NCBI GenBank assembly: GCA_023053545.1
Contig: JAKZAN010000006.1
Coordinates: forward strand, 11,353,412 to 11,417,411
Direction of reading: 5' to 3'
Length of the DNA: 64,000 nucleotides
DNA from: Lepidurus packardi
Lineage: Eukaryota > Arthropoda > Branchiopoda > Notostraca > Triopsidae
The notes under the pieces are model-generated. The model did no database searches. It saw only the letters and a program-made list of their open reading frames with translations, and had not been told where the DNA came from. Made by a program: the position numbers and the translations under genes. Of this stretch, positions 1 through 64,000 are shown in pieces. Numbering within the stretch: position 1 is the stretch's first letter; every line of letters starts with the position of its first letter.

Positions 1-152
1 AGCCGTAATTGCCCCAACTCCGACGGTTTTAACCATGGTAGCGGAAATCGTCCGGGTCAAAATGCCGCTTACCGTAATCGGTCGGAAAACCCACGGGCCG
101 CCCCGGGAGGGCAGGGTCGGCCCTAACTTCCGCAGAAGCCCCTTTCGTCCCA

Positions 153-3100
153 GTGGTTTCGACAACTTCTCTGGGTAGTCGACCAACCACTTTGCCGTTC
201 ATCTTCATCCATTTGGGCAGATGTATCGACGGAGTACCAGCAGTAGTGGATTCGGGTGGCGCACGATCGTTAGTACGAGAAGACATGATAAGCGGAATTC
301 GTGACCAAATCGAACCATATTTAGGTCCGAATATTTGTGGAGCGGCCAAGGAAGATTTGCCGGTTATGGGAACACTTGAACTCCGAGTTGTGTGGAAGGC
401 CGGAAGAGTAGACACGGTCAACCGATTTATCGTGGTCCGGCACTGCCCATTCCCCGTTATACTCGGCGTAGACTGGATGGGGCGGAATGACGTTGGCGCC
501 ATGGTACTGGGTAGAAGCACTATTGCCGTCCCGCGCGTGAGTCAACGGCTTCACATACCGAAGACAGAATCGTGGGTTTTGGAACAAATCGAGGACCAAA
601 GTGTCGAGCTATCGACGGATTTAACAAATAATTCCACGGCATTCGGAGGTACTGGGACGGTCGCCGAACCAGTAGGACCAGTCAGCCAACAGGAAGAACT
701 ACCTACAATCCCCACAGTTCTTCCAGATATTTCTGTGGAACTGAACACCGAAGAATCGTGGGTTTTGAAACAAATCGAGGACCAAAGTATTGTGGCGGTC
801 GCCGAACCAGTAGGACCAGTCAGTCAACAGGAAGAGCTGCCTACAATCCCCACAGTACTTCTAGATATTTCTGTGGAACCCAACCCCGAAGAATCGTGTT
901 GGTCCCCTCCCGGCTTCGACCCAGTCACGGAGAGCTTAGGCATCTGTACTATCTGCGGTACCACGTCCCTACCCGCCTCTACCATGGTTTTCGTTCGAGT
1001 TCACGCCCCTCGAGGTTCTCCGGAGACGGTGGTCGTTCCGTTAGTCCGTCACGCTCGATCTAGAAGAGAGTGGGTGATTCCCGAGAGCATACTCGCCGTG
1101 CAGGAAGGCTTCATAGATATTCCAGTGGTCAATTTAAGTTCGTCGCCAATTCAATTCCGAAGCGGTCAACGCCTATGCAGAGTAACGAAGCCAGGGATGC
1201 CAGTAGCCGAAGTTAAGGAGACGAATGGATCACCCGATGTAATCCTAAGCGTGTCCGAAGGAAATGCCGCCTCCAAGTCACCGTTGCAACTGGATATCAA
1301 CCCTGAACTCCCGCCCAGAGAATCCGAAGCCGTACGACAACTTGTTCAGAAGTACCAACATTGCTTTCAAGAATCTGAGGGCAGCTTGGGCCATACGGAT
1401 ATTGTCAGACACCGGATCGAGACTTCTGACGCCCCGCCCCTTTCCTGCCTCCCTCGAAGATTGTCGCCGGGAGAAAGAGAAGTAATAGCCGGACAAGTAT
1501 CCGACATGTTGGAAAAGGGAATAATTACCTCATCAGAAAGTCCTTGGTCGTCTCCAGTCGTGCTGGTACGGAAGAAGAATGGAGAGCTGCGATTCTGCGT
1601 GGATTACCGACGTCTTAATGCGGCCACAAAAAGAGACGTATACCCCCTGCCGAGGATTGATGACGTTTTGGATCGGATTGGAAACGCAAAATACTTCACT
1701 TCCCTAGACTTGGCTAGCGGTTACTGGCAAGTAGCAGTGGATCCTGAATATCAAGAAAAGACAGCTTTCGTGACTCCAGATGGTCTCTATGAATTCAAGA
1801 GGATGCCATTCGGTTTAAGCAACGCGCCTGCCACCTTCCAGCGACTCATGGACAGAGTCTTAGTTGGCTTAAAATGGCATCAGTGTCTGGTCTACCTGGA
1901 TGACGTATTGGTTTATGGAACAACATTTGAAGAACACCAGAGTCGATTGCAGACTGTACTAGAGGCGATTTCCCGGGCTGGACTTACCTTGAAAACCCAG
2001 AAGTGTGCGTTCGCCTACGAGGAGATTAAGTTCCTGGGCCATGTCCTGAATCACCAAGGAATCCGGCCTGACCCAGATAAAGTTCGTGCCGTCACGGAAT
2101 TTCCAGTACCCCAGAATGTTCGTCAAGTACGAAGCTTCCTCGGCCTCAGCAGCTATTACCGAAGATTCGTTCCCCGCTTCGCAGCCGTCTCGAAACCACT
2201 CACGGAAAGCGCCAAGTATGGAAGTGGGACATTAAGCAACAGGCTGCTTTTGACGGACTTCGCCAGTTACTAACAACCCCACCCGTGCTCGCTTCCCTTC
2301 GGACTGGATGGGATTTAGAGGTCCATGCAGATGCGTCGGGAGATGGATTGGGAGCTGTCTTGATTCAGCGGAACGGGGAGTGCGAAGAAACGATTGCCTA
2401 CCTAAGCCGGAGATTGACCCCCAGTGAAGAAAACCACCACAGTAACGAGTTGGAGTGCTTGGCGGTTGTTTGGGCAGTTGAAAAGCTCCGGTCGTATGTT
2501 TTTGGCCGTCCATTCCGGGTTATTATCGATAATTCGTCCGTCACTTGGCTCTACTCAAAGCAAGTCCTTCCAACCAAGTTCAGCCGCTGGATAATGGCCC
2601 TACAAGAGTACGAGATTACGTTTAAACACCGCAGTGGTAGGCCAAATGTCATCGCTGACGCCCTATCCCGTGCTCCGGTAGGAACAGCCGAAGACACGAC
2701 AGTCCCAGCGGAGCTTACAGTTGTGCTCCATCAGCACAAAATTTCCAAGGACCACCCTGGTTTTGATGCAACGGGCCGATGCTAAACTAGCACCCATACT
2801 TCAGAAGCTGGACGAATTCGGAGGCGGTGACGGTATTGGTAACTGCGAAGCCAACGTTTGTATTCGAGACTCGAGTACTGCATCTAAGCGGGAACAAAAA
2901 CGCTTACATGAGGAATTTGTCATTCGGCATGGAGTTCTGTACAGGCGTGGAGGCCCTAATGGAAGACCGTCACTTATTGCTATCCCGGCGCCAATGAAGC
3001 GGACTATCTTAGAAGAGTGTCACTCGGGCTCTACGGGCGGACATCTGGGAGTAACCAAAACGATTGCCAGGGTACGACAACGGTATTGGTGGCCGAAACT

Positions 3101-4359
3101 TCGTCGCCACGTTGGACAGTTCATCGCCGGATGCCCGCATTGTCAAGTGTACAAACAACCACCGGGGCTACAAGCCGGGCTACTGCAGTCCATTCCCCCC
3201 CCCTTCCCGACCTTTCGAAGTCTTGGGTATCGATCACGTGGGTCCTCTCCCCCGTACAGAAGGAGGCAATCGCCATGTGATCGTTTGTATCGATTATGGT
3301 ACGAAATGGATTGAAGCTCAAGCCGTCCCAGATACGACATCCCAAAGAGTCTGCAACTTTCTGATGCAAAACATCGTTCTTCGGCATGGTACACCAAACA
3401 AGCTTATCAGCGATCGTGGCACTGGTTTCACGGCTGAGTTGCTTGAGGAAGTCTTGGAAAAGATGCAAATCCAGCATGCGATGTCGGCCGCCTACCACCC
3501 GCAGACCAATGGTTTATGTGAACGGGTAAATCGGACATTGGTGGAAGTACTATCCGGTCTAGTGACTCCAAGTCAATCCAGCTGGGATGTGTATGTTACG
3601 CAGGCCTGTTTTGCAATCAACACCGCTGTGCAGGAGAGTACTGGGTTTACGCCGTTCCAGCTCGTGTATGGGAGACATGCAGTTCTGCCCGAAGAAACCA
3701 AATATCCCTGGCCAGAAGATGCGCCGGAAACATACAGCGAATTTCTTGATCGGGTCGAGTCTACGCGTCTGTGGGCCATCGAGAGTGTAAAGTCCAAGCA
3801 GAAAAAGCAGAAAACAAATTTTGATGCCCACCGGAAGGTGTCGGTTCCCTATCACGAAGGAGATTTAGTTTTGGTTCGTCGACGACTACGGGTGGTGGGG
3901 AAATGTCAGAAGATGCTCCCCAAGTATATAGGACCGTTTCAGGTGGCCGCCAAGCTTACGGAGGTGACCTATCGTGTTATGGATCTCCCAGGCCTAGAGA
4001 CAAGAAAGGCGTTACGAATTTTTCCCGTCCACGTATCCCAATTGAAGTCGTATCACGAAGGTTATCAGTCGGACGAAAGTGATCGGTCGTTTGAATCGGA
4101 CGTCGATGGGGGAAATAACACGGGGAATTTACAGCCAGGTCCAGCGCAGGAGGAAGCCACGGACGTCCAACAGGTAGCCGGCGGTGGTATAGAACTCGAA
4201 GTGCCAGACAACACAAGAAAGGATTCTGGTGGGATGACGCCGGAAGAAGGGTTGAAAAGTACTGGACGTAACGACATCGGAACAGCGAAGAAGGAGATTG
4301 CGTTGAGCCTTCCTGCACGAGTAAGGAAGCCTCCTAAGCGCTACGTCGAAGAATGTTGA
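153..4359 (+). pseudogene. Gypsy-1 protease-RT-RNase H-integrase polyprotein, frameshifted
   Basis: Four overlapping open segments (153-2273, 2285-2785, 2721-3314, 3064-4359) are one pol gene. The first has a retropepsin-like site DSGGA near residue 33 (DSG rather than DTG), a long spacer, then RT with FCVDYRRLN, SGYWQV, MPFGLSNAPATFQ and catalytic YLDD. The second carries RNase H (VHADASGDGLGAVL). The rest is integrase: zinc motif HSGSTGGH...CPHC, then core motifs near DYGTKWIEA, ISDRGTGF and AAYHPQTNG, and a C-terminal GDLVLV segment. Frameshifts fall near 2215-2225, near 2755-2775 and in a C-run near 3190-3205. Gypsy pol is normally one frame, so I infer at least three indels and loss of function. 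Confidence 0.88.
566..900 (+). repeat. In-frame tandem duplication in the pol spacer
   Basis: Two near-identical stretches of roughly 150-190 bp lie head to tail between the protease and RT regions. The peptide PVGPVSQQEELPTIPTV occurs in both copies and SWVLEQIEDQS recurs as SWVLKQIEDQS. The duplication keeps the reading frame and lengthens a non-catalytic linker. Confidence 0.8.
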
Positions 4360-4585
4360 ACCGGTTGATGCTAAATTGTATTACGAGTGACCTTGGCACG
4401 TGCTTTTGTTTGTGGGAAGTTGGTAAAATGGTAGTTTAACGAGGTCTAGCCTTTGTAGTAGTTTTTCCTTTGTAATGTGGTGTTTTTCTTTGTTGGGTAT
4501 TTTCACTGTCCCGATTGCTTTGAGTGTATGTCTTTTGGAAATTTTAAGAGGTTTGTTAAAATTTATGTGGTCAGGAAAGGCCGAG

Positions 4586-4741
4586 TGTAGCGGTTCGCGA
4601 GTCGAACCGCTAGCGAACCGCTAGCGAACCTCCGGGCAAGTAGAGAGAGAGTTGCGAGGGGGAGTCGTAGAGCGGGCTCGGGAGAAGACAGACGCGAGGG
4701 GTGGAGGCGTGGTGCGTACCAGAATTGAACTCCACGCGACA
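4586..4741 (+). repeat. Putative 3' LTR of gypsy-1 (156 bp)
   Basis: The segment starts TGTAGCGGTTCGC just after a purine-rich stretch and ends CACGCGACA, giving the usual TG...CA ends. It contains three close copies of GAACCGCTAGC-like sequence. The 5' LTR is outside the window, so identity between LTRs cannot be tested. The 226 bp between the pol stop and this LTR show no recognisable gene. Confidence 0.65.
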
Positions 4742-4802
4742 ATACTATTTAATTTAATGCTATTTAAACATTATTCGTACAATGCATGCTAGCTTTAATA
4801 TG

Positions 4803-5201
4803 GTAATTAGATATCAATAATTGTTTTCATAGAGTTTTTGTTTCTCTTGGCAAATAGGTACCGCCCAGGGCAGCTAACTTTGCAGTGAACCAGCAGCCTT
4901 TTTGCAGCCATCTGGGTTCTTCTCTGCGTTGTACTTTTGTTGAGTTTGTCTGGATTCTTCAAAGGTTGTTTTAGCCGAGAGTGTTTGTGTCCTGACACGA
5001 GGTGTCTCAGCTGCTGCTAAATTTGGTAATAAGATATGAATAATTGTTTTCATAGAGTTTTTGTTTCCCTTGGTAGATAGGTACCGCCCAGGGCAGCTAA
5101 CTTTGCAGTGAACCAGCAGCATTTTTTGCAGCCATCTGGGTTCTTCTCTTCGTTGTACTTTTGTTGAGTTTGTCTGGATTCTTCAAAGGTTGTTTTAGTT
5201 C
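4803..5201. repeat. 223-bp satellite, about 1.8 units
   Basis: GTAATTAGATATCAATAATTG at 4803 recurs as GTAATAAGATATGAATAATTG at 5026, a 223-bp period, with the whole unit conserved between them. The second unit stops near 5201 and runs into sequence ending in a splice acceptor before a myosin exon, so the satellite appears to lie in a myosin intron. Related blocks are at 8221-9034 and 31051-31267. Short ORFs on the minus strand here are by-products of the repeat. Confidence 0.9.
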
Positions 5202-5254
5202 TTTTTAAGAAATTCACAAGTCCGGATTCTAACCTCTTTTCTTGTTTTCTTGTA

Positions 5255-6765
5255 GGAATCCGTTTGGTTGCTGTTAATCCCTATGAAGAGTTACGTATTT
5301 ATGGCAATGACATTGTCCTGACTTATCGAAACCAGAGTCAATATGGGAATTTAGACCCTCACATCTTCGCAGTCGCAGATGAAGCTTATACGAAACTTGA
5401 AAGGTTCAGATTTTCCCTCTATTTGATTCCTTTTTACAATTAATTCCTCATTTTGTAAAAAAAAAAAAAAAAAATGGGCGATTTTTTGTTGCAGAGAGAA
5501 CCGAAACCAGTCCATCATTGTGTCAGGAGAGTCAGGAGCAGGCAAAACTGTTTCTGCCAAGTACGCAACTCGTTATTTTGCCCCTGTCGGAGGTTCTGCC
5601 ACTGAAACGCAAGAGGAGAGGACATTTTTGGCTTCGAATCCCATTATGGAGGTAAATATACTTCATTCTTGTTATTTTTCCTTTGAAAAAGTGGCAAAAA
5701 GCAGGGGAAAAAATGAACGGGAGCACAGTAGGCTTGTAAATTGGTTATCTTTGGCAGGCGATTGGGAATGCGAAAACGACGAGAAACGATAACAGTTCCC
5801 GATTTGTCAAATATATCGAAATCAACTTATATGGAAATAGGCAAATATATGGAAATCGACTTTAACAGTCTATATCAGACTACGGGAGCAAACATACGGA
5901 CGTATTTACTCGAAAAGTCACGGGTGGTCTTCCAGTCGAACCAGGAACGGAATTACCACATCTTTTACCAGTTATATGCTGCTGCTAGTCTTCCCGAGTA
6001 CCAGGATGTACGCTTAGGTGTGTCGATATGCTCTTCTTTTGCTTTTATGTAGCGTTAAATGCAATTTTGTTGCGTTTTGAATCGTTTCTTTATTTTTATT
6101 GTCATTAAGACAGCTTTCATTACACGAACCAGGGCGGGAGTCCTTACCTTGATTGGGTAAAGGATTTGGAGGAGTTCACGCACACCAATCGCGCCTTCCA
6201 TTCATTGGGCTTTAATGATGAGATCCAGAAGAACATTTTCAGGATTTTGGGGGCTATGTTGCACCTAGGAAATGTGCAGATCCAAGAAGCGGATCAAGAG
6301 AACTGCACCACCCATGTTTAAAAGTATTTATGTTTCAAGCACTCTTTAAGAAGAATTTTCGAGTTCTTGTAGTTCCATTTATTAAGATATTATTTTTAGC
6401 GTCCTGATACTCCTGGTTGATTCCTGCCACGTAATGGGTTTGAAATTGAATATAAAGAGGATTTGCGTAAATGGTTGCGTTATCGCCAGATTGTTACTAA
6501 GCGAGAAATGGTTACAAAGCCATTGAACCTAAAAGAGGTAAAAAGCGCTCAATTTTGTCCTTTCAAATAAAAAATAGTCAACATATAAAGTCAAAATGTC
6601 TACTTTTTCTTTTGTTTCAGGCGATATGTCCGCGTGACGCCCTAACTACGCATATTTATTGGCCTTTATTTTAAAAAAATGTGTCCCTGATCAACAAATC
6701 TTTGGCTAGTAATGTCACATCCTTGCGGTTTATCGGCGTCTTGAATGTCTACGGGTTGGATATCT
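5255..6765 (+). pseudogene. Unconventional myosin (class V-like) motor domain, decayed
   Basis: Several exons of a myosin head are readable with intron-like gaps. 5255-5405 gives [14 protein letters not shown]...[12 protein letters not shown]. 5494-5650 gives [20 protein letters not shown], the P-loop, followed by LASNPIME. 5758-6015 gives [15 protein letters not shown] (switch I region), then a frameshift, then [17 protein letters not shown] and [10 protein letters not shown]. 6120-6320 gives GGSPYLDWV...FRILGAMLHLGNVQI. 6440-6540 has KWLRYRQIVTKREMVTKPLN, and near 6715 there is FIGVLNVYGLDIY, the FIGVLDIYGFE switch II region with its conserved FE lost. Stops and frameshifts interrupt the later exons. 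Introns are kept, so this is a decayed gene duplicate, not a retrocopy. The match to class V is by family knowledge. Confidence 0.85.
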
Positions 6766-6940
6766 ACTTTACCTAATAGCCGCTCGATTTGCAGGTATTC
6801 ATGTTTGGGTACAAAAAGAAAAACCGAAAAGATATTTATGGGATTTTTTTGCTAGTCAACAATTGACAGCAGCAACTTGAGGATATAGTCAACGTTTTGG
6901 AAGATATCGTGCCACCCTTATGACCGCACTACAGGCAAGT

Positions 6941-7490
6941 AATCCGTCGTTTTGATCAATTTATTATTAATTTAGAATCTCTAAGGCTTATTTACCAGTA
7001 CATAAAGAAATGGCTTGAGTTAAACCTTTTGCTAGAATACCATTTTTAGATGGAGTTGGTAAACAGTTTATTTCTTACTTGGCTAATCGTTAGTTGATTG
7101 ACTCATTTAAATTAGCTCCCGATAATTTATTTTTTGAATTAAATTAAATTTAAAATCTCCTTTCATTCCCACCCATTTCAGAGAGCGCAGTTAAAGGAAA
7201 CATTTGACTACAATTACATGGCAAATAACCGTCGTTTTGATCAATTTATTATTAGCTTAGAATCGCTAAGGATTCATTACCAGTACATAATGAAATGGCC
7301 TGAGTTAGACCTTTTGCTAAAATACCATTTTTACGTTTAGTTGGGAATCAGTTTATTTCTTACTTGGCTAATCGTTAGTTTATTGAGTTATTTCAATTAG
7401 CTCTCTACAATTAATTTTTCTACAATTTCTCTACAATTTTTTTCATTTCATTTTAAATCTCATCCCATTCCCATCCATTTCAGAGAGCGC
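6941..7490. repeat. Two diverged tandem copies of a ~270-bp segment
   Basis: The stretch from CCGTCGTTTTGATCAATTTA near 6947 to CAGAGAGCGCAGTTAAA near 7190 is repeated from about 7229 to 7487, with many substitutions and small indels. Both copies include CTTACTTGGCTAATCGTTAG. It resembles an old tandem duplication of an intron-exon boundary of the neighbouring myosin pseudogene, with CATTTCAG acting as an acceptor in each copy. No intact coding sequence is left. Confidence 0.75.
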
Positions 7491-8437
7491 AGTTAAATTA
7501 AACAGTTAATTGTCATTATTGAAGAACTGAGTTAGGAAAAGGAAATATTTCAAAACTAACTAGTTCTGTTTGCACCGTTAATGCCAAAAAACTCTCATAA
7601 TGGCGCTCGGGTCGTATTGCGCTATTAGAACGCAGCTGTGGCTCGGTGGCAGCCCCTAAGGAAGCCTCTCCTCTTGGCGGTTAGCGTGTTTTGTCAGAAT
7701 AAGTGGCTTAAAAAGTGGAACTTTTTGGAAGTTTTAGAGGTAAGAAACAAGTGGAGAATACTCGCATTCACTTAGACTTAATTAATGTACCAAGTTTAAC
7801 GTATAAGTATGCCAGTTAAGCCCGTTCTTGCCATTTTTAAGAGCGATAACAGGCTGTCCGTTGCCTCCACACTCCAACGTTGTTCCAACGTTTAGATTTT
7901 TCTAAACAAACGAAATGTTTAGAAAAATGAAGGCTTTTTGTATTTTTACTTTTTTTCTATTTAACATAAGGAACTAGCAATAAGAAGAGCTTACTAGCAT
8001 ACAATGGGATAGAGTAGGCGCATTGAAATTGGCGTAATAAACTGCACGTGGTAAGCGTTCACTTTTGCGGGGAATTTTTCAGCACGATAGTGGAAAAAGG
8101 TCATTACTTTCCAGTTTCATGGCCATTTTTTATTTGTAGATTGGTTTGGTTTCCATTTAATACTATTTAATTTAATGCTATTTAAACATTATTCGTACAA
8201 TGCATGCTAGCTTTAATATGGTAATTAGATATCAATAATTGTTTTCATAGAGTTTTTGTTTCTCTTGGCAAATAGGTACCGCCCAGGGCAGCTAACTTTG
8301 CAGTGAACGAGCAGCCTTTTTGCAGCCATCTGGGTTCTTCTCTGCGTTGTACTTTTGTTGAGTTTGTCTGGATTCTTCAAAGGTTGTTTTAGCCGAGAGT
8401 GTTCGTGTCCTGACACGAGGTGTCTCAGCTGCTGCTA
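7395..8437. repeat. Segmental duplication, copy A (1,043 bp)
   Basis: This segment recurs without indels at 30225-31267 (constant offset 22,830). I noticed only about six mismatches, for example near 7534, 7746, 7805, 8310 and 8404. It contains no convincing gene. Its last part is the first unit of the 223-bp satellite. The two copies flank the viral array and its associated retrotransposon in direct orientation. Confidence 0.92.
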
Positions 8438-9034
8438 CATTTGGTAATAAGATATGAATAATTGTTTTCATAGAGTTTTTGTTTCCCTTGGTAGATAGGT
8501 ACCGCCAAGGGCAGCTAACTTTGCAGTGAACCAGCAGCCTTTTTGCAGCCATCTGGGTTCTTCTCTGCGTTGTACTTTTGTTGAGTTTGTCTGGATTCTT
8601 CAAAGGTTGTTTTAGCCGAGAGTGTTCGTGTCCTGACACGAGGTGTCTCAGCTGCTGCTACATTTGGTAATAAGATATGAATAATTGTTTTCATAGAGTT
8701 TTTGTTTCCCTTGGTAGATAGGTACCGCCAAGGGCAGCTAACTTTGCAGTGAACCAGCAGCCTTTTTGCAGCCATCTGGGTTCTTCTCTGCGTTGTACTT
8801 TTGTTGAGTTTGTCTGGATTCTTCAAAGGTTGTTTTAGCCGAGAGTGTTTGTGTCCTGACACGAGGTGTCTCAGCTGCTGCTAAATTTGGTAATAAGATA
8901 TGAATAATTGTTTTCATAGAGTTTTTGTTTCTCTTGGCCGATAGGTACCGCCCAGGGCAGCTAACTTTGCAGTGAACCAGCAGCATTTTTTGCAGCCATC
9001 TGGGTTCTTCTCTTCGTTGTACTTTTGTTGAGTT
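8221..9034. repeat. 223-bp satellite array, four units
   Basis: Unit starts at 8221, 8444, 8667 and 8890 are exactly 223 bp apart; the fourth unit is cut at about 9034. The units are nearly identical and match the blocks at 4803 and 31051. The cut in the last unit, after TTTTGTTGAGTT, is the left junction of the virus-like array. Confidence 0.93.
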
Positions 9035-9035
9035 G

Positions 9036-9101
9036 TTGTTGTGTGGGGTGTTGTCACACCCCACTTGTTGTGTGGGGTGTTGTCACACCCCACACAACAA
9101 G
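9036..9101. repeat. Two adjacent hairpins at the left end of the viral array
   Basis: 9064-9079 pairs perfectly with 9086-9101 (16-bp stem, loop TTGTCA). Immediately left, 9043-9050 pairs with 9057-9064 around the same loop. The right arm at 9086-9101 is the normal 3' UTR of the viral unit, while the left arm is its inverted copy. Beyond it the usual 3' end and poly-A of the other units are missing. It looks like a fold-back event at the end of the array. Confidence 0.85.
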
Positions 9102-9132
9102 TTATCGGACTCAAACTCACTTTAGCAAAACA

Positions 9133-10935
9133 TTAAAGTGCAGATTTTCCCGGGAGTCTCGGACGAGGGGACAATAGGGGAACAAGGCCGAGCTCAGGTG
9201 AGTTTTCTGTTTCACGTGTCCTTATATCGTGTTGAGATGGGGTTGAAACGGATACCATCACAGATGATGCAAGTGATCCAGTTCCCCTTTGTGTCATCCA
9301 ATTTCGAGCCATTATCATGGTGAGTACAATTAACCAGATAATGATTATTGTCAAACAAACAATTGTTGAAATGGATGGCCCCCCAATTGCCCCAAAAATT
9401 CCTGGATTGCCAACGGAAAAAGAGGTTCCATCCGCCGTAATCTCCCCCTCGTTCAACAAAGAGTCATGTAGGATCCGTTTCCTATCATTGACCCAGGTGG
9501 TGCTTTCTAACCGTAGCAGTACATCGGTTGTGTATAATAAACCCCTTTTTGAGGTGTCTAAGGTATGATAAGCTTGTAAATCAGATGGTAAAGGGTTGAT
9601 TTGGCCAAGAGGACGGATTGAAGGGGACATCTCGTACCATTGATTACCAGAGGAAAAACCTGGTAACGCTGGATCCTCACAGGATATCTGAACTGCAGAG
9701 TTGTGAATGGTTCGGTGTACAGGATGCATGAATTGTTCCACTTTGTTGTCATCTCGAACAATAGGGAGTAGTGTATAACATAATGTTTTTGGGGCCAATT
9801 TAACTGCAACACTACTGCATTTGCTAAGTTTAACGAGTTCCCCAGCCACAGTGGCTGACCACCCTGGTTGTCCAGTCAATCGGTATCCTAACATCTCAGG
9901 ATCTAATGCTGATGAATAAAGCATCTCCCGTCGAAGAGATGTTTCTAAGCGACACATATTGATCAAGCTGATTTGCCGAGAATTGAGAATCGCAGCGAGA
10001 GATGAGGAAACAGAAAACTCTGTTGCAGCCTGTATAAGCGACGACCAGGAGCCAACAACCTCAAGTGATTCCTGAGGCAATGGATAGGAACTCGCGTTGG
10101 TAATGAACAGAAAAGGGTCCGCGGTGGCCCACAATGACACGTGACGACGATCAATCACTCCACTTAAACGGACCCCCGTTGATAATTTGTGGATAATCAA
10201 GATTTCCCCACCTGTGGGAAATTTAAGAATAACTCCAGGACCACTGTACAGCTTGATAAGGTTGCATTCTGAGGTGTTTATGGCAGATATCCCATATGCC
10301 GCTCCACCTAGGTCCGTCATTGCGAATGGTCCATCCGACTCTAATTGTTCTCCAGATAATAGAGCATAGTTGGCAATTCCTCCCAGGGGGGACAAATTAA
10401 TCACTACTCTTACCGGAGCTAGACTGGCCTCCACCCATTCTACAACAATATGAACTGATTTTCTAACACAAAAGCCTTCCTGGTCGATTTCACCCTTGGT
10501 GCGAGTGCGCGTAGTTGAGCCCATCTTAGTTTCGAAGGCTGTCGTATGATACAAGCCTCGGTTTTGCGTTTTCCAATTGAGGCAGTCACGACCTCTAACA
10601 GGAATGGTAGTTGGAACTACCGAATGTTGCTTGTTTGCTGTTGGAGTTAGGTCACGGTCCCAGGTGCAGAAATAAGACTCATGGGTGACTCGCAATTGAC
10701 ACATCCACCCATCCACGACAACACTTCGTTTGGCTTGTAAGAGGGTTATCTCGACTGGGTGTTCCATTGCCGTTTCTTGTGCCTGGTGAAGGCATTGGTC
10801 CTCGGTCATTAGAGTAAAAGGAGATGTGTGCTCCAATTTCAAGCAATCAAATGCTTGAAGGGACTCCGCCAAGGAGGCTAATGTCAAAAACCCCAGTACT
10901 ATGATGATCATGTTGGTTTTGGATAGCGAGAACAT
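9133..10935 (-). CDS. Jingchuvirus-like glycoprotein ORF, copy 1
   Basis: A 600-aa open frame from ATG with the layout of a class-type viral membrane glycoprotein: a hydrophobic signal peptide at about residues 8-25, a cysteine-rich ectodomain with possible N-glycosylation sites (NLSP, NTSE, NASS), a transmembrane helix at about 518-541 (STIVCLTIIIIWLIVLTMIM) and a tail of about 58 residues. The N-terminal pattern FDCL...C...VEITLLQAK...C...C is what I know from chuvirus (Jingchuvirales) glycoproteins; a search would be needed to confirm it. In the virus it would act in cell attachment and fusion. The ATG follows a gene-start-like motif by a few bases. This copy reads Arg at the second residue of DRRHVSLW, where the other copies read Cys. 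Confidence 0.78.
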   Translation of the reverse strand: MFSLSKTNMIIIVLGFLTLASLAESLQAFDCLKLEHTSPFTLMTEDQCLHQAQETAMEHPVEITLLQAKRSVVVDGWMCQLRVTHESYFCTWDRDLTPTANKQHSVVPTTIPVRGRDCLNWKTQNRGLYHTTAFETKMGSTTRTRTKGEIDQEGFCVRKSVHIVVEWVEASLAPVRVVINLSPLGGIANYALLSGEQLESDGPFAMTDLGGAAYGISAINTSECNLIKLYSGPGVILKFPTGGEILIIHKLSTGVRLSGVIDRRHVSLWATADPFLFITNASSYPLPQESLEVVGSWSSLIQAATEFSVSSSLAAILNSRQISLINMCRLETSLRREMLYSSALDPEMLGYRLTGQPGWSATVAGELVKLSKCSSVAVKLAPKTLCYTLLPIVRDDNKVEQFMHPVHRTIHNSAVQISCEDPALPGFSSGNQWYEMSPSIRPLGQINPLPSDLQAYHTLDTSKRGLLYTTDVLLRLESTTWVNDRKRILHDSLLNEGEITADGTSFSVGNPGIFGAIGGPSISTIVCLTIIIIWLIVLTMIMARNWMTQRGTGSLASSVMVSVSTPSQHDIRTRETENSPELGLVPLLSPRPRLPGKSAL

Positions 10936-10940
10936 TGTGA

Positions 10941-10968
10941 AATGTTATCTTATGGTTTTTCTAAATCC
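10941..10968 (-). promoter_or_regulatory. Viral-type gene junction (gene-end plus gene-start motif)
   Basis: On the minus strand the upstream ORF's 3' UTR ends GGATTTAGAAAAACC (10954-10968) and two bases later TAAGATAACATT (10941-10952) starts the glycoprotein leader. The first motif matches the site where every later unit acquires its poly-A (CATTTAG followed by A). The second matches the extreme 5' end of the outermost copy (AAGATAACGTT). This is the organisation of mononegavirus and jingchuvirus intergenic junctions. Equivalent junctions lie at 13628-13655, 16312-16339, 18996-19023 and 21683-21710. Confidence 0.72.
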
Positions 10969-10981
10969 ACCGCCAGGCAAT

Positions 10982-11697
10982 TCATAGGACAACCATTGTT
11001 GGGATCCGACCACGAGTAGTAGTTTGGACTCTGGAAACTTGCGGCTCTGGTTGCGGGCCATGGGGAGTGAAGCCACTCACTGAAGACGATGCATGTGTGG
11101 AACCTCTACTAGAAATTGATGGGGCAGCAGCAGGGGGATAAGGCGACCCGACCGTCATAGCTGCTTTGGTTGTTTGACTTATAGCTGCAGTTAGAGCTTT
11201 TGCACTATGGGCGAAAGAGGTTGAAAAATCTCGGATTGTGGTCTCCAATGTATTCAGAGCCAGGGTCGACCTAGTTGAATAAACAGTAGTCTCACCAATT
11301 ACAGCCCTGTGGATAGTGTCTAAGCCGGAATGAAGTTGTTTCATGTTTAAGTTCAATTGGTCCAACTTAGTGGCAATCCCGGATAATGGTGGTTGAAAAC
11401 TGGCCAATAACTTTAAGGAGTCATGAAACTCTTGGTGATCTTGTTCAATTGTTCCGAGCATGAGTGCTTGAAGATGGTATTGAGCTTCAACAATCATTGT
11501 GGCACGTTGATGAGCAGGAACAGTTGATGGGATCCCTCGAAGGAACACGGAAAACAGGTAGTTGGGTGCAGGTCCAGTTAGGCGAGCAAAATTATCAGTC
11601 ATCCATATTCGACGAAGCGCATGAAGGTAGTCTTCGTCAATTGCTAAATGTTGCTCAATTTTTGTGAACACTTCAGCTGGAATATGGTAGGTTCCAT
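10982..11697 (-). pseudogene. N/P-like ORF of the viral unit, 5'-truncated, copy 1
   Basis: The open frame runs from the unit boundary to a TGA 47 bp before the glycoprotein ATG. It has no initiating ATG at its 5' end; the first in-frame Met is about 23 residues into the conserved part (MTDNFARL). The middle is a long amphipathic stretch (near IATKLDQLNLNMKQLHSGLD) likely to form coiled coil, followed by a Ser/Pro/Gln-rich tail. The missing N-terminal part survives only in the outermost copy. Its position before a glycoprotein and its coiled coil suit a phosphoprotein-like role, but a nucleoprotein is not excluded. Copy-specific residues are Asn in LALNTLETT and Glu in QPEPQV. Confidence 0.6.
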
Positions 11698-11699
11698 AT

Positions 11700-11701
<2 letters not shown>
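11680..11701. repeat. Eight-bp-stem hairpin at the unit junction
   Basis: GAATATGG and CCATATTC flank a 6-nt loop directly beside the T tract (poly-A on the minus strand). The outermost copy has only the inner 14-16 bases of this motif and then continues into the rest of the ORF. The extra four bases (11698-11701) therefore look like a fold-back addition at the 5' end of the truncated unit. It is repeated at the same place in every junction. Confidence 0.75.
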
Positions 11702-11734
<33 letters not shown>

Positions 11735-11744
11735 CTAAATGAGT
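11702..11744 (-). terminator. Gene-end motif and poly-A tract of the viral unit
   Basis: On the minus strand CTCATTTAG (from 11743) is followed by 33 A (11734-11702). The other junctions have 30 (14418-14389), 30 (17102-17073), 33 (19789-19757) and 24 (22467-22444) A; the last has one substitution beside the tract. No AATAAA is seen upstream. ATTTAGAAAA is shared with the internal gene junction, so polyadenylation at a viral slippery gene-end site is the simplest reading. Confidence 0.75.
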
Positions 11745-11819
11745 CATCTATTGCAGAAGTTACTATCTGTCACACCCCACACAACAAGTTATCGGACTCA
11801 AACTCACTTTAGCAAAACA

Positions 11820-13622
11820 TTAAAGTGCAGATTTTCCCGGGAGTCTCGGACGAGGGGACAATAGGGGAACAAGGCCGAGCTCAGGTGAGTTTTCTGTTTC
11901 ACGTGTCCTTATATCGTGTTGAGATGGGGTTGAAACGGATACCATCACAGATGATGCAAGTGATCCAGTTCCCCTTTGTGTCATCCAATTTCGAGCCATT
12001 ATCATGGTGAGTACAATTAACCAGATAATGATTATTGTCAAACAAACAATTGTTGAAATGGATGGCCCCCCAATTGCCCCAAAAATTCCTGGATTGCCAA
12101 CGGAAAAAGAGGTTCCATCCGCCGTAATCTCCCCCTCGTTCAACAAAGAGTCATGTAGGATCCGTTTCCTATCATTGACCCAGGTGGTGCTTTCTAACCG
12201 TAGCAGTACATCGGTTGTGTATAATAAACCCCTTTTTGAGGTGTCTAAGGTATGATAAGCTTGTAAATCAGATGGTAAAGGGTTGATTTGGCCAAGAGGA
12301 CGGATTGAAGGGGACATCTCGTACCATTGATTACCAGAGGAAAAACCTGGTAACGCTGGATCCTCACAGGATATCTGAACTGCAGAGTTGTGAATGGTTC
12401 GGTGTACAGGATGCATGAATTGTTCCACTTTGTTGTCATCTCGAACAATAGGGAGTAGTGTATAACATAATGTTTTTGGGGCCAATTTAACTGCAACACT
12501 ACTGCATTTGCTAAGTTTAACGAGTTCCCCAGCCACAGTGGCTGACCACCCTGGTTGTCCAGTCAATCGGTATCCTAACATCTCAGGATCTAATGCTGAT
12601 GAATAAAGCATCTCCCGTCGAAGAGATGTTTCTAAGCGACACATATTGATCAAGCTGATTTGCCGAGAATTGAGAATCGCAGCGAGAGATGAGGAAACAG
12701 AAAACTCTGTTGCAGCCTGTATAAGCGACGACCAGGAGCCAACAACCTCAAGTGATTCCTGAGGCAATGGATAGGAACTCGCGTTGGTAATGAACAGAAA
12801 AGGGTCCGCGGTGGCCCACAATGACACGTGACAACGATCAATCACTCCACTTAAACGGACCCCCGTTGATAATTTGTGGATAATCAAGATTTCCCCACCT
12901 GTGGGAAATTTAAGAATAACTCCAGGACCACTGTACAGCTTGATAAGGTTGCATTCTGAGGTGTTTATGGCAGATATCCCATATGCCGCTCCACCTAGGT
13001 CCGTCATTGCGAATGGTCCATCCGACTCTAATTGTTCTCCAGATAATAGAGCATAGTTGGCAATTCCTCCCAGGGGGGACAAATTAATCACTACTCTTAC
13101 CGGAGCTAGACTGGCCTCCACCCATTCTACAACAATATGAACTGATTTTCTAACACAAAAGCCTTCCTGGTCGATTTCACCCTTGGTGCGAGTGCGCGTA
13201 GTTGAGCCCATCTTAGTTTCGAAGGCTGTCGTATGATACAAGCCTCGGTTTTGCGTTTTCCAATTGAGGCAGTCACGACCTCTAACAGGAATGGTAGTTG
13301 GAACTACCGAATGTTGCTTGTTTGCTGTTGGAGTTAGGTCACGGTCCCAGGTGCAGAAATAAGACTCATGGGTGACTCGCAATTGACACATCCACCCATC
13401 CACGACAACACTTCGTTTGGCTTGTAAGAGGGTTATCTCGACTGGGTGTTCCATTGCCGTTTCTTGTGCCTGGTGAAGGCATTGGTCCTCGGTCATTAGA
13501 GTAAAAGGAGATGTGTGCTCCAATTTCAAGCAATCAAATGCTTGAAGGGACTCCGCCAAGGAGGCTAATGTCAAAAACCCCAGTACTATGATGATCATGT
13601 TGGTTTTGGATAGCGAGAACAT
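11820..13622 (-). CDS. Jingchuvirus-like glycoprotein ORF, copy 2
   Basis: Intact 600-aa frame, identical to copy 1 as translated except Cys for Arg in the DRCHVSLW segment. The 3' UTR is complete (85 bp from stop to the A tract). Its 5' neighbour is the truncated N/P-like ORF of the same unit. Confidence 0.78.
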   Translation of the reverse strand: MFSLSKTNMIIIVLGFLTLASLAESLQAFDCLKLEHTSPFTLMTEDQCLHQAQETAMEHPVEITLLQAKRSVVVDGWMCQLRVTHESYFCTWDRDLTPTANKQHSVVPTTIPVRGRDCLNWKTQNRGLYHTTAFETKMGSTTRTRTKGEIDQEGFCVRKSVHIVVEWVEASLAPVRVVINLSPLGGIANYALLSGEQLESDGPFAMTDLGGAAYGISAINTSECNLIKLYSGPGVILKFPTGGEILIIHKLSTGVRLSGVIDRCHVSLWATADPFLFITNASSYPLPQESLEVVGSWSSLIQAATEFSVSSSLAAILNSRQISLINMCRLETSLRREMLYSSALDPEMLGYRLTGQPGWSATVAGELVKLSKCSSVAVKLAPKTLCYTLLPIVRDDNKVEQFMHPVHRTIHNSAVQISCEDPALPGFSSGNQWYEMSPSIRPLGQINPLPSDLQAYHTLDTSKRGLLYTTDVLLRLESTTWVNDRKRILHDSLLNEGEITADGTSFSVGNPGIFGAIGGPSISTIVCLTIIIIWLIVLTMIMARNWMTQRGTGSLASSVMVSVSTPSQHDIRTRETENSPELGLVPLLSPRPRLPGKSAL

Positions 13623-13668
13623 TGTGAAATGTTATCTTATGGTTTTTCTAAATCCACCGCCAGGCAAT

Positions 13669-14384
13669 TCATAGGACAACCATTGTTGGGATCCGACCAC
13701 GAGTAGTAGTTTGGACTCTGGAAACTTGCGGCTGTGGTTGCGGGCCATGGGGAGTGAAGCCACTCACTGAAGACGATGCATGTGTGGAACCTCTACTAGA
13801 AATTGATGGGGCAGCAGCAGGGGGATAAGGCGACCCGACCGTCATAGCTGCTTTGGTTGTTTGACTTATAGCTGCAGTTAGAGCTTTTGCACTATGGGCG
13901 AAAGAGGTTGAAAAATCTCGGATTGTGGTCTCCAATGTCTTCAGAGCCAGGGTCGACCTAGTTGAATAAACAGTAGTCTCACCAATTACAGCCCTGTGGA
14001 TAGTGTCTAAGCCGGAATGAAGTTGTTTCATGTTTAAGTTCAATTGGTCCAACTTAGTGGCAATCCCGGATAATGGTGGTTGAAAACTGGCCAATAACTT
14101 TAAGGAGTCATGAAACTCTTGGTGATCTTGTTCAATTGTTCCGAGCATGAGTGCTTGAAGATGGTATTGAGCTTCAACAATCATTGTGGCACGTTGATGA
14201 GCAGGAACAGTTGATGGGATCCCTCGAAGGAACACGGAAAACAGGTAGTTGGGTGCAGGTCCAGTTAGGCGAGCAAAATTATCAGTCATCCATATTCGAC
14301 GAAGCGCATGAAGGTAGTCTTCGTCAATTGCTAAATGTTGCTCAATTTTTGTGAACACTTCAGCTGGAATATGGTAGGTTCCAT
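13669..14384 (-). pseudogene. N/P-like ORF, 5'-truncated, copy 2
   Basis: Same truncation point as copy 1. It reads Lys in LALKTLETT and Gln in QPQPQV where copy 1 has Asn and Glu; copies 3-5 agree with this copy, so copy 1 carries the derived residues. No start codon is retained. Confidence 0.6.
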
Positions 14385-14386
14385 AT

Positions 14387-14418
<32 letters not shown>

Positions 14419-14503
14419 CTAAATGAGTCATCTATTGCAGAAGTTACTATCTGTCACACCCCACACAACAAGTTATCGGACTCAAACTCACTTTAGCAAA
14501 ACA

Positions 14504-16306
14504 TTAAAGTGCAGATTTTCCCGGGAGTCTCGGACGAGGGGACAATAGGGGAACAAGGCCGAGCTCAGGTGAGTTTTCTGTTTCACGTGTCCTTATATCG
14601 TGTTGAGATGGGGTTGAAACGGATACCATCACAGATGATGCAAGTGATCCAGTTCCCCTTTGTGTCATCCAATTTCGAGCCATTATCATGGTGAGTACAA
14701 TTAACCAGATAATGATTATTGTCAAACAAACAATTGTTGAAATGGATGGCCCCCCAATTGCCCCAAAAATTCCTGGATTGCCAACGGAAAAAGAGGTTCC
14801 ATCCGCCGTAATCTCCCCCTCGTTCAACAAAGAGTCATGTAGGATCCGTTTCCTATCATTGACCCAGGTGGTGCTTTCTAACCGTAGCAGTACATCGGTT
14901 GTGTATAATAAACCCCTTTTTGAGGTGTCTAAGGTATGATAAGCTTGTAAATCAGATGGTAAAGGGTTGATTTGGCCAAGAGGACGGATTGAAGGGGACA
15001 TCTCGTACCATTGATTACCAGAGGAAAAACCTGGTAACGCTGGATCCTCACAGGATATCTGAACTGCAGAGTTGTGAATGGTTCGGTGTACAGGATGCAT
15101 GAATTGTTCCACTTTGTTGTCATCTCGAACAATAGGGAGTAGTGTATAACATAATGTTTTTGGGGCCAATTTAACTGCAACACTACTGCATTTGCTAAGT
15201 TTAACGAGTTCCCCAGCCACAGTGGCTGACCACCCTGGTTGTCCAGTCAATCGGTATCCTAACATCTCAGGATCTAATGCTGATGAATAAAGCATCTCCC
15301 GTCGAAGAGATGTTTCTAAGCGACACATATTGATCAAGCTGATTTGCCGAGAATTGAGAATCGCAGCGAGAGATGAGGAAACAGAAAACTCTGTTGCAGC
15401 CTGTATAAGCGACGACCAGGAGCCAACAACCTCAAGTGATTCCTGAGGCAATGGATAGGAACTCGCGTTGGTAATGAACAGAAAAGGGTCCGCGGTGGCC
15501 CACAATGACACGTGACAACGATCAATCACTCCACTTAAACGGACCCCCGTTGATAATTTGTGGATAATCAAGATTTCCCCACCTGTGGGAAATTTAAGAA
15601 TAACTCCAGGACCACTGTACAGCTTGATAAGGTTGCATTCTGAGGTGTTTATGGCAGATATCCCATATGCCGCTCCACCTAGGTCCGTCATTGCGAATGG
15701 TCCATCCGACTCTAATTGTTCTCCAGATAATAGAGCATAGTTGGCAATTCCTCCCAGGGGGGACAAATTAATCACTACTCTTACCGGAGCTAGACTGGCC
15801 TCCACCCATTCTACAACAATATGAACTGATTTTCTAACACAAAAGCCTTCCTGGTCGATTTCACCCTTGGTGCGAGTGCGCGTAGTTGAGCCCATCTTAG
15901 TTTCGAAGGCTGTCGTATGATACAAGCCTCGGTTTTGCGTTTTCCAATTGAGGCAGTCACGACCTCTAACAGGAATGGTAGTTGGAACTACCGAATGTTG
16001 CTTGTTTGCTGTTGGAGTTAGGTCACGGTCCCAGGTGCAGAAATAAGACTCATGGGTGACTCGCAATTGACACATCCACCCATCCACGACAACACTTCGT
16101 TTGGCTTGTAAGAGGGTTATCTCGACTGGGTGTTCCATTGCCGTTTCTTGTGCCTGGTGAAGGCATTGGTCCTCGGTCATTAGAGTAAAAGGAGATGTGT
16201 GCTCCAATTTCAAGCAATCAAATGCTTGAAGGGACTCCGCCAAGGAGGCTAATGTCAAAAACCCCAGTACTATGATGATCATGTTGGTTTTGGATAGCGA
16301 GAACAT
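14504..16306 (-). CDS. Jingchuvirus-like glycoprotein ORF, copy 3
   Basis: Intact 600-aa frame, identical in translation to copy 2. Signal peptide, transmembrane helix and all ectodomain cysteines are kept. Confidence 0.78.
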   Translation of the reverse strand: MFSLSKTNMIIIVLGFLTLASLAESLQAFDCLKLEHTSPFTLMTEDQCLHQAQETAMEHPVEITLLQAKRSVVVDGWMCQLRVTHESYFCTWDRDLTPTANKQHSVVPTTIPVRGRDCLNWKTQNRGLYHTTAFETKMGSTTRTRTKGEIDQEGFCVRKSVHIVVEWVEASLAPVRVVINLSPLGGIANYALLSGEQLESDGPFAMTDLGGAAYGISAINTSECNLIKLYSGPGVILKFPTGGEILIIHKLSTGVRLSGVIDRCHVSLWATADPFLFITNASSYPLPQESLEVVGSWSSLIQAATEFSVSSSLAAILNSRQISLINMCRLETSLRREMLYSSALDPEMLGYRLTGQPGWSATVAGELVKLSKCSSVAVKLAPKTLCYTLLPIVRDDNKVEQFMHPVHRTIHNSAVQISCEDPALPGFSSGNQWYEMSPSIRPLGQINPLPSDLQAYHTLDTSKRGLLYTTDVLLRLESTTWVNDRKRILHDSLLNEGEITADGTSFSVGNPGIFGAIGGPSISTIVCLTIIIIWLIVLTMIMARNWMTQRGTGSLASSVMVSVSTPSQHDIRTRETENSPELGLVPLLSPRPRLPGKSAL

Positions 16307-16352
16307 TGTGAAATGTTATCTTATGGTTTTTCTAAATCCACCGCCAGGCAAT

Positions 16353-17068
16353 TCATAGGACAACCATTGTTGGGATCCGACCACGAGTAGTAGTTTGGAC
16401 TCTGGAAACTTGCGGCTGTGGTTGCGGGCCATGGGGAGTGAAGCCACTCACTGAAGACGATGCATGTGTGGAACCTCTACTAGAAATTGATGGGGCAGCA
16501 GCAGGGGGATAAGGCGACCCGACCGTCATAGCTGCTTTGGTTGTTTGACTTATAGCTGCAGTTAGAGCTTTTGCACTATGGGCGAAAGAGGTTGAAAAAT
16601 CTCGGATTGTGGTCTCCAATGTCTTCAGAGCCAGGGTCGACCTAGTTGAATAAACAGTAGTCTCACCAATTACAGCCCTGTGGATAGTGTCTAAGCCGGA
16701 ATGAAGTTGTTTCATGTTTAAGTTCAATTGGTCCAACTTAGTGGCAATCCCGGATAATGGTGGTTGAAAACTGGCCAATAACTTTAAGGAGTCATGAAAC
16801 TCTTGGTGATCTTGTTCAATTGTTCCGAGCATGAGTGCTTGAAGATGGTATTGAGCTTCAACAATCATTGTGGCACGTTGATGAGCAGGAACAGTTGATG
16901 GGATCCCTCGAAGGAACACGGAAAACAGGTAGTTGGGTGCAGGTCCAGTTAGGCGAGCAAAATTATCAGTCATCCATATTCGACGAAGCGCATGAAGGTA
17001 GTCTTCGTCAATTGCTAAATGTTGCTCAATTTTTGTGAACACTTCAGCTGGAATATGGTAGGTTCCAT
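16353..17068 (-). pseudogene. N/P-like ORF, 5'-truncated, copy 3
   Basis: Identical in translation to copy 2; lacks the N-terminal half and a start codon. It is separated from the glycoprotein ORF by the same 46-bp junction. Confidence 0.6.
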
Positions 17069-17070
17069 AT

Positions 17071-17102
<32 letters not shown>

Positions 17103-17187
17103 CTAAATGAGTCATCTATTGCAGAAGTTACTATCTGTCACACCCCACACAACAAGTTATCGGACTCAAACTCACTTTAGCAAAACA

Positions 17188-18990
17188 TTAAAGTGCAGAT
17201 TTTCCCGGGAGTCTCGGACGAGGGGACAATAGGGGAACAAGGCCGAGCTCAGGTGAGTTTTCTGTTTCACGTGTCCTTATATCGTGTTGAGATGGGGTTG
17301 AAACGGATACCATCACAGATGATGCAAGTGATCCAGTTCCCCTTTGTGTCATCCAATTTCGAGCCATTATCATGGTGAGTACAATTAACCAGATAATGAT
17401 TATTGTCAAACAAACAATTGTTGAAATGGATGGCCCCCCAATTGCCCCAAAAATTCCTGGATTGCCAACGGAAAAAGAGGTTCCATCCGCCGTAATCTCC
17501 CCCTCGTTCAACAAAGAGTCATGTAGGATCCGTTTCCTATCATTGACCCAGGTGGTGCTTTCTAACCGTAGCAGTACATCGGTTGTGTATAATAAACCCC
17601 TTTTTGAGGTGTCTAAGGTATGATAAGCTTGTAAATCAGATGGTAAAGGGTTGATTTGGCCAAGAGGACGGATTGAAGGGGACATCTCGTACCATTGATT
17701 ACCAGAGGAAAAACCTGGTAACGCTGGATCCTCACAGGATATCTGAACTGCAGAGTTGTGAATGGTTCGGTGTACAGGATGCATGAATTGTTCCACTTTG
17801 TTGTCATCTCGAACAATAGGGAGTAGTGTATAACATAATGTTTTTGGGGCCAATTTAACTGCAACACTACTGCATTTGCTAAGTTTAACGAGTTCCCCAG
17901 CCACAGTGGCTGACCACCCTGGTTGTCCAGTCAATCGGTATCCTAACATCTCAGGATCTAATGCTGATGAATAAAGCATCTCCCGTCGAAGAGATGTTTC
18001 TAAGCGACACATATTGATCAAGCTGATTTGCCGAGAATTGAGAATCGCAGCGAGAGATGAGGAAACAGAAAACTCTGTTGCAGCCTGTATAAGCGACGAC
18101 CAGGAGCCAACAACCTCAAGTGATTCCTGAGGCAATGGATAGGAACTCGCGTTGGTAATGAACAGAAAAGGGTCCGCGGTGGCCCACAATGACACGTGAC
18201 AACGATCAATCACTCCACTTAAACGGACCCCCGTTGATAATTTGTGGATAATCAAGATTTCCCCACCTGTGGGAAATTTAAGAATAACTCCAGGACCACT
18301 GTACAGCTTGATAAGGTTGCATTCTGAGGTGTTTATGGCAGATATCCCATATGCCGCTCCACCTAGGTCCGTCATTGCGAATGGTCCATCCGACTCTAAT
18401 TGTTCTCCAGATAATAGAGCATAGTTGGCAATTCCTCCCAGGGGGGACAAATTAATCACTACTCTTACCGGAGCTAGACTGGCCTCCACCCATTCTACAA
18501 CAATATGAACTGATTTTCTAACACAAAAGCCTTCCTGGTCGATTTCACCCTTGGTGCGAGTGCGCGTAGTTGAGCCCATCTTAGTTTCGAAGGCTGTCGT
18601 ATGATACAAGCCTCGGTTTTGCGTTTTCCAATTGAGGCAGTCACGACCTCTAACAGGAATGGTAGTTGGAACTACCGAATGTTGCTTGTTTGCTGTTGGA
18701 GTTAGGTCACGGTCCCAGGTGCAGAAATAAGACTCATGGGTGACTCGCAATTGACACATCCACCCATCCACGACAACACTTCGTTTGGCTTGTAAGAGGG
18801 TTATCTCGACTGGGTGTTCCATTGCCGTTTCTTGTGCCTGGTGAAGGCATTGGTCCTCGGTCATTAGAGTAAAAGGAGATGTGTGCTCCAATTTCAAGCA
18901 ATCAAATGCTTGAAGGGACTCCGCCAAGGAGGCTAATGTCAAAAACCCCAGTACTATGATGATCATGTTGGTTTTGGATAGCGAGAACAT
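17188..18990 (-). CDS. Jingchuvirus-like glycoprotein ORF, copy 4
   Basis: Intact 600-aa frame, identical in translation to copies 2 and 3. No stop or frameshift. Confidence 0.78.
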   Translation of the reverse strand: MFSLSKTNMIIIVLGFLTLASLAESLQAFDCLKLEHTSPFTLMTEDQCLHQAQETAMEHPVEITLLQAKRSVVVDGWMCQLRVTHESYFCTWDRDLTPTANKQHSVVPTTIPVRGRDCLNWKTQNRGLYHTTAFETKMGSTTRTRTKGEIDQEGFCVRKSVHIVVEWVEASLAPVRVVINLSPLGGIANYALLSGEQLESDGPFAMTDLGGAAYGISAINTSECNLIKLYSGPGVILKFPTGGEILIIHKLSTGVRLSGVIDRCHVSLWATADPFLFITNASSYPLPQESLEVVGSWSSLIQAATEFSVSSSLAAILNSRQISLINMCRLETSLRREMLYSSALDPEMLGYRLTGQPGWSATVAGELVKLSKCSSVAVKLAPKTLCYTLLPIVRDDNKVEQFMHPVHRTIHNSAVQISCEDPALPGFSSGNQWYEMSPSIRPLGQINPLPSDLQAYHTLDTSKRGLLYTTDVLLRLESTTWVNDRKRILHDSLLNEGEITADGTSFSVGNPGIFGAIGGPSISTIVCLTIIIIWLIVLTMIMARNWMTQRGTGSLASSVMVSVSTPSQHDIRTRETENSPELGLVPLLSPRPRLPGKSAL

Positions 18991-19036
18991 TGTGAAATGT
19001 TATCTTATGGTTTTTCTAAATCCACCGCCAGGCAAT

Positions 19037-19752
19037 TCATAGGACAACCATTGTTGGGATCCGACCACGAGTAGTAGTTTGGACTCTGGAAACTTGCGGC
19101 TGTGGTTGCGGGCCATGGGGAGTGAAGCCACTCACTGAAGACGATGCATGTGTGGAACCTCTACTAGAAATTGATGGGGCAGCAGCAGGGGGATAAGGCG
19201 ACCCGACCGTCATAGCTGCTTTGGTTGTTTGACTTATAGCTGCAGTTAGAGCTTTTGCACTATGGGCGAAAGAGGTTGAAAAATCTCGGATTGTGGTCTC
19301 CAATGTCTTCAGAGCCAGGGTCGACCTAGTTGAATAAACAGTAGTCTCACCAATTACAGCCCTGTGGATAGTGTCTAAGCCGGAATGAAGTTGTTTCATG
19401 TTTAAGTTCAATTGGTCCAACTTAGTGGCAATCCCGGATAATGGTGGTTGAAAACTGGCCAATAACTTTAAGGAGTCATGAAACTCTTGGTGATCTTGTT
19501 CAATTGTTCCGAGCATGAGTGCTTGAAGATGGTATTGAGCTTCAACAATCATTGTGGCACGTTGATGAGCAGGAACAGTTGATGGGATCCCTCGAAGGAA
19601 CACGGAAAACAGGTAGTTGGGTGCAGGTCCAGTTAGGCGAGCAAAATTATCAGTCATCCATATTCGACGAAGCGCATGAAGGTAGTCTTCGTCAATTGCT
19701 AAATGTTGCTCAATTTTTGTGAACACTTCAGCTGGAATATGGTAGGTTCCAT
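19037..19752 (-). pseudogene. N/P-like ORF, 5'-truncated, copy 4
   Basis: Identical in translation to copies 2 and 3, with the same loss of the N-terminal half. Confidence 0.6.
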
Positions 19753-19754
19753 AT

Positions 19755-19789
<35 letters not shown>

Positions 19790-19874
19790 CTAAATGAGTC
19801 ATCTATTGCAGAAGTTACTATCTGTCACACCCCACACAACAAGTTATCGGACTCAAACTCACTTTAGCAAAACA

Positions 19875-21677
19875 TTAAAGTGCAGATTTTCCCGGGAGTC
19901 TCGGACGAGGGGACAATAGGGGAACAAGGCCGAGCTCAGGTGAGTTTTCTGTTTCACGTGTCCTTATATCGTGTTGAGATGGGGTTGAAACGGATACCAT
20001 CACAGATGATGCAAGTGATCCAGTTCCCCTTTGTGTCATCCAATTTCGAGCCATTATCATGGTGAGTACAATTAACCAGATAATGATTATTGTCAAACAA
20101 ACAATTGTTGAAATGGATGGCCCCCCAATTGCCCCAAAAATTCCTGGATTGCCAACGGAAAAAGAGGTTCCATCCGCCGTAATCTCCCCCTCGTTCAACA
20201 AAGAGTCATGTAGGATCCGTTTCCTATCATTGACCCAGGTGGTGCTTTCTAACCGTAGCAGTACATCGGTTGTGTATAATAAACCCCTTTTTGAGGTGTC
20301 TAAGGTATGATAAGCTTGTAAATCAGATGGTAAAGGGTTGATTTGGCCAAGAGGACGGATTGAAGGGGACATCTCGTACCATTGATTACCAGAGGAAAAA
20401 CCTGGTAACGCTGGATCCTCACAGGATATCTGAACTGCAGAGTTGTGAATGGTTCGGTGTACAGGATGCATGAATTGTTCCACTTTGTTGTCATCTCGAA
20501 CAATAGGGAGTAGTGTATAACATAATGTTTTTGGGGCCAATTTAACTGCAACACTACTGCATTTGCTAAGTTTAACGAGTTCCCCAGCCACAGTGGCTGA
20601 CCACCCTGGTTGTCCAGTCAATCGGTATCCTAACATCTCAGGATCTAATGCTGATGAATAAAGCATCTCCCGTCGAAGAGATGTTTCTAAGCGACACATA
20701 TTGATCAAGCTGATTTGCCGAGAATTGAGAATCGCAGCGAGAGATGAGGAAACAGAAAACTCTGTTGCAGCCTGTATAAGCGACGACCAGGAGCCAACAA
20801 CCTCAAGTGATTCCTGAGGCAATGGATAGGAACTCGCGTTGGTAATGAACAGAAAAGGGTCCGCGGTGGCCCACAATGACACGTGACAACGATCAATCAC
20901 TCCACTTAAACGGACCCCCGTTGATAATTTGTGGATAATCAAGATTTCCCCACCTGTGGGAAATTTAAGAATAACTCCAGGACCACTGTACAGCTTGATA
21001 AGGTTGCATTCTGAGGTGTTTATGGCAGATATCCCATATGCCGCTCCACCTAGGTCCGTCATTGCGAATGGTCCATCCGACTCTAATTGTTCTCCAGATA
21101 ATAGAGCATAGTTGGCAATTCCTCCCAGGGGGGACAAATTAATCACTACTCTTACCGGAGCTAGACTGGCCTCCACCCATTCTACAACAATATGAACTGA
21201 TTTTCTAACACAAAAGCCTTCCTGGTCGATTTCACCCTTGGTGCGAGTGCGCGTAGTTGAGCCCATCTTAGTTTCGAAGGCTGTCGTATGATACAAGCCT
21301 CGGTTTTGCGTTTTCCAATTGAGGCAGTCACGACCTCTAACAGGAATGGTAGTTGGAACTACCGAATGTTGCTTGTTTGCTGTTGGAGTTAGGTCACGGT
21401 CCCAGGTGCAGAAATAAGACTCATGGGTGACTCGCAATTGACACATCCACCCATCCACGACAACACTTCGTTTGGCTTGTAAGAGGGTTATCTCGACTGG
21501 GTGTTCCATTGCCGTTTCTTGTGCCTGGTGAAGGCATTGGTCCTCGGTCATTAGAGTAAAAGGAGATGTGTGCTCCAATTTCAAGCAATCAAATGCTTGA
21601 AGGGACTCCGCCAAGGAGGCTAATGTCAAAAACCCCAGTACTATGATGAGTATGTTGGTTTTGGATAGCGAGAACAT
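19875..21677 (-). CDS. Jingchuvirus-like glycoprotein ORF, copy 5
   Basis: Intact 600-aa frame. It differs from the others in the signal peptide (TNILIIV instead of TNMIIIV), caused by two neighbouring base changes near 21650. The rest of the translation matches copies 2-4. Confidence 0.78.
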   Translation of the reverse strand: MFSLSKTNILIIVLGFLTLASLAESLQAFDCLKLEHTSPFTLMTEDQCLHQAQETAMEHPVEITLLQAKRSVVVDGWMCQLRVTHESYFCTWDRDLTPTANKQHSVVPTTIPVRGRDCLNWKTQNRGLYHTTAFETKMGSTTRTRTKGEIDQEGFCVRKSVHIVVEWVEASLAPVRVVINLSPLGGIANYALLSGEQLESDGPFAMTDLGGAAYGISAINTSECNLIKLYSGPGVILKFPTGGEILIIHKLSTGVRLSGVIDRCHVSLWATADPFLFITNASSYPLPQESLEVVGSWSSLIQAATEFSVSSSLAAILNSRQISLINMCRLETSLRREMLYSSALDPEMLGYRLTGQPGWSATVAGELVKLSKCSSVAVKLAPKTLCYTLLPIVRDDNKVEQFMHPVHRTIHNSAVQISCEDPALPGFSSGNQWYEMSPSIRPLGQINPLPSDLQAYHTLDTSKRGLLYTTDVLLRLESTTWVNDRKRILHDSLLNEGEITADGTSFSVGNPGIFGAIGGPSISTIVCLTIIIIWLIVLTMIMARNWMTQRGTGSLASSVMVSVSTPSQHDIRTRETENSPELGLVPLLSPRPRLPGKSAL

Positions 21678-21723
21678 TGTGAAATGTTATCTTATGGTTT
21701 TTCTAAATCCACCGCCAGGCAAT

Positions 21724-22439
21724 TCATAGGACAACCATTGTTGGGATCCGACCACGAGTAGTAGTTTGGACTCTGGAAACTTGCGGCTGTGGTTGCGGGC
21801 CATGGGGAGTGAAGCCACTCACTGAAGACGATGCATGTGTGGAACCTCTACTAGAAATTGATGGGGCAGCAGCAGGGGGATAAGGCGACCCGACCGTCAT
21901 AGCTGCTTTGGTTGTTTGACTTATAGCTGCAGTTAGAGCTTTTGCACTATGGGCGAAAGAGGTTGAAAAATCTCGGATTGTGGTCTCCAATGTCTTCAGA
22001 GCCAGGGTCGACCTAGTTGAATAAACAGTAGTCTCACCAATTACAGCCCTATGGATAGTGTCTAAGCCGGAATGAAGTTGTTTCATGTTTAAGTTCAATT
22101 GGTCCAACTTAGTGGCAATCCCGGATAATGGTGGTTGAAAACTGGCCAATAACTTTAAGGAGTCATGAAACTCTTGGTGATCTTGTTCAATTGTTCCGAG
22201 CACGAGTGCTTGAAGATGGTATTGAGCTTCAACAATCATTGTGGCACGTTGATGAGCAGGAACAGTTGATGGGATCCCTCGAAGGAACACGGAAAACAGG
22301 TAGTTGGGTGCAGGTCCAGTTAGGCGAGCAAAATTATCAGTCATCCATATTCGACGAAGCGCATGAAGGTAGTCTTCGTCAATTGCTAAATGTTGCTCAA
22401 TTTTTGTGAACACTTCAGCTGGAATATGGTAGGTTCCAT
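21724..22439 (-). pseudogene. N/P-like ORF, 5'-truncated, copy 5
   Basis: As copies 2-4 except for one Met-to-Val change (LQALVLGT). The A tract beyond it is the shortest (24). Confidence 0.6.
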
Positions 22440-22553
22440 ATTCTTTTTTTTTTTTTTTTTTTTTTTTCCTAAATGAGTCATCTATTGCAGAAGTTACTAT
22501 CTGTCACACCCCACACAACAAGTTATCGGACTCAAACTCACTTTAGCAAAACA

Positions 22554-23278
22554 TTAAAGTGCAGATTTTCCCGGGAGTCTCGGACGAGGGGACAATAGGG
22601 GAACAAGGCCGAGCTCAGGTGAGTTTTCTGTTTCACGTGTCCTTATATCGTGTTGAGATGGGGTTGAAACGGATACCATCACAGATGATGCAAGTGATCC
22701 AGTTCCCCTTTGTGTCATCCAATTTCGAGCCATTATCATGGTGAGTACAATTAACCAGATAATGATTATTGTCAAACAAACAATTGTTGAAATGGATGGC
22801 CCCCCAATTGCCCCAAAAATTCCTGGATTGCCAACGGAAAAAGAGGTTCCATCCGCCGTAATCTCCCCCTCGTTCAACAAAGAGTCATGTAGGATCCGTT
22901 TCCTATCATTGACCCAGGTGGTGCTTTCTAACCGTAGCAGTACATCGGTTGTGTATAATAAACCCCTTTTTGAGGTGTCTAAGGTATGATAAGCTTGTAA
23001 ATCAGATGGTAAAGGGTTGATTTGGCCAAGAGGACGGATTGAAGGGGACATCTCGTACCATTGATTACCAGAGGAAAAACCTGGTAACGCTGGATCCTCA
23101 CAGGATATCTGAACTGCAGAGTTGTGAATGGTTCGGTGTACAGGATGCATGAATTGTTCCACTTTGTTGTCATCTCGAACAATAGGGAGTAGTGTATAAC
23201 ATAATGTTTTTGGGGCCAATTTAACTGCAACACTACTGCATTTGCTAAGTTTAACGAGTTCCCCAGCCACAGTGGCTG
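22554..23278 (-). pseudogene. Glycoprotein copy 6, 3' part
   Basis: This holds the C-terminal part of a sixth glycoprotein, about residues 360-600, identical to the others, including the transmembrane helix. It is cut off upstream by the hAT-1 insertion. The rest continues at 27656. The 8-bp AGTGGCTG on both sides of the hAT is the target duplication. Confidence 0.9.
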
Positions 23279-26200
23279 TAGGGATCCCGAAAGCCGGCTT
23301 TGGCAAAGCCAGCTTTGAAGCCGGCTTTGACCTTGACCGTCTCCGGCTTTAAAGCCGGCCTGAGGCAATGAAAGCCAAAAAGCCAAAAGCCGAAAGCCGC
23401 GAAGCTGGCTTTAAAACCGGCTTCCAGTCGTTGCTCGGAGGAAGCCACACCCCTTGTGAACTGTCCCTTCCCACCTCCATTGTAAACAAATACACATGAT
23501 TTGGATTGTTTTTATTTTCTGCTACAAAATTTAGTCTACTGTGCGTGAACCTCACATGCGTTGCTGTTATTAATACAAATGCGCTTAACGCAATGCGCTA
23601 TGCACATGCGTATGTGAACTCTTTTTTATGTAGTTATAGCTTGTTAAGAGAATAAGAAAATTCCGTAATAAAAGAATTTACAATAACATATCACTGGTTA
23701 CTACCAACTCAGTAAACTTACCTATGCCAGTTAATTTTTCGTGCTACTAACACCAACTGGGCTAGAGATTTAAATGAAAAGCGCCTTCAACTTAAGCGAC
23801 TCAAACGAAAAGAGATATGCTCGACACCAAAAAGTTTTATTAACTTACAAGAGTGCTTAAGTAGTACAAAAAAGTGGTAGCTGCTAAATTTGTGGATGAT
23901 GAAGCACAACATAACTGTAAATTTTCGCATGGTTAAAGGTTAGAAAAATATTTCCTAATGAACTCGAAATTCTTTTATTTTTGGCAAAAATTTGGCAGGG
24001 AAAACACTTGGCCTTTGGCATTGCATTAACGATATTCTTTACTTTCCATAACGAGATCATTTGGACCTGGAAATTTCATAATTTTCGAAATTAACACTTG
24101 AGATTCATTGAATACATTCGAATACAACCAAACAATGCATTACAGTGAGCAAAATTAAGGTTACACTGGTAATGGATCTGGGATATAATCAGGTAGTGTG
24201 TAATAAAATGCGTAAAATTAATCCTTTGGTAAGCAATTAGTTACAACATGACAAGGTGAGGTTTAGCGCCTTGATTAGGCGTTCATGTGATTAGAGTGCG
24301 AGACATAAGAAAGCTTCTTAAGATTTGGGCCAACAAATTAAAGCCCGTGAAGCAGTAGCTATGGATTTATGTTTTAAGGCCACTTTAAGCCCTGTTTAAG
24401 GCCACGGTATACCAAAACGTGCTTACTTTCCCATTACATGAAAATTGGCGTCAGTGATTATTTAAGAATGGAACAGAATTCTGATTTTAAGCATATAGGA
24501 AAAGTTAAAAAATCAAAATAATTAAAAAAATTTACTAACTATTTTTTAAAAAATCGGCAACATATAAGACACTCGCGTTGTGCTTGAAAATTTTACTGGC
24601 AAAACACACTTCTAGCTAAAAAAACCGTTTTAGCGTGGTCACTGACGCCATTCCCTATGTAATTGGATAGGAAGCGCGTTTTGTATATCGAGGCCTTAAA
24701 CCCTATTGGTAATAGTAGCAATCTTTAGAAAATTACTTCAAACATATGTGCTGAGATCTTCGTCTTCAAACATTTTAATCCACTGGTGCAGCAAAACCAA
24801 AACTCGAACCGATTCAGGTAGTAAGCGATTGCGTATCTTGGTCTGCACTAAGCCGGCCTGACTAAAGAGTCGCTCGACACTTGTTGAACTAGCTGGTACG
24901 CATAAAATATCACAGACAGCTTTGTAAAGCACTGGGTAAGTAAACTTCAAACTGTCTTCCCACACATCGATAGGCCGCACAGCTTTTCCTCCAGCTTGCG
25001 GTGCCATGTGGAAATACGACGCTTCACGGTCATCTATCTGAAAGTCCGGAAGGTTGGGTCGCGTCGAAGCTCCATCGATATCTAAATAATCGAAGTCATC
25101 TTTTTCTTCTTCCATCCTGTTCAAGAATGTCGCTGCTCGAGTGGCTCGTGAGATAGAGTATGATCCGTCTCGCTCTGCAGAAGGCATTTCGTCGCGGTAT
25201 TTCTTGATGTATTTCTCGATCCTAAAGTTAAAATTATAGATTAACTTTCTTGAACAGTTACTGTATGGTATTAATACGTACGTTGGAATGATTTTCGAAG
25301 TTACATTGGCGTAGTTTTTGTTCAAGAAGTAGGTCAAATTCAGCCTCGGATCAAGTACAAGTGCAAAAGTTGCTAGGTCACTCTGTTTTTCTAAATAGCG
25401 AGTGAGAATTGGTTTCGCAACTCGGGCGCACAAAGCAACAAATTCCGCAGCTGTCAAATCAGAAAGGGTTTTCCCCACAAACAAGCTTGCAGGGGGGCGG
25501 CTTGTACGTCCCGATCGCGTAACTGTAATACTCTGGATAAATTCCATTTCGATTGCAAAATCTACGTCGTCTTGAGTGATCGGCCTTTCTTCGTCTTCTT
25601 CCCTTTTCTTCGTTTTCTTCTTCGTTTTCTTTTCCGAAGAGTTCGATTTCCCTTCAGTTGATCCAGTTGGTGTAATAGCATCGACCTCCCTTAGATTCTC
25701 CGCGTTGTCATCGTTCTCGTTCCATTCCAAGTCCTTAACTGCAGCATCAACCAACTCTTCCCGATTTGTGGATATGTGTGACTGAACGTAGTCACATACA
25801 GTGTAGGCAACGTTGCTGAAATCGGTGTCACTGATGTCTTCGCTTAACTTACTGCATAAATCGATGAGATTATTATAAGCCGGAATAACCATCTGCAAAG
25901 TTTCTCCGTCACTTCCAACCATTTTACTAATCTTGGCTACTGATTTCAGAAGCGGCTGCAATGATTCTAGGACAATAAAATACTGTAAGGCAGAACGTAG
26001 CAGAGAAATAAATACTGTCTTACCAACAATCATCCATTCAGAATCCGTTATTGGCACGATTTTGTCTCGCCTTATTGAATCATTCTCGTTCCTAAATAAC
26101 AACAGTAAGTCCCGCTTGAGCAGAAGAAGACGGTCTATCATCATAGATGTGCTATTCCAGCGTGTCCTCACGTCCAGTATAATCGTACCAGGACGCCTTA

Positions 26201-27655
26201 AAGAATTGGCCTCTTTCAGGCTCATGGCCCCTTCTTCAACCAACCGATGGATTTCTTGATCATCATTCATTTTAACTATAGCTAACAGTGCCTTTCTTAA
26301 ACGAGGGGAGTAGCGGATATGACGAACTGTTTTACGCAGCCGATGTAAAGTTCGATTTGTCAGTGACATGATGGCCTGGCAGGCCAGATTTACACTGTGC
26401 TGGAAGCATTGCACACATTCTATCTGGTGAGGACTACCGGGGAACAATCTTTGGATATCTGCGTTCAATTCTCGAACTGCTGCTGCGTTTACGCTAGCGT
26501 TGTCGCACGTCATTGCCATTACCTGGTCCAGGGGCAAGTCATAGTCACTCAGAACGCCTTTAATAACGCGAGCGAGGTCAAGTGCAGCATGCTCGGTGCA
26601 TTCTACCATATCCAGAACAACTTGTTTTTTCAAAAGGACGGATCTACCACCTGGAGCTGGAGCGCGAATGAAAAACGAACCAAGGACACCGAAGTGTCCT
26701 GTGAAGCTTTTGCTCGTCCAGCCATCTACCATTACTGTGACACGGCCCACACGATTTGCAAGGAACGCCTTGACTTTTCCCTGTAACTAGATCCAAAATA
26801 GAGTTACGGAAATGTATAACACACATAATGGAAAATACATACTTCGCAAAGCTCATCAATGAGTGTATCTTTCATTGCTGATGAGTGGTATAAGTCCTTT
26901 TCGGCTTGGGGGAACAAGAATGCTACCGCGTCCCGAAAATACTTGGAGTCTGACAACGAAATAGGCAATCGATCTGCTGCTATCAGTCTAGCAACCTTTC
27001 GGTTCCAAGTTTCCTTTGAGTAGGGGAGTCGTAGAGTAAGCTTGCCTTTCTCCATTACCAATGCTGATTGCGCTGCAGCTGGGTGTGCCTTTTTCGCCTT
27101 CAACAAGCTTTGCACCGCTCTCCATTTTGATTGCATAACCAATTGATTATTCGGGTGACACTTAACTAAGTGACGAGCAGCCGACGAAACTGATTTCGTG
27201 CAGTCATACGTTCTTGAAGAAGTGCTGCTCGAATTGCGGCAAAGTATGCACTCCCACGTTGATTTTTCATCATCCGTGGGAAGAAAGGCATAAAATTCAG
27301 ACTGTTGGATGTCAGGTGCTATAATGAACTATTATTAACACAGATAATTTACATTCGATTATATTTACCTCGCTTTTCAACTACTAGTACTAATTCAGTG
27401 ACTTCGACCTCCATTTTTTATCTCTTTAGCCCTTTTGCTGAAAGCATGGTAGTAAAAAAATACAAAGCATTAATAGCGACGCCTACATTGAGCTTTGGCC
27501 AATCACAGAACATCACGTGACTGCCTAGTTCAAGACAAAGCCAAAGCCGAAGCCAAAAAGTCTGGCTTCAAAAGCCAAAAGCCAAGAAGCCAAAGCCGAA
27601 GCCGAAGCCAGATTTTTTGGGCTTTTGGCTTCAAAGCCGGGCTTTCGGGAACCCT
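23279..27655 (-). mobile_element. hAT transposon hAT-1, complete
   Basis: The 4,377-bp element has inverted ends TAGGGATCCCGAAAGCC (left) and TAGGGTTCCCGAAAGCC (reverse complement of the right end) and a perfect 8-bp target duplication AGTGGCTG (23271-23278 and 27656-27663). Both ends carry many subterminal repeats of the AAAGCC / GGCTTT type (23285-23440, 27535-27640), where transposase would bind. It encodes one spliced transposase on the minus strand. About 1.25 kb at the left (23450-24737) contain no gene that I recognise. Confidence 0.95.
24738..27414 (-). CDS. hAT transposase with BED zinc finger (4 exons)
   Basis: Exons 27414-27369, 27318-26843, 26780-25282 and 25221-24738 join in frame through GT-AG introns to about 834 residues. 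Exon 2 carries a BED finger (WECILC ... RHLVKCH) near residues 37-70. Exon 3 has the catalytic-domain start MVDGWTS, then TCDNASVNAAA and the conserved CFQHSVNLACQ (CxxH) segment, and a Lys-rich insert (KKTKKKTKKRE). Exon 4 ends with the hAT dimerisation motif SSTSVERLFSQAGL. The enzyme cuts and joins the hAT ends, producing 8-bp target duplications as seen here. No stop interrupts the exons, so it may be active or recently so. Confidence 0.9.
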
Positions 27656-28632
27656 AAGTGGCTGACCACCCTGGTTGTCCAGTCAATCGGTATCCTAACA
27701 TCTCAGGATCTAATGCTGATGAATAAAGCATCTCCCGTCGAAGAGATGTTTCTAAGCGACACATATTGATCAAGCTGATTTGCCGAGAATTGAGAATCGC
27801 AGCGAGAGATGAGGAAACAGAAAACTCTGTTGCAGCCTGTATAAGCGACGACCAGGAGCCAACAACCTCAAGTGATTCCTGAGGCAATGGATAGGAACTC
27901 GCGTTGGTAATGAACAGAAAAGGGTCCGCGGTGGCCCACAATGACACGTGACAACGATCAATCACTCCACTTAAACGGACCCCCGTTGATAATTTGTGGA
28001 TAATCAAGATTTCCCCACCTGTGGGAAATTTAAGAATAACTCCAGGACCACTGTACAGCTTGATAAGGTTGCATTCTGAGGTGTTTATGGCAGATATCCC
28101 ATATGCCGCTCCACCTAGGTCCGTCATTGCGAATGGTCCATCCGACTCTAATTGTTCTCCAGATAATAGAGCATAGTTGGCAATTCCTCCCAGGGGGGAC
28201 AAATTAATCACTACTCTTACCGGAGCTAGACTGGCCTCCACCCATTCTACAACAATATGAACTGATTTTCTAACACAAAAGCCTTCCTGGTCGATTTCAC
28301 CCTTGGTGCGAGTGCGCGTAGTTGAGCCCATCTTAGTTTCGAAGGCTGTCGTATGATACAAGCCTCGGTTTTGCGTTTTCCAATTGAGGCAGTCACGACC
28401 TCTAACAGGAATGGTAGTTGGAACTACCGAATGTTGCTTGTTTGCTGTTGGAGTTAGGTCACGGTCCCAGGTGCAGAAATAAGACTCATGGGTGACTCGC
28501 AATTGACACATCCACCCATCCACGACAACACTTCGTTTGGCTTGTAAGAGGGTTATCTCGACTGGGTGTTCCATTGCCGTTTCTTGTGCCTGGTGAAGGC
28601 ATTGGTCCTCGGTCATTAGAGTAAAAGGAGAT
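27656..28632 (-). pseudogene. Glycoprotein copy 6, 5' part with start deleted
   Basis: Glycoprotein sequence from about residue 37 to about residue 363 is present and identical to the other copies. Its signal peptide, the gene junction and the whole C-terminal half of the N/P-like ORF are missing: the sequence jumps at 28631-28632 straight to the N-terminal part of the N/P-like ORF. The deletion ends share the two bases AT. The resulting open frame starts in another frame and is not expected to make the glycoprotein. Confidence 0.88.
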
Positions 28633-29289
28633 ATGGTAGGTTCCATTAGGTTGGACTCCGAGTTTAAAATGGGTTTGTGCCGAGATGGGTGCAAACCGTG
28701 TTTTGGTGGACTGTCTCACAGCATCTGAATATGTGGATGATCTTTTCTCGACGTTTCTTGTCCGTTGTTGTCCCCTTCCTTGATGGTTAGATCCTCTTCC
28801 ACGACCTCGTTGTGGCCGTTTTTGGCGAGGTGATCTAGGAGCCAAATTCTCAAATGATGTCACTAGATCGGTCACAGATGGCGGGCGTGGGCTGACTTGT
28901 TCATCAACACGATACCAGGGATCCTCCACTGACCTTTCCTGGGGAACCAGGGTATCATCATAGGTAGTCATGTGAGTTGTTACCGGATAAAGCGAGTTCA
29001 CCTGTTGCAGTTGTTCAGCCTGGTACTGCGCTTGTGATGATTGTGGTATAAAAACAGGGGCTGTTGCTAATAATGATGACCTGGGGGCCACTCTAGTAAC
29101 GACACCTGTCTCGGCATATTGACCCAGCCTTGAGCCTCCAGGGCCAGATAAAGATGATCGAATAGCTGCTGGAAGTCGACGTCGACTCGTGCGTTGAGTG
29201 TGCTCTTCATAATCTGCTGCCAATAGTGATTGAAGATCGGGTTCTGCAGAGATTTCATAACTTGGTAATTCCCAACTCGTAGCCATCAT
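28633..29289 (-). pseudogene. N/P-like ORF, N-terminal half (outermost copy)
   Basis: From the first of two adjacent ATGs at 29289 about 214 codons are open in the native frame before the deletion junction. The region is Ser/Pro-rich with a basic RGRGRG motif and surroundings (QRGRGRG...GRGQQRTRN) that could bind RNA. It is the only remaining copy of this half; together with the part present in the internal units the original protein would be about 450 residues. The leader before the ATG is only 22 bases and begins with the gene-start motif AAGATAAC. I cannot assign it to N or P from sequence alone. Confidence 0.65.
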
Positions 29290-29300
29290 TGCTAAATAAG

Positions 29301-29311
29301 AACGTTATCTT
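29301..29311 (-). promoter_or_regulatory. Gene-start-like motif at the 5' end of the viral insert
   Basis: Minus-strand AAGATAACGTT is the last virus-derived sequence. The next base belongs to an LTR (homologous to 30161 onward). The same motif precedes the glycoprotein ORF in every unit. A cDNA of a viral mRNA would begin here. Confidence 0.7.
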
Positions 29312-30224
29312 AAGAACTCACAGCCTTCCGCCCAACCGCTCAAAACAATTTAATCGCCCAAAACAGTTTCCTACAATTTGGTGTCAGAAGTGGGATTCGC
29401 GTTAAAATACCGGCAGTTCAAATAAGTTTCCAATTAGTGCAAGTGTCCCACCTAGTTCAAAATCGTTCAAATTATTCAAATAGCCCAACGTGCCACAGTT
29501 CCACCGAAGTTTAAAAAAGTTTAGTTTTGTACGAATCCATTGTGCCTAAGATGACGCCAACTCCTCCACCACCCGTAGGTGGAACAGAACACCACGACCA
29601 CTACGACCTCTACGACCACAACCATGAATACGACCACTCCTGCTACACGTCCACGCTCGATGACCTTCCTGGGACAACCGATAAGCGACCCAACTATTTC
29701 AACCCAACCCAGAAAACCCCAGAAAACCTGTACTACTGGACGTAGTCTCTCAGAGAAGAATGCGATGTGGAGAACGATCATTTTAAACTTAATTCCGATG
29801 ACTAAGCAAGACCATATTTCGCTGACCACATTTTGACGATATTTCGCCGACTTATAATTCTCAGCTCATATTCAGGATGCCGAGCGTCAGATCACTAGCT
29901 AATTTCCTTCTCACGCATCCGGTCCATCTGTCTTATTTTACCCGAACATTCCCTCTGTTTATAATTTAGCCCATTCAGCAGATTCCACGCCAAACATGTA
30001 TATAACGCTTGTTCTCCACATTGTTCGGGGGGGCTAGCAGGATCTCCTGCTAGCACAGCCCCAGCCCACCAAACTTGACGAACAAACATTGTACCGACGA
30101 AAACTTGTACCGACGAAAATAGTGAATAAAGTTGTACGGTATTTTACCGTTGAGCGAAAAAAGAACTCACAGCCTTCCGCCCAACCGCTCAAAACAATTT
30201 AATCGCCCAAAACAGTTTCCTACA
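29312..30224 (+). mobile_element. Deleted LTR retrotransposon fused to the viral insert
   Basis: 29312-29375 repeats 30161-30224 (AAGAACTCACAGCC ... TTTCCTACA), so the first is the 3' end of a truncated 5' LTR and the second the end of the 3' LTR. Just after the first comes TGGTGTCAGAAGTGGGAT (29379-29396), a typical primer-binding site. The ~450-bp internal part holds a Thr/Pro-rich open stretch (about 29527-29836) that may be the start of gag. No pol remains. The 3' LTR probably starts somewhere near 29830-29840; I could not fix its first base. The right end abuts segmental-duplication copy A'. Confidence 0.75.
29379..29396 (+). other. Primer-binding site of the LTR retrotransposon
   Basis: TGGTGTCAGAAGTGGGAT lies three bases after the LTR end CTACA. 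TGG is complementary to a tRNA CCA end, and this sequence is common as the primer site of insect and crustacean LTR elements. Confidence 0.75.
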
Positions 30225-31267
30225 AATTAGCTCTCTACAATTAATTTTTCTACAATTTCTCTACAATTTTTTTCATTTCATTTTAAATCTCATCCCATTC
30301 CCATCCATTTCAGAGAGCGCAGTTAAATTAAACAGTTAATTGTCATTATTGAAGAACTGAGTAAGGAAAAGGAAATATTTCAAAACTAACTAGTTCTGTT
30401 TGCACCGTTAATGCCAAAAAACTCTCATAATGGCGCTCGGGTCGTATTGCGCTATTAGAACGCAGCTGTGGCTCGGTGGCAGCCCCTAAGGAAGCCTCTC
30501 CTCTTGGCGGTTAGCGTGTTTTGTCAGAATAAGTGGCTTAAAAAGTGGAACTTTTTGGAAGTTTTAGAGGTTAGAAACAAGTGGAGAATACTCGCATTCA
30601 CTTAGACTTAATTAATGTACCAAGTTTAGCGTATAAGTATGCCAGTTAAGCCCGTTCTTGCCATTTTTAAGAGCGATAACAGGCTGTCCGTTGCCTCCAC
30701 ACTCCAACGTTGTTCCAACGTTTAGATTTTTCTAAACAAACGAAATGTTTAGAAAAATGAAGGCTTTTTGTATTTTTACTTTTTTTCTATTTAACATAAG
30801 GAACTAGCAATAAGAAGAGCTTACTAGCATACAATGGGATAGAGTAGGCGCATTGAAATTGGCGTAATAAACTGCACGTGGTAAGCGTTCACTTTTGCGG
30901 GGAATTTTTCAGCACGATAGTGGAAAAAGGTCATTACTTTCCAGTTTCATGGCCATTTTTTATTTGTAGATTGGTTTGGTTTCCATTTAATACTATTTAA
31001 TTTAATGCTATTTAAACATTATTCGTACAATGCATGCTAGCTTTAATATGGTAATTAGATATCAATAATTGTTTTCATAGAGTTTTTGTTTCTCTTGGCA
31101 AATAGGTACCGCCCAGGGCAGCTAACTTTGCAGTGAACCAGCAGCCTTTTTGCAGCCATCTGGGTTCTTCTCTGCGTTGTACTTTTGTTGAGTTTGTCTG
31201 GATTCTTCAAAGGTTGTTTTAGCCGAGAGTGTTTGTGTCCTGACACGAGGTGTCTCAGCTGCTGCTA
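30225..31267. repeat. Segmental duplication, copy A'
   Basis: Colinear with 7395-8437 at about 99% identity by eye. It begins directly after the retrotransposon LTR and ends within the satellite at GCTGCTAA. No gene is seen in it. Confidence 0.92.
31051..31267. repeat. Single 223-bp satellite unit
   Basis: One nearly complete unit that begins GTAATTAGATATC and ends at GCTGCTAA, after which unrelated sequence starts. It is part of copy A'. Confidence 0.88.
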
Positions 31268-32299
31268 AAACATTCGAGTTATTCTTTTCGTCGAAGCATT
31301 TAACGTCGAAGTCGGCTATTACTAGGTGTTGTAGTAAGAATGAATCAGGGTTTTTGAGGTTATTTCTGGTTTCTGACGTATGTGCTTTTTTCATTTAAAT
31401 GACCTCTTAGACCTCGGCTATTAACAGCTACTTGTATTGAAATTTCATTGTTATTACGTCATATAGTGTTTATGGCTTTGAACATTTCCATATAAGGAAG
31501 GCCGTTCCTTTGCTCAAGGGTACTTTTCGGTTTTTATTTTGACATTTCCGACATTGTGTAAAGTTTAGGGCTTGGTTGGGACAGGTGACGGAATGTATAA
31601 TGGCGTCCGGGAGTTTTTTTTTTTTTTGTTTGTTGATTAAATCCAAAATGGCTGTGGTATGTGGGATTTGACAGAATTGTTAAGTGCTATAGCGTAAACG
31701 GTTTCTCCACAAAATTCTTATGAGATGGATCGGTCTTGTAAGGGGTTCTCAGTTTTCCCGTCGACTTTTCCACTTTTCGTTACTGATTCCTTGCTTCATT
31801 TCAGGGCTTCTGCTTGGCTTGTAGGTGTATACCTGTCCAGGCGGTCGACAGTAGGCACCTTTCTCTCTCCGAGCAGGTGTGTGACTTGTGTCTCGGCTGC
31901 TTCGGTGCGAAGTATCTTAATACCGTACTTTCCAGGAGGAGCTGGATAGTATATTATCCTAATCCGGCGTTAGGGGGTCACCGGTCAGTTTTAGTGATGG
32001 GAATAGAGCACGCCCCCCAAATGGAAAGTCTCTCCTTTTGTGCAGGAACTCCCTAAACCCCCAACCCTATACAAAATTTCAATACCAATTATTTAAATTT
32101 GAATACCAAAAATAATTTCAATTTGGAGTACCATTTAGCCAATCATTTTCATTCTCCGCCGATCCCTCTGAATGTCTTTGATATCCACTCGTCCCACGGT
32201 AGTCCAACCTCTCCTCACGGTAGTTCAACCTCCATGCGTGGTCGTGCTTTTTGGGCTGGCTTTCTTATGGGACGTACATCTGGTGCGGTTTCCACTTCG
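31268..32299. other. No gene recognised
   Basis: AT-rich single-copy-looking sequence with a T run near 31616. Small ORFs around 31725-32056 resemble no family I know. The right part may be the 3' end of the BEL remnant that follows. Confidence 0.5.
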
Positions 32300-33070
32300 T
32301 CTCGTTCCGCGTACGGTCCGACTTCGAAGGGGTATAGCTTTATGATCGGTCTGTTAGTAATTCCGCCTGTAGTCCTCAATTCAGCGGCTCGGGTTAATCC
32401 ATCTCTACCCGGGAGTAGTTTGGTGATTACTATTGTCGCGACGCTGTTGTAGAGAAGACCAAAGAAAGGATGGTTTGGACTTACCTATAGTAGACAACTT
32501 CAGGCAAGGAATAAGAGAAATGTGGGGTCATCCAAGAAGTAGGCTTTTATTTAACCGTGACCCAACACCACTTAACAACAAAAACGACAGGATCGGAGCG
32601 AACCAAGTTAGTCTTGTGTGATAACATACAAACGAGCGTAACCAACGGTTACTGAGGAAGGTGGAATACAAGTTCCTCGAGAGTTTGCCCGTATCCCCTT
32701 TGTATACGCCCCACACATTGGAGAAAACAACATATGAAGAACGTTCCGGTACACGTGTACAAGTACACACGAAGAGAGAAACAGGGAAGGAATTGTACAA
32801 AACCCAACAATTATCCCTCGTCTCCAAAACAGCCTTTTTCCTTCATTTGTGGATATGTACGAGATCTCCAACCTGGATCTTGGACGAATTACGCGTTGAA
32901 AAATATCCATGACGTTGACGCATTGCGGTTAAATACTCTTGTTTCCATCTTTTCCAAGAATGCCGGAGAAGTTCACGAATTTGTAGGGCAGCTTGTGGAA
33001 GTTTCGTGTCATCGCCGAACGTGTGTACAGAATTTTCAATACCATGGACTTTAGGCGAAGTTTCACACAA
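32300..33070 (-). pseudogene. BEL/Pao polyprotein remnant (integrase C-terminal DUF5641)
   Basis: 33070-32843 reads ...ELLRHSWKRWKQEYLTAMRQ...IQVGDLVHI, the start of the DUF5641 domain at the C-terminus of BEL/Pao integrases. 32450-32300 reads LPGRDGLTRAAELRTT...RPIIKLYPFEV, the end of the same domain. Between them about 390 bp do not fit the domain and probably are an insertion or decayed spacer. Stops follow both parts. No LTRs or other pol domains were found nearby, so it is a short fossil. Confidence 0.75.
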
Positions 33071-36443
<3,373 letters not shown>

Positions 36444-36823
36444 CTACTCTTGTCACCAGAGCTGCAACTCGCTCTTTTTTTTGCGAGCGCGCTCGCGCTC
36501 GCGCTCTTTGCTGATTTTTGCGAGCGCGCTCACTCTTTCGCTCACAATTTAAAAAAGGAGCGCGCTCCCGCTCGCGCTCTTTTAACACTACCATCTAGTT
36601 AGTAAAAGCCCAAACTTTTTTTTTTTAGATACTGTCTTGTAAAAATACTTCAGGTTCGCGTAATATACTTGAACAGATTAAATGCTTCTTATTTGAATTT
36701 CATATTTTCAATTTTTTTAAGTTTTAAGTAGAAATCATAATTTCTGTGAAAAACGCATGTTACAATACCTATGTATATTATATGCTCGACAGATTCAGTT
36801 CCTTTAAGAATTATGTCGTTGAG

Positions 36824-36995
36824 CAGCGTTTCTCGAAGTGTGCGCCGCAGTAGGCTTCCAGGGATGCCGCGAAAGATTCCTATAATTTCATAGATGCAGC
36901 AATTATATAGGCCTCTGTTCTAAGGGGCGCCGCGCGAGCTGGGGATACCGTATGTTCCGAGGGGCTCCGCGAACGGAAAAGTTTGAGAACCCCTG
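36824..36995. mobile_element. 172-bp hAT-type MITE
   Basis: The ends CAGCGTTTCTCGAAGTGTG and, reverse-complemented, CAGGGGTTCTCAAACTTTTC form an imperfect inverted repeat of the kind seen in many non-autonomous hAT elements (CAGNGGTTCTCAA). Flanking TCGTTGAG and TCCTAGAG match at 6 of 8. No coding capacity. Confidence 0.65.
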
Positions 36996-37026
36996 TCCTA
37001 GAGAACAAAACACTTTATGGAAACTT

Positions 37027-37265
37027 TGTATTAACTGCGGCGTTAAATATGTGCACACCTTAAGTTAATATTAAGGAGAAACATTTTAAGAAGTGATTAA
37101 AGTTCACTTTTGAAACATTTGAAACACTAAAGGCACTTATACATACATTGCGGCGTTTAATATTTGCACACCTTAATTGCACACCTCAAGTTAATATTAA
37201 GGAGAAAAATTTTTAGAAGTAATTAAGGTTCACTTTTGAAACAATTACAAGGCACATTACACGTA
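37027..37265. repeat. Two diverged ~120-bp tandem copies
   Basis: GCGGCGTTAAATATGTGCAC ... AAGTTCACTTTTGAAACA is repeated from about 37150 with a short insertion (TTAATTGCACACC) and several substitutions. It lies in the 3' non-coding part of hAT-2. Confidence 0.8.
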
Positions 37266-37469
37266 CATTATACGTACATTGTAAGTTAAAGCAATTTACG
37301 ACACCAGGAACACTTAAACCTATATTTGGATGCACTGAAACAATGGACGAAGAAATTATTCAGGCGAAATCGAAGACCAGAATTACAAGTTTAATGGACC
37401 AGAATTAACGGAACAAAAGAACGCGCGTAGTTTGTGCTGGGAACCCAATCATGGGTTGGCTTTGATGTG

Positions 37470-37584
37470 TGATTTCTTCCGTGGTGTGCACCAAGCAGCT
37501 TGTTTCACACCACGGAATCACACCTGAGATTATGCTTTAAGCCAATGCTTGATCCAAGCATTAGCTAAAAGCATAATCAGGTGA
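37470..37584. repeat. Two adjacent imperfect inverted repeats
   Basis: TGTGATTTCTTCCGTGGTGTG near 37470 pairs with CACACCACGGAATCACA near 37509. TGAGATTATGCTTTAAGCCA (from about 37530) pairs imperfectly with TAGCTAAAAGCATAATCA (to about 37580). They are close in hAT-2's downstream region; their role is unknown. Confidence 0.75.
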
Positions 37585-37750
37585 GATTATTTCAAAGCAT
37601 GAAGAAGCAAATTAAAGCATTAATCCAAAGCACTAATCAAGACTTCCTGAACTGAAACGTAGTTTCCTCTGCTTAGAGTGAGATCAAATCATTGCACATC
37701 ATAGATATTGCTTAGAGTCTTTGCCCCTTAAATATTTATCCCCGGACAGC

Positions 37751-37809
37751 GTTATATTCGCGACTTGTATTACTCTTTGCCAAAGAGTAATACAAGTCGT
37801 GAATATAAC
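37751..37809. repeat. 29-bp-arm palindrome
   Basis: 37751-37779 and 37781-37809 are reverse complements with one mismatch and a 1-base centre. It lies about 30 bp downstream of the hAT-2 transposase stop and could form a hairpin in the transcript's 3' region. Confidence 0.9.
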
Positions 37810-38334
37810 GACAACAGTGATGGAGAACCCACTCGAAATTACAATCCGTCGATGTGTTGTACATTCCGAGCCCGAGCCTCTTTCCAGTTACGGTAGCACT
37901 TGTTATTGACTTTAAGAAAAGTCAGCTGCTCAAAGTTTCTGTCGGAAAGAGTTGTCCGCTTCAGAGAGAAAACTAAGCCGGCAGTGCTGAAAAGGCGCTC
38001 GCATGCGGCTGACGAGGGCAAGGGGGCATTAAATTCCCTATATGGAAAAAAATGTTAACAAAACTAGCATATAAGATCATCTATCTAGCATACCATATCA
38101 GAGATATCAGAATAAAGTGCTAACTGTTTATACTTACATGAATATGTCCTTAATTACTGGGTATCGGTCGAGCTGCGAGAAGTCAGAGTCCCTTTTTTTT
38201 TTTTTTTTTTTTAATATTTAATCTCAGCGTGAGCAAAGCTCTTTGCCGATATTTATTTTCTTTTTTTTCCAATTTTCTGTTTTACAATGTTATCACTATT
38301 TAAACTTTAAACCAATGGGCTTTCCTCTAAAAGA

Positions 38335-41300
38335 CTAGAGTAGTGCCCTCCCTTGTTTGTATATTTCGCGGGAGCTGTTTATGAAACTTTCAACTGCTGC
38401 AAAGATCTTCGGGTTTGTTAGAATGGTTTGCATATTGAAGTGAACTTTTTCTTTCGATAGTTTTTGAAGAAGGATTGCTCTTGGTTTGTTTAGCCACCTG
38501 CAATGGTAGAGAATGTGTTTGAGGTCTTGAGAACTTTGAGCGTAGCACGGGCAGAAAGGGTTGTCAGTCTTCTTTATACGATGGAGAAAAGCCAAGGAAG
38601 GATAGTGTGAACAGCGAAGTTTTATCAGGGTATAAATTGTGTGTCTGTTTAAGTTTAATTTGCAAATGGGTGAGGATTCAGGAGTAATTCCTAAACTTAA
38701 CAATGTTGAAGTTTTTTTAGTCCAATTTTCCACCCATTTTTGTTTGAATATGCTTTTAACTGTTTTTGGGATCTCTTGGGTTTCCCGATTACAGTTAAAC
38801 TGGGAGACCAATTGTTCGATTCGATATGAGCAAGTTGCGTATGAGGAATGACGAGGAGGATCCATGTTTCGGAGGTCTGCTGCATTTCTTGTTAAACCGA
38901 ATCTAATCAGCCTTTCTTCGACGGCCAACTTCAGTGGAGGGATTCCAGTCTCTACTTCTAGGGTTGATGTTGGAGACGTTTTAAATGCTCCGGATATTAT
39001 TAACAAGGCTTGGCGATGAAGGTATTTTAAAGTGGGGGATTTTTCTAACTTGAAGTTTGACCAGGCTGGTAGGCCGTAAAATATCTTAGAATAAAGTGTA
39101 GCTAAAAGCAGAGATCTCAGCTGGTTAGTTCTTATAGCTGGAATATTATGGGACAAGTTTCGTATTTTCAGAATAATAAAATTTCCTTCGGCTGCAAGTC
39201 GATTAACATGCGATTTCCAGGATAGCTTTGTATCAAATAAGAGGCCAAGATAACGAACGTGGGGTCTTGGGATGATGGTGATATCACCCCATGTAAGGGG
39301 CGTATCGTCAGGGTATCTTTTCTTTGAGAAATGTATCAGCTCTGTCTTGCTTTGACTGAAAGTGAGATGAACACTAAGACTCCATTTCTCAAGTGCTTTC
39401 AGGGCATTTTGAAGCATCCTGATATTCACTTTCCCAGATGATCCGCTGATAGCTAAAAGTAAGTCATCAGCGAAAGCCTGCACACGGATGCGTTTGCTTT
39501 TGAGAAGTTTTAATGCTCCATCTATATATGTGACGAACAAAATTGGTGATAGGGGTGATCCTTGAGGGAGTCCTTTGCTGACATGAAAAGTTTGGCTCCT
39601 GTGGTTACCATGCTGAACGTAGATTGTGCGATCTGCTAAAAAGTTTTGAAGCCAATCTGCAACGTAACTTGGAACCTTTTTCTTTTTCAGTATTTGGATT
39701 AACTTTCTATGATTAACATTATCAAAGGCTCCTTCAATGTCCAATAGAAGCGCTGTTGTAGTTTGATGTTTGTCGAATCCATTTAGGATTTGATTACTCA
39801 GGGCAAGCATAGCATCTGTGGTCGATTTCTTTGGACGAAAACCCCACTGGTAGTCAGAGAGAAGCGATTTTTGTTCCATATGATCTAATATTCTTAATGC
39901 AATCGTTTTTTCTAAAACTTTTCCTAGTGTGGAAAGTAAGGTTATGGGGCGGAAACTCTTATGTGTTTTATAGTCTGCCTTTTTGGGTTTAGGAACAGGG
40001 AGCACTTTTCCGATTTTCCAGGCGGTAGGAAAATACGAGTATTTTAAGGAGGCGTTAAAAATATTTACCACTATATTTCCGATTACTTTCCAGGTGTTTT
40101 TTAACACTATAGGCTGTATGGCATCATCTCCTGGTGCTTTAATATTAGGTAAAGCTCGCACGAGTGTTTTGAGCTCCCGACAGGATATTTCTGGATATCT
40201 TTCCTGTCTTTCTGAAATTGCATTTTCTTACGTTCTGATAGTTCGAAGTTTGAGTAGCTGAGAAGAACTTTTGCGCCAAAAAATTTAGTTTGTTAATTTC
40301 GTCTTCGAATACGTCCCCTTGTTGATTTAACAGTTGTTCCAGGCTGTTTTTCATTGTTTTTTCACGGTTTGCTCTATCCAATCCCCAGAGTATTCTGTTG
40401 TCAGGAATTTTTAGTTTCTGTTCCCAATATGAATCTTTTGCTACACGGCATTTGTTTGTGTACAAATTTCTCATAGTTTTCCATCGGGCTTGGTCTTGTA
40501 CAGTTCTTGAATTTTTATAAATCCTTAGGCTTTTAGCTGTTTCTTTCCGGAGGTTTGCTAGTTCTTTGGACCACCAGGGATTTTTTCTTTTGGAAAGATT
40601 TGTTTTGGGGATATTAAGTTCCATTGCTTTATGTAGTGCTTGCGTTAGATTTTTAACTGTGTCGTCTAATTCCTCGGGGCCCGATATGTCATGATATTTT
40701 ATTTTACTTTTTTTCAGTTCCTCATTGAGAGTATTGTTTAATTTAATCCAGTCCACTTTATTATAGCTCCATATCCATGATTTAATTGATTCCTTATGGA
40801 CATATATTTCTATTATAATTGCTTCGTGGTCCGATTGGTTGATAAAATCTGGGCTTTTAAAAATGGAGTGTCCGACGAAGGGTAGGCACTGGGTTGTAAC
40901 AAACGTTAGATCTAAAGTGGATGAATTGCCTCTTTCGTTCAAGAAAGTAGAAAAGTTATGTTCATTTAAGATGGTCAAATTGTGGGTTGTGGTAAATTCG
41001 AACAGTTGGGTGCCTGGGATATCCGGGCTATGGTCTTCCCAGGCCCAGTGGTGAGCGTTCATGTCTCCACTGAAGATAAGACGTGGTGAAATTTTTGAAT
41101 ATTTCTCCCAAATTTCTTGTAGTAATTTTTCTAAATCTTGGGTGAATCGTCTGTATACGCCGATTACTATAAATTCTGGGCGGTTATGACCTGGGAGTAT
41201 TTTGATAACCGAATAAAGTTCATTTGTTTCAAGAATTTTCATATAGGAGGTATCCTGGTTTTTGAAAGTTGCAATCCCCTTATATTCGCCATCTGGGGAA

Positions 41301-41497
41301 TAGGTTACAAAGTTGCGAAAGGTTTTGCCAGGGGATAAGTTTTGTGGGGGTTCTAAGATAAATACGGCTTCAAAGTCACAATCGCTGGATAAATTTATAG
41401 TTTCTTGTAGTTGCTGAAAATTTTTCCTGATATTGTGGATAAATATTTTAATCGGTTTATCGTTCATTTCAATTTGGTTATTGATTGTGATGACCAT
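38335..41497 (-). pseudogene. LINE ORF2: endonuclease and reverse transcriptase, one frameshift
   Basis: 41497-40145 is an APE-type endonuclease domain (FIHNIRKNFQQLQ, SGDMNAHHWAWED, NQSDHEAIIIE). 40161-38335 is RT with KAPGDDAI, KSFRPITLLSTLGKVLEK, GFRPKKSTTDA, LLLDIEGAFDNV, GLPQGSPLSPILF and the catalytic FADDLLLAI. A Cys/His motif (CPCYAQSSQDLKHILYHC) lies near the C-terminus. The two parts overlap by 17 bp in different frames at about 40145-40161; in LINEs they are one frame, so one indel has broken it. I would place it in the large I/Jockey/R1-like group, exact clade uncertain. Confidence 0.87.
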
Positions 41498-42437
41498 CCC
41501 TGGTGCAAGTTCCTTTGGCTGCCAGGTTCTTTGTGTTTTCTTGGGGGTTTTTTGGTCCTCTTTTCTTTATTTCCTCCGCTCGAATAAGGCAAATTCTATC
41601 GTAAGATGCGTGACTACCCTGGCAATTTGCGCATTTAAATTGGCTGCTTTGGCACTCCTTGGTTGAATGTTGCTCGCTTGCGCACTTGGCGCATTTACTG
41701 GATCTGCTTGTACACTTTTGTGCGAAGTGGCCATACGCTTGACAGCGAAAGCATTGGATGACCAGGGGTGGATGGGCCTCTTCAAGTTGAACTGTTCTAT
41801 TGAAGGCAAATAGGGCTCCTACCTTCAGTAGCGTGTTTTTTTCCTCCTGGGAGTTGCAAGTGTACATGATAGATCCATATGCTTTGTCACTGGTTGGGTT
41901 CAGCCATTTAATTTGATTTGGCGAAAAGGTAATTTCTAGGATTGAGTTTTTCCTTGTCAAATGTTGGCTAATTTCTGTTTCTTGTTTGTCTTTCGGCAGT
42001 TGGTGGATAACGATGTTAAGATTAGGGCGATGTTCAATTATTTTAACCCGACCGAGATTTTTCAAATTTGCAGTTTGGATGGCAGTTCCTGCCTTTATTT
42101 TGTCCTCTTTGGACTTGAAAGTGATGAAAAGCTTTCCTTCTTCCTTCTTTGTGGCCAGGACTGGGCTTGGTAAGCTTGGTTCAATTTTTGCCAAGTCTTC
42201 GTCGATGAGCTCAAGTAATTCCTTTCTCGGTATGGTTTTTCCCCATTTTTCTGGATCTTCTTGCTGGATGATCAATATTTCTTCAGGGAGTGTGAATTTG
42301 GTTGGTTTTGGGGTGTTAGCCCGAGCTGTATTCCCTAGTTGATCTGGAGCGAGGTTTGTGGTCCGAGGAGTTTTTTTTCGGATAGCTTCTGACCAGGTTT
42401 CTTTCACCTGTGTTGGGGCCTCTTGAGAGCGGTTCAC
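41478..42437 (-). CDS. LINE ORF1 (gag-like, zinc knuckle)
   Basis: 319 codons from the first codon of the open frame (GTG; no ATG at the start). The C-terminal third has knuckles CFRCQAYGHFAQKC, CAKCASEQHSTKEC and a CANCQGSH-type third motif, as in gag-like ORF1 proteins of I/Jockey-group LINEs that bind their RNA. The middle resembles an RNA-recognition fold. It overlaps ORF2 by 20 bp. It may be missing a few N-terminal residues because of 5' truncation. Confidence 0.8.
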   Translation of the reverse strand: MNRSQEAPTQVKETWSEAIRKKTPRTTNLAPDQLGNTARANTPKPTKFTLPEEILIIQQEDPEKWGKTIPRKELLELIDEDLAKIEPSLPSPVLATKKEEGKLFITFKSKEDKIKAGTAIQTANLKNLGRVKIIEHRPNLNIVIHQLPKDKQETEISQHLTRKNSILEITFSPNQIKWLNPTSDKAYGSIMYTCNSQEEKNTLLKVGALFAFNRTVQLEEAHPPLVIQCFRCQAYGHFAQKCTSRSSKCAKCASEQHSTKECQSSQFKCANCQGSHASYDRICLIRAEEIKKRGPKNPQENTKNLAAKGTCTRDGHHNQ

Positions 42438-44476
42438 TTTGTGGAGTTCATCTTTGTGGAGTCAGAGTCCCTTTCTGATACGTCTTCTGTCATAAACCGA
42501 TCAACCTCGTCGATTTCTGAACTTGTTCTCCTGAACAATCCAAAAAAACTCCTCGGCCTTTTCTTCGTTGGGCTTGCACATTCGTCACTGTTTTCATTCT
42601 CATCTTCAGGTTCAATTGGAGTTACACTGTAGGAAAAATAAAAATTACTATGAGTGTATTGAAACACAGTAAAATGTACTGACCACTCTAATGATTTCCG
42701 TCTATTGAACTCTTCTTTCAGTAGACGCATACCATATCGTATCTCCTCCTCGTTAGAAAGCCATGATATTTTGAAATGGGGATCACTCAGTGTTGCTAGG
42801 CGCAAGTGTGTTTCTTTGAACAGACCGCCAAAGCGATTTTCAATTGAATCTGCGAGTCTTGTGACTAGAGGCAAGCACTGCGCTAACCGAGTGTCCTTCT
42901 CCATTTCCCTATACTTCCTGAGAAGTACAGAAACAGTCGGTAAAACGCATCCCGCGGACATGTACTCTTCATTTTGCAGCATGTCAAGTGCTTGCGCCAA
43001 CGGCTGAAACACGCGAACCATTTCCTTAATGAAATCTTCTTCCGCCGACCGGAACACCTGGATTCCCTCCTTTTCAAAAACTTCCTTCAGTTTTTCATTT
43101 TTGTTTACGATGAAGTGTTTAACGCGAACAAGCGCGTTATAGTAAGAATTCCAACGCGTCTTGTTGGGTATTACGAAAAGCAATCCCAACTTTTCCCGGA
43201 TGAAGTCGGATGAACAGGTACTCCGTGATTGCGCATTCCATAGTGCTTGCAGACGTCCGTCCACAGTTCGTTTCATCTTCTTAAAACTTGTGGAAGTAAT
43301 CTTCTCAACATCCGATGTAGCGACTAGGTTTAATAAGTGGCAGTTGCATCGCATGTGCCTTGGTAGGACGATAGTGTCCTCATCCTCAGGTACTTCGAAC
43401 TCGCTCTCCATTTGGTTTTCGGATTCAATTCTGGTTAAAACCTCTGTAAGATCAGTGAAGGCTAGCTCTTCATCATCATCATCATCATCGCTTTCTGGGT
43501 TGTCGACAAAGTTGACCCGGTTTCTGCCTCCAAACAATCGAAAGCTTTTGAGAAAGTTCGATCCACTGTCGGTTATTGTGCAAGTAATCTTGGAGGCGAT
43601 ACCGAATTCATTGTGTATCTTCTCCATGGCTCTCCCTAAAACGTCGAATGTATGTCTTCCTATTACCCTTCTTATGCCGAGGCAAGCGCTTCTTCGAATT
43701 AGGTCCTCATCCTCACCATGCCAATGGACTGTCATGCCCAAGAAACTTTTGCCATGTGCCGTCCAGCAATCCGCTGTAGTTGACACGTATTTCGCTTCTT
43801 TCAGCGCAGTGACAAGAGCCTGTTTCCGTTTGTTGTACTCCGTAGCCAGCAGAGTAGTAAAAAATGTTCTTGACCGGATTTCCAAGCTACCAATCAGCGG
43901 TTTCATCAAAGACTGGAATCCCGGTTTTGAAACAACGCTCAGGGGGTTGATGTCTTGGATAATATAATCCTAATGAAAAAAGTGTCTAGTTAACTTTAAA
44001 AACTGTTAAGAAGATTAACGTAAGTTACCAATATCAGAAGGTCCAAGGTGCTCTGGGACAGAGATTTCGATGGTTGGCAAAATAGTTCTTTCAGGGTTGA
44101 CTGTCGCGTTTTCTCTTTGCTGTTTTGTTGATCACCGGGTCCATTTGCGCAAGCATCATTGAACATTTCGAGATCATTTTTGGAGTGCCTTGCCTAAAAA
44201 TGAAATAGATTTCGAAACGTAAGAATTATAACTAGATAAGCAGAACGAAAAGTAAAAAAAGCTTACTTCGATGTGTCTTCTCAGGTTAAACAAAGTATTT
44301 CTTGTGACGGAAAGTTTTTGGTAGCAGCAGCCAATAATACATTGGTATTGTAACATTTGCAAGTTACCCGTCTTAGTACCATTATACGTGAAAAAGCTTG
44401 GTGGCACGTAGCATCTTTTTGGTTCTTCCGAAGACCCCTGAGAACTCTCGGTTCCTTCCGCAGATGCATTTGCCAT

Positions 44477-45149
44477 ATTACTATTAAAATAGGCAACGTA
44501 AAGGTAATGATCGGGAATCGGAAAATCTATAACGAGAGAAACTTGACACGTTAGAAAGAGAATTATAGAGACACATCATGCACCAAGAACAATACAAACT
44601 ATTTGCCTAAAATGCAGGAATGTGGTCTGAAATGAGGTTACAAAGGTTGACTGACACGAGACGAATTGGGCAAGGTTGACTGACACGAGACGAATTGGGC
44701 AGAGACCCAATTCGAGGAAATGAACGGTTTACAACAATAAGCACGCCCTGATAACCGGTGGGTCTAGAATGGTCAAGGATCAGGTAAGTATGGGCTGGAT
44801 GGTCAGAAATTATGGAGATATTGGTCAGATACGTACTGGAACACGAGGCCAAGAACAAGAATAACACGAGGGCGAGAATAGCACTTGACTAGTGTCACAA
44901 GGGTCAAAGAGCACGCGGAGACAGAGGGAGACCCGCACATGTTGCTTCCCTTTAATAAGGGTGCTCAGGGTTGCGAATGGCATCTTCCGAAACAGGAATT
45001 GCGAGGTGGTGGTTTGGTCTGGTGGTCAGGGTTTAGGACCACTTTATCACACTACAACGAGGAAACGACCAAGCGACGCACCGTTGTTTCGGTTACATGT
45101 TATTAATGTTCGCTATTAGATGGCGCCACTGTACGAGCGCATGCGCTCA
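44477..45149. other. hAT-2 upstream region without a gene
   Basis: Between the transposase start and the subterminal repeats. It contains a 30-bp direct repeat (AAGGTTGACTGACACGAGAC... at about 44645 and 44674). Small ORFs at 44885-45119 have no recognisable domain. The transposase promoter is expected here, but I see no certain motif. Confidence 0.5.
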
Positions 45150-45280
45150 GTGCTTTTCGCTCGCGCTCGCGCTCCCAAAAAATTGAAAGGGAGCGCGCTC
45201 GCACATTCGCTCGCGACATTGCGAGCGCGCTCGAGAGCGCGCTCTTTTTTGAGCGCGCTCGTTGCAGCTCTGATTGTCAC

Positions 45281-45767
45281 GCTTTAAACTTGCAAACGGT
45301 TTTATTCTGCAAGGTGAGCGTAGTTCGTTGGAAATGGTGGGTTTTGAACGTTGTATTATAAAGATCTAAGTAAGTGGGCTTTAAGTCGGTTACAGGGTTC
45401 AGTGGCACAAATGCTCAACTTGAGGTCTACAACAACCGACTCTCTAACCAGCGAGTCTCTAACCACCGAGTCTCTAACCACCGAGTCGACCATCACTCTC
45501 ACACGCAACCCCCTTTTATACACCACGAGGGCCCCCTCGTTCCTCGCTGGAATGTCAACCAGAGCAAGGCGCCAGGTTACTTGAGACGCCGGAACGGAGG
45601 TTCTCGGGTGCCCTATGCTGCAACATGCAAAGCTTGCTAACCCTACGCCAAGACTCGATGCCCCGTCAGCACATCTCACACTCGGAGATAGCTGAATAAG
45701 CACTGAATCATGCTGTAGGGACGCTGATCATGCAGAAATTAAGCAATGACCTATTCAGGCCGTGACA
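45281..45767 (-). repeat. Gypsy-type LTR remnant split by hAT-2
   Basis: The segment ends GGCCGTGACA, followed by TTACCCATAGCCCGCCTTCGAACGTCCCG, very like the sequence beside the left LTR of the errantivirus-like element (ATTACCCCCGGCCCGC at 50395). Its start TGTCAC is shared with the hAT target duplication, so hAT-2 entered at about base 6 of the LTR. It is the 3' LTR of a related but different family in the same orientation. Confidence 0.65.
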
Positions 45768-46264
45768 TTACCCATAGCCCGCCTTCGAACGTCCCGATCG
45801 AACGAGCGTCACTGTACCTAGGGGCAGTGTCAGGCTAGAGCACGGCCGGCAAGCTAACATGCACATGGTAAACAAAGCTGAAGTCGAATTAAACTAGTAA
45901 AATTCTATAATCAAGGGGATTACACTCACTACAGGAGATTACAGTGGGTTACAGAGGATTACCCTACTCTACATTATTACTATTCCCACTATCAAATCAC
46001 TTCATAGGCCTCGGGCCTCTTGGTTTCGCATTCGGATTTCCGATCGATCCGATCATTTGATCGGATCGGATCATCGGTATGTCGTAAAGTGGGGTCGTAA
46101 TCGATTGGTCAGACATCGATTATTAATCGATTAGTACCGATGATCGATTACTAAGTTGACTAATCGATTAGTAGTGCTTACACTGACCGAATCTATCTTC
46201 TTGCAGAGCTTCATCCAACTTTTCCCTCATTTTTTACACGTTTTTTGGTGATTGTTGCAATCCA
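45768..46264. other. Gypsy 3' remnant and CGAT-rich palindromic stretch
   Basis: 45768-45890 resembles the 3' non-coding end of the errantivirus-like element. 46030-46170 is rich in short palindromes around CGAT (GATCGGATCGGATC, ATCGATTATTAATCGAT, several TAATCGATTA-like units). No gene is seen. Confidence 0.5.
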
Positions 46265-46504
46265 TTGTCCCTTAGGGCGTCTTGCAAAGATAAAACACCT
46301 ACGCAGTTAGTTGCACAAAGTGATTCTGAGTCAGAGAGCGAATTCTCTATGGAAAGTGAGCTTTCAAAAACACCGGAGCCAGCTACAAAGCGTAGTCGAA
46401 CGGCTAAGCGCTCGTGGGTCCACCACTACTTTCTCTCCCATCCTTCAATGGCAAACAAACTAGTATGCACCTACCAAAATTGCAACACTGTTCTTGAGAA
46501 GAAA
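46265..46504 (+). pseudogene. BED-type zinc finger exon (hAT-like remnant)
   Basis: An open stretch gives an acidic SESESEFSMESEL region, a basic KRSRTAKRS and then WVHHYFLSHPSMANKLVCTYQNC, the first half of a BED finger as at the N-terminus of hAT transposases. A donor-like AAAG|GTAGCATA follows at about 46505. Nothing downstream continues it in this window, and the P element lies 40 bp further on. Confidence 0.55.
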
Positions 46505-46785
46505 GGTAGCATATAACATTTAACGATTAGGTTTAAAATACAGACATCTTAGATCATATACACTATAGATAGGGCATGCCTGTGTGGACGGCTGTTGTCG
46601 ACATAACTCAAACCTCAGCCGCCATCTGTGTGGAAAATTTGGCGCGTTTTTTGAATCTTTTATGGGTCAGAAAAGTTACAGTAACGGTACAAGTGTACCA
46701 AACCCTCTCATTTGTACATGTGAAACAATGTATTGTAAAAAAAGGCAACGAGAAAGATTTTAATCATTTTTTAAAAGATACATTT

Positions 46786-49700
46786 TTACTGACCTTTGAA
46801 TTGGATTGTCTTGGTTAGCCTATTTCGAATTCTTTGAATTTTAAGTTTTTGAACTTGTTCCTTGCAGTGGTGGTAGTATCGCACTTTGATATAAATCTCT
46901 AGCACTAGTTTGACTAGTTTTAAGGCGTGATTATCCAAAGGATCGCATTCAAACAAATGGCTTGTCAGATCCGTAAAAACACTTTTGAAGTCAATAGCCA
47001 TGAACGCTTACTGAGAAATCCTAGTTACAGATTCGTTTTCAGTCCTCGATCTGAAGGATCTTTCCGCCATTTGGCAAATTTTAACAACGCTTGAAGAGGG
47101 ATAGGTAAGTCCACCATTATCCTTAATGAGCGTTAGGTCAGATGAGGTGATTCATTTGAAATCTCTTAGGGCTTCTTTGCATTTCGAGCAAGCTAACTTG
47201 GTTGAAATACTTCGAACCACATTTCCTAGAATCTGTGTTACTATAAAGTCGTAAACTATTCCTAAAACTACTTCTAACTACTCATAAATATAAATTCTAA
47301 CCTGCAATGTACCCAACAACTTGGTTTGAAAACACTCCTATTTCGACCGCTCGTAAATTCTCCAAGATTTCTTCTCCGAAACTATCTTCCACCGACTGCG
47401 TTAAATTTCCCGCATTTACTAGTGAGGCCTTGGAAGTAGCAGAAGAGGTCACCGTAAAAATTGGCATGGCAGAAAAAGCATTAGAACAGTTGCCGTAATT
47501 GCTCCCTTTAATCTCATGGTGCAAAAGCAGTCTTTTCCATGCCCCTTCGAATTGTCGAGCTGTCGGATTAGTTGAAAAACCACCTCTGCTTCTAATTGCC
47601 GAGAAAAAGACCTCTAGATGGTCTTGGCTTAGCTTATATGTTAGTAAATACCTAAATACTGAAAATGTAGTGTAGTTTGATCAAATATACATTACTTGAG
47701 CTTCTGCGGAGTGCAACCAATGTACTCATCATACATCAAACTAATCGCTGTCAAATCGTTCCAGAAACCCAGAAAGCCGGTTTTGATAGGACTATCCAAC
47801 ACGCTGCGTTGTTGACCTTCCATTTTGAGAGATTTAATATATGAGCTAATTTCGTTGATTGTATTCCGCATTTCCGAAATGTTTGAAGCCATCAATGGCT
47901 TTTTACACATAGACGCAAGCAGGTTTCGGGAATTCAGGATGTCAAACGCTCTGGAATTCAAGCATTACATAAATATGTAGAGTGTACTGCGTACAAAATA
48001 GAACTTTTACCGGTCAAAAATACGAATAAATTTAACAGTTTCTTCACATCCTTGAAACTGTGGATATGCAGGTGATCCACCCTCATTCTTTAACACACTG
48101 CAGAATTCTAATGCTGTTGCAACCGAATTGCTGGTGGTTTGAGCTGCCAGTCTTACTTTCATGATTTGCTGTCGAAAATTAATATGCTGCAAACGTAGTT
48201 TATTGGCTACGTGTAAACCACTTTTTTCTTGCAATGACTGCAGTGCGGTTATGTATTCCCACTTAATTGCCTGGCGAGATAATATATAACCTTTATAAAC
48301 AAAGAAGTACTATCTGAATTTACTTTGCCATTGCTATAAAGCACATTCTTTTCCAAATTGTTACGGACCAACTTTAACATATGACAAGCATCGTAAATAA
48401 GGAAGACACGGTCTCCTGTGACCGGATGCAGAAAATAAGGTTGGCATTTACTACAATGTAAGATCGCACCAAGGTGCCTGGCCATCGCTTGGTTATTCGC
48501 AGCACCATCAAAGGTCAGGCCAACAATTTTCACATTGGCTTCGTGCAATAAAGAGAGCGTTTCTTTTATAAGATTTGCCTTTTCAGAACCGCTTAAGCCA
48601 TGGACTAGGAAATATGCCAGTGTAATTTTGTTATTCCCATTCACAGTAACGACCAGAAATACTAGAGCTTCTTTGGCAATTGGAAGAGATGTGTTTTCGA
48701 TTCCTGTGCCCATGTCAACCCTCCCTATTTCACGTTTTTGGGCAAAGTCGTAATCGCAAGTTGACATAATAGCCATTTCATCAATTACAAGGTTGTACAT
48801 AAGCACACTACCTGGATTTTTCTCAGTAAATTCAGCGCTTCTGAAAGAAATAGTAATAATATTTTTATAATCTATGAGGATATTGAGCATATATACTTTA
48901 TTTTTAGAACAGATAGTGCCTCTTGACTGAACCCCGGTTTGCCGTCTATTGTTTGAATCCATTTCCTGAGCGTTCGTGGGTGTGGCAAAGCATTACCAAA
49001 AGTTTTGCGGACATAGTCATACGCTTTAGATGAGTAGAAGTTCAACGTCATTGAGAATGCACGAATCTTCGGAGAATAATGTATTTTTCCTTTTTTGCCT
49101 ATAATGAATGTATACTGTTTGAAAAAAAGTTTTCAAGAATCTTTTACCATGATTATAATATAGTTCAAAGAAAATAATTAGTGTTGACAGTGTTGGTTGA
49201 TATAATGGTATTAGAGAAGTTATGCATTAGCCTAAGGGCTATAAAATGTCACCCTTACCAATAAGGCTGGTAGAAATGGAGGATTTAAGCACATCGTTAG
49301 GAAAATTATCGTGCAAAAAGTCAGATGCACCCGTGCTAAGCAAATCTTTTCGGCGTAAAGTAGTCAAAATTGCTTTCAAGTTAAGATTTCTCTTCCGGAG
49401 ACGAAAATTGGTACTCTTAAGAACATGCACTTTCTTAACAGAGCTACGATAAGCACACCATACGATGTTGGACTTTCGCAAAGCTTTTCTTGGGGTATCT
49501 TGCTCACTTGGCTTACAGGAAGCTGCAAAAAGTCTTTTGCGTGGACTAGATTTTAATCGTTTCAGGCTTTGGTTGGCTGAACTTTCTGACTCGGTCACCT
49601 TTGAAAGGAATCTAAGTCGAAATCATGGCATAACAAAATAAAATACTTCTTGAAGGCTATTTTCGACACTTGCTGGTATTAAATCCATAGATTGCTGAGA

Positions 49701-52700
49701 ACACTCCATGGACATCAATGACATATCACACGCGTCCGAACTACGTTCCTCTTCGCTTGGACGCTTCAAATTTAATAAGGTCTCTCCTCCTTCTCTCATT
49801 CCCTCATATTTTTTATCGTTAAAATCCAAATCCTAATTCATTACGGATTTACACAAATTATACTAAGATACAAGAAAGAGGCGCCTTTATACTTGTTCTT
49901 CCAGAACCACGTCGCAGGTGGAAGGAACGCTTTCGTGCGCTTCAGTACTTATCGAAGGATCTAGAACTGAATGAGACATATGATATTGTCACGGTCTAAT
50001 TTTGCCAGGGCATCAATCTAGCAAGGGATTAGAGTAATGTTCGGGAAAGGTGGATTTATAGAACTGTATTCGTGAGGATTACAGGGGTAAAGCTAGGTGG
50101 ACGAAAACACTACATGAAAAACAGAGGACTACTGCCTAACACACTACTAGGAGAGTCTACCCTTTTACGCTCCAACTAACAGACTACCCTCTAGTACTTC
50201 AACTCTCTAACCAACTGACTTGGTTAACTGAAAACATCATCCTCACTCTCAGGGATCCATCCTGCCTGGTGTATCCGTACAGGACGCGTAATCCGGTACA
50301 CAGGCGGATGGATCCTCTGGTGTTACGCTGATCTTAACTAAATAAGTAAAGCGAAGCGTGAGAAAAAGCAAGCAATGCGAAATATAGCCGTGACATTACC
50401 CCCGGCCCGCTTTCGAACGTCCCGGTCGAAACAAGCGGACCACGCGTCGATAGCGCTATCTAGAGGCAATGCCAGGCGAAATTTAATGCCAAGCTTGCAA
50501 GCACATGGTTAAAATCAGCAAGCGTACACACCTAATAGTTGATAACTACTGGTTAAACACTAGACTAAACCGTGGATACTTTGGGGTAACTTGTACTGAG
50601 GGGAACAAGTACGACACTACCACTACACTGATTGTCTTGACTACTGGTCGGCGGTTCCCTCCATGGTCAGCGGGAGTACGCCTCCATGGTCACGCATCCT
50701 TACTTCTATGGCTCGCACACGTCGCACAAGTGCGTCGATGTTGTAGCTGGGTCTGCCCAAGGCGGCTGGCTCATGGAGCCGTAAGGTTGCCTCCAATTGC
50801 TCGATCCGTGTCAGGAGCGCTTGGTCACGTCCAGCGGTTACTCGCCATAGGCACCAACTCAGGATGGCGACGATCACTAGTACTACCACGGTAAACGACC
50901 CGGAGATGGTTATCGAGGGATAGCTGATATCGCCCCATACGCCGGGAGCTTCCTCGAAGAGATTTCTGCGCTGCTTGGCTGCTTTCTGGAAGGTATCCCA
51001 CGTAGTTCTCCAGCTGGCGGCTACGTCACCACTCTCCTTCTCCAGTGTTTTAATGTGATCGGCTATTTTCGGGTCTACCCAGGTAAGGTTGGCCGTGGGC
51101 AGGTGTGGTTGGGTCAGGTTAGTTGGAAAAGCGGACAAAGACCAAGCCGGCATGCGTGAGGTGATATTGGACTGCCCAAAAGAGTCCAAGGAAGCGGCTA
51201 AAATCCACTCCGGGCTGATGGCCACACATGCAACGGGAACTTCGAGAATTCCCATCCCCTGAATTTTTATAGTATTAGTCTGACCTTCCCCGTTCCCTTT
51301 TAGGTTTGGGTGGCAAGCGATTGTCACTCCGATGGTTTTACCGGTTGAGTACAACCATCTGCGTGGACCCACCCGGACTAGGGAGGAGGAGTCGGCTTTC
51401 CTAACTTCCTTCCGGCAGAGCCGTTCCGTCTGGTTAGCCTCATCTTTCATCAGGGCAGCCAGACAGTAAGGCCCCGTAGCTGTTCGTCTGAATTCCCGTA
51501 TCAGGGGGCATACCTTGATCTCGTAGGTCTTACATGAGTCGATTTCACCCTGACTTAGCTCTACGTACGTTTCTCTATCTCCGGAAACAGCCAAATACTC
51601 GGGTAGATCCAAGATTTCACTCACGAGGCGACTATCGGGTATTGGGACGGGTACATGCAGGACGCGAAATAGTTTGAGGTGGTACTGGGGTTCATACAAG
51701 GGGATCTCGATAAATAAACGTAATTTTCCTTGGTAAGCCGCGGAGTGTACCCGACAATTTTGGTATATGGCCCAGAGGCTACCCAAGTCTCCTATCTCGA
51801 CCCCGACCCATCCCTTTGGCACAGCGGCGTTGATTTTTACCAATATTTCGGCAAAGTCAGTGGGTGGGATTAACAAGGGGGACAGCACCCCCGACGCTGC
51901 GGCCACCATACCGTCGCTCAAAGCATTCAGGTACGAGTCGGCCCAGGTAAGGGCCCCCTGTATGGCCCCTTCCCAGATGTCAATGTGAATGTCGAAGAGC
52001 CACGCCTCGTCGTTGTCATGGAGCTGAGCTTTCACCATGCTTTGCGTAAGCTGGAGCCCGGCCTCTAACCCTTGGTATCCCTGGGTAAGTTTCTGTATAA
52101 TCTCAAAGTTCTTCTGTGTTCTCCAAAACGTGCTATTGATTAGAGTCGCCTGATCGGTCACTAGGTGGCTCACGAGGTCTTCTTTCCTACCTATTTCGGA
52201 CAGCCGACGGTTAATGACCTCCAGGTCGCCGTGCGAAGCTGTCCCGAAGAGCCACTTCAACGCCTCTCCTCCGGCATCAATGAGGCCCCTCTTGTTACGC
52301 CCTGCGGGCGGATTGCTAGTCAACCGCTCTAGCGCTGCCGCTCGGTACTGGAGTTCGGCCAAGCGCTTGTGAAAGCTCTCTAGGTCTCTCTGGACCCGGG
52401 TGAGCAGGTCGGGGATTATTCCCTGGTTACGGGTGAATTGCCCTACGTAGCGTTTCTCGATCTTGAGGGCCTCGCCAATTTTTACGAGTAACTGGTTCAG
52501 CGGGTTCGGGTCCACGTCAGTAACCATGACCCACCTCGCACCGGCGAAGATGATCTGGCCTTCGTCCAGGAAGTACACCCCCTCGTGTACTCTCCCCTCC
52601 GAGGCAGCGCCTAGGGCGTCCCCTCCAAGCGACCACAGGAGTAGCATTACCCAGAGGATCACACACCCACCTGTATGGTAAAAAGTTTAGAAGACTGTCA

Positions 52701-55700
52701 AGGTGATTAAGCTACTCTGTTTGTCTACTGTTTCCCTAAGGACAACCACTAGTGTATTTCAACTACATTTGGGGGACGGGAAACTCGGGGTAGGTGTGGT
52801 TAAACTTCCAGGTCACCCGTTCGCTGACCTCCCGTCCAGCAGCATCCCAGGACGCCGCTTAGCCACCGACGACTCCTCTCCAAGCGGGTGAGCCTCGCCT
52901 GAACCGATTCCGACTGGGCCGCGAGTAGGCGGGCCCCTTCGCTAACCTGCATCGACTCCGGGTTAGTTGCCTCACTCCAAGGAGACAGGCTATTCTCCAG
53001 GCGAATTAGGGTACCCTGGATGATCCCTAGTCGGCCCTCTAATCGCTGATCGGTCTGCTCCAACACCGTGGCCAGTGCGCCGAGTACCTGCTCGTAATCA
53101 GTAATCTTAGCTAATAGCTGGGCTTTCCCAAGCGCTTCGGATTCCCCGCCTGCCCTATGGTCAACCGACCTCGCTAACGAATAGCATTCCAGCTTTACTA
53201 GCCGAGATCTTAGTTCCCTCCCATTCCCTCCACTCGGTCGGGAAGAGGGGAGAGACAGAAAGGACACAAGAATCAACTATCGGGTGGCCAAAAGGGGGGA
53301 GTGGGTTATCGGAATACTCCCCCCCCCCTCCTCCAGCGCCAGTTGTCTAGAGGAAGTTTCTCGTGTCTGCCCTTCACCTTCCCTGAAAACGCATAGTAAG
53401 CGAACTCAGACTGTTGTACGCGTTAACAGTGTATTTCAATCTCGGGTAACAGCGGTGGTACCGAAGGTGAATTTAGCAATCTCCGCCCCCCCGTGAGGTC
53501 CACAAGTTGCGGGCACGCTGGTATGCCACAAACTCCAATTTGGCATCCAATTCTTCCAGCTGTTGGGTCAGGTTGGCCATGCGGGCTTCCCATTGGTTTT
53601 CCAGCTCGCCCAAGGCCTGTCGAAGATCCTCTACCTGGCCCCGCCACTCTCCTCGCTCCTGCTGGGCCCTCCAGCGTTCTCCGATTAGGCAGGCCTCCAG
53701 CTGTTTGATTTTCTTGGCAGCGGCGGAAGCCCTCCCCTGCATAGCGACCACCTGCGGTGCTCGAACCCACGCCGGTATCCTCGTCAACTCCGGCATTCCC
53801 TCAAACCTGGAGTCCACCCCCGGGTCTGGGGAGAGTCCCCGAGCGCCCTACTCCTGGCCTGCCGGACGGTTAGTTGGTAGCGGGGGGCTGCAGAGTTGGA
53901 CTGGCTGGGGTGGTATCAACCACCCTAGTGGGGGTGGGGGTATCGTCAGGTCCTGCACCAGCCACTGCCCGCCTACCTGCACCGTTACCGTGGTTGTTGT
54001 TTTTTTGACACTTTCCATGTTGCTCTTGTCACTTCAAGGAATGGGTTTAGAGTGATAGGGCCTCCAACCCTTAGAGAGCGATAGGGCTCACCCCGGGGTT
54101 AGGGGAAGGCCGTGGGCGAGGCGACCCTGACTTGGAAAGGTGCCGACACACTGGGGTGGGCGCGGCCGACTCCCCTTTTTCCCCAAGCGCCTTCTCGCCT
54201 CTCCTCCTCCCTTCGTCCCTTAAACCTCACCTTCCACATCCCCATCGAACCTGACTTTCCCCTTATTCCTTTGAGATCGTCGTAATCCCACGGGCTCATC
54301 CGGGCGGGCACTATACGTTACACTCTCCGTAACGCGAGCCTCAGGCTCCGGAGGGTTTACGTTGTCAGCCTCGGTCGCTTTGTGGGAAAGCAAGTTAGCA
54401 GGTTCTATTGCCAACTCGCTAGCTCCACCCGATACCTCGAGTGTCCGATTGCGCACTTCGAGATCTCGCTCTTCTCCCAACTTGACGAACAAAGTTGGTT
54501 CATCAAAGTCGTTAACCCTGTCCACAAAGGGTTTGAGGCGCGAAATGTGGACTATGTCGGATTTCCGCCTTTTTACCCCCTGGACCTCGTAATCTACGGG
54601 AGACGTCCTACGGAGAATCTTATATGGGCCAAAGAAGCGATGGAGAAGTTTTTCCGACTTCCCCACTTTCCGAACCGGAGTATAAACCCATACAACATCC
54701 CCTACATCGTAGAAACGCTCCTCGTGAGATTCGTCATAGCACTCCTTTTGTTTTGCCTGCACTTTACCCAGGCGTTGTCTTACCGCGCTAAAAGCTTCTG
54801 CGATACGACTTGCCATTTGACCCGCTCTGCTTATGTCAGCGGAGTCGTCCATCCCGTCCACCTCGGCAGAGGCACCCATCGCCACATCGAGGGGGAGTTT
54901 TGGCTCCCTCCCGTAGAGGAGATAGAATGGAGAGAATCCGGTAGATTCCTGCCTCGCCGTATTGTACGCGAAGGTCACTGCGTCTAAACAATCATCCCAA
55001 TCACGATGGTTGCTGCTTACGTACATCGAAAGCATGTCCGCTAGCGTGTGATTGAGACGCTCGGTTAAGCCGTTACATTGGGGATGGTAGGCCGTAGTCG
55101 TAGCGTGATTAGTTTGCATGACCCTAATCAGCTCCTCGGTAAACTCTGCTGTGAAGCAGGTACCTCTATCGCTTAACAAAGTCTCCGGTGCCCCATGTCT
55201 CAACACGAGTTGTTGCACGAAGAATTTGGCAACTTCCTCGGCCGAAGCTGATGGGACAGCCTTGGTCTCAGCCCACTTCGTTAGATAGTCGACTGCTACA
55301 ATAATGTGCTTGTTACCGCGCGGGGTCTCGGGGAACGCGCCAAGTAGATCAATCCCGACTTTCTCGAAAGGCCTGTCAACCTTGATCGGGACCATTAGCC
55401 CTTTCTTTTTCGTCGCTTCTCCTTTCCGGGTTTGACAATCCGTACAGGAGGCGACGTAACGAGCTACTTCCGTGATCATTTTAGGCCAATAGTACCTTTT
55501 GCTGATCTTGTCCCAGGTTCTTTTGAGACCTAAATGACCAGCAGTGACGTCGTCATGACAGGCGTACAAAACCTCCCTTTTCAGAGAAGCAGGTACGCAG
55601 AGCCTTAGGCGACATCCGCCGTTTCTCACTAAAATCCGAAAAAGTTTTCCCTCCTTCATCGTGTATTGCACGACTTGGCGCCTCTGTACGGCCCGCGGAT

Positions 55701-58700
55701 TAAGTGTTTCCAAGATGGCAATAAGCTTTGCCCATCTCGGATCTGAACGTTGTTCTTGTTCCACATCAGCTAAACGAGTATCAACTGCTTGGACACCAAT
55801 CCCGAACACTACCGGGCCGTTGTCGTCGCCTTCTCCAGCTGGGGGGTCAACGGGGTTGCGTGACAGAGGGTCAGCATCATTATGAACCCTCCCACTCCGA
55901 TGTACGATTTGAAACTCGTATTCCATCAGAGCGAGGGCCCACCTAGCTAACCGCCCTGTGGACTCCCGTTTGGTCATTAGCCAACACAATGCGTGATGGT
56001 CTGTGACAGCTTTAAAAGGTTTACCCCAAACATACGGCCTAAATTTCTTTACGGCCCATACGAGGGCTAAGCATTCTTTTTCGGCGGTGGAATAATTCCG
56101 TTCACTTTTATTAAGGAGACGGCTCGCATAAGCGATAACCCTCTCTTCACCATCTTGGCGCTGTGCCAGAACCGCTCCTATGCCAAAATCACATGCGTCA
56201 GGATGGATCTCAAATCCACCATCCAACTCGGGGTGAGCTAGAATAGGCGCCGAAACAAGAGCTTGCTTGAGGTCTTCAAAAGCAGACTGTTGCTCGACAC
56301 CCCATGCAAATGGTGTATTTAATTTGGTAAGCCTGCAGAGAGGTTCGGCCCTAGCTGAAAAATCTTTCACGAATTTTCTGTAGTACGAGCATAGGCTCGT
56401 GAAACTACGAACCGCCGTAAGATTTGCCGGCGTTGGAAAGTCCGTGACGGCTGTTAATTTACTGTCATCCGGCCTAATACCCTCCCGGTCCACTATGTGT
56501 CCAAGCACCTGAACAGTTTCGCAGCCAAAGCGACATTTGCTAGGTTTTAGCTTCAGCCCTGCTTTACCTAAGCATGCCAAAATGGCGTCAACATCTACCA
56601 CATGCTTCTCGAAAGTTTTGGAGAAAATTACCACATCGTCTAGATAGATTAGACAAATTTGCCACTTGAAACCTGCTAAGATAACGTCCATCATCCTTTG
56701 AAAGGTGGCCGGTGCGTTACAAAGCCCAAATGGCATTTTCGTGAATTGGTATAGGCCATTCGGTGTTATGAATGCCGTTTTCTCCCTATCTTCCTCCTTT
56801 ACTCCTACTTGCCAGTAACCTGACATGAGGTCTAAAGTGCTGAAGAATTTCGAACCTTGCATGGAGTCCAAGGCATCATCCGTCCTGGGCAAAGGATAAA
56901 CGTCCTTGATCGTGACGGAATTTAGCCTCCGGTAGTCAACGCAAAAGCGCCAAGTACCGTCTTTCTTCTTTACCAAAACTACGGGGGAAGACCATGGACT
57001 GCTTGATGGTTCTACCACCCCTGCCTCTATCATTTCTTCCACCTGCTGCCTAATCAGCTCTTTTTCCCTGTAGGCGCTCCGGTAGGGAACCTGCGAAACG
57101 GGATTTGCGTTACCCGTATCTATTCCATGCTCTACCACGTTGGATGCACCTAAATCTTCTGAACCCCCGGCAAAGCACTGGCGATGCTTACTTAGCACCT
57201 CTCTAAGCGCTTGCCTTTGATCATCGTCTAATCGATCAGAGATACAGCCATCCAGGGTCTCGTCAGTAACTACTCCTTCCTCTGCTTCCACTACGTGGGG
57301 TACCTGGTCTTCGACACTGCCTAAAACTGTCCCCGCAGCCACCCATTGGGCCTCCGGACCAAAGTTTACTAGCATTACCGGACCGTACCCACCCTGAAAG
57401 GTAGTTATGCTTCGACCTAAGCTGATCCCTTTTTCGATTAATAATCGCTTCTCGGGTTCTACCAGGAAATCCTGAGCTTCGTCTTCAGACGGCGGTGTTA
57501 GTTTACATTCGCCCCATTTGTCTGAACCCTGGTTCACAAGGTGGACATTAATGGGTATTCCCGATCGTGGGGGAATTTTGTGGGCCTGCAAGGAGGCTAA
57601 CCTAAGCGGCCTACCTTGCTTCTTTTGACTTTTCCCTTTTGCGGCCAGCAACAGGCAACTGAAAGGATTCTCTCTCTCGCTGGGATCGCTAGAGGTAGGA
57701 TCAGCGATCTTACTAACGTCTATGTCACTGTCACTTCCGGCTTTTTCACTTGTCAGAGGAGGTCTACAGTTGGGACTTTCGCTATGGATTTCTGAAAGAA
57801 TTTCGCAACAATCTGTGCCTCCTGGGTCCCATGCCTCGTCCTGACCTAACCTTGCCTCGTGGCACTCCACATCCACCACCGCAAGTCCGTGGGAATCCTC
57901 TCTCGCGGTAGAGCCAGTACTTTTGGTTTCGCCCTCGGTGGGGGTTAACGGGCGAACAGCGGAAAAATTCAAATTCGCGCCTTGGTTTACCGTTTTCGTG
58001 GGAGGGGCAACTAGCAGAGCTCCGTTGACGGTCTCGCGGGGAGATCCCTGAAAAAGAAAAATGCACATGGAACGCAAGAAGGGTGGCACTAGAGAGAGGG
58101 GTGTAGAATGTCTTCCCCTCTCTTCTTGGTATTTAGCTACTAGAGACATAGATACGGGCAAGCTCTTCGTTACATCAGTTTCTCGCCGTATCTCCAGAGG
58201 GATTCCCCAACACCCTTTTTCAGTTCTTGCGCTCACACGCGCCTCACCAGGGGAGGTGATTTCCCGTTGTCCCTGGATCGCGCATACCACGGTGTTAAGC
58301 TCACTAGCTACATCCTGAATCTGCCTCACGAAGGTCAGGGCCTCCTCACAAACGGTATCGCGTGCACATTCCTCGTGGCGTATATCGGGTTGCCCTGCGG
58401 GGGTTTCCCGTGGGGCACTCATGCCATTGGCAAGGACTTCAGTACATTGAGGAACCAGAGGCGCCACCTGTTGAGGAGTTTTTAAACAGTCAGGGAGACT
58501 AGTTCGTCCTCGAAAATTTGAGGCTGAGATCGAAACGGGGCTTCCCCGCAGCAGTATCTCGAGTTAAGCAAGGCTTGGCACGTCCTGGTCATCCGAGAGC
58601 GGTGTTACGGGAGCCACTATAGCGTAACCAGCCGGCGTACATTCCTCAATTTGATCCTCAGACTCTCGTTCTTTGCTCGTAGTTTTCTTTGCCTTCCCTA

Positions 58701-61700
58701 CCATCTGATCCTTCATTCTCCTATCTTGCTTTTCTGTTCGTTCCTCGTGGATTTCTACTACCCCAGTTATTTTATTTTCCTCGTTGGAAAGGATAATTGG
58801 CAGCTCCACTCGTCCCTGTACACTCGGCTTTCGATCGGCTCTAGTTTCCCTGGTTCCATCTAGCTCGGTGGCATTGAGCATTCCCACTACCGTTTTGTCC
58901 TTGTTTTTAACCCTCTTTAGGCAACAGGTCGCCTGTGCAATTACGTTGCTAGCGCTATCTCCGATGGGCTTTTCCTCACTTTCCAGATGACCTGCGAGGG
59001 TAAACCCATCATCCCTATATCGGAGGGTCACATCACCTAATTGCCTAAGCAAATCGTTGCCTATGATCAGTTCTGCCAAGCCGTTGTTAAAGACAACGGC
59101 TTTCGTGTATACCTCCTTCCCTGCGAGTCGAACCCCGATATTCACACCACCTCGAATCTGAGCACGCTCGCCGTTTGCTACAACTATCTCGGGTCCCTCC
59201 CAGGCTACCAGCTGCGCCTGGGTACGTAAGGCCCAATCTTCAGAAACCACGCTCACGGCCGCACCAGTGTCGATGATGGCTATCGTTTCGACTCCATTAC
59301 ACACTACCTTTTCTCTGACGAGGTTGGGACAAAACACACATAAGAGGGGGATCTCAATGACCTGGGCGACTCCGCCCCCCGGAGCCGCCCTTTTTAGTTT
59401 TCCGAACACGAATCTTCTCTATCGCTATCCGAGCGCCGTCCTGATGGTCTATCCAATCTCGACTTGCCACCCTTATCCCTGTTCTGAGATTCTTTATCCC
59501 CCTTTCCCTTCCCGCTTCCCTTGTGGTTTGGCCCACGTTCCTTGGACTCGGGATTGGCACAGTAACGTGCAATGTGCCCTGGTTTCTGACAGCGGTAACA
59601 AATAGGCTTCCCATCATGCGTGCGGGGATGGGGGGGATAGGGACGAGTTGGGGAATAAGGATGGCCAACCTTACCTGGCGGTTTCGCGAAACTTTCGCGG
59701 AACTGCTGGAATTCACCGGCGAGTTTCTGAACGGCCTCCTCGAGGGCACCAGATTCCGCCGACGAACCGTTTCTCGGCCTTGGAGGTTCAACCGGCACAA
59801 CAGGGGTGGGGGGTCCTTGTCCCCACACGTTCACACCGGCTATTGCGGCCTGCCTTGCACTGGCCTCTTCGTTTCTCATCACGCTGGTCCACCACGATTG
59901 CGACACCCCGCTTCTCTCCTGGCTGAACTCCAGGAGGTTCGCCTCTTCCAAAAACTTTTCGCATGTTTGCACATTCGCGCGTGATAACGGCTCCACCAAG
60001 GCGGGCCGTAAACCGCGAAACAAGTGGTTAAGCTTGTTATAATCTGACATGGTGGGGTGCACTTCGCGGCACATGTTGATAACATCCAGGTAGTATGCAT
60101 TCACACTTTCCTCGGGGTGTTGTACACGCATCTGCAGGCGGGCGGTGTTACGCAAGACCCGCCCCTGCGGGACGAAGAATTTGCAAAACTTGTCTTTCAA
60201 CACTCCCCAGGACGGCGGGGACGATACACCAACGGGATATTTGTTGTGGTACCACGTGTCTGCCAGACCGTCGAGACTGGTGCCGAAGCATTCGAGCTGA
60301 TCTTGGTCACTCCATCCATTGAAAACGGCAATCTGCTCGTACTTGGCCAAGAAGCGTAGGGGGTCCTCATCGTGGGTTCCCGCGAACCGCGGCGCACTCA
60401 TCGCCTTCCGCAACCTACCGGGCGCACCGGGGTTTGCCATGGTTGATGTAGGGCTGTTTGGCTCGGCAAGGAGGTCTACGAGTCTCACAACGGATCTTCG
60501 CGGTGAAGGGGTGGTACGGCCGGCTTCAATAGTCGACCTTTCAATCGCCTCCAACTCTTCCCGTACCGCGGAGAACTGGTACCTCCTGCGAGGGGTTTCC
60601 GGGCTGGATTCCGGCTCGCTGGGAACGACGTAGCAGGTGCGGTCTAGATCCGGGCTCTGGGGACGGTCGGTTTCGTCGTCTTCGGACGGGTCAGCTGAAC
60701 TCCACGGAATCTCTTGCGCTTCCAGAGTAGGTTTCCGTGGGCTCGAGGCAGCAATGGCTCGTTCGGCGCTTTTAGAGTGGAGCCACGAGGGAGTGACTGC
60801 TTCCTTCCGCTTTTCTCCGGGCTGACGGCGTACCGACACGGAACGGGCGAACGATGACTCCCTTGGGGGCAACGTTGGGGCACCTGGGATACGTGTACCC
60901 TGGCGATTCGGGCAAGGAACGCCTTTACCGGTTCCCTCGGTCTTCGGGATCGCCCCAGTGTCACTCATGAAACCCCCAAGTCCTAGTTAGGTTCTAACAC
61001 AAAACACGTAGCCTAACTTTACCAATCAAACCACCTTTCCCGGTCGATGCACCAATTGTCACGGTCTAATTTTGCCAGGGCATCAATCTAGCAAGGGATT
61101 AGAGTAATGTTCGGGAAAGGTGGATTTATAGAACTGTATTCGTGAGGATTACAGGGGTAAAGCTAGGTGGACGAAAACACTACATGAAAAACAGAGGACT
61201 ACTGCCTAACACACTACTAGGAGAGTCTACCCTTTTACGCTCCAACTAACAAACTACCCTCTAGTACTTCAACTCTCTAACCAACTGACTTGGTTAACTG
61301 AAAACATCATCCTCACTCTCAGGGATCCATCCTGCCTGGTGTATCCGTACAGGACGCGTAATCCGGTACACAGGCGGATGGATCCTCTGGTGTTACGCTG
61401 ATCTTAACTAAATAAGTAAAGCGAAGCGTGAGAAAAAGCAAGCAATGCGAAATATAGCCGTGACAATATTATATAGTATAAAATCGCAAATGGAAGCACA
61501 AGTTTTTCACACACCAACAGTTGCAGGTTTTGGCACAGCCGAGTAATGTAGCTTTACTACATTACCGTGAATAAGTTCAGATGGATAAAAATGTGCTGAA
61601 CAAATCCTTTGGGTTCGTTTGGGATTCGGATTCCCTATAACATTTTTCCATTGCTCAAGCAAATCTGCGTTACTCCACGGATACCTGTTCGAAATAGCAC

Positions 61701-61829
61701 ATCACGGAGTATAATTCAATTGCAGTATATGCAGTTTTGGAAATATAAAAATACGTACGTATGAAAGGTAATATTCTTCCCTTTTTCGTGTCTTTTCTTA
61801 CAGCCTGGGAAGTAGCACTGTTGCACCAT
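46786..61829 (-). CDS. P-element transposase with THAP domain (multi-exon)
   Basis: Exon 1 (61829-61759) and exon 2 (61684-61513) form a C2CH THAP domain: CYFPGC, then PWSNADLLEQW, CSAHF and AVPKP. Exons 3 (49832-49647) and 4 (49598-49256) give a Ser-rich linker and a basic amphipathic segment. Further exons from about 49110 carry YSPKIRAFSMTLNFYSSKAY, then IDEMAI, GLTFDGAANN and FLIYDACHMLKLVRN (48820-48250). 48234-48007 and 47961-47692 carry HINFRQQIMKVRLAAQ and FDILNSR, 47660-47297 carry LSQDHLEVFFSAIR, and 47001-46786 the C-terminus. These are the THAP and Tnp_P_element blocks in normal order. The errantivirus sits in the intron between exons 2 and 3, so coding exons are not cut. I saw no stop inside recognised blocks, but later splice sites are not all fixed. 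Confidence 0.85.
49987..50395 (-). repeat. 3' LTR of the errantivirus-like element
   Basis: 409 bp, TG...CA ends, with the inner 8 bp forming an inverted repeat (TGTCACGG...CCGTGACA). It differs from the other LTR at about 50193 (G versus A). Confidence 0.95.
50396..50410 (-). other. Polypurine tract
   Basis: Minus-strand GCGGGCCGGGGGTAA abuts the 3' LTR start. It is the expected primer site for plus-strand DNA synthesis, though not purely purine. The ~230 bp between it and the env stop hold no gene. Confidence 0.65.
50641..52647 (-). CDS. env: Errantivirus F-type envelope protein
   Basis: 668 aa from the ATG at 52647. It has a signal peptide (MLLLWSLGGDALGA), a furin-type site RNKR at about residues 117-120 followed at once by a fusion-peptide-like GLIDAGGEALKWLFGTAS, a long helical region, a Cys-rich part and a transmembrane helix at about 585-608 (SFTVVVLVIVAILSWCLW) with a cytoplasmic tail. 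This is the layout of insect errantivirus Env and baculovirus F fusion proteins. The open frame extends upstream to GTG, but a splice acceptor (TTTTTACCATACAG) ends 24 bases before the ATG, suggesting a spliced subgenomic mRNA as in Drosophila gypsy. No defects were seen. Confidence 0.88.
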   Translation of the reverse strand: MLLLWSLGGDALGAASEGRVHEGVYFLDEGQIIFAGARWVMVTDVDPNPLNQLLVKIGEALKIEKRYVGQFTRNQGIIPDLLTRVQRDLESFHKRLAELQYRAAALERLTSNPPAGRNKRGLIDAGGEALKWLFGTASHGDLEVINRRLSEIGRKEDLVSHLVTDQATLINSTFWRTQKNFEIIQKLTQGYQGLEAGLQLTQSMVKAQLHDNDEAWLFDIHIDIWEGAIQGALTWADSYLNALSDGMVAAASGVLSPLLIPPTDFAEILVKINAAVPKGWVGVEIGDLGSLWAIYQNCRVHSAAYQGKLRLFIEIPLYEPQYHLKLFRVLHVPVPIPDSRLVSEILDLPEYLAVSGDRETYVELSQGEIDSCKTYEIKVCPLIREFRRTATGPYCLAALMKDEANQTERLCRKEVRKADSSSLVRVGPRRWLYSTGKTIGVTIACHPNLKGNGEGQTNTIKIQGMGILEVPVACVAISPEWILAASLDSFGQSNITSRMPAWSLSAFPTNLTQPHLPTANLTWVDPKIADHIKTLEKESGDVAASWRTTWDTFQKAAKQRRNLFEEAPGVWGDISYPSITISGSFTVVVLVIVAILSWCLWRVTAGRDQALLTRIEQLEATLRLHEPAALGRPSYNIDALVRRVRAIEVRMRDHGGVLPLTMEGTADQ
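52671..52690 (-). promoter_or_regulatory. Putative splice acceptor for env mRNA
   Basis: Minus-strand CTTTTTACCATACAG precedes GTGGGTGTG. It lies 24 bp before the env ATG. The donor, expected near the gag start or leader, was not identified. Confidence 0.55.
52800..53276 (-). CDS. Small coiled-coil ORF between pol and env (accessory ORF 3)
   Basis: 158 codons are open but there is no ATG near the start; a stop lies directly before, in CCCGATAG, whose AG after a pyrimidine-rich stretch could be a splice acceptor. The protein is rich in Leu, Glu, Gln and Arg with heptad-like spacing (YEQVLGALATVLEQTDQRLE), predicting coiled coil. I know no family for it. Its position just upstream of env suggests a product of alternative splicing, or the N-terminal exon of a protein not recognised here. 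Confidence 0.45.
   Translation of the reverse strand: MILVSFLSLPSSRPSGGNGRELRSRLVKLECYSLARSVDHRAGGESEALGKAQLLAKITDYEQVLGALATVLEQTDQRLEGRLGIIQGTLIRLENSLSPWSEATNPESMQVSEGARLLAAQSESVQARLTRLERSRRWLSGVLGCCWTGGQRTGDLEV
53473..53796 (-). CDS. Small coiled-coil ORF between pol and env (accessory ORF 2)
   Basis: 107 aa from the ATG at 53796 (the frame is open a few codons further). Strong heptad pattern: KKIKQLEACLIGERWRAQQE and VEDLRQALGELENQWEARMA. It is not like gag, pol or env. It lies 52 bp after the stop of accessory ORF 1. Confidence 0.5.
   Translation of the reverse strand: MPELTRIPAWVRAPQVVAMQGRASAAAKKIKQLEACLIGERWRAQQERGEWRGQVEDLRQALGELENQWEARMANLTQQLEELDAKLEFVAYQRARNLWTSRGGGDC
53848..54018 (-). 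CDS. Small Pro-rich ORF after pol (accessory ORF 1)
   Basis: 56 aa from ATG to TAG: a Thr-rich start (VKKTTTTVTVQVGGQWLVQD) and a proline-rich second half (LTIPPPPLGWLIPPQP). It is about 200 bp downstream of the pol stop. Evidence is only the clean ATG frame and its place in a row of three small ORFs. Confidence 0.35.
   Translation of the reverse strand: MESVKKTTTTVTVQVGGQWLVQDLTIPPPPLGWLIPPQPVQLCSPPLPTNRPAGQE
54220..58467 (-). CDS. pol: Pol: RT, RNase H and integrase of the errantivirus-like element
   Basis: An open frame of 1,415 codons without ATG at its start; it is in the same frame as the protease ORF, separated only by a TAA. About 450 leader residues of unknown role precede RT (FCVDYRRLNSVTIKDVYPLP, SGYWQVGV, MPFGLCNAPATFQR, catalytic YLDD). 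RNase H follows (HPDACDFGIGAVLAQR, EKECLALVWAVKKFRPY), then integrase with zinc motif HDDVTAGHLG...CTDCQ and core motifs VAVDYLTKWAE, LLSDRGTCFT and TAYHPQCNGLTERLN, and a C-terminal chromo-like/GPY region (HRFFGPYKI). All catalytic residues are present. An acceptor-like CTTTTTCAG at about 58048 lies in the leader and may indicate splicing. Confidence 0.93.
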   Translation of the reverse strand: MAPLVPQCTEVLANGMSAPRETPAGQPDIRHEECARDTVCEEALTFVRQIQDVASELNTVVCAIQGQREITSPGEARVSARTEKGCWGIPLEIRRETDVTKSLPVSMSLVAKYQEERGRHSTPLSLVPPFLRSMCIFLFQGSPRETVNGALLVAPPTKTVNQGANLNFSAVRPLTPTEGETKSTGSTAREDSHGLAVVDVECHEARLGQDEAWDPGGTDCCEILSEIHSESPNCRPPLTSEKAGSDSDIDVSKIADPTSSDPSERENPFSCLLLAAKGKSQKKQGRPLRLASLQAHKIPPRSGIPINVHLVNQGSDKWGECKLTPPSEDEAQDFLVEPEKRLLIEKGISLGRSITTFQGGYGPVMLVNFGPEAQWVAAGTVLGSVEDQVPHVVEAEEGVVTDETLDGCISDRLDDDQRQALREVLSKHRQCFAGGSEDLGASNVVEHGIDTGNANPVSQVPYRSAYREKELIRQQVEEMIEAGVVEPSSSPWSSPVVLVKKKDGTWRFCVDYRRLNSVTIKDVYPLPRTDDALDSMQGSKFFSTLDLMSGYWQVGVKEEDREKTAFITPNGLYQFTKMPFGLCNAPATFQRMMDVILAGFKWQICLIYLDDVVIFSKTFEKHVVDVDAILACLGKAGLKLKPSKCRFGCETVQVLGHIVDREGIRPDDSKLTAVTDFPTPANLTAVRSFTSLCSYYRKFVKDFSARAEPLCRLTKLNTPFAWGVEQQSAFEDLKQALVSAPILAHPELDGGFEIHPDACDFGIGAVLAQRQDGEERVIAYASRLLNKSERNYSTAEKECLALVWAVKKFRPYVWGKPFKAVTDHHALCWLMTKRESTGRLARWALALMEYEFQIVHRSGRVHNDADPLSRNPVDPPAGEGDDNGPVVFGIGVQAVDTRLADVEQEQRSDPRWAKLIAILETLNPRAVQRRQVVQYTMKEGKLFRILVRNGGCRLRLCVPASLKREVLYACHDDVTAGHLGLKRTWDKISKRYYWPKMITEVARYVASCTDCQTRKGEATKKKGLMVPIKVDRPFEKVGIDLLGAFPETPRGNKHIIVAVDYLTKWAETKAVPSASAEEVAKFFVQQLVLRHGAPETLLSDRGTCFTAEFTEELIRVMQTNHATTTAYHPQCNGLTERLNHTLADMLSMYVSSNHRDWDDCLDAVTFAYNTARQESTGFSPFYLLYGREPKLPLDVAMGASAEVDGMDDSADISRAGQMASRIAEAFSAVRQRLGKVQAKQKECYDESHEERFYDVGDVVWVYTPVRKVGKSEKLLHRFFGPYKILRRTSPVDYEVQGVKRRKSDIVHISRLKPFVDRVNDFDEPTLFVKLGEERDLEVRNRTLEVSGGASELAIEPANLLSHKATEADNVNPPEPEARVTESVTYSARPDEPVGLRRSQRNKGKVRFDGDVEGEV
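58564..59409 (-). CDS. Aspartic protease ORF of the errantivirus-like element
   Basis: 281 codons overlapping the end of gag by 16 bp in the -1 frame, with no ATG at its start, so expression by -1 frameshifting is likely; GGAAAAC lies just before the gag stop. The retropepsin active site IIDTGAAVSVVS lies at about residue 46, with the second conserved segment AELIIGNDLLRQLGD about 70 residues later. The rest is a charged tail with Lys/Glu-rich stretches. It ends in TAA, after which the same frame stays open into pol. Confidence 0.85.
   Translation of the reverse strand: MFGKLKRAAPGGGVAQVIEIPLLCVFCPNLVREKVVCNGVETIAIIDTGAAVSVVSEDWALRTQAQLVAWEGPEIVVANGERAQIRGGVNIGVRLAGKEVYTKAVVFNNGLAELIIGNDLLRQLGDVTLRYRDDGFTLAGHLESEEKPIGDSASNVIAQATCCLKRVKNKDKTVVGMLNATELDGTRETRADRKPSVQGRVELPIILSNEENKITGVVEIHEERTEKQDRRMKDQMVGKAKKTTSKERESEDQIEECTPAGYAIVAPVTPLSDDQDVPSLA
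59394..60968 (-). CDS. gag: Gag of the errantivirus-like element
   Basis: 524 aa from a good ATG about 70 bp after the primer site. Residues 1-175 are Pro/Ser/Glu-rich. About 185-350 is the retrotransposon gag capsid domain (FAGTHDEDPLRFLAKYEQIA, WSDQDQLECFG, ADTWYHN, FVPQGRVL, GLRPALVEPL). A CCHC knuckle CYRCQKPGHIARYC lies near residue 465, followed by a basic, Ser/Asp-rich tail. It would package element RNA. No defects. Confidence 0.9.
   Translation of the reverse strand: MSDTGAIPKTEGTGKGVPCPNRQGTRIPGAPTLPPRESSFARSVSVRRQPGEKRKEAVTPSWLHSKSAERAIAASSPRKPTLEAQEIPWSSADPSEDDETDRPQSPDLDRTCYVVPSEPESSPETPRRRYQFSAVREELEAIERSTIEAGRTTPSPRRSVVRLVDLLAEPNSPTSTMANPGAPGRLRKAMSAPRFAGTHDEDPLRFLAKYEQIAVFNGWSDQDQLECFGTSLDGLADTWYHNKYPVGVSSPPSWGVLKDKFCKFFVPQGRVLRNTARLQMRVQHPEESVNAYYLDVINMCREVHPTMSDYNKLNHLFRGLRPALVEPLSRANVQTCEKFLEEANLLEFSQERSGVSQSWWTSVMRNEEASARQAAIAGVNVWGQGPPTPVVPVEPPRPRNGSSAESGALEEAVQKLAGEFQQFRESFAKPPGKVGHPYSPTRPYPPHPRTHDGKPICYRCQKPGHIARYCANPESKERGPNHKGSGKGKGDKESQNRDKGGKSRLDRPSGRRSDSDREDSCSEN
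61037..61054 (-). other. Primer-binding site
   Basis: Minus-strand TGGTGCATCGACCGGGAA starts two bases after the 5' LTR end. TGG pairs with a tRNA CCA end; I did not identify the tRNA. Confidence 0.75.
61057..61465 (-). repeat. 5' LTR of the errantivirus-like element
   Basis: 409 bp with the same ends as the other LTR. The element promoter and the start of its RNA should be here, but no TATA box is obvious to me. Confidence 0.95.
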
Positions 61830-62089
61830 TCTTTCTAATAGAATCCTAAACCTTGGCTATAAAAACATAGAAATGCACCGAAATGCACTACCTTTTTGCC
61901 GGTCAGTTTGAAGAAAAACCATGGAAACGCTGAAGAGTGTATACAAACACCGCCATCTTTGTGGAAAAACCTACTACTGGCGCCCCCCTTTACTCTACAC
62001 GCATCGCAGCATAGCCATGCCCTATCTATAGTGTATATGATCTAAGACAGACATGAATCTATTGGTACCACTCACCGCTTGGCGGCGCT

Positions 62090-62285
62090 TATTATTTTAC
62101 TCCAAAAGGGTAACAAAAAATGGCTCTCGAGCCAGCATGGATTATTTTACTCCAAAAGGATTACAAAAAATGTCTCTCGAGCCGGCATGGATTAATTAAC
62201 TCCAAAAGGGTAACGAAAAATGGCTCTCGAGCCGGCATGGGTTGTTTTACTCCAAATGTTATACGAAAAATGCCTGCCTCTCGAA
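62090..62285. repeat. 50-bp tandem repeat, about four units
   Basis: ATTATTTTACTCCAAAAGGG...GGCTCTCGAGCC.GCATGG recurs at 62090, 62140, 62190 and 62240, the last more diverged. Each unit has the palindrome-like CTCTCGAG. The apparent ORF through it is an artefact. Confidence 0.88.
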
Positions 62286-62429
62286 CACGTTCTCCGGATT
62301 TAAGTACATACGTACGTAATGTACCCCCGAGTCAAAAATTACACTATAGTGTGTCACTGGCCAACAATGAATTTGTCTTTTTTCAGCTAATGGAGTGAAA
62401 GAAAGAGCAAGTTTTAACGACTCTCATGA

Positions 62430-62525
62430 GAATCGTTAACCTAATGTAACCTATAACCTAACCTAAGGTAACCTAATCAAACTTAAGCTAACCTAACCTA
62501 ACTAACCTATCCTAACCTAAACTAA
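62430..62525. repeat. Degenerate CCTAA (TTAGG-type) interstitial telomere-like tract
   Basis: At least twelve AACCTAA/ACCTAA-like units in about 95 bp, mixed with variants (ACCTATAACC, AACCTAAGGTAACC). TTAGG is the ancestral arthropod telomere repeat. No long perfect run is left. Confidence 0.7.
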
Positions 62526-62598
62526 TGCATTTCCAATCCAACTACCACTTTTGAACTCGCGTGACACCTTGTCGCTTGTCGCATCAGTCATTTGTCAG

Positions 62599-63313
62599 GT
62601 AATTGTGAGGTAACGTTCTGTCGGTCACATGAGCCTCATGATCGTCTTGCTGGTAGATGCCGTCTGCACAAAGAAACCCAAGAGGTAATAGCACAGAAAC
62701 TTACTGTCGGTATCTCCAAACGTAAAATCATACAAAGCATTTTGAGAGAGAATTTAGATGAGCCTCCTTGTCGTGATAATGCTATTACTATGAAGGATCT
62801 TCATAATGCCGGAAACAAAATTCCAAATCCCTTCCGGAAACACTCTGTAGATCACGAAAGCGTTGATTTGTGGGTTGAGTTAAGTGAGTGGGTTAAGTGT
62901 GTTTTTGGCACTAATTAATTTGTTTACCTTAATTGCAGAAGACCAACGTAATGAAGTTGCCGCAGTGGCCGATGGAGCGTACCAATTGGCTTTTTTTAAG
63001 GGGTTGATGGGGGCTGCAGTGGGTGCTGCAGTCACTGCAGCCCTCCAACATGGAGTGAACCCCGAGGCGGTGGAGGCGATTGCCCGCGGGGCAGCGGACG
63101 GAGTGGGCCCAAGGCTGGGAAGTATCCGCCGCCCGAGAGCGTAAGTTTTTGATTATCCTCTAATTATGCAGAAAACTTATGCTTTATTTTAGTTTTCGAG
63201 GTTACTGCAGCAATTGCAAAGCACGCGGCCACCAAGCGCACAGCTGTAAAGCCCCGGCTGCCCGAGTACAAGAAAAAAAAGCAGCACAAGAAACGAAGAA
63301 GCTTAAGAAATGA
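62599..63313 (+). CDS. Small three-exon gene ending in a CCHC knuckle (5' end uncertain)
   Basis: Exons 62599-62883, 62939-63140 and 63193-63313 join in frame through GT-AG introns of 55 and 52 bp. The first encodes a Cys/His motif (CEVTFCRSHEPH) and a helical segment (VIAQKLTVGISKRKIIQSIL, then MKDLHNAGNKI) resembling N-terminal regions of MULE-like or SWIM-type transposon proteins. The second is Ala/Gly-rich (LMGAAVGAAVTAALQHG). The third has CSNCKARGHQAHSC, a CCHC knuckle, and a Lys-rich end. An AG at 62597-62598 suggests an upstream exon; no ATG is found at the start. A poly-A signal follows. It could be a host gene or the end of a transposon gene. Confidence 0.55.
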
Positions 63314-63332
63314 AGTGAAAATGTAGTTTTGT

Positions 63333-63338
63333 AATAAA
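63333..63338 (+). terminator. Poly-A signal AATAAA
   Basis: AATAAA 20 bp after the stop codon of the three-exon gene, consistent with a very short 3' UTR. Confidence 0.55.
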
Positions 63339-63899
63339 AATTACCTCACTCAGCTTACCATGCGTTTACTTCATGAAATCCCTTAATATTTTCTTAAAAT
63401 TGTTACACATATTTCTATTTAGTCGTTGATTGGGGTTTTTGGGAAACATTCCTTCCGTACACAAGAAGTTTTCTTACGGATCTTATGGTTCGAATTAGCA
63501 AAAGGTACGACTAGTTATCTGGGCAAGAAGTAAAGTTATAGTCCGACAAGGATTTGAGAAACTGACACAATGAAATACAAATGGCCATGGAAGTCCAGAA
63601 TCTCTAGTTAGTATCAACGTAATTCAGACAACACCTCTAGGAGCAAAATACTAAATGCAATAGTTTTATTCTACAATGCAGTTCAGCTTTTGCCTCTAAA
63701 AATGGGTCCCCCTGGAACCCGATGCCTCTTGGAACAAAACGTTTCGTTTGGCCGTAGCTACGAATTTGTTAAGTTCACTTTGACATCTTTACTTCTTCAC
63801 ATCATCTCTTCGTACATCCAATATGAACAGGTCAAATAATAATAACGCGAAAAACATAAGAAGAAAACAAAAAGTGAAACGTGCTTATATCTTTTTTAG
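63339..63899. other. No gene recognised
   Basis: AT-rich sequence after the poly-A signal. No repeat or domain was recognised. It ends in a possible splice acceptor. Confidence 0.45.
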
Positions 63900-64000
63900 G
63901 CAAGGTTGACACAGGTATAGTAAATCTTCAAGATCATCAGGCAACAAATCTAAAAGCTTTAAATGAGGCTGCACCTTATTGGCACAGTAAGCATGATGCC
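63900..64000 (+). CDS. Possible partial exon at the right edge
   Basis: After TATCTTTTTTAG a frame is open to the window end and reads KVDTGIVNLQDHQATNLKAL and onward (NEAAPYWHSKHDA). Composition looks coding, but the family is unknown and the frame is too short to be sure. Confidence 0.3.

Follow-up and report, generated by a model that had tools for sequence, protein, structure and literature searches.

How non-retroviral RNA viruses enter the genomes of animals must usually be deduced from junctions that are already worn. Read-through viral mRNA inserts and capture of an RNA virus by an LTR element are both already known (PMC10288550; PMC5177903). The former include N/X/P read-through insertions of a bornavirus in bats, with one complete mRNA inserted by LINE-1 (PMC10288550). 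In Bursaphelenchus xylophilus, a nodavirus-like element lies in a Bel/Pao-type LTR element (PMC5177903). For host mRNAs, LTR-mediated retroposition involves template switching between an LTR element and an mRNA, giving a chimeric cDNA that is inserted by integrase (review PMC5408686, citing Tan et al. 2016). No published description of viral capture with tRNA-primer footprints was found in the open-licence literature, and a literature search with the junction letters of the present locus gave no relevant match. Several loci described here have junctions that are legible to the single base, among them tRNA-primer copies 18 nt and 36 nt long, the 5' ends of mRNAs, the borders between genes, and duplications of 4 bp.

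The window, the whole analysed stretch of 64,000 nucleotides from Lepidurus packardi, contains RNA-virus sequence at 9081-29311 on the minus strand. Its 600-aa ORF (G) belongs to the Monjiviricetes_fusion glycoprotein family (PF24664; E 7.8e-31, 107.2 bits, cut-off 27), a class-wide model by which orders are not separated. At the sister locus C1/C33, N, P, and G were found in that order. As judged from sequence, the viral DNA of the window is derived from a non-segmented negative-strand RNA virus with consecutive N, P, and G genes, in agreement with the negative-strand origin proposed in a preliminary description of this DNA. It is extremely improbable that the 600-aa ORF is a retrotransposon env or that the arrays are an assembly artefact. 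Errantivirus-type elements with env are present in the window and the genome, two contigs, C23 and C33, each measure exactly 25,000 bases, and at C1 the array leads into a stretch of Ns; however, N, P, and G occur together with gene borders, and related arrays, 72-77% identical, sit on several large contigs. The local errantivirus-type env is Baculo_F, not PF24664; with regard to the env relationship named as a possible refutation in the preliminary description, G is thus not the env of this local element.

No match to N was found in Pfam. Searches with G and the N alignment against 5.8 billion proteins (about 8,000 candidates scored each), with G and both alignments (N and G) against IMG/VR, and with G and N against PDB sequences gave no credible relative. 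P was compared with Pfam and its own genome; the protein-set and IMG/VR searches covered G and N. No chuvirus (Jingchuvirales) relatives of N or G were found in the collections searched, which appear poor in such viruses, and no close exogenous relative for border comparison was found in the protein and IMG/VR collections searched.

The following features were found in the window:
29312..30228, plus strand: mini-derivative of a gypsy/errantivirus-type element (BLAST to the LTR and full-length copies)
28631..29311, minus strand: 5' part of a P mRNA copy, with the exact 5' end AAGATAAC at 29311 and ORF1 from 29289
28631..28646, minus strand: first copy of a 16-bp duplication, ATGGAACCTACCATAT, inside P
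22444..28630, minus strand: nested G, 5'-truncated (first codon about 37), with a hAT element inserted in it and ATTTAGG plus 24 A at its end
23279..27656, minus strand: hAT element in the nested G, with inverted ends TAGGGTTCCCG / CGGGATCCCTA and the 8-bp duplication CAGCCACT
22424..22443, minus strand: GAAT and the second copy of the 16-bp duplication
19757..22439, minus strand: unit 1, with P residues 215-451, P/G junction 21708-21686, G ORF 21677-19875, and tail 19795-19757
17073..19752, minus strand: unit 2, with junction 19021-18999, G ORF 18990-17188, and tail 17108-17073
14389..17068, minus strand: unit 3, with junction 16337-16315, G ORF 16306-14504, and tail 14424-14389
11702..14384, minus strand: unit 4, with junction 13653-13631, G ORF 13622-11820, and tail 11740-11702
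9081..11697, minus strand: unit 5, the last, with junction 10966-10944, G ORF 10935-9133, and no tail
9035..9080, no strand assigned: filler made up of copies, by turns inverted and direct, of the neighbouring viral 3' sequence

In all five units, P and G (the 206-aa and 600-aa ORFs) are separated on the minus strand by ATTTAGAAAAACCATAAGATAAC, which confirms the gene border reported in the preliminary description. The viral sequence of the outermost copy begins with AAGATAACGTTC at 29311, and the reported coincidence of this 5' end with the gene start AAGATAAC is exact. Where the array has GAGTTCTT joined directly to AAGATAAC, other copies of the flanking LTR have GAGTTCTTTTTTCGC, which identifies the host side of the junction. 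ATTTAG followed by an A-run was found at five of the six G 3' ends in the window; four of the runs are 33, 30, 30, and 33 nt long, and the fifth end is ATTTAGG with 24 A. The earlier statement that ATTTAG precedes poly-A at the unit ends holds for these five and fails for the last unit, which stops at 9081, 27 nt before the ATTTAG position of the other units, and has neither gene end nor poly-A.

A search of the host genome (108.6 Mb) with the degenerate junction TTAGAAAAACCNTAAGANAAC gave 13 exact matches, all within virus arrays; one further match, with one mismatch, lies outside these (C4). The reversed pattern, used as a control with at most one mismatch, gave no forward and one reverse match. 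Since 13 of 13 matches fall in virus arrays and the control is nearly empty, the P/G border is beyond chance. Gene ends read ATTTAG (window P/G, window G, and C1 N/P), ACTTAG (C1 P/G), or ATTCAG (C2 N), with A next in each, and the gene start AAGANAAC was found in five cases in the window and sister loci. Genes in series, with a conserved gene end (its U-tract copied as an A-run) and gene start, are represented by N/P and P/G at C1 and by P/G in the window.

The mRNA 5' ends lie exactly at AAGATAAC for P in the window and for N at C5:10.4 Mb, and 6-8 nt inside for N at C1. Read-through was recognized by a 5' end at a gene start combined with an intact internal border: in the window the P end is exact and P/G is intact in five units, and at C1 both N/P and P/G are intact. 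The view that viral mRNAs served as templates, a P-G read-through in the window and an N-P-G one at C1, is supported by the N-P-G capture with borders like those of the window, by the N copy starting at AAGATAAC, and by the C2 N copy, which ends in the similar motif and poly-A. N fragments are also present at C5:9.65 and 9.69 Mb. The loci are mutually 72-77% identical, with dN of 0.050-0.125 and a P dN/dS of 0.035, which argues for separate captures. Comparison of these loci supports transcription signals common to independent captures and readable from host DNA, as the preliminary description had suggested. Capture of an antigenome (full-length plus-sense RNA) instead of mRNA would also explain why consecutive genes with unbroken borders are seen both at C1 and in the window, but it is very unlikely, given that two captures start exactly at N or P gene starts and one within 6-8 nt, and that two 3' ends carry a gene end and poly-A.

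The preliminary description assigned gene start, both ORFs, gene end, and poly-A to one insert. No surviving insert has all of these, and the complete series is assembled across copies. Where the 5' gene start is preserved, P (68% match to residues 1-219 of P at C1) ends at 28631 and is joined to G at about codon 37, without a P/G junction; the junction-bearing units lack the P 5' end. After every poly-A tail (5/5) come GAAT and the 16-nt duplication, and the 20 nt of 22424..22443 also open the other four units (at 19756, 17072, 14388, and 11701); the tails are thus copies of the tail of the nested G insertion. This insertion has LINE-type features, namely a 24-nt A-run, a start at about codon 37, and a 16-bp duplication (LINE-type range taken as 7-20 bp); its target site is CCTA/ATGG, and a clear TT/AAAA endonuclease motif is absent. 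The hAT element within it has a 664-aa ORF with a hAT dimerisation domain. We infer that the poly-A in the window came with a second G copy, truncated at its 5' end, whose insertion site was in P, and that unequal exchange then built the array. The 3' end of the primary insert was lost at 9081; beyond it lies the filler, next to a 223-bp tandem repeat of the host that ends at 9034. Of the non-terminated bicistronic transcript proposed earlier, the start at the P gene start and the passage across the P/G border stand, and the gene end and poly-A are reassigned to the nested G.

An exact mRNA 5' end (29311), a P/G junction, a gene end, and poly-A in one array could also suggest that one complete P-G-poly(A) mRNA was inserted in a LINE-type event and then simply duplicated in tandem. 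This reading, already weakened, is improbable: the junction is absent from the 5'-end copy, each tail goes with the 16-bp duplication in P, and the last unit is tailless. Moreover, the 5' flank is a piece of LTR whose duplication is not seen at the other end.

This flank, the mini-derivative, consists of the last 64 nt of the LTR (29312-29375), ATT, the PBS from 29379, the leader, and an LTR ending at about 30228. It is 99.2% identical over 915 nt (BLAST) to the element adjoining the C1 array. The LTR family has at least 45 matches in the genome among the matches listed, and two full copies encode RT, RNase H, and integrase and have 4-bp duplications. Four captures (P-G, N-P-G, N, and the G of another, third virus, which is bounded by the LTR) are joined to the LTR, primer site, or tRNA-Leu of this one gypsy/errantivirus-type family, with LTR or PBS at joins in the window, C1/C33, C5:10.4 Mb, and C6. 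The preliminary description mentioned neither these joins nor the tricistronic N-P-G capture and the remaining loci. At C1/C33, the exact 18-nt PBS is joined to antisense G, with AAAC on either side, a duplication that combines the left end on C1 with the right end on C33. At C5:10.4 Mb, the PBS is extended to 36 nt of tRNA-Leu, counted strictly as the part matching tRNA-Leu L032 plus CCA, followed by the N mRNA, with GATC on either side. All six matches of the extended tRNA string (at most one mismatch) fall at that join, and the 36-nt copy is not beside the PBS in either integrated LTR copy examined (L041, L042). The tRNA-Leu match was made by sequence; ARAGORN called no tRNA on L031-L037, perhaps because the genes look interrupted.

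The LTR joins point to template switching by the reverse transcriptase of the element, and 4-bp integrase-type duplications surround the composites at two sister loci (C1/C33 and C5:10.4 Mb). EVEs are common in repeat-rich DNA, and the left end of the viral sequence in the window resembles break repair with templated filler, so viral DNA made in another way might have been end-joined into existing LTR elements as mere targets. This is unlikely, as the joins lie at exact functional points, the 18-nt PBS end and the 36-nt tRNA-Leu copy, and the 4-bp duplications enclose whole composites. In the window itself, a single LTR join remains, the opposite end having been rearranged, and capture by the LTR element is therefore proposed by analogy with C1. 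Viral genes at loci A and B are antisense to the LTR element, an orientation unpredicted by the simplest switching model. LINE capture as the sole route was dropped in view of the LTR-bounded G of the third virus and the tRNA-Leu/N join. No LTR join was found at the C3 G array or the C2/C23 N array, and the latter is of the poly-A type; LTR capture is therefore not the sole route either.

Capture of read-through viral mRNAs via an LTR element, followed by nested G retroposition and unequal exchange, is probably the origin of the window array. The viral polymerase would have missed the P gene end, giving a P-G mRNA (at C1, an N-P-G mRNA). A gypsy/errantivirus-type reverse transcriptase would have copied this mRNA as far as the 5' end, with template switches between the mRNA and the element's own LTR or primer-site DNA, and the chimeric cDNA would have been inserted by integrase. 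In the window, a second polyadenylated, 5'-truncated G may then have been retroposed into P in a LINE-like manner with a 16-bp target duplication, unequal exchange between both G copies would have produced five units, and the hAT insertion and a break-repair event would have changed the array ends. More tentatively, and with the odds somewhat against it, one young family of this type with its mini-derivative might repeatedly capture RNA-virus mRNAs end to end, with strong-stop, PBS- or tRNA-primed DNA switching at viral transcript 5' ends and the chimeras moving as LTR elements. If so, the host would have a standing route from infection to germline DNA, with polycistronic read-through among the cargo. 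In any case, a likely captor can be pointed to in one element family, and the signals that govern transcription in an unsampled group of viruses can be read from host DNA in a form checkable against exogenous relatives.

Comparison with exogenous gene borders, called for in the preliminary description, gave a divided result, with no close relative found. The gene end of AcNSRV-2 (Lispiviridae), 3'-UAAAUCUUUUU(U)-5', equals ATTTAGAAAAA here, and N and P likewise precede G (PMC8103988). This Lispiviridae trait is not diagnostic, since leafhopper rhabdovirus genes also end in TTAGAAAAA. The gene start and spacer of AcNSRV-1/2 were not matched here: in AcNSRV-2 they are 3'-UUCA(G/C) and 3'-GAG, in contrast to 3'-UUCUNUUG and 3'-GGWA here (PMC8103988). 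AcNSRV-1/2 have the order N-P-M-G-L, with M between P and G (PMC8103988), whereas no ORF lies between P and G here, and the C1 P stop is about 46 nt from the G ATG.

Among the described captures, the bat bornavirus insertions are alike in that read-through mRNA of a mononegavirus lies in host DNA together with poly-A, a target duplication, and the signals for start, internal stop/start, and final stop (PMC10288550); the rarity claimed in the preliminary description for a capture with readable signals was therefore overstated. They differ in that the P-G and N-P-G copies described here have joins with an LTR element and a tail that stems from a second insertion, and in host and virus, neither of which is related to that of the bat case (PMC10288550). 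Compared with LTR-mediated retroposition of host mRNAs, the cargo here is viral and polycistronic, and the switches lie at the PBS/tRNA and at mRNA 5' ends (PMC5408686). The Bursaphelenchus xylophilus case likewise has RNA-virus sequence within an LTR retrotransposon, with a positive-strand virus and a degenerate element (PMC5177903), whereas at the present loci several viruses, of negative strand, are associated with a single young family of elements, and the joins bear tRNA-primer footprints.

The 600-aa protein (G) encoded in the window matches the Monjiviricetes fusion glycoprotein of Pfam (PF24664, E 7.8e-31), and in the same assembly (G000) genes N (619 aa), P (451 aa), and G stand in this order at C1:10.63 Mb and on contig C33. 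The origin from a negative-strand RNA virus proposed in the preliminary description is borne out by this match and this gene order. The window's ORF1 is P: residues 1-219 of the C1 protein are matched by its 5' part (68%), and residues 215-451 by the part inside the repeat units (85-86%). Searches of G000 (108.6 Mb, 344 contigs) gave 29 matches with G, 25 with N of the sister locus, and 11 with P. N had no match in Pfam and no credible match among PDB sequences. No credible relatives of G or N were found in a set of 5.8 billion proteins, with some 8,000 candidates scored for each, or in IMG/VR. The viral array in the window is organized as follows.

9081-29311, minus strand: RNA-virus array, as read from the sequence
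29311, minus strand: virus 5' start AAGATAACGTTC, preceded by a host LTR piece ending GTGAGTTCTT
29289, minus strand: start of ORF1
28646-28631, minus strand: 16-nt ATGGAACCTACCATAT within ORF1, where ORF1 jumps into G at about codon 37
27656-23279, minus strand: hAT element interrupting the outermost G copy, with the 8-bp duplication CAGCCACT
9080-9035: filler in which inverted and direct copies of adjacent sequence alternate, adjoining a 223-bp host repeat

Past the hAT element, the outermost G copy resumes and ends with ATTTAGG and 24 A. Behind this tail come GAAT, ATGGAACCTACCATAT for the second time, the remainder of ORF1 (a 206-aa ORF), ATTTAGAAAAACCATAAGATAAC, the 600-aa ORF, and a 3' UTR. 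The repeat unit, from the rest of ORF1 to the 3' UTR of G, is present in five copies spaced by 2,684-2,687 bp. The end of four of them consists of ATTTAG, 30 or 33 A, GAAT, and the duplication. The fifth unit breaks off at 9081, which is 27 nt short of the position that ATTTAG would occupy. Units 2, 3, and 4 are identical across their first 2,600 nt, from which units 1 and 5 differ at 4 and 3 sites, respectively, and the 600-aa frame is uninterrupted in all five. Approximately 1 kb of host sequence flanks the array on both sides in direct order (7395-8437 and 30225-31267, 99.5% alike); it includes part of the 223-bp tandem repeat, and its left copy represents the site without the LTR element. 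Another LTR element in the window has a 668-aa Baculo_F-type env ORF (50641-52647, E 3.2e-19) and a 1,400-aa pol-like ORF (54220-58422).

Every tail (5/5) leads into GAAT and then into the 16 nt of P that mark the exit of the outermost copy from P. We read this 16-nt repeat as a target duplication, which would have arisen when a truncated, polyadenylated G inserted into P of an older P-G copy. The two G copies in direct order would then permit unequal exchange, which would yield the repeat unit now present. Between the nested G and its neighbour, 2 of 978 and 1 of 805 aligned positions are different (alongside 32 and 2 gap columns, which mainly reflect cut-outs of unequal length); therefore, both derive from one virus lineage or were evened out through exchange. 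The assembly may give wrong sizes for the arrays, because contigs C23 and C33 each measure exactly 25,000 bases and the C1 array and one C2 copy meet Ns.

On its host side, the P 5' end adjoins a piece of an LTR. The primer-binding site (PBS) found there, TGGTGTCAGAAGTGGGAT, is complementary to host tRNA-Leu-like sequences at their 3' end, with CCA added. At least 45 matches were listed in the LTR search (92 candidates, 40 scored). Two full copies (L041 and L042) contain an ORF at the gag position, with weak Pfam support, and pol with RT, RNase H, and integrase. The env of L041, the copy covered by the Pfam scan, is Baculo_F, and L042 has the same ORF. Within their LTR pairs, 2 of 534 and 2 of 523 sites differ; their 4-bp duplications are GTCG and CAAT. 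Judged from these sequences, the family is a young one of gypsy/errantivirus type. In total, four captures are bounded by it.

A, window: P in antisense, adjoining the final 64 nt of an LTR
B, C1/C33, in element direction: LTR, 18-nt PBS, antisense G-P-N, partial LTR, PBS, leader, LTR
D, C5:10.4 Mb: LTR, PBS lengthened to a 36-nt stretch of tRNA-Leu, N beginning with nucleotide 1, terminal TTCTCCACA
C6, L016:3072-5300 (C6:3.476 Mb): 573-aa G of a clearly different virus, with LTR-PBS-leader on one side and the final 19 nt of an LTR on the other

C1 and C33 are taken as one array since C1 ends in Ns; B is flanked by AAAC on the left (C1) and on the right (C33). A and B have a common rearranged mini-element (99.2% over 915 nt). 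The terminal TTCTCCACA of D is the inverse of the LTR start, and GATC flanks D on both sides. The G of C6 matches PF24664 (E 1.6e-61) and has ~24% identity to that of the window. The site of D is a flavivirus-like E gene, with prM/E pieces at L018:8468-9697(-), 7244-8374(-), and 3281-3784(-) (C5:10.41 Mb), also repeated in L017, L019, and L027 (Flavi_glycoprot, E 1.9e-17 and 3.7e-11; Flavi_E_stem, E 2e-19); a resemblance to NS1 was seen by eye only.

Copying is normally halted at the 18-nt stop by a modified base of the primer tRNA. The 36-nt tRNA stretch would be a read-through of this stop, and both lengths are those that plus-strand strong-stop DNA would leave. The joins are as expected of such DNA and are therefore read as template switches between element DNA and viral mRNA or cDNA, which integration would follow; which strand moved first is left to inference. 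A single LTR route for all captures is countered by two arrays, the C3 G fragments and the C2/C23 N copies beside tRNA-Ser genes, for which no LTR join was found in the stretches read. At C2:0.79 Mb and on C23 (L020-L022), a 5'-truncated N with poly-A lies directly upstream of a tRNA-Ser(aga) gene, which is part of the repeat unit (4 copies in L022 by ARAGORN). At C3:1.957-1.986 Mb (L013-L015, L025), a G fragment (residues 73-496) is repeated in tandem, each unit spanning ~1.62-1.64 kb. The stretches read contain no poly-A, and a 2.4-kb insertion bearing imperfect terminal inverted repeats divides one of the copies. Additionally, an N copy at C1:10.64 Mb (L010 ~3097-6034) is broken between residues 366 and 367 by an inserted element with a few ORFs (116-174 aa), and more N fragments, 74-85% identical to C1 N, were found at C5:9.65 and 9.69 Mb (L023, L024).

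Gene ends in the window are ATTTAGAAAAA at P/G and ATTTAG with poly-A at G. Those at C1 are ATTTAGAAAAA at N/P and ACTTAGAAAAA at P/G, and N at C2/C23 ends with ATTCAGAA and poly-A, some copies having C ahead of the A-run. Gene starts are AAGATAACGTT (P) and AAGATAACATT (G) in the window, AAGAAAACGTC (P) and AAGACAACATT (G) at C1, and AAGATAACATT for N at C5:10.4 Mb. The P/G junction, which contains no ORF, is nearly constant between the window and C1, whereas the preceding sequence differs. The pattern TTAGAAAAACCNTAAGANAAC has 13 exact matches in G000 (5 in the window, 6 on C1, and 2 on C33) and one further match on C4 with one mismatch; the reversed pattern, used as a control, gave 0 forward matches and 1 reverse match with up to one mismatch allowed.

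P of the window and N at C5:10.4 Mb have their 5' ends precisely at AAGATAAC. The C1 copy of N starts 6-8 nt within it, and a few letters at its join are common to LTR and virus. Two 3' ends, those of the nested G and of N at C2/C23, have a gene end and poly-A. Thus, the templates were transcripts. The captured transcripts are N alone, N-P-G, and P-G, the latter two being read-through products. A single bicistronic insert at 9102..29311, complete from 5' start to poly-A, had been proposed for the window. Its P 5' start and P/G border hold; the tails belong to the nested G, so the original P-G insert has lost its 3' end, and the remnant stops at the filler.

In seven pairwise comparisons between loci, nucleotide identity was 72-77% and dN 0.050-0.125. 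The dS was not computable in six of them (program value -1, as at saturation); the seventh, for P, gave dS 2.44 and dN/dS 0.035. This divergence fits separate captures of long-diverged viruses under purifying selection, and dN/dS among loci does not demonstrate selection inside the host.

Among exogenous viruses, the lispivirus AcNSRV-2 has the termination motif 3'-UAAAUCUUUUU(U)-5', equal to ATTTAGAAAAA (PMC8103988), but its gene start and spacer are unlike those found here. The gene end has no power to name the virus family, because two leafhopper rhabdoviruses use TTAGAAAAA as gene end (PMC11360795). Capture of mononegavirus read-through mRNA with readable signals is described for bornaviruses (PMC10288550), an LTR element enclosing RNA-virus sequence for a nematode (PMC5177903), and template switching by LTR elements for mRNAs of the host (reviewed in PMC5408686). 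New here are the combination, the tricistronic capture (N-P-G), the footprints of a tRNA primer, the recurrent use of a single element family, and the intact tandem arrays.
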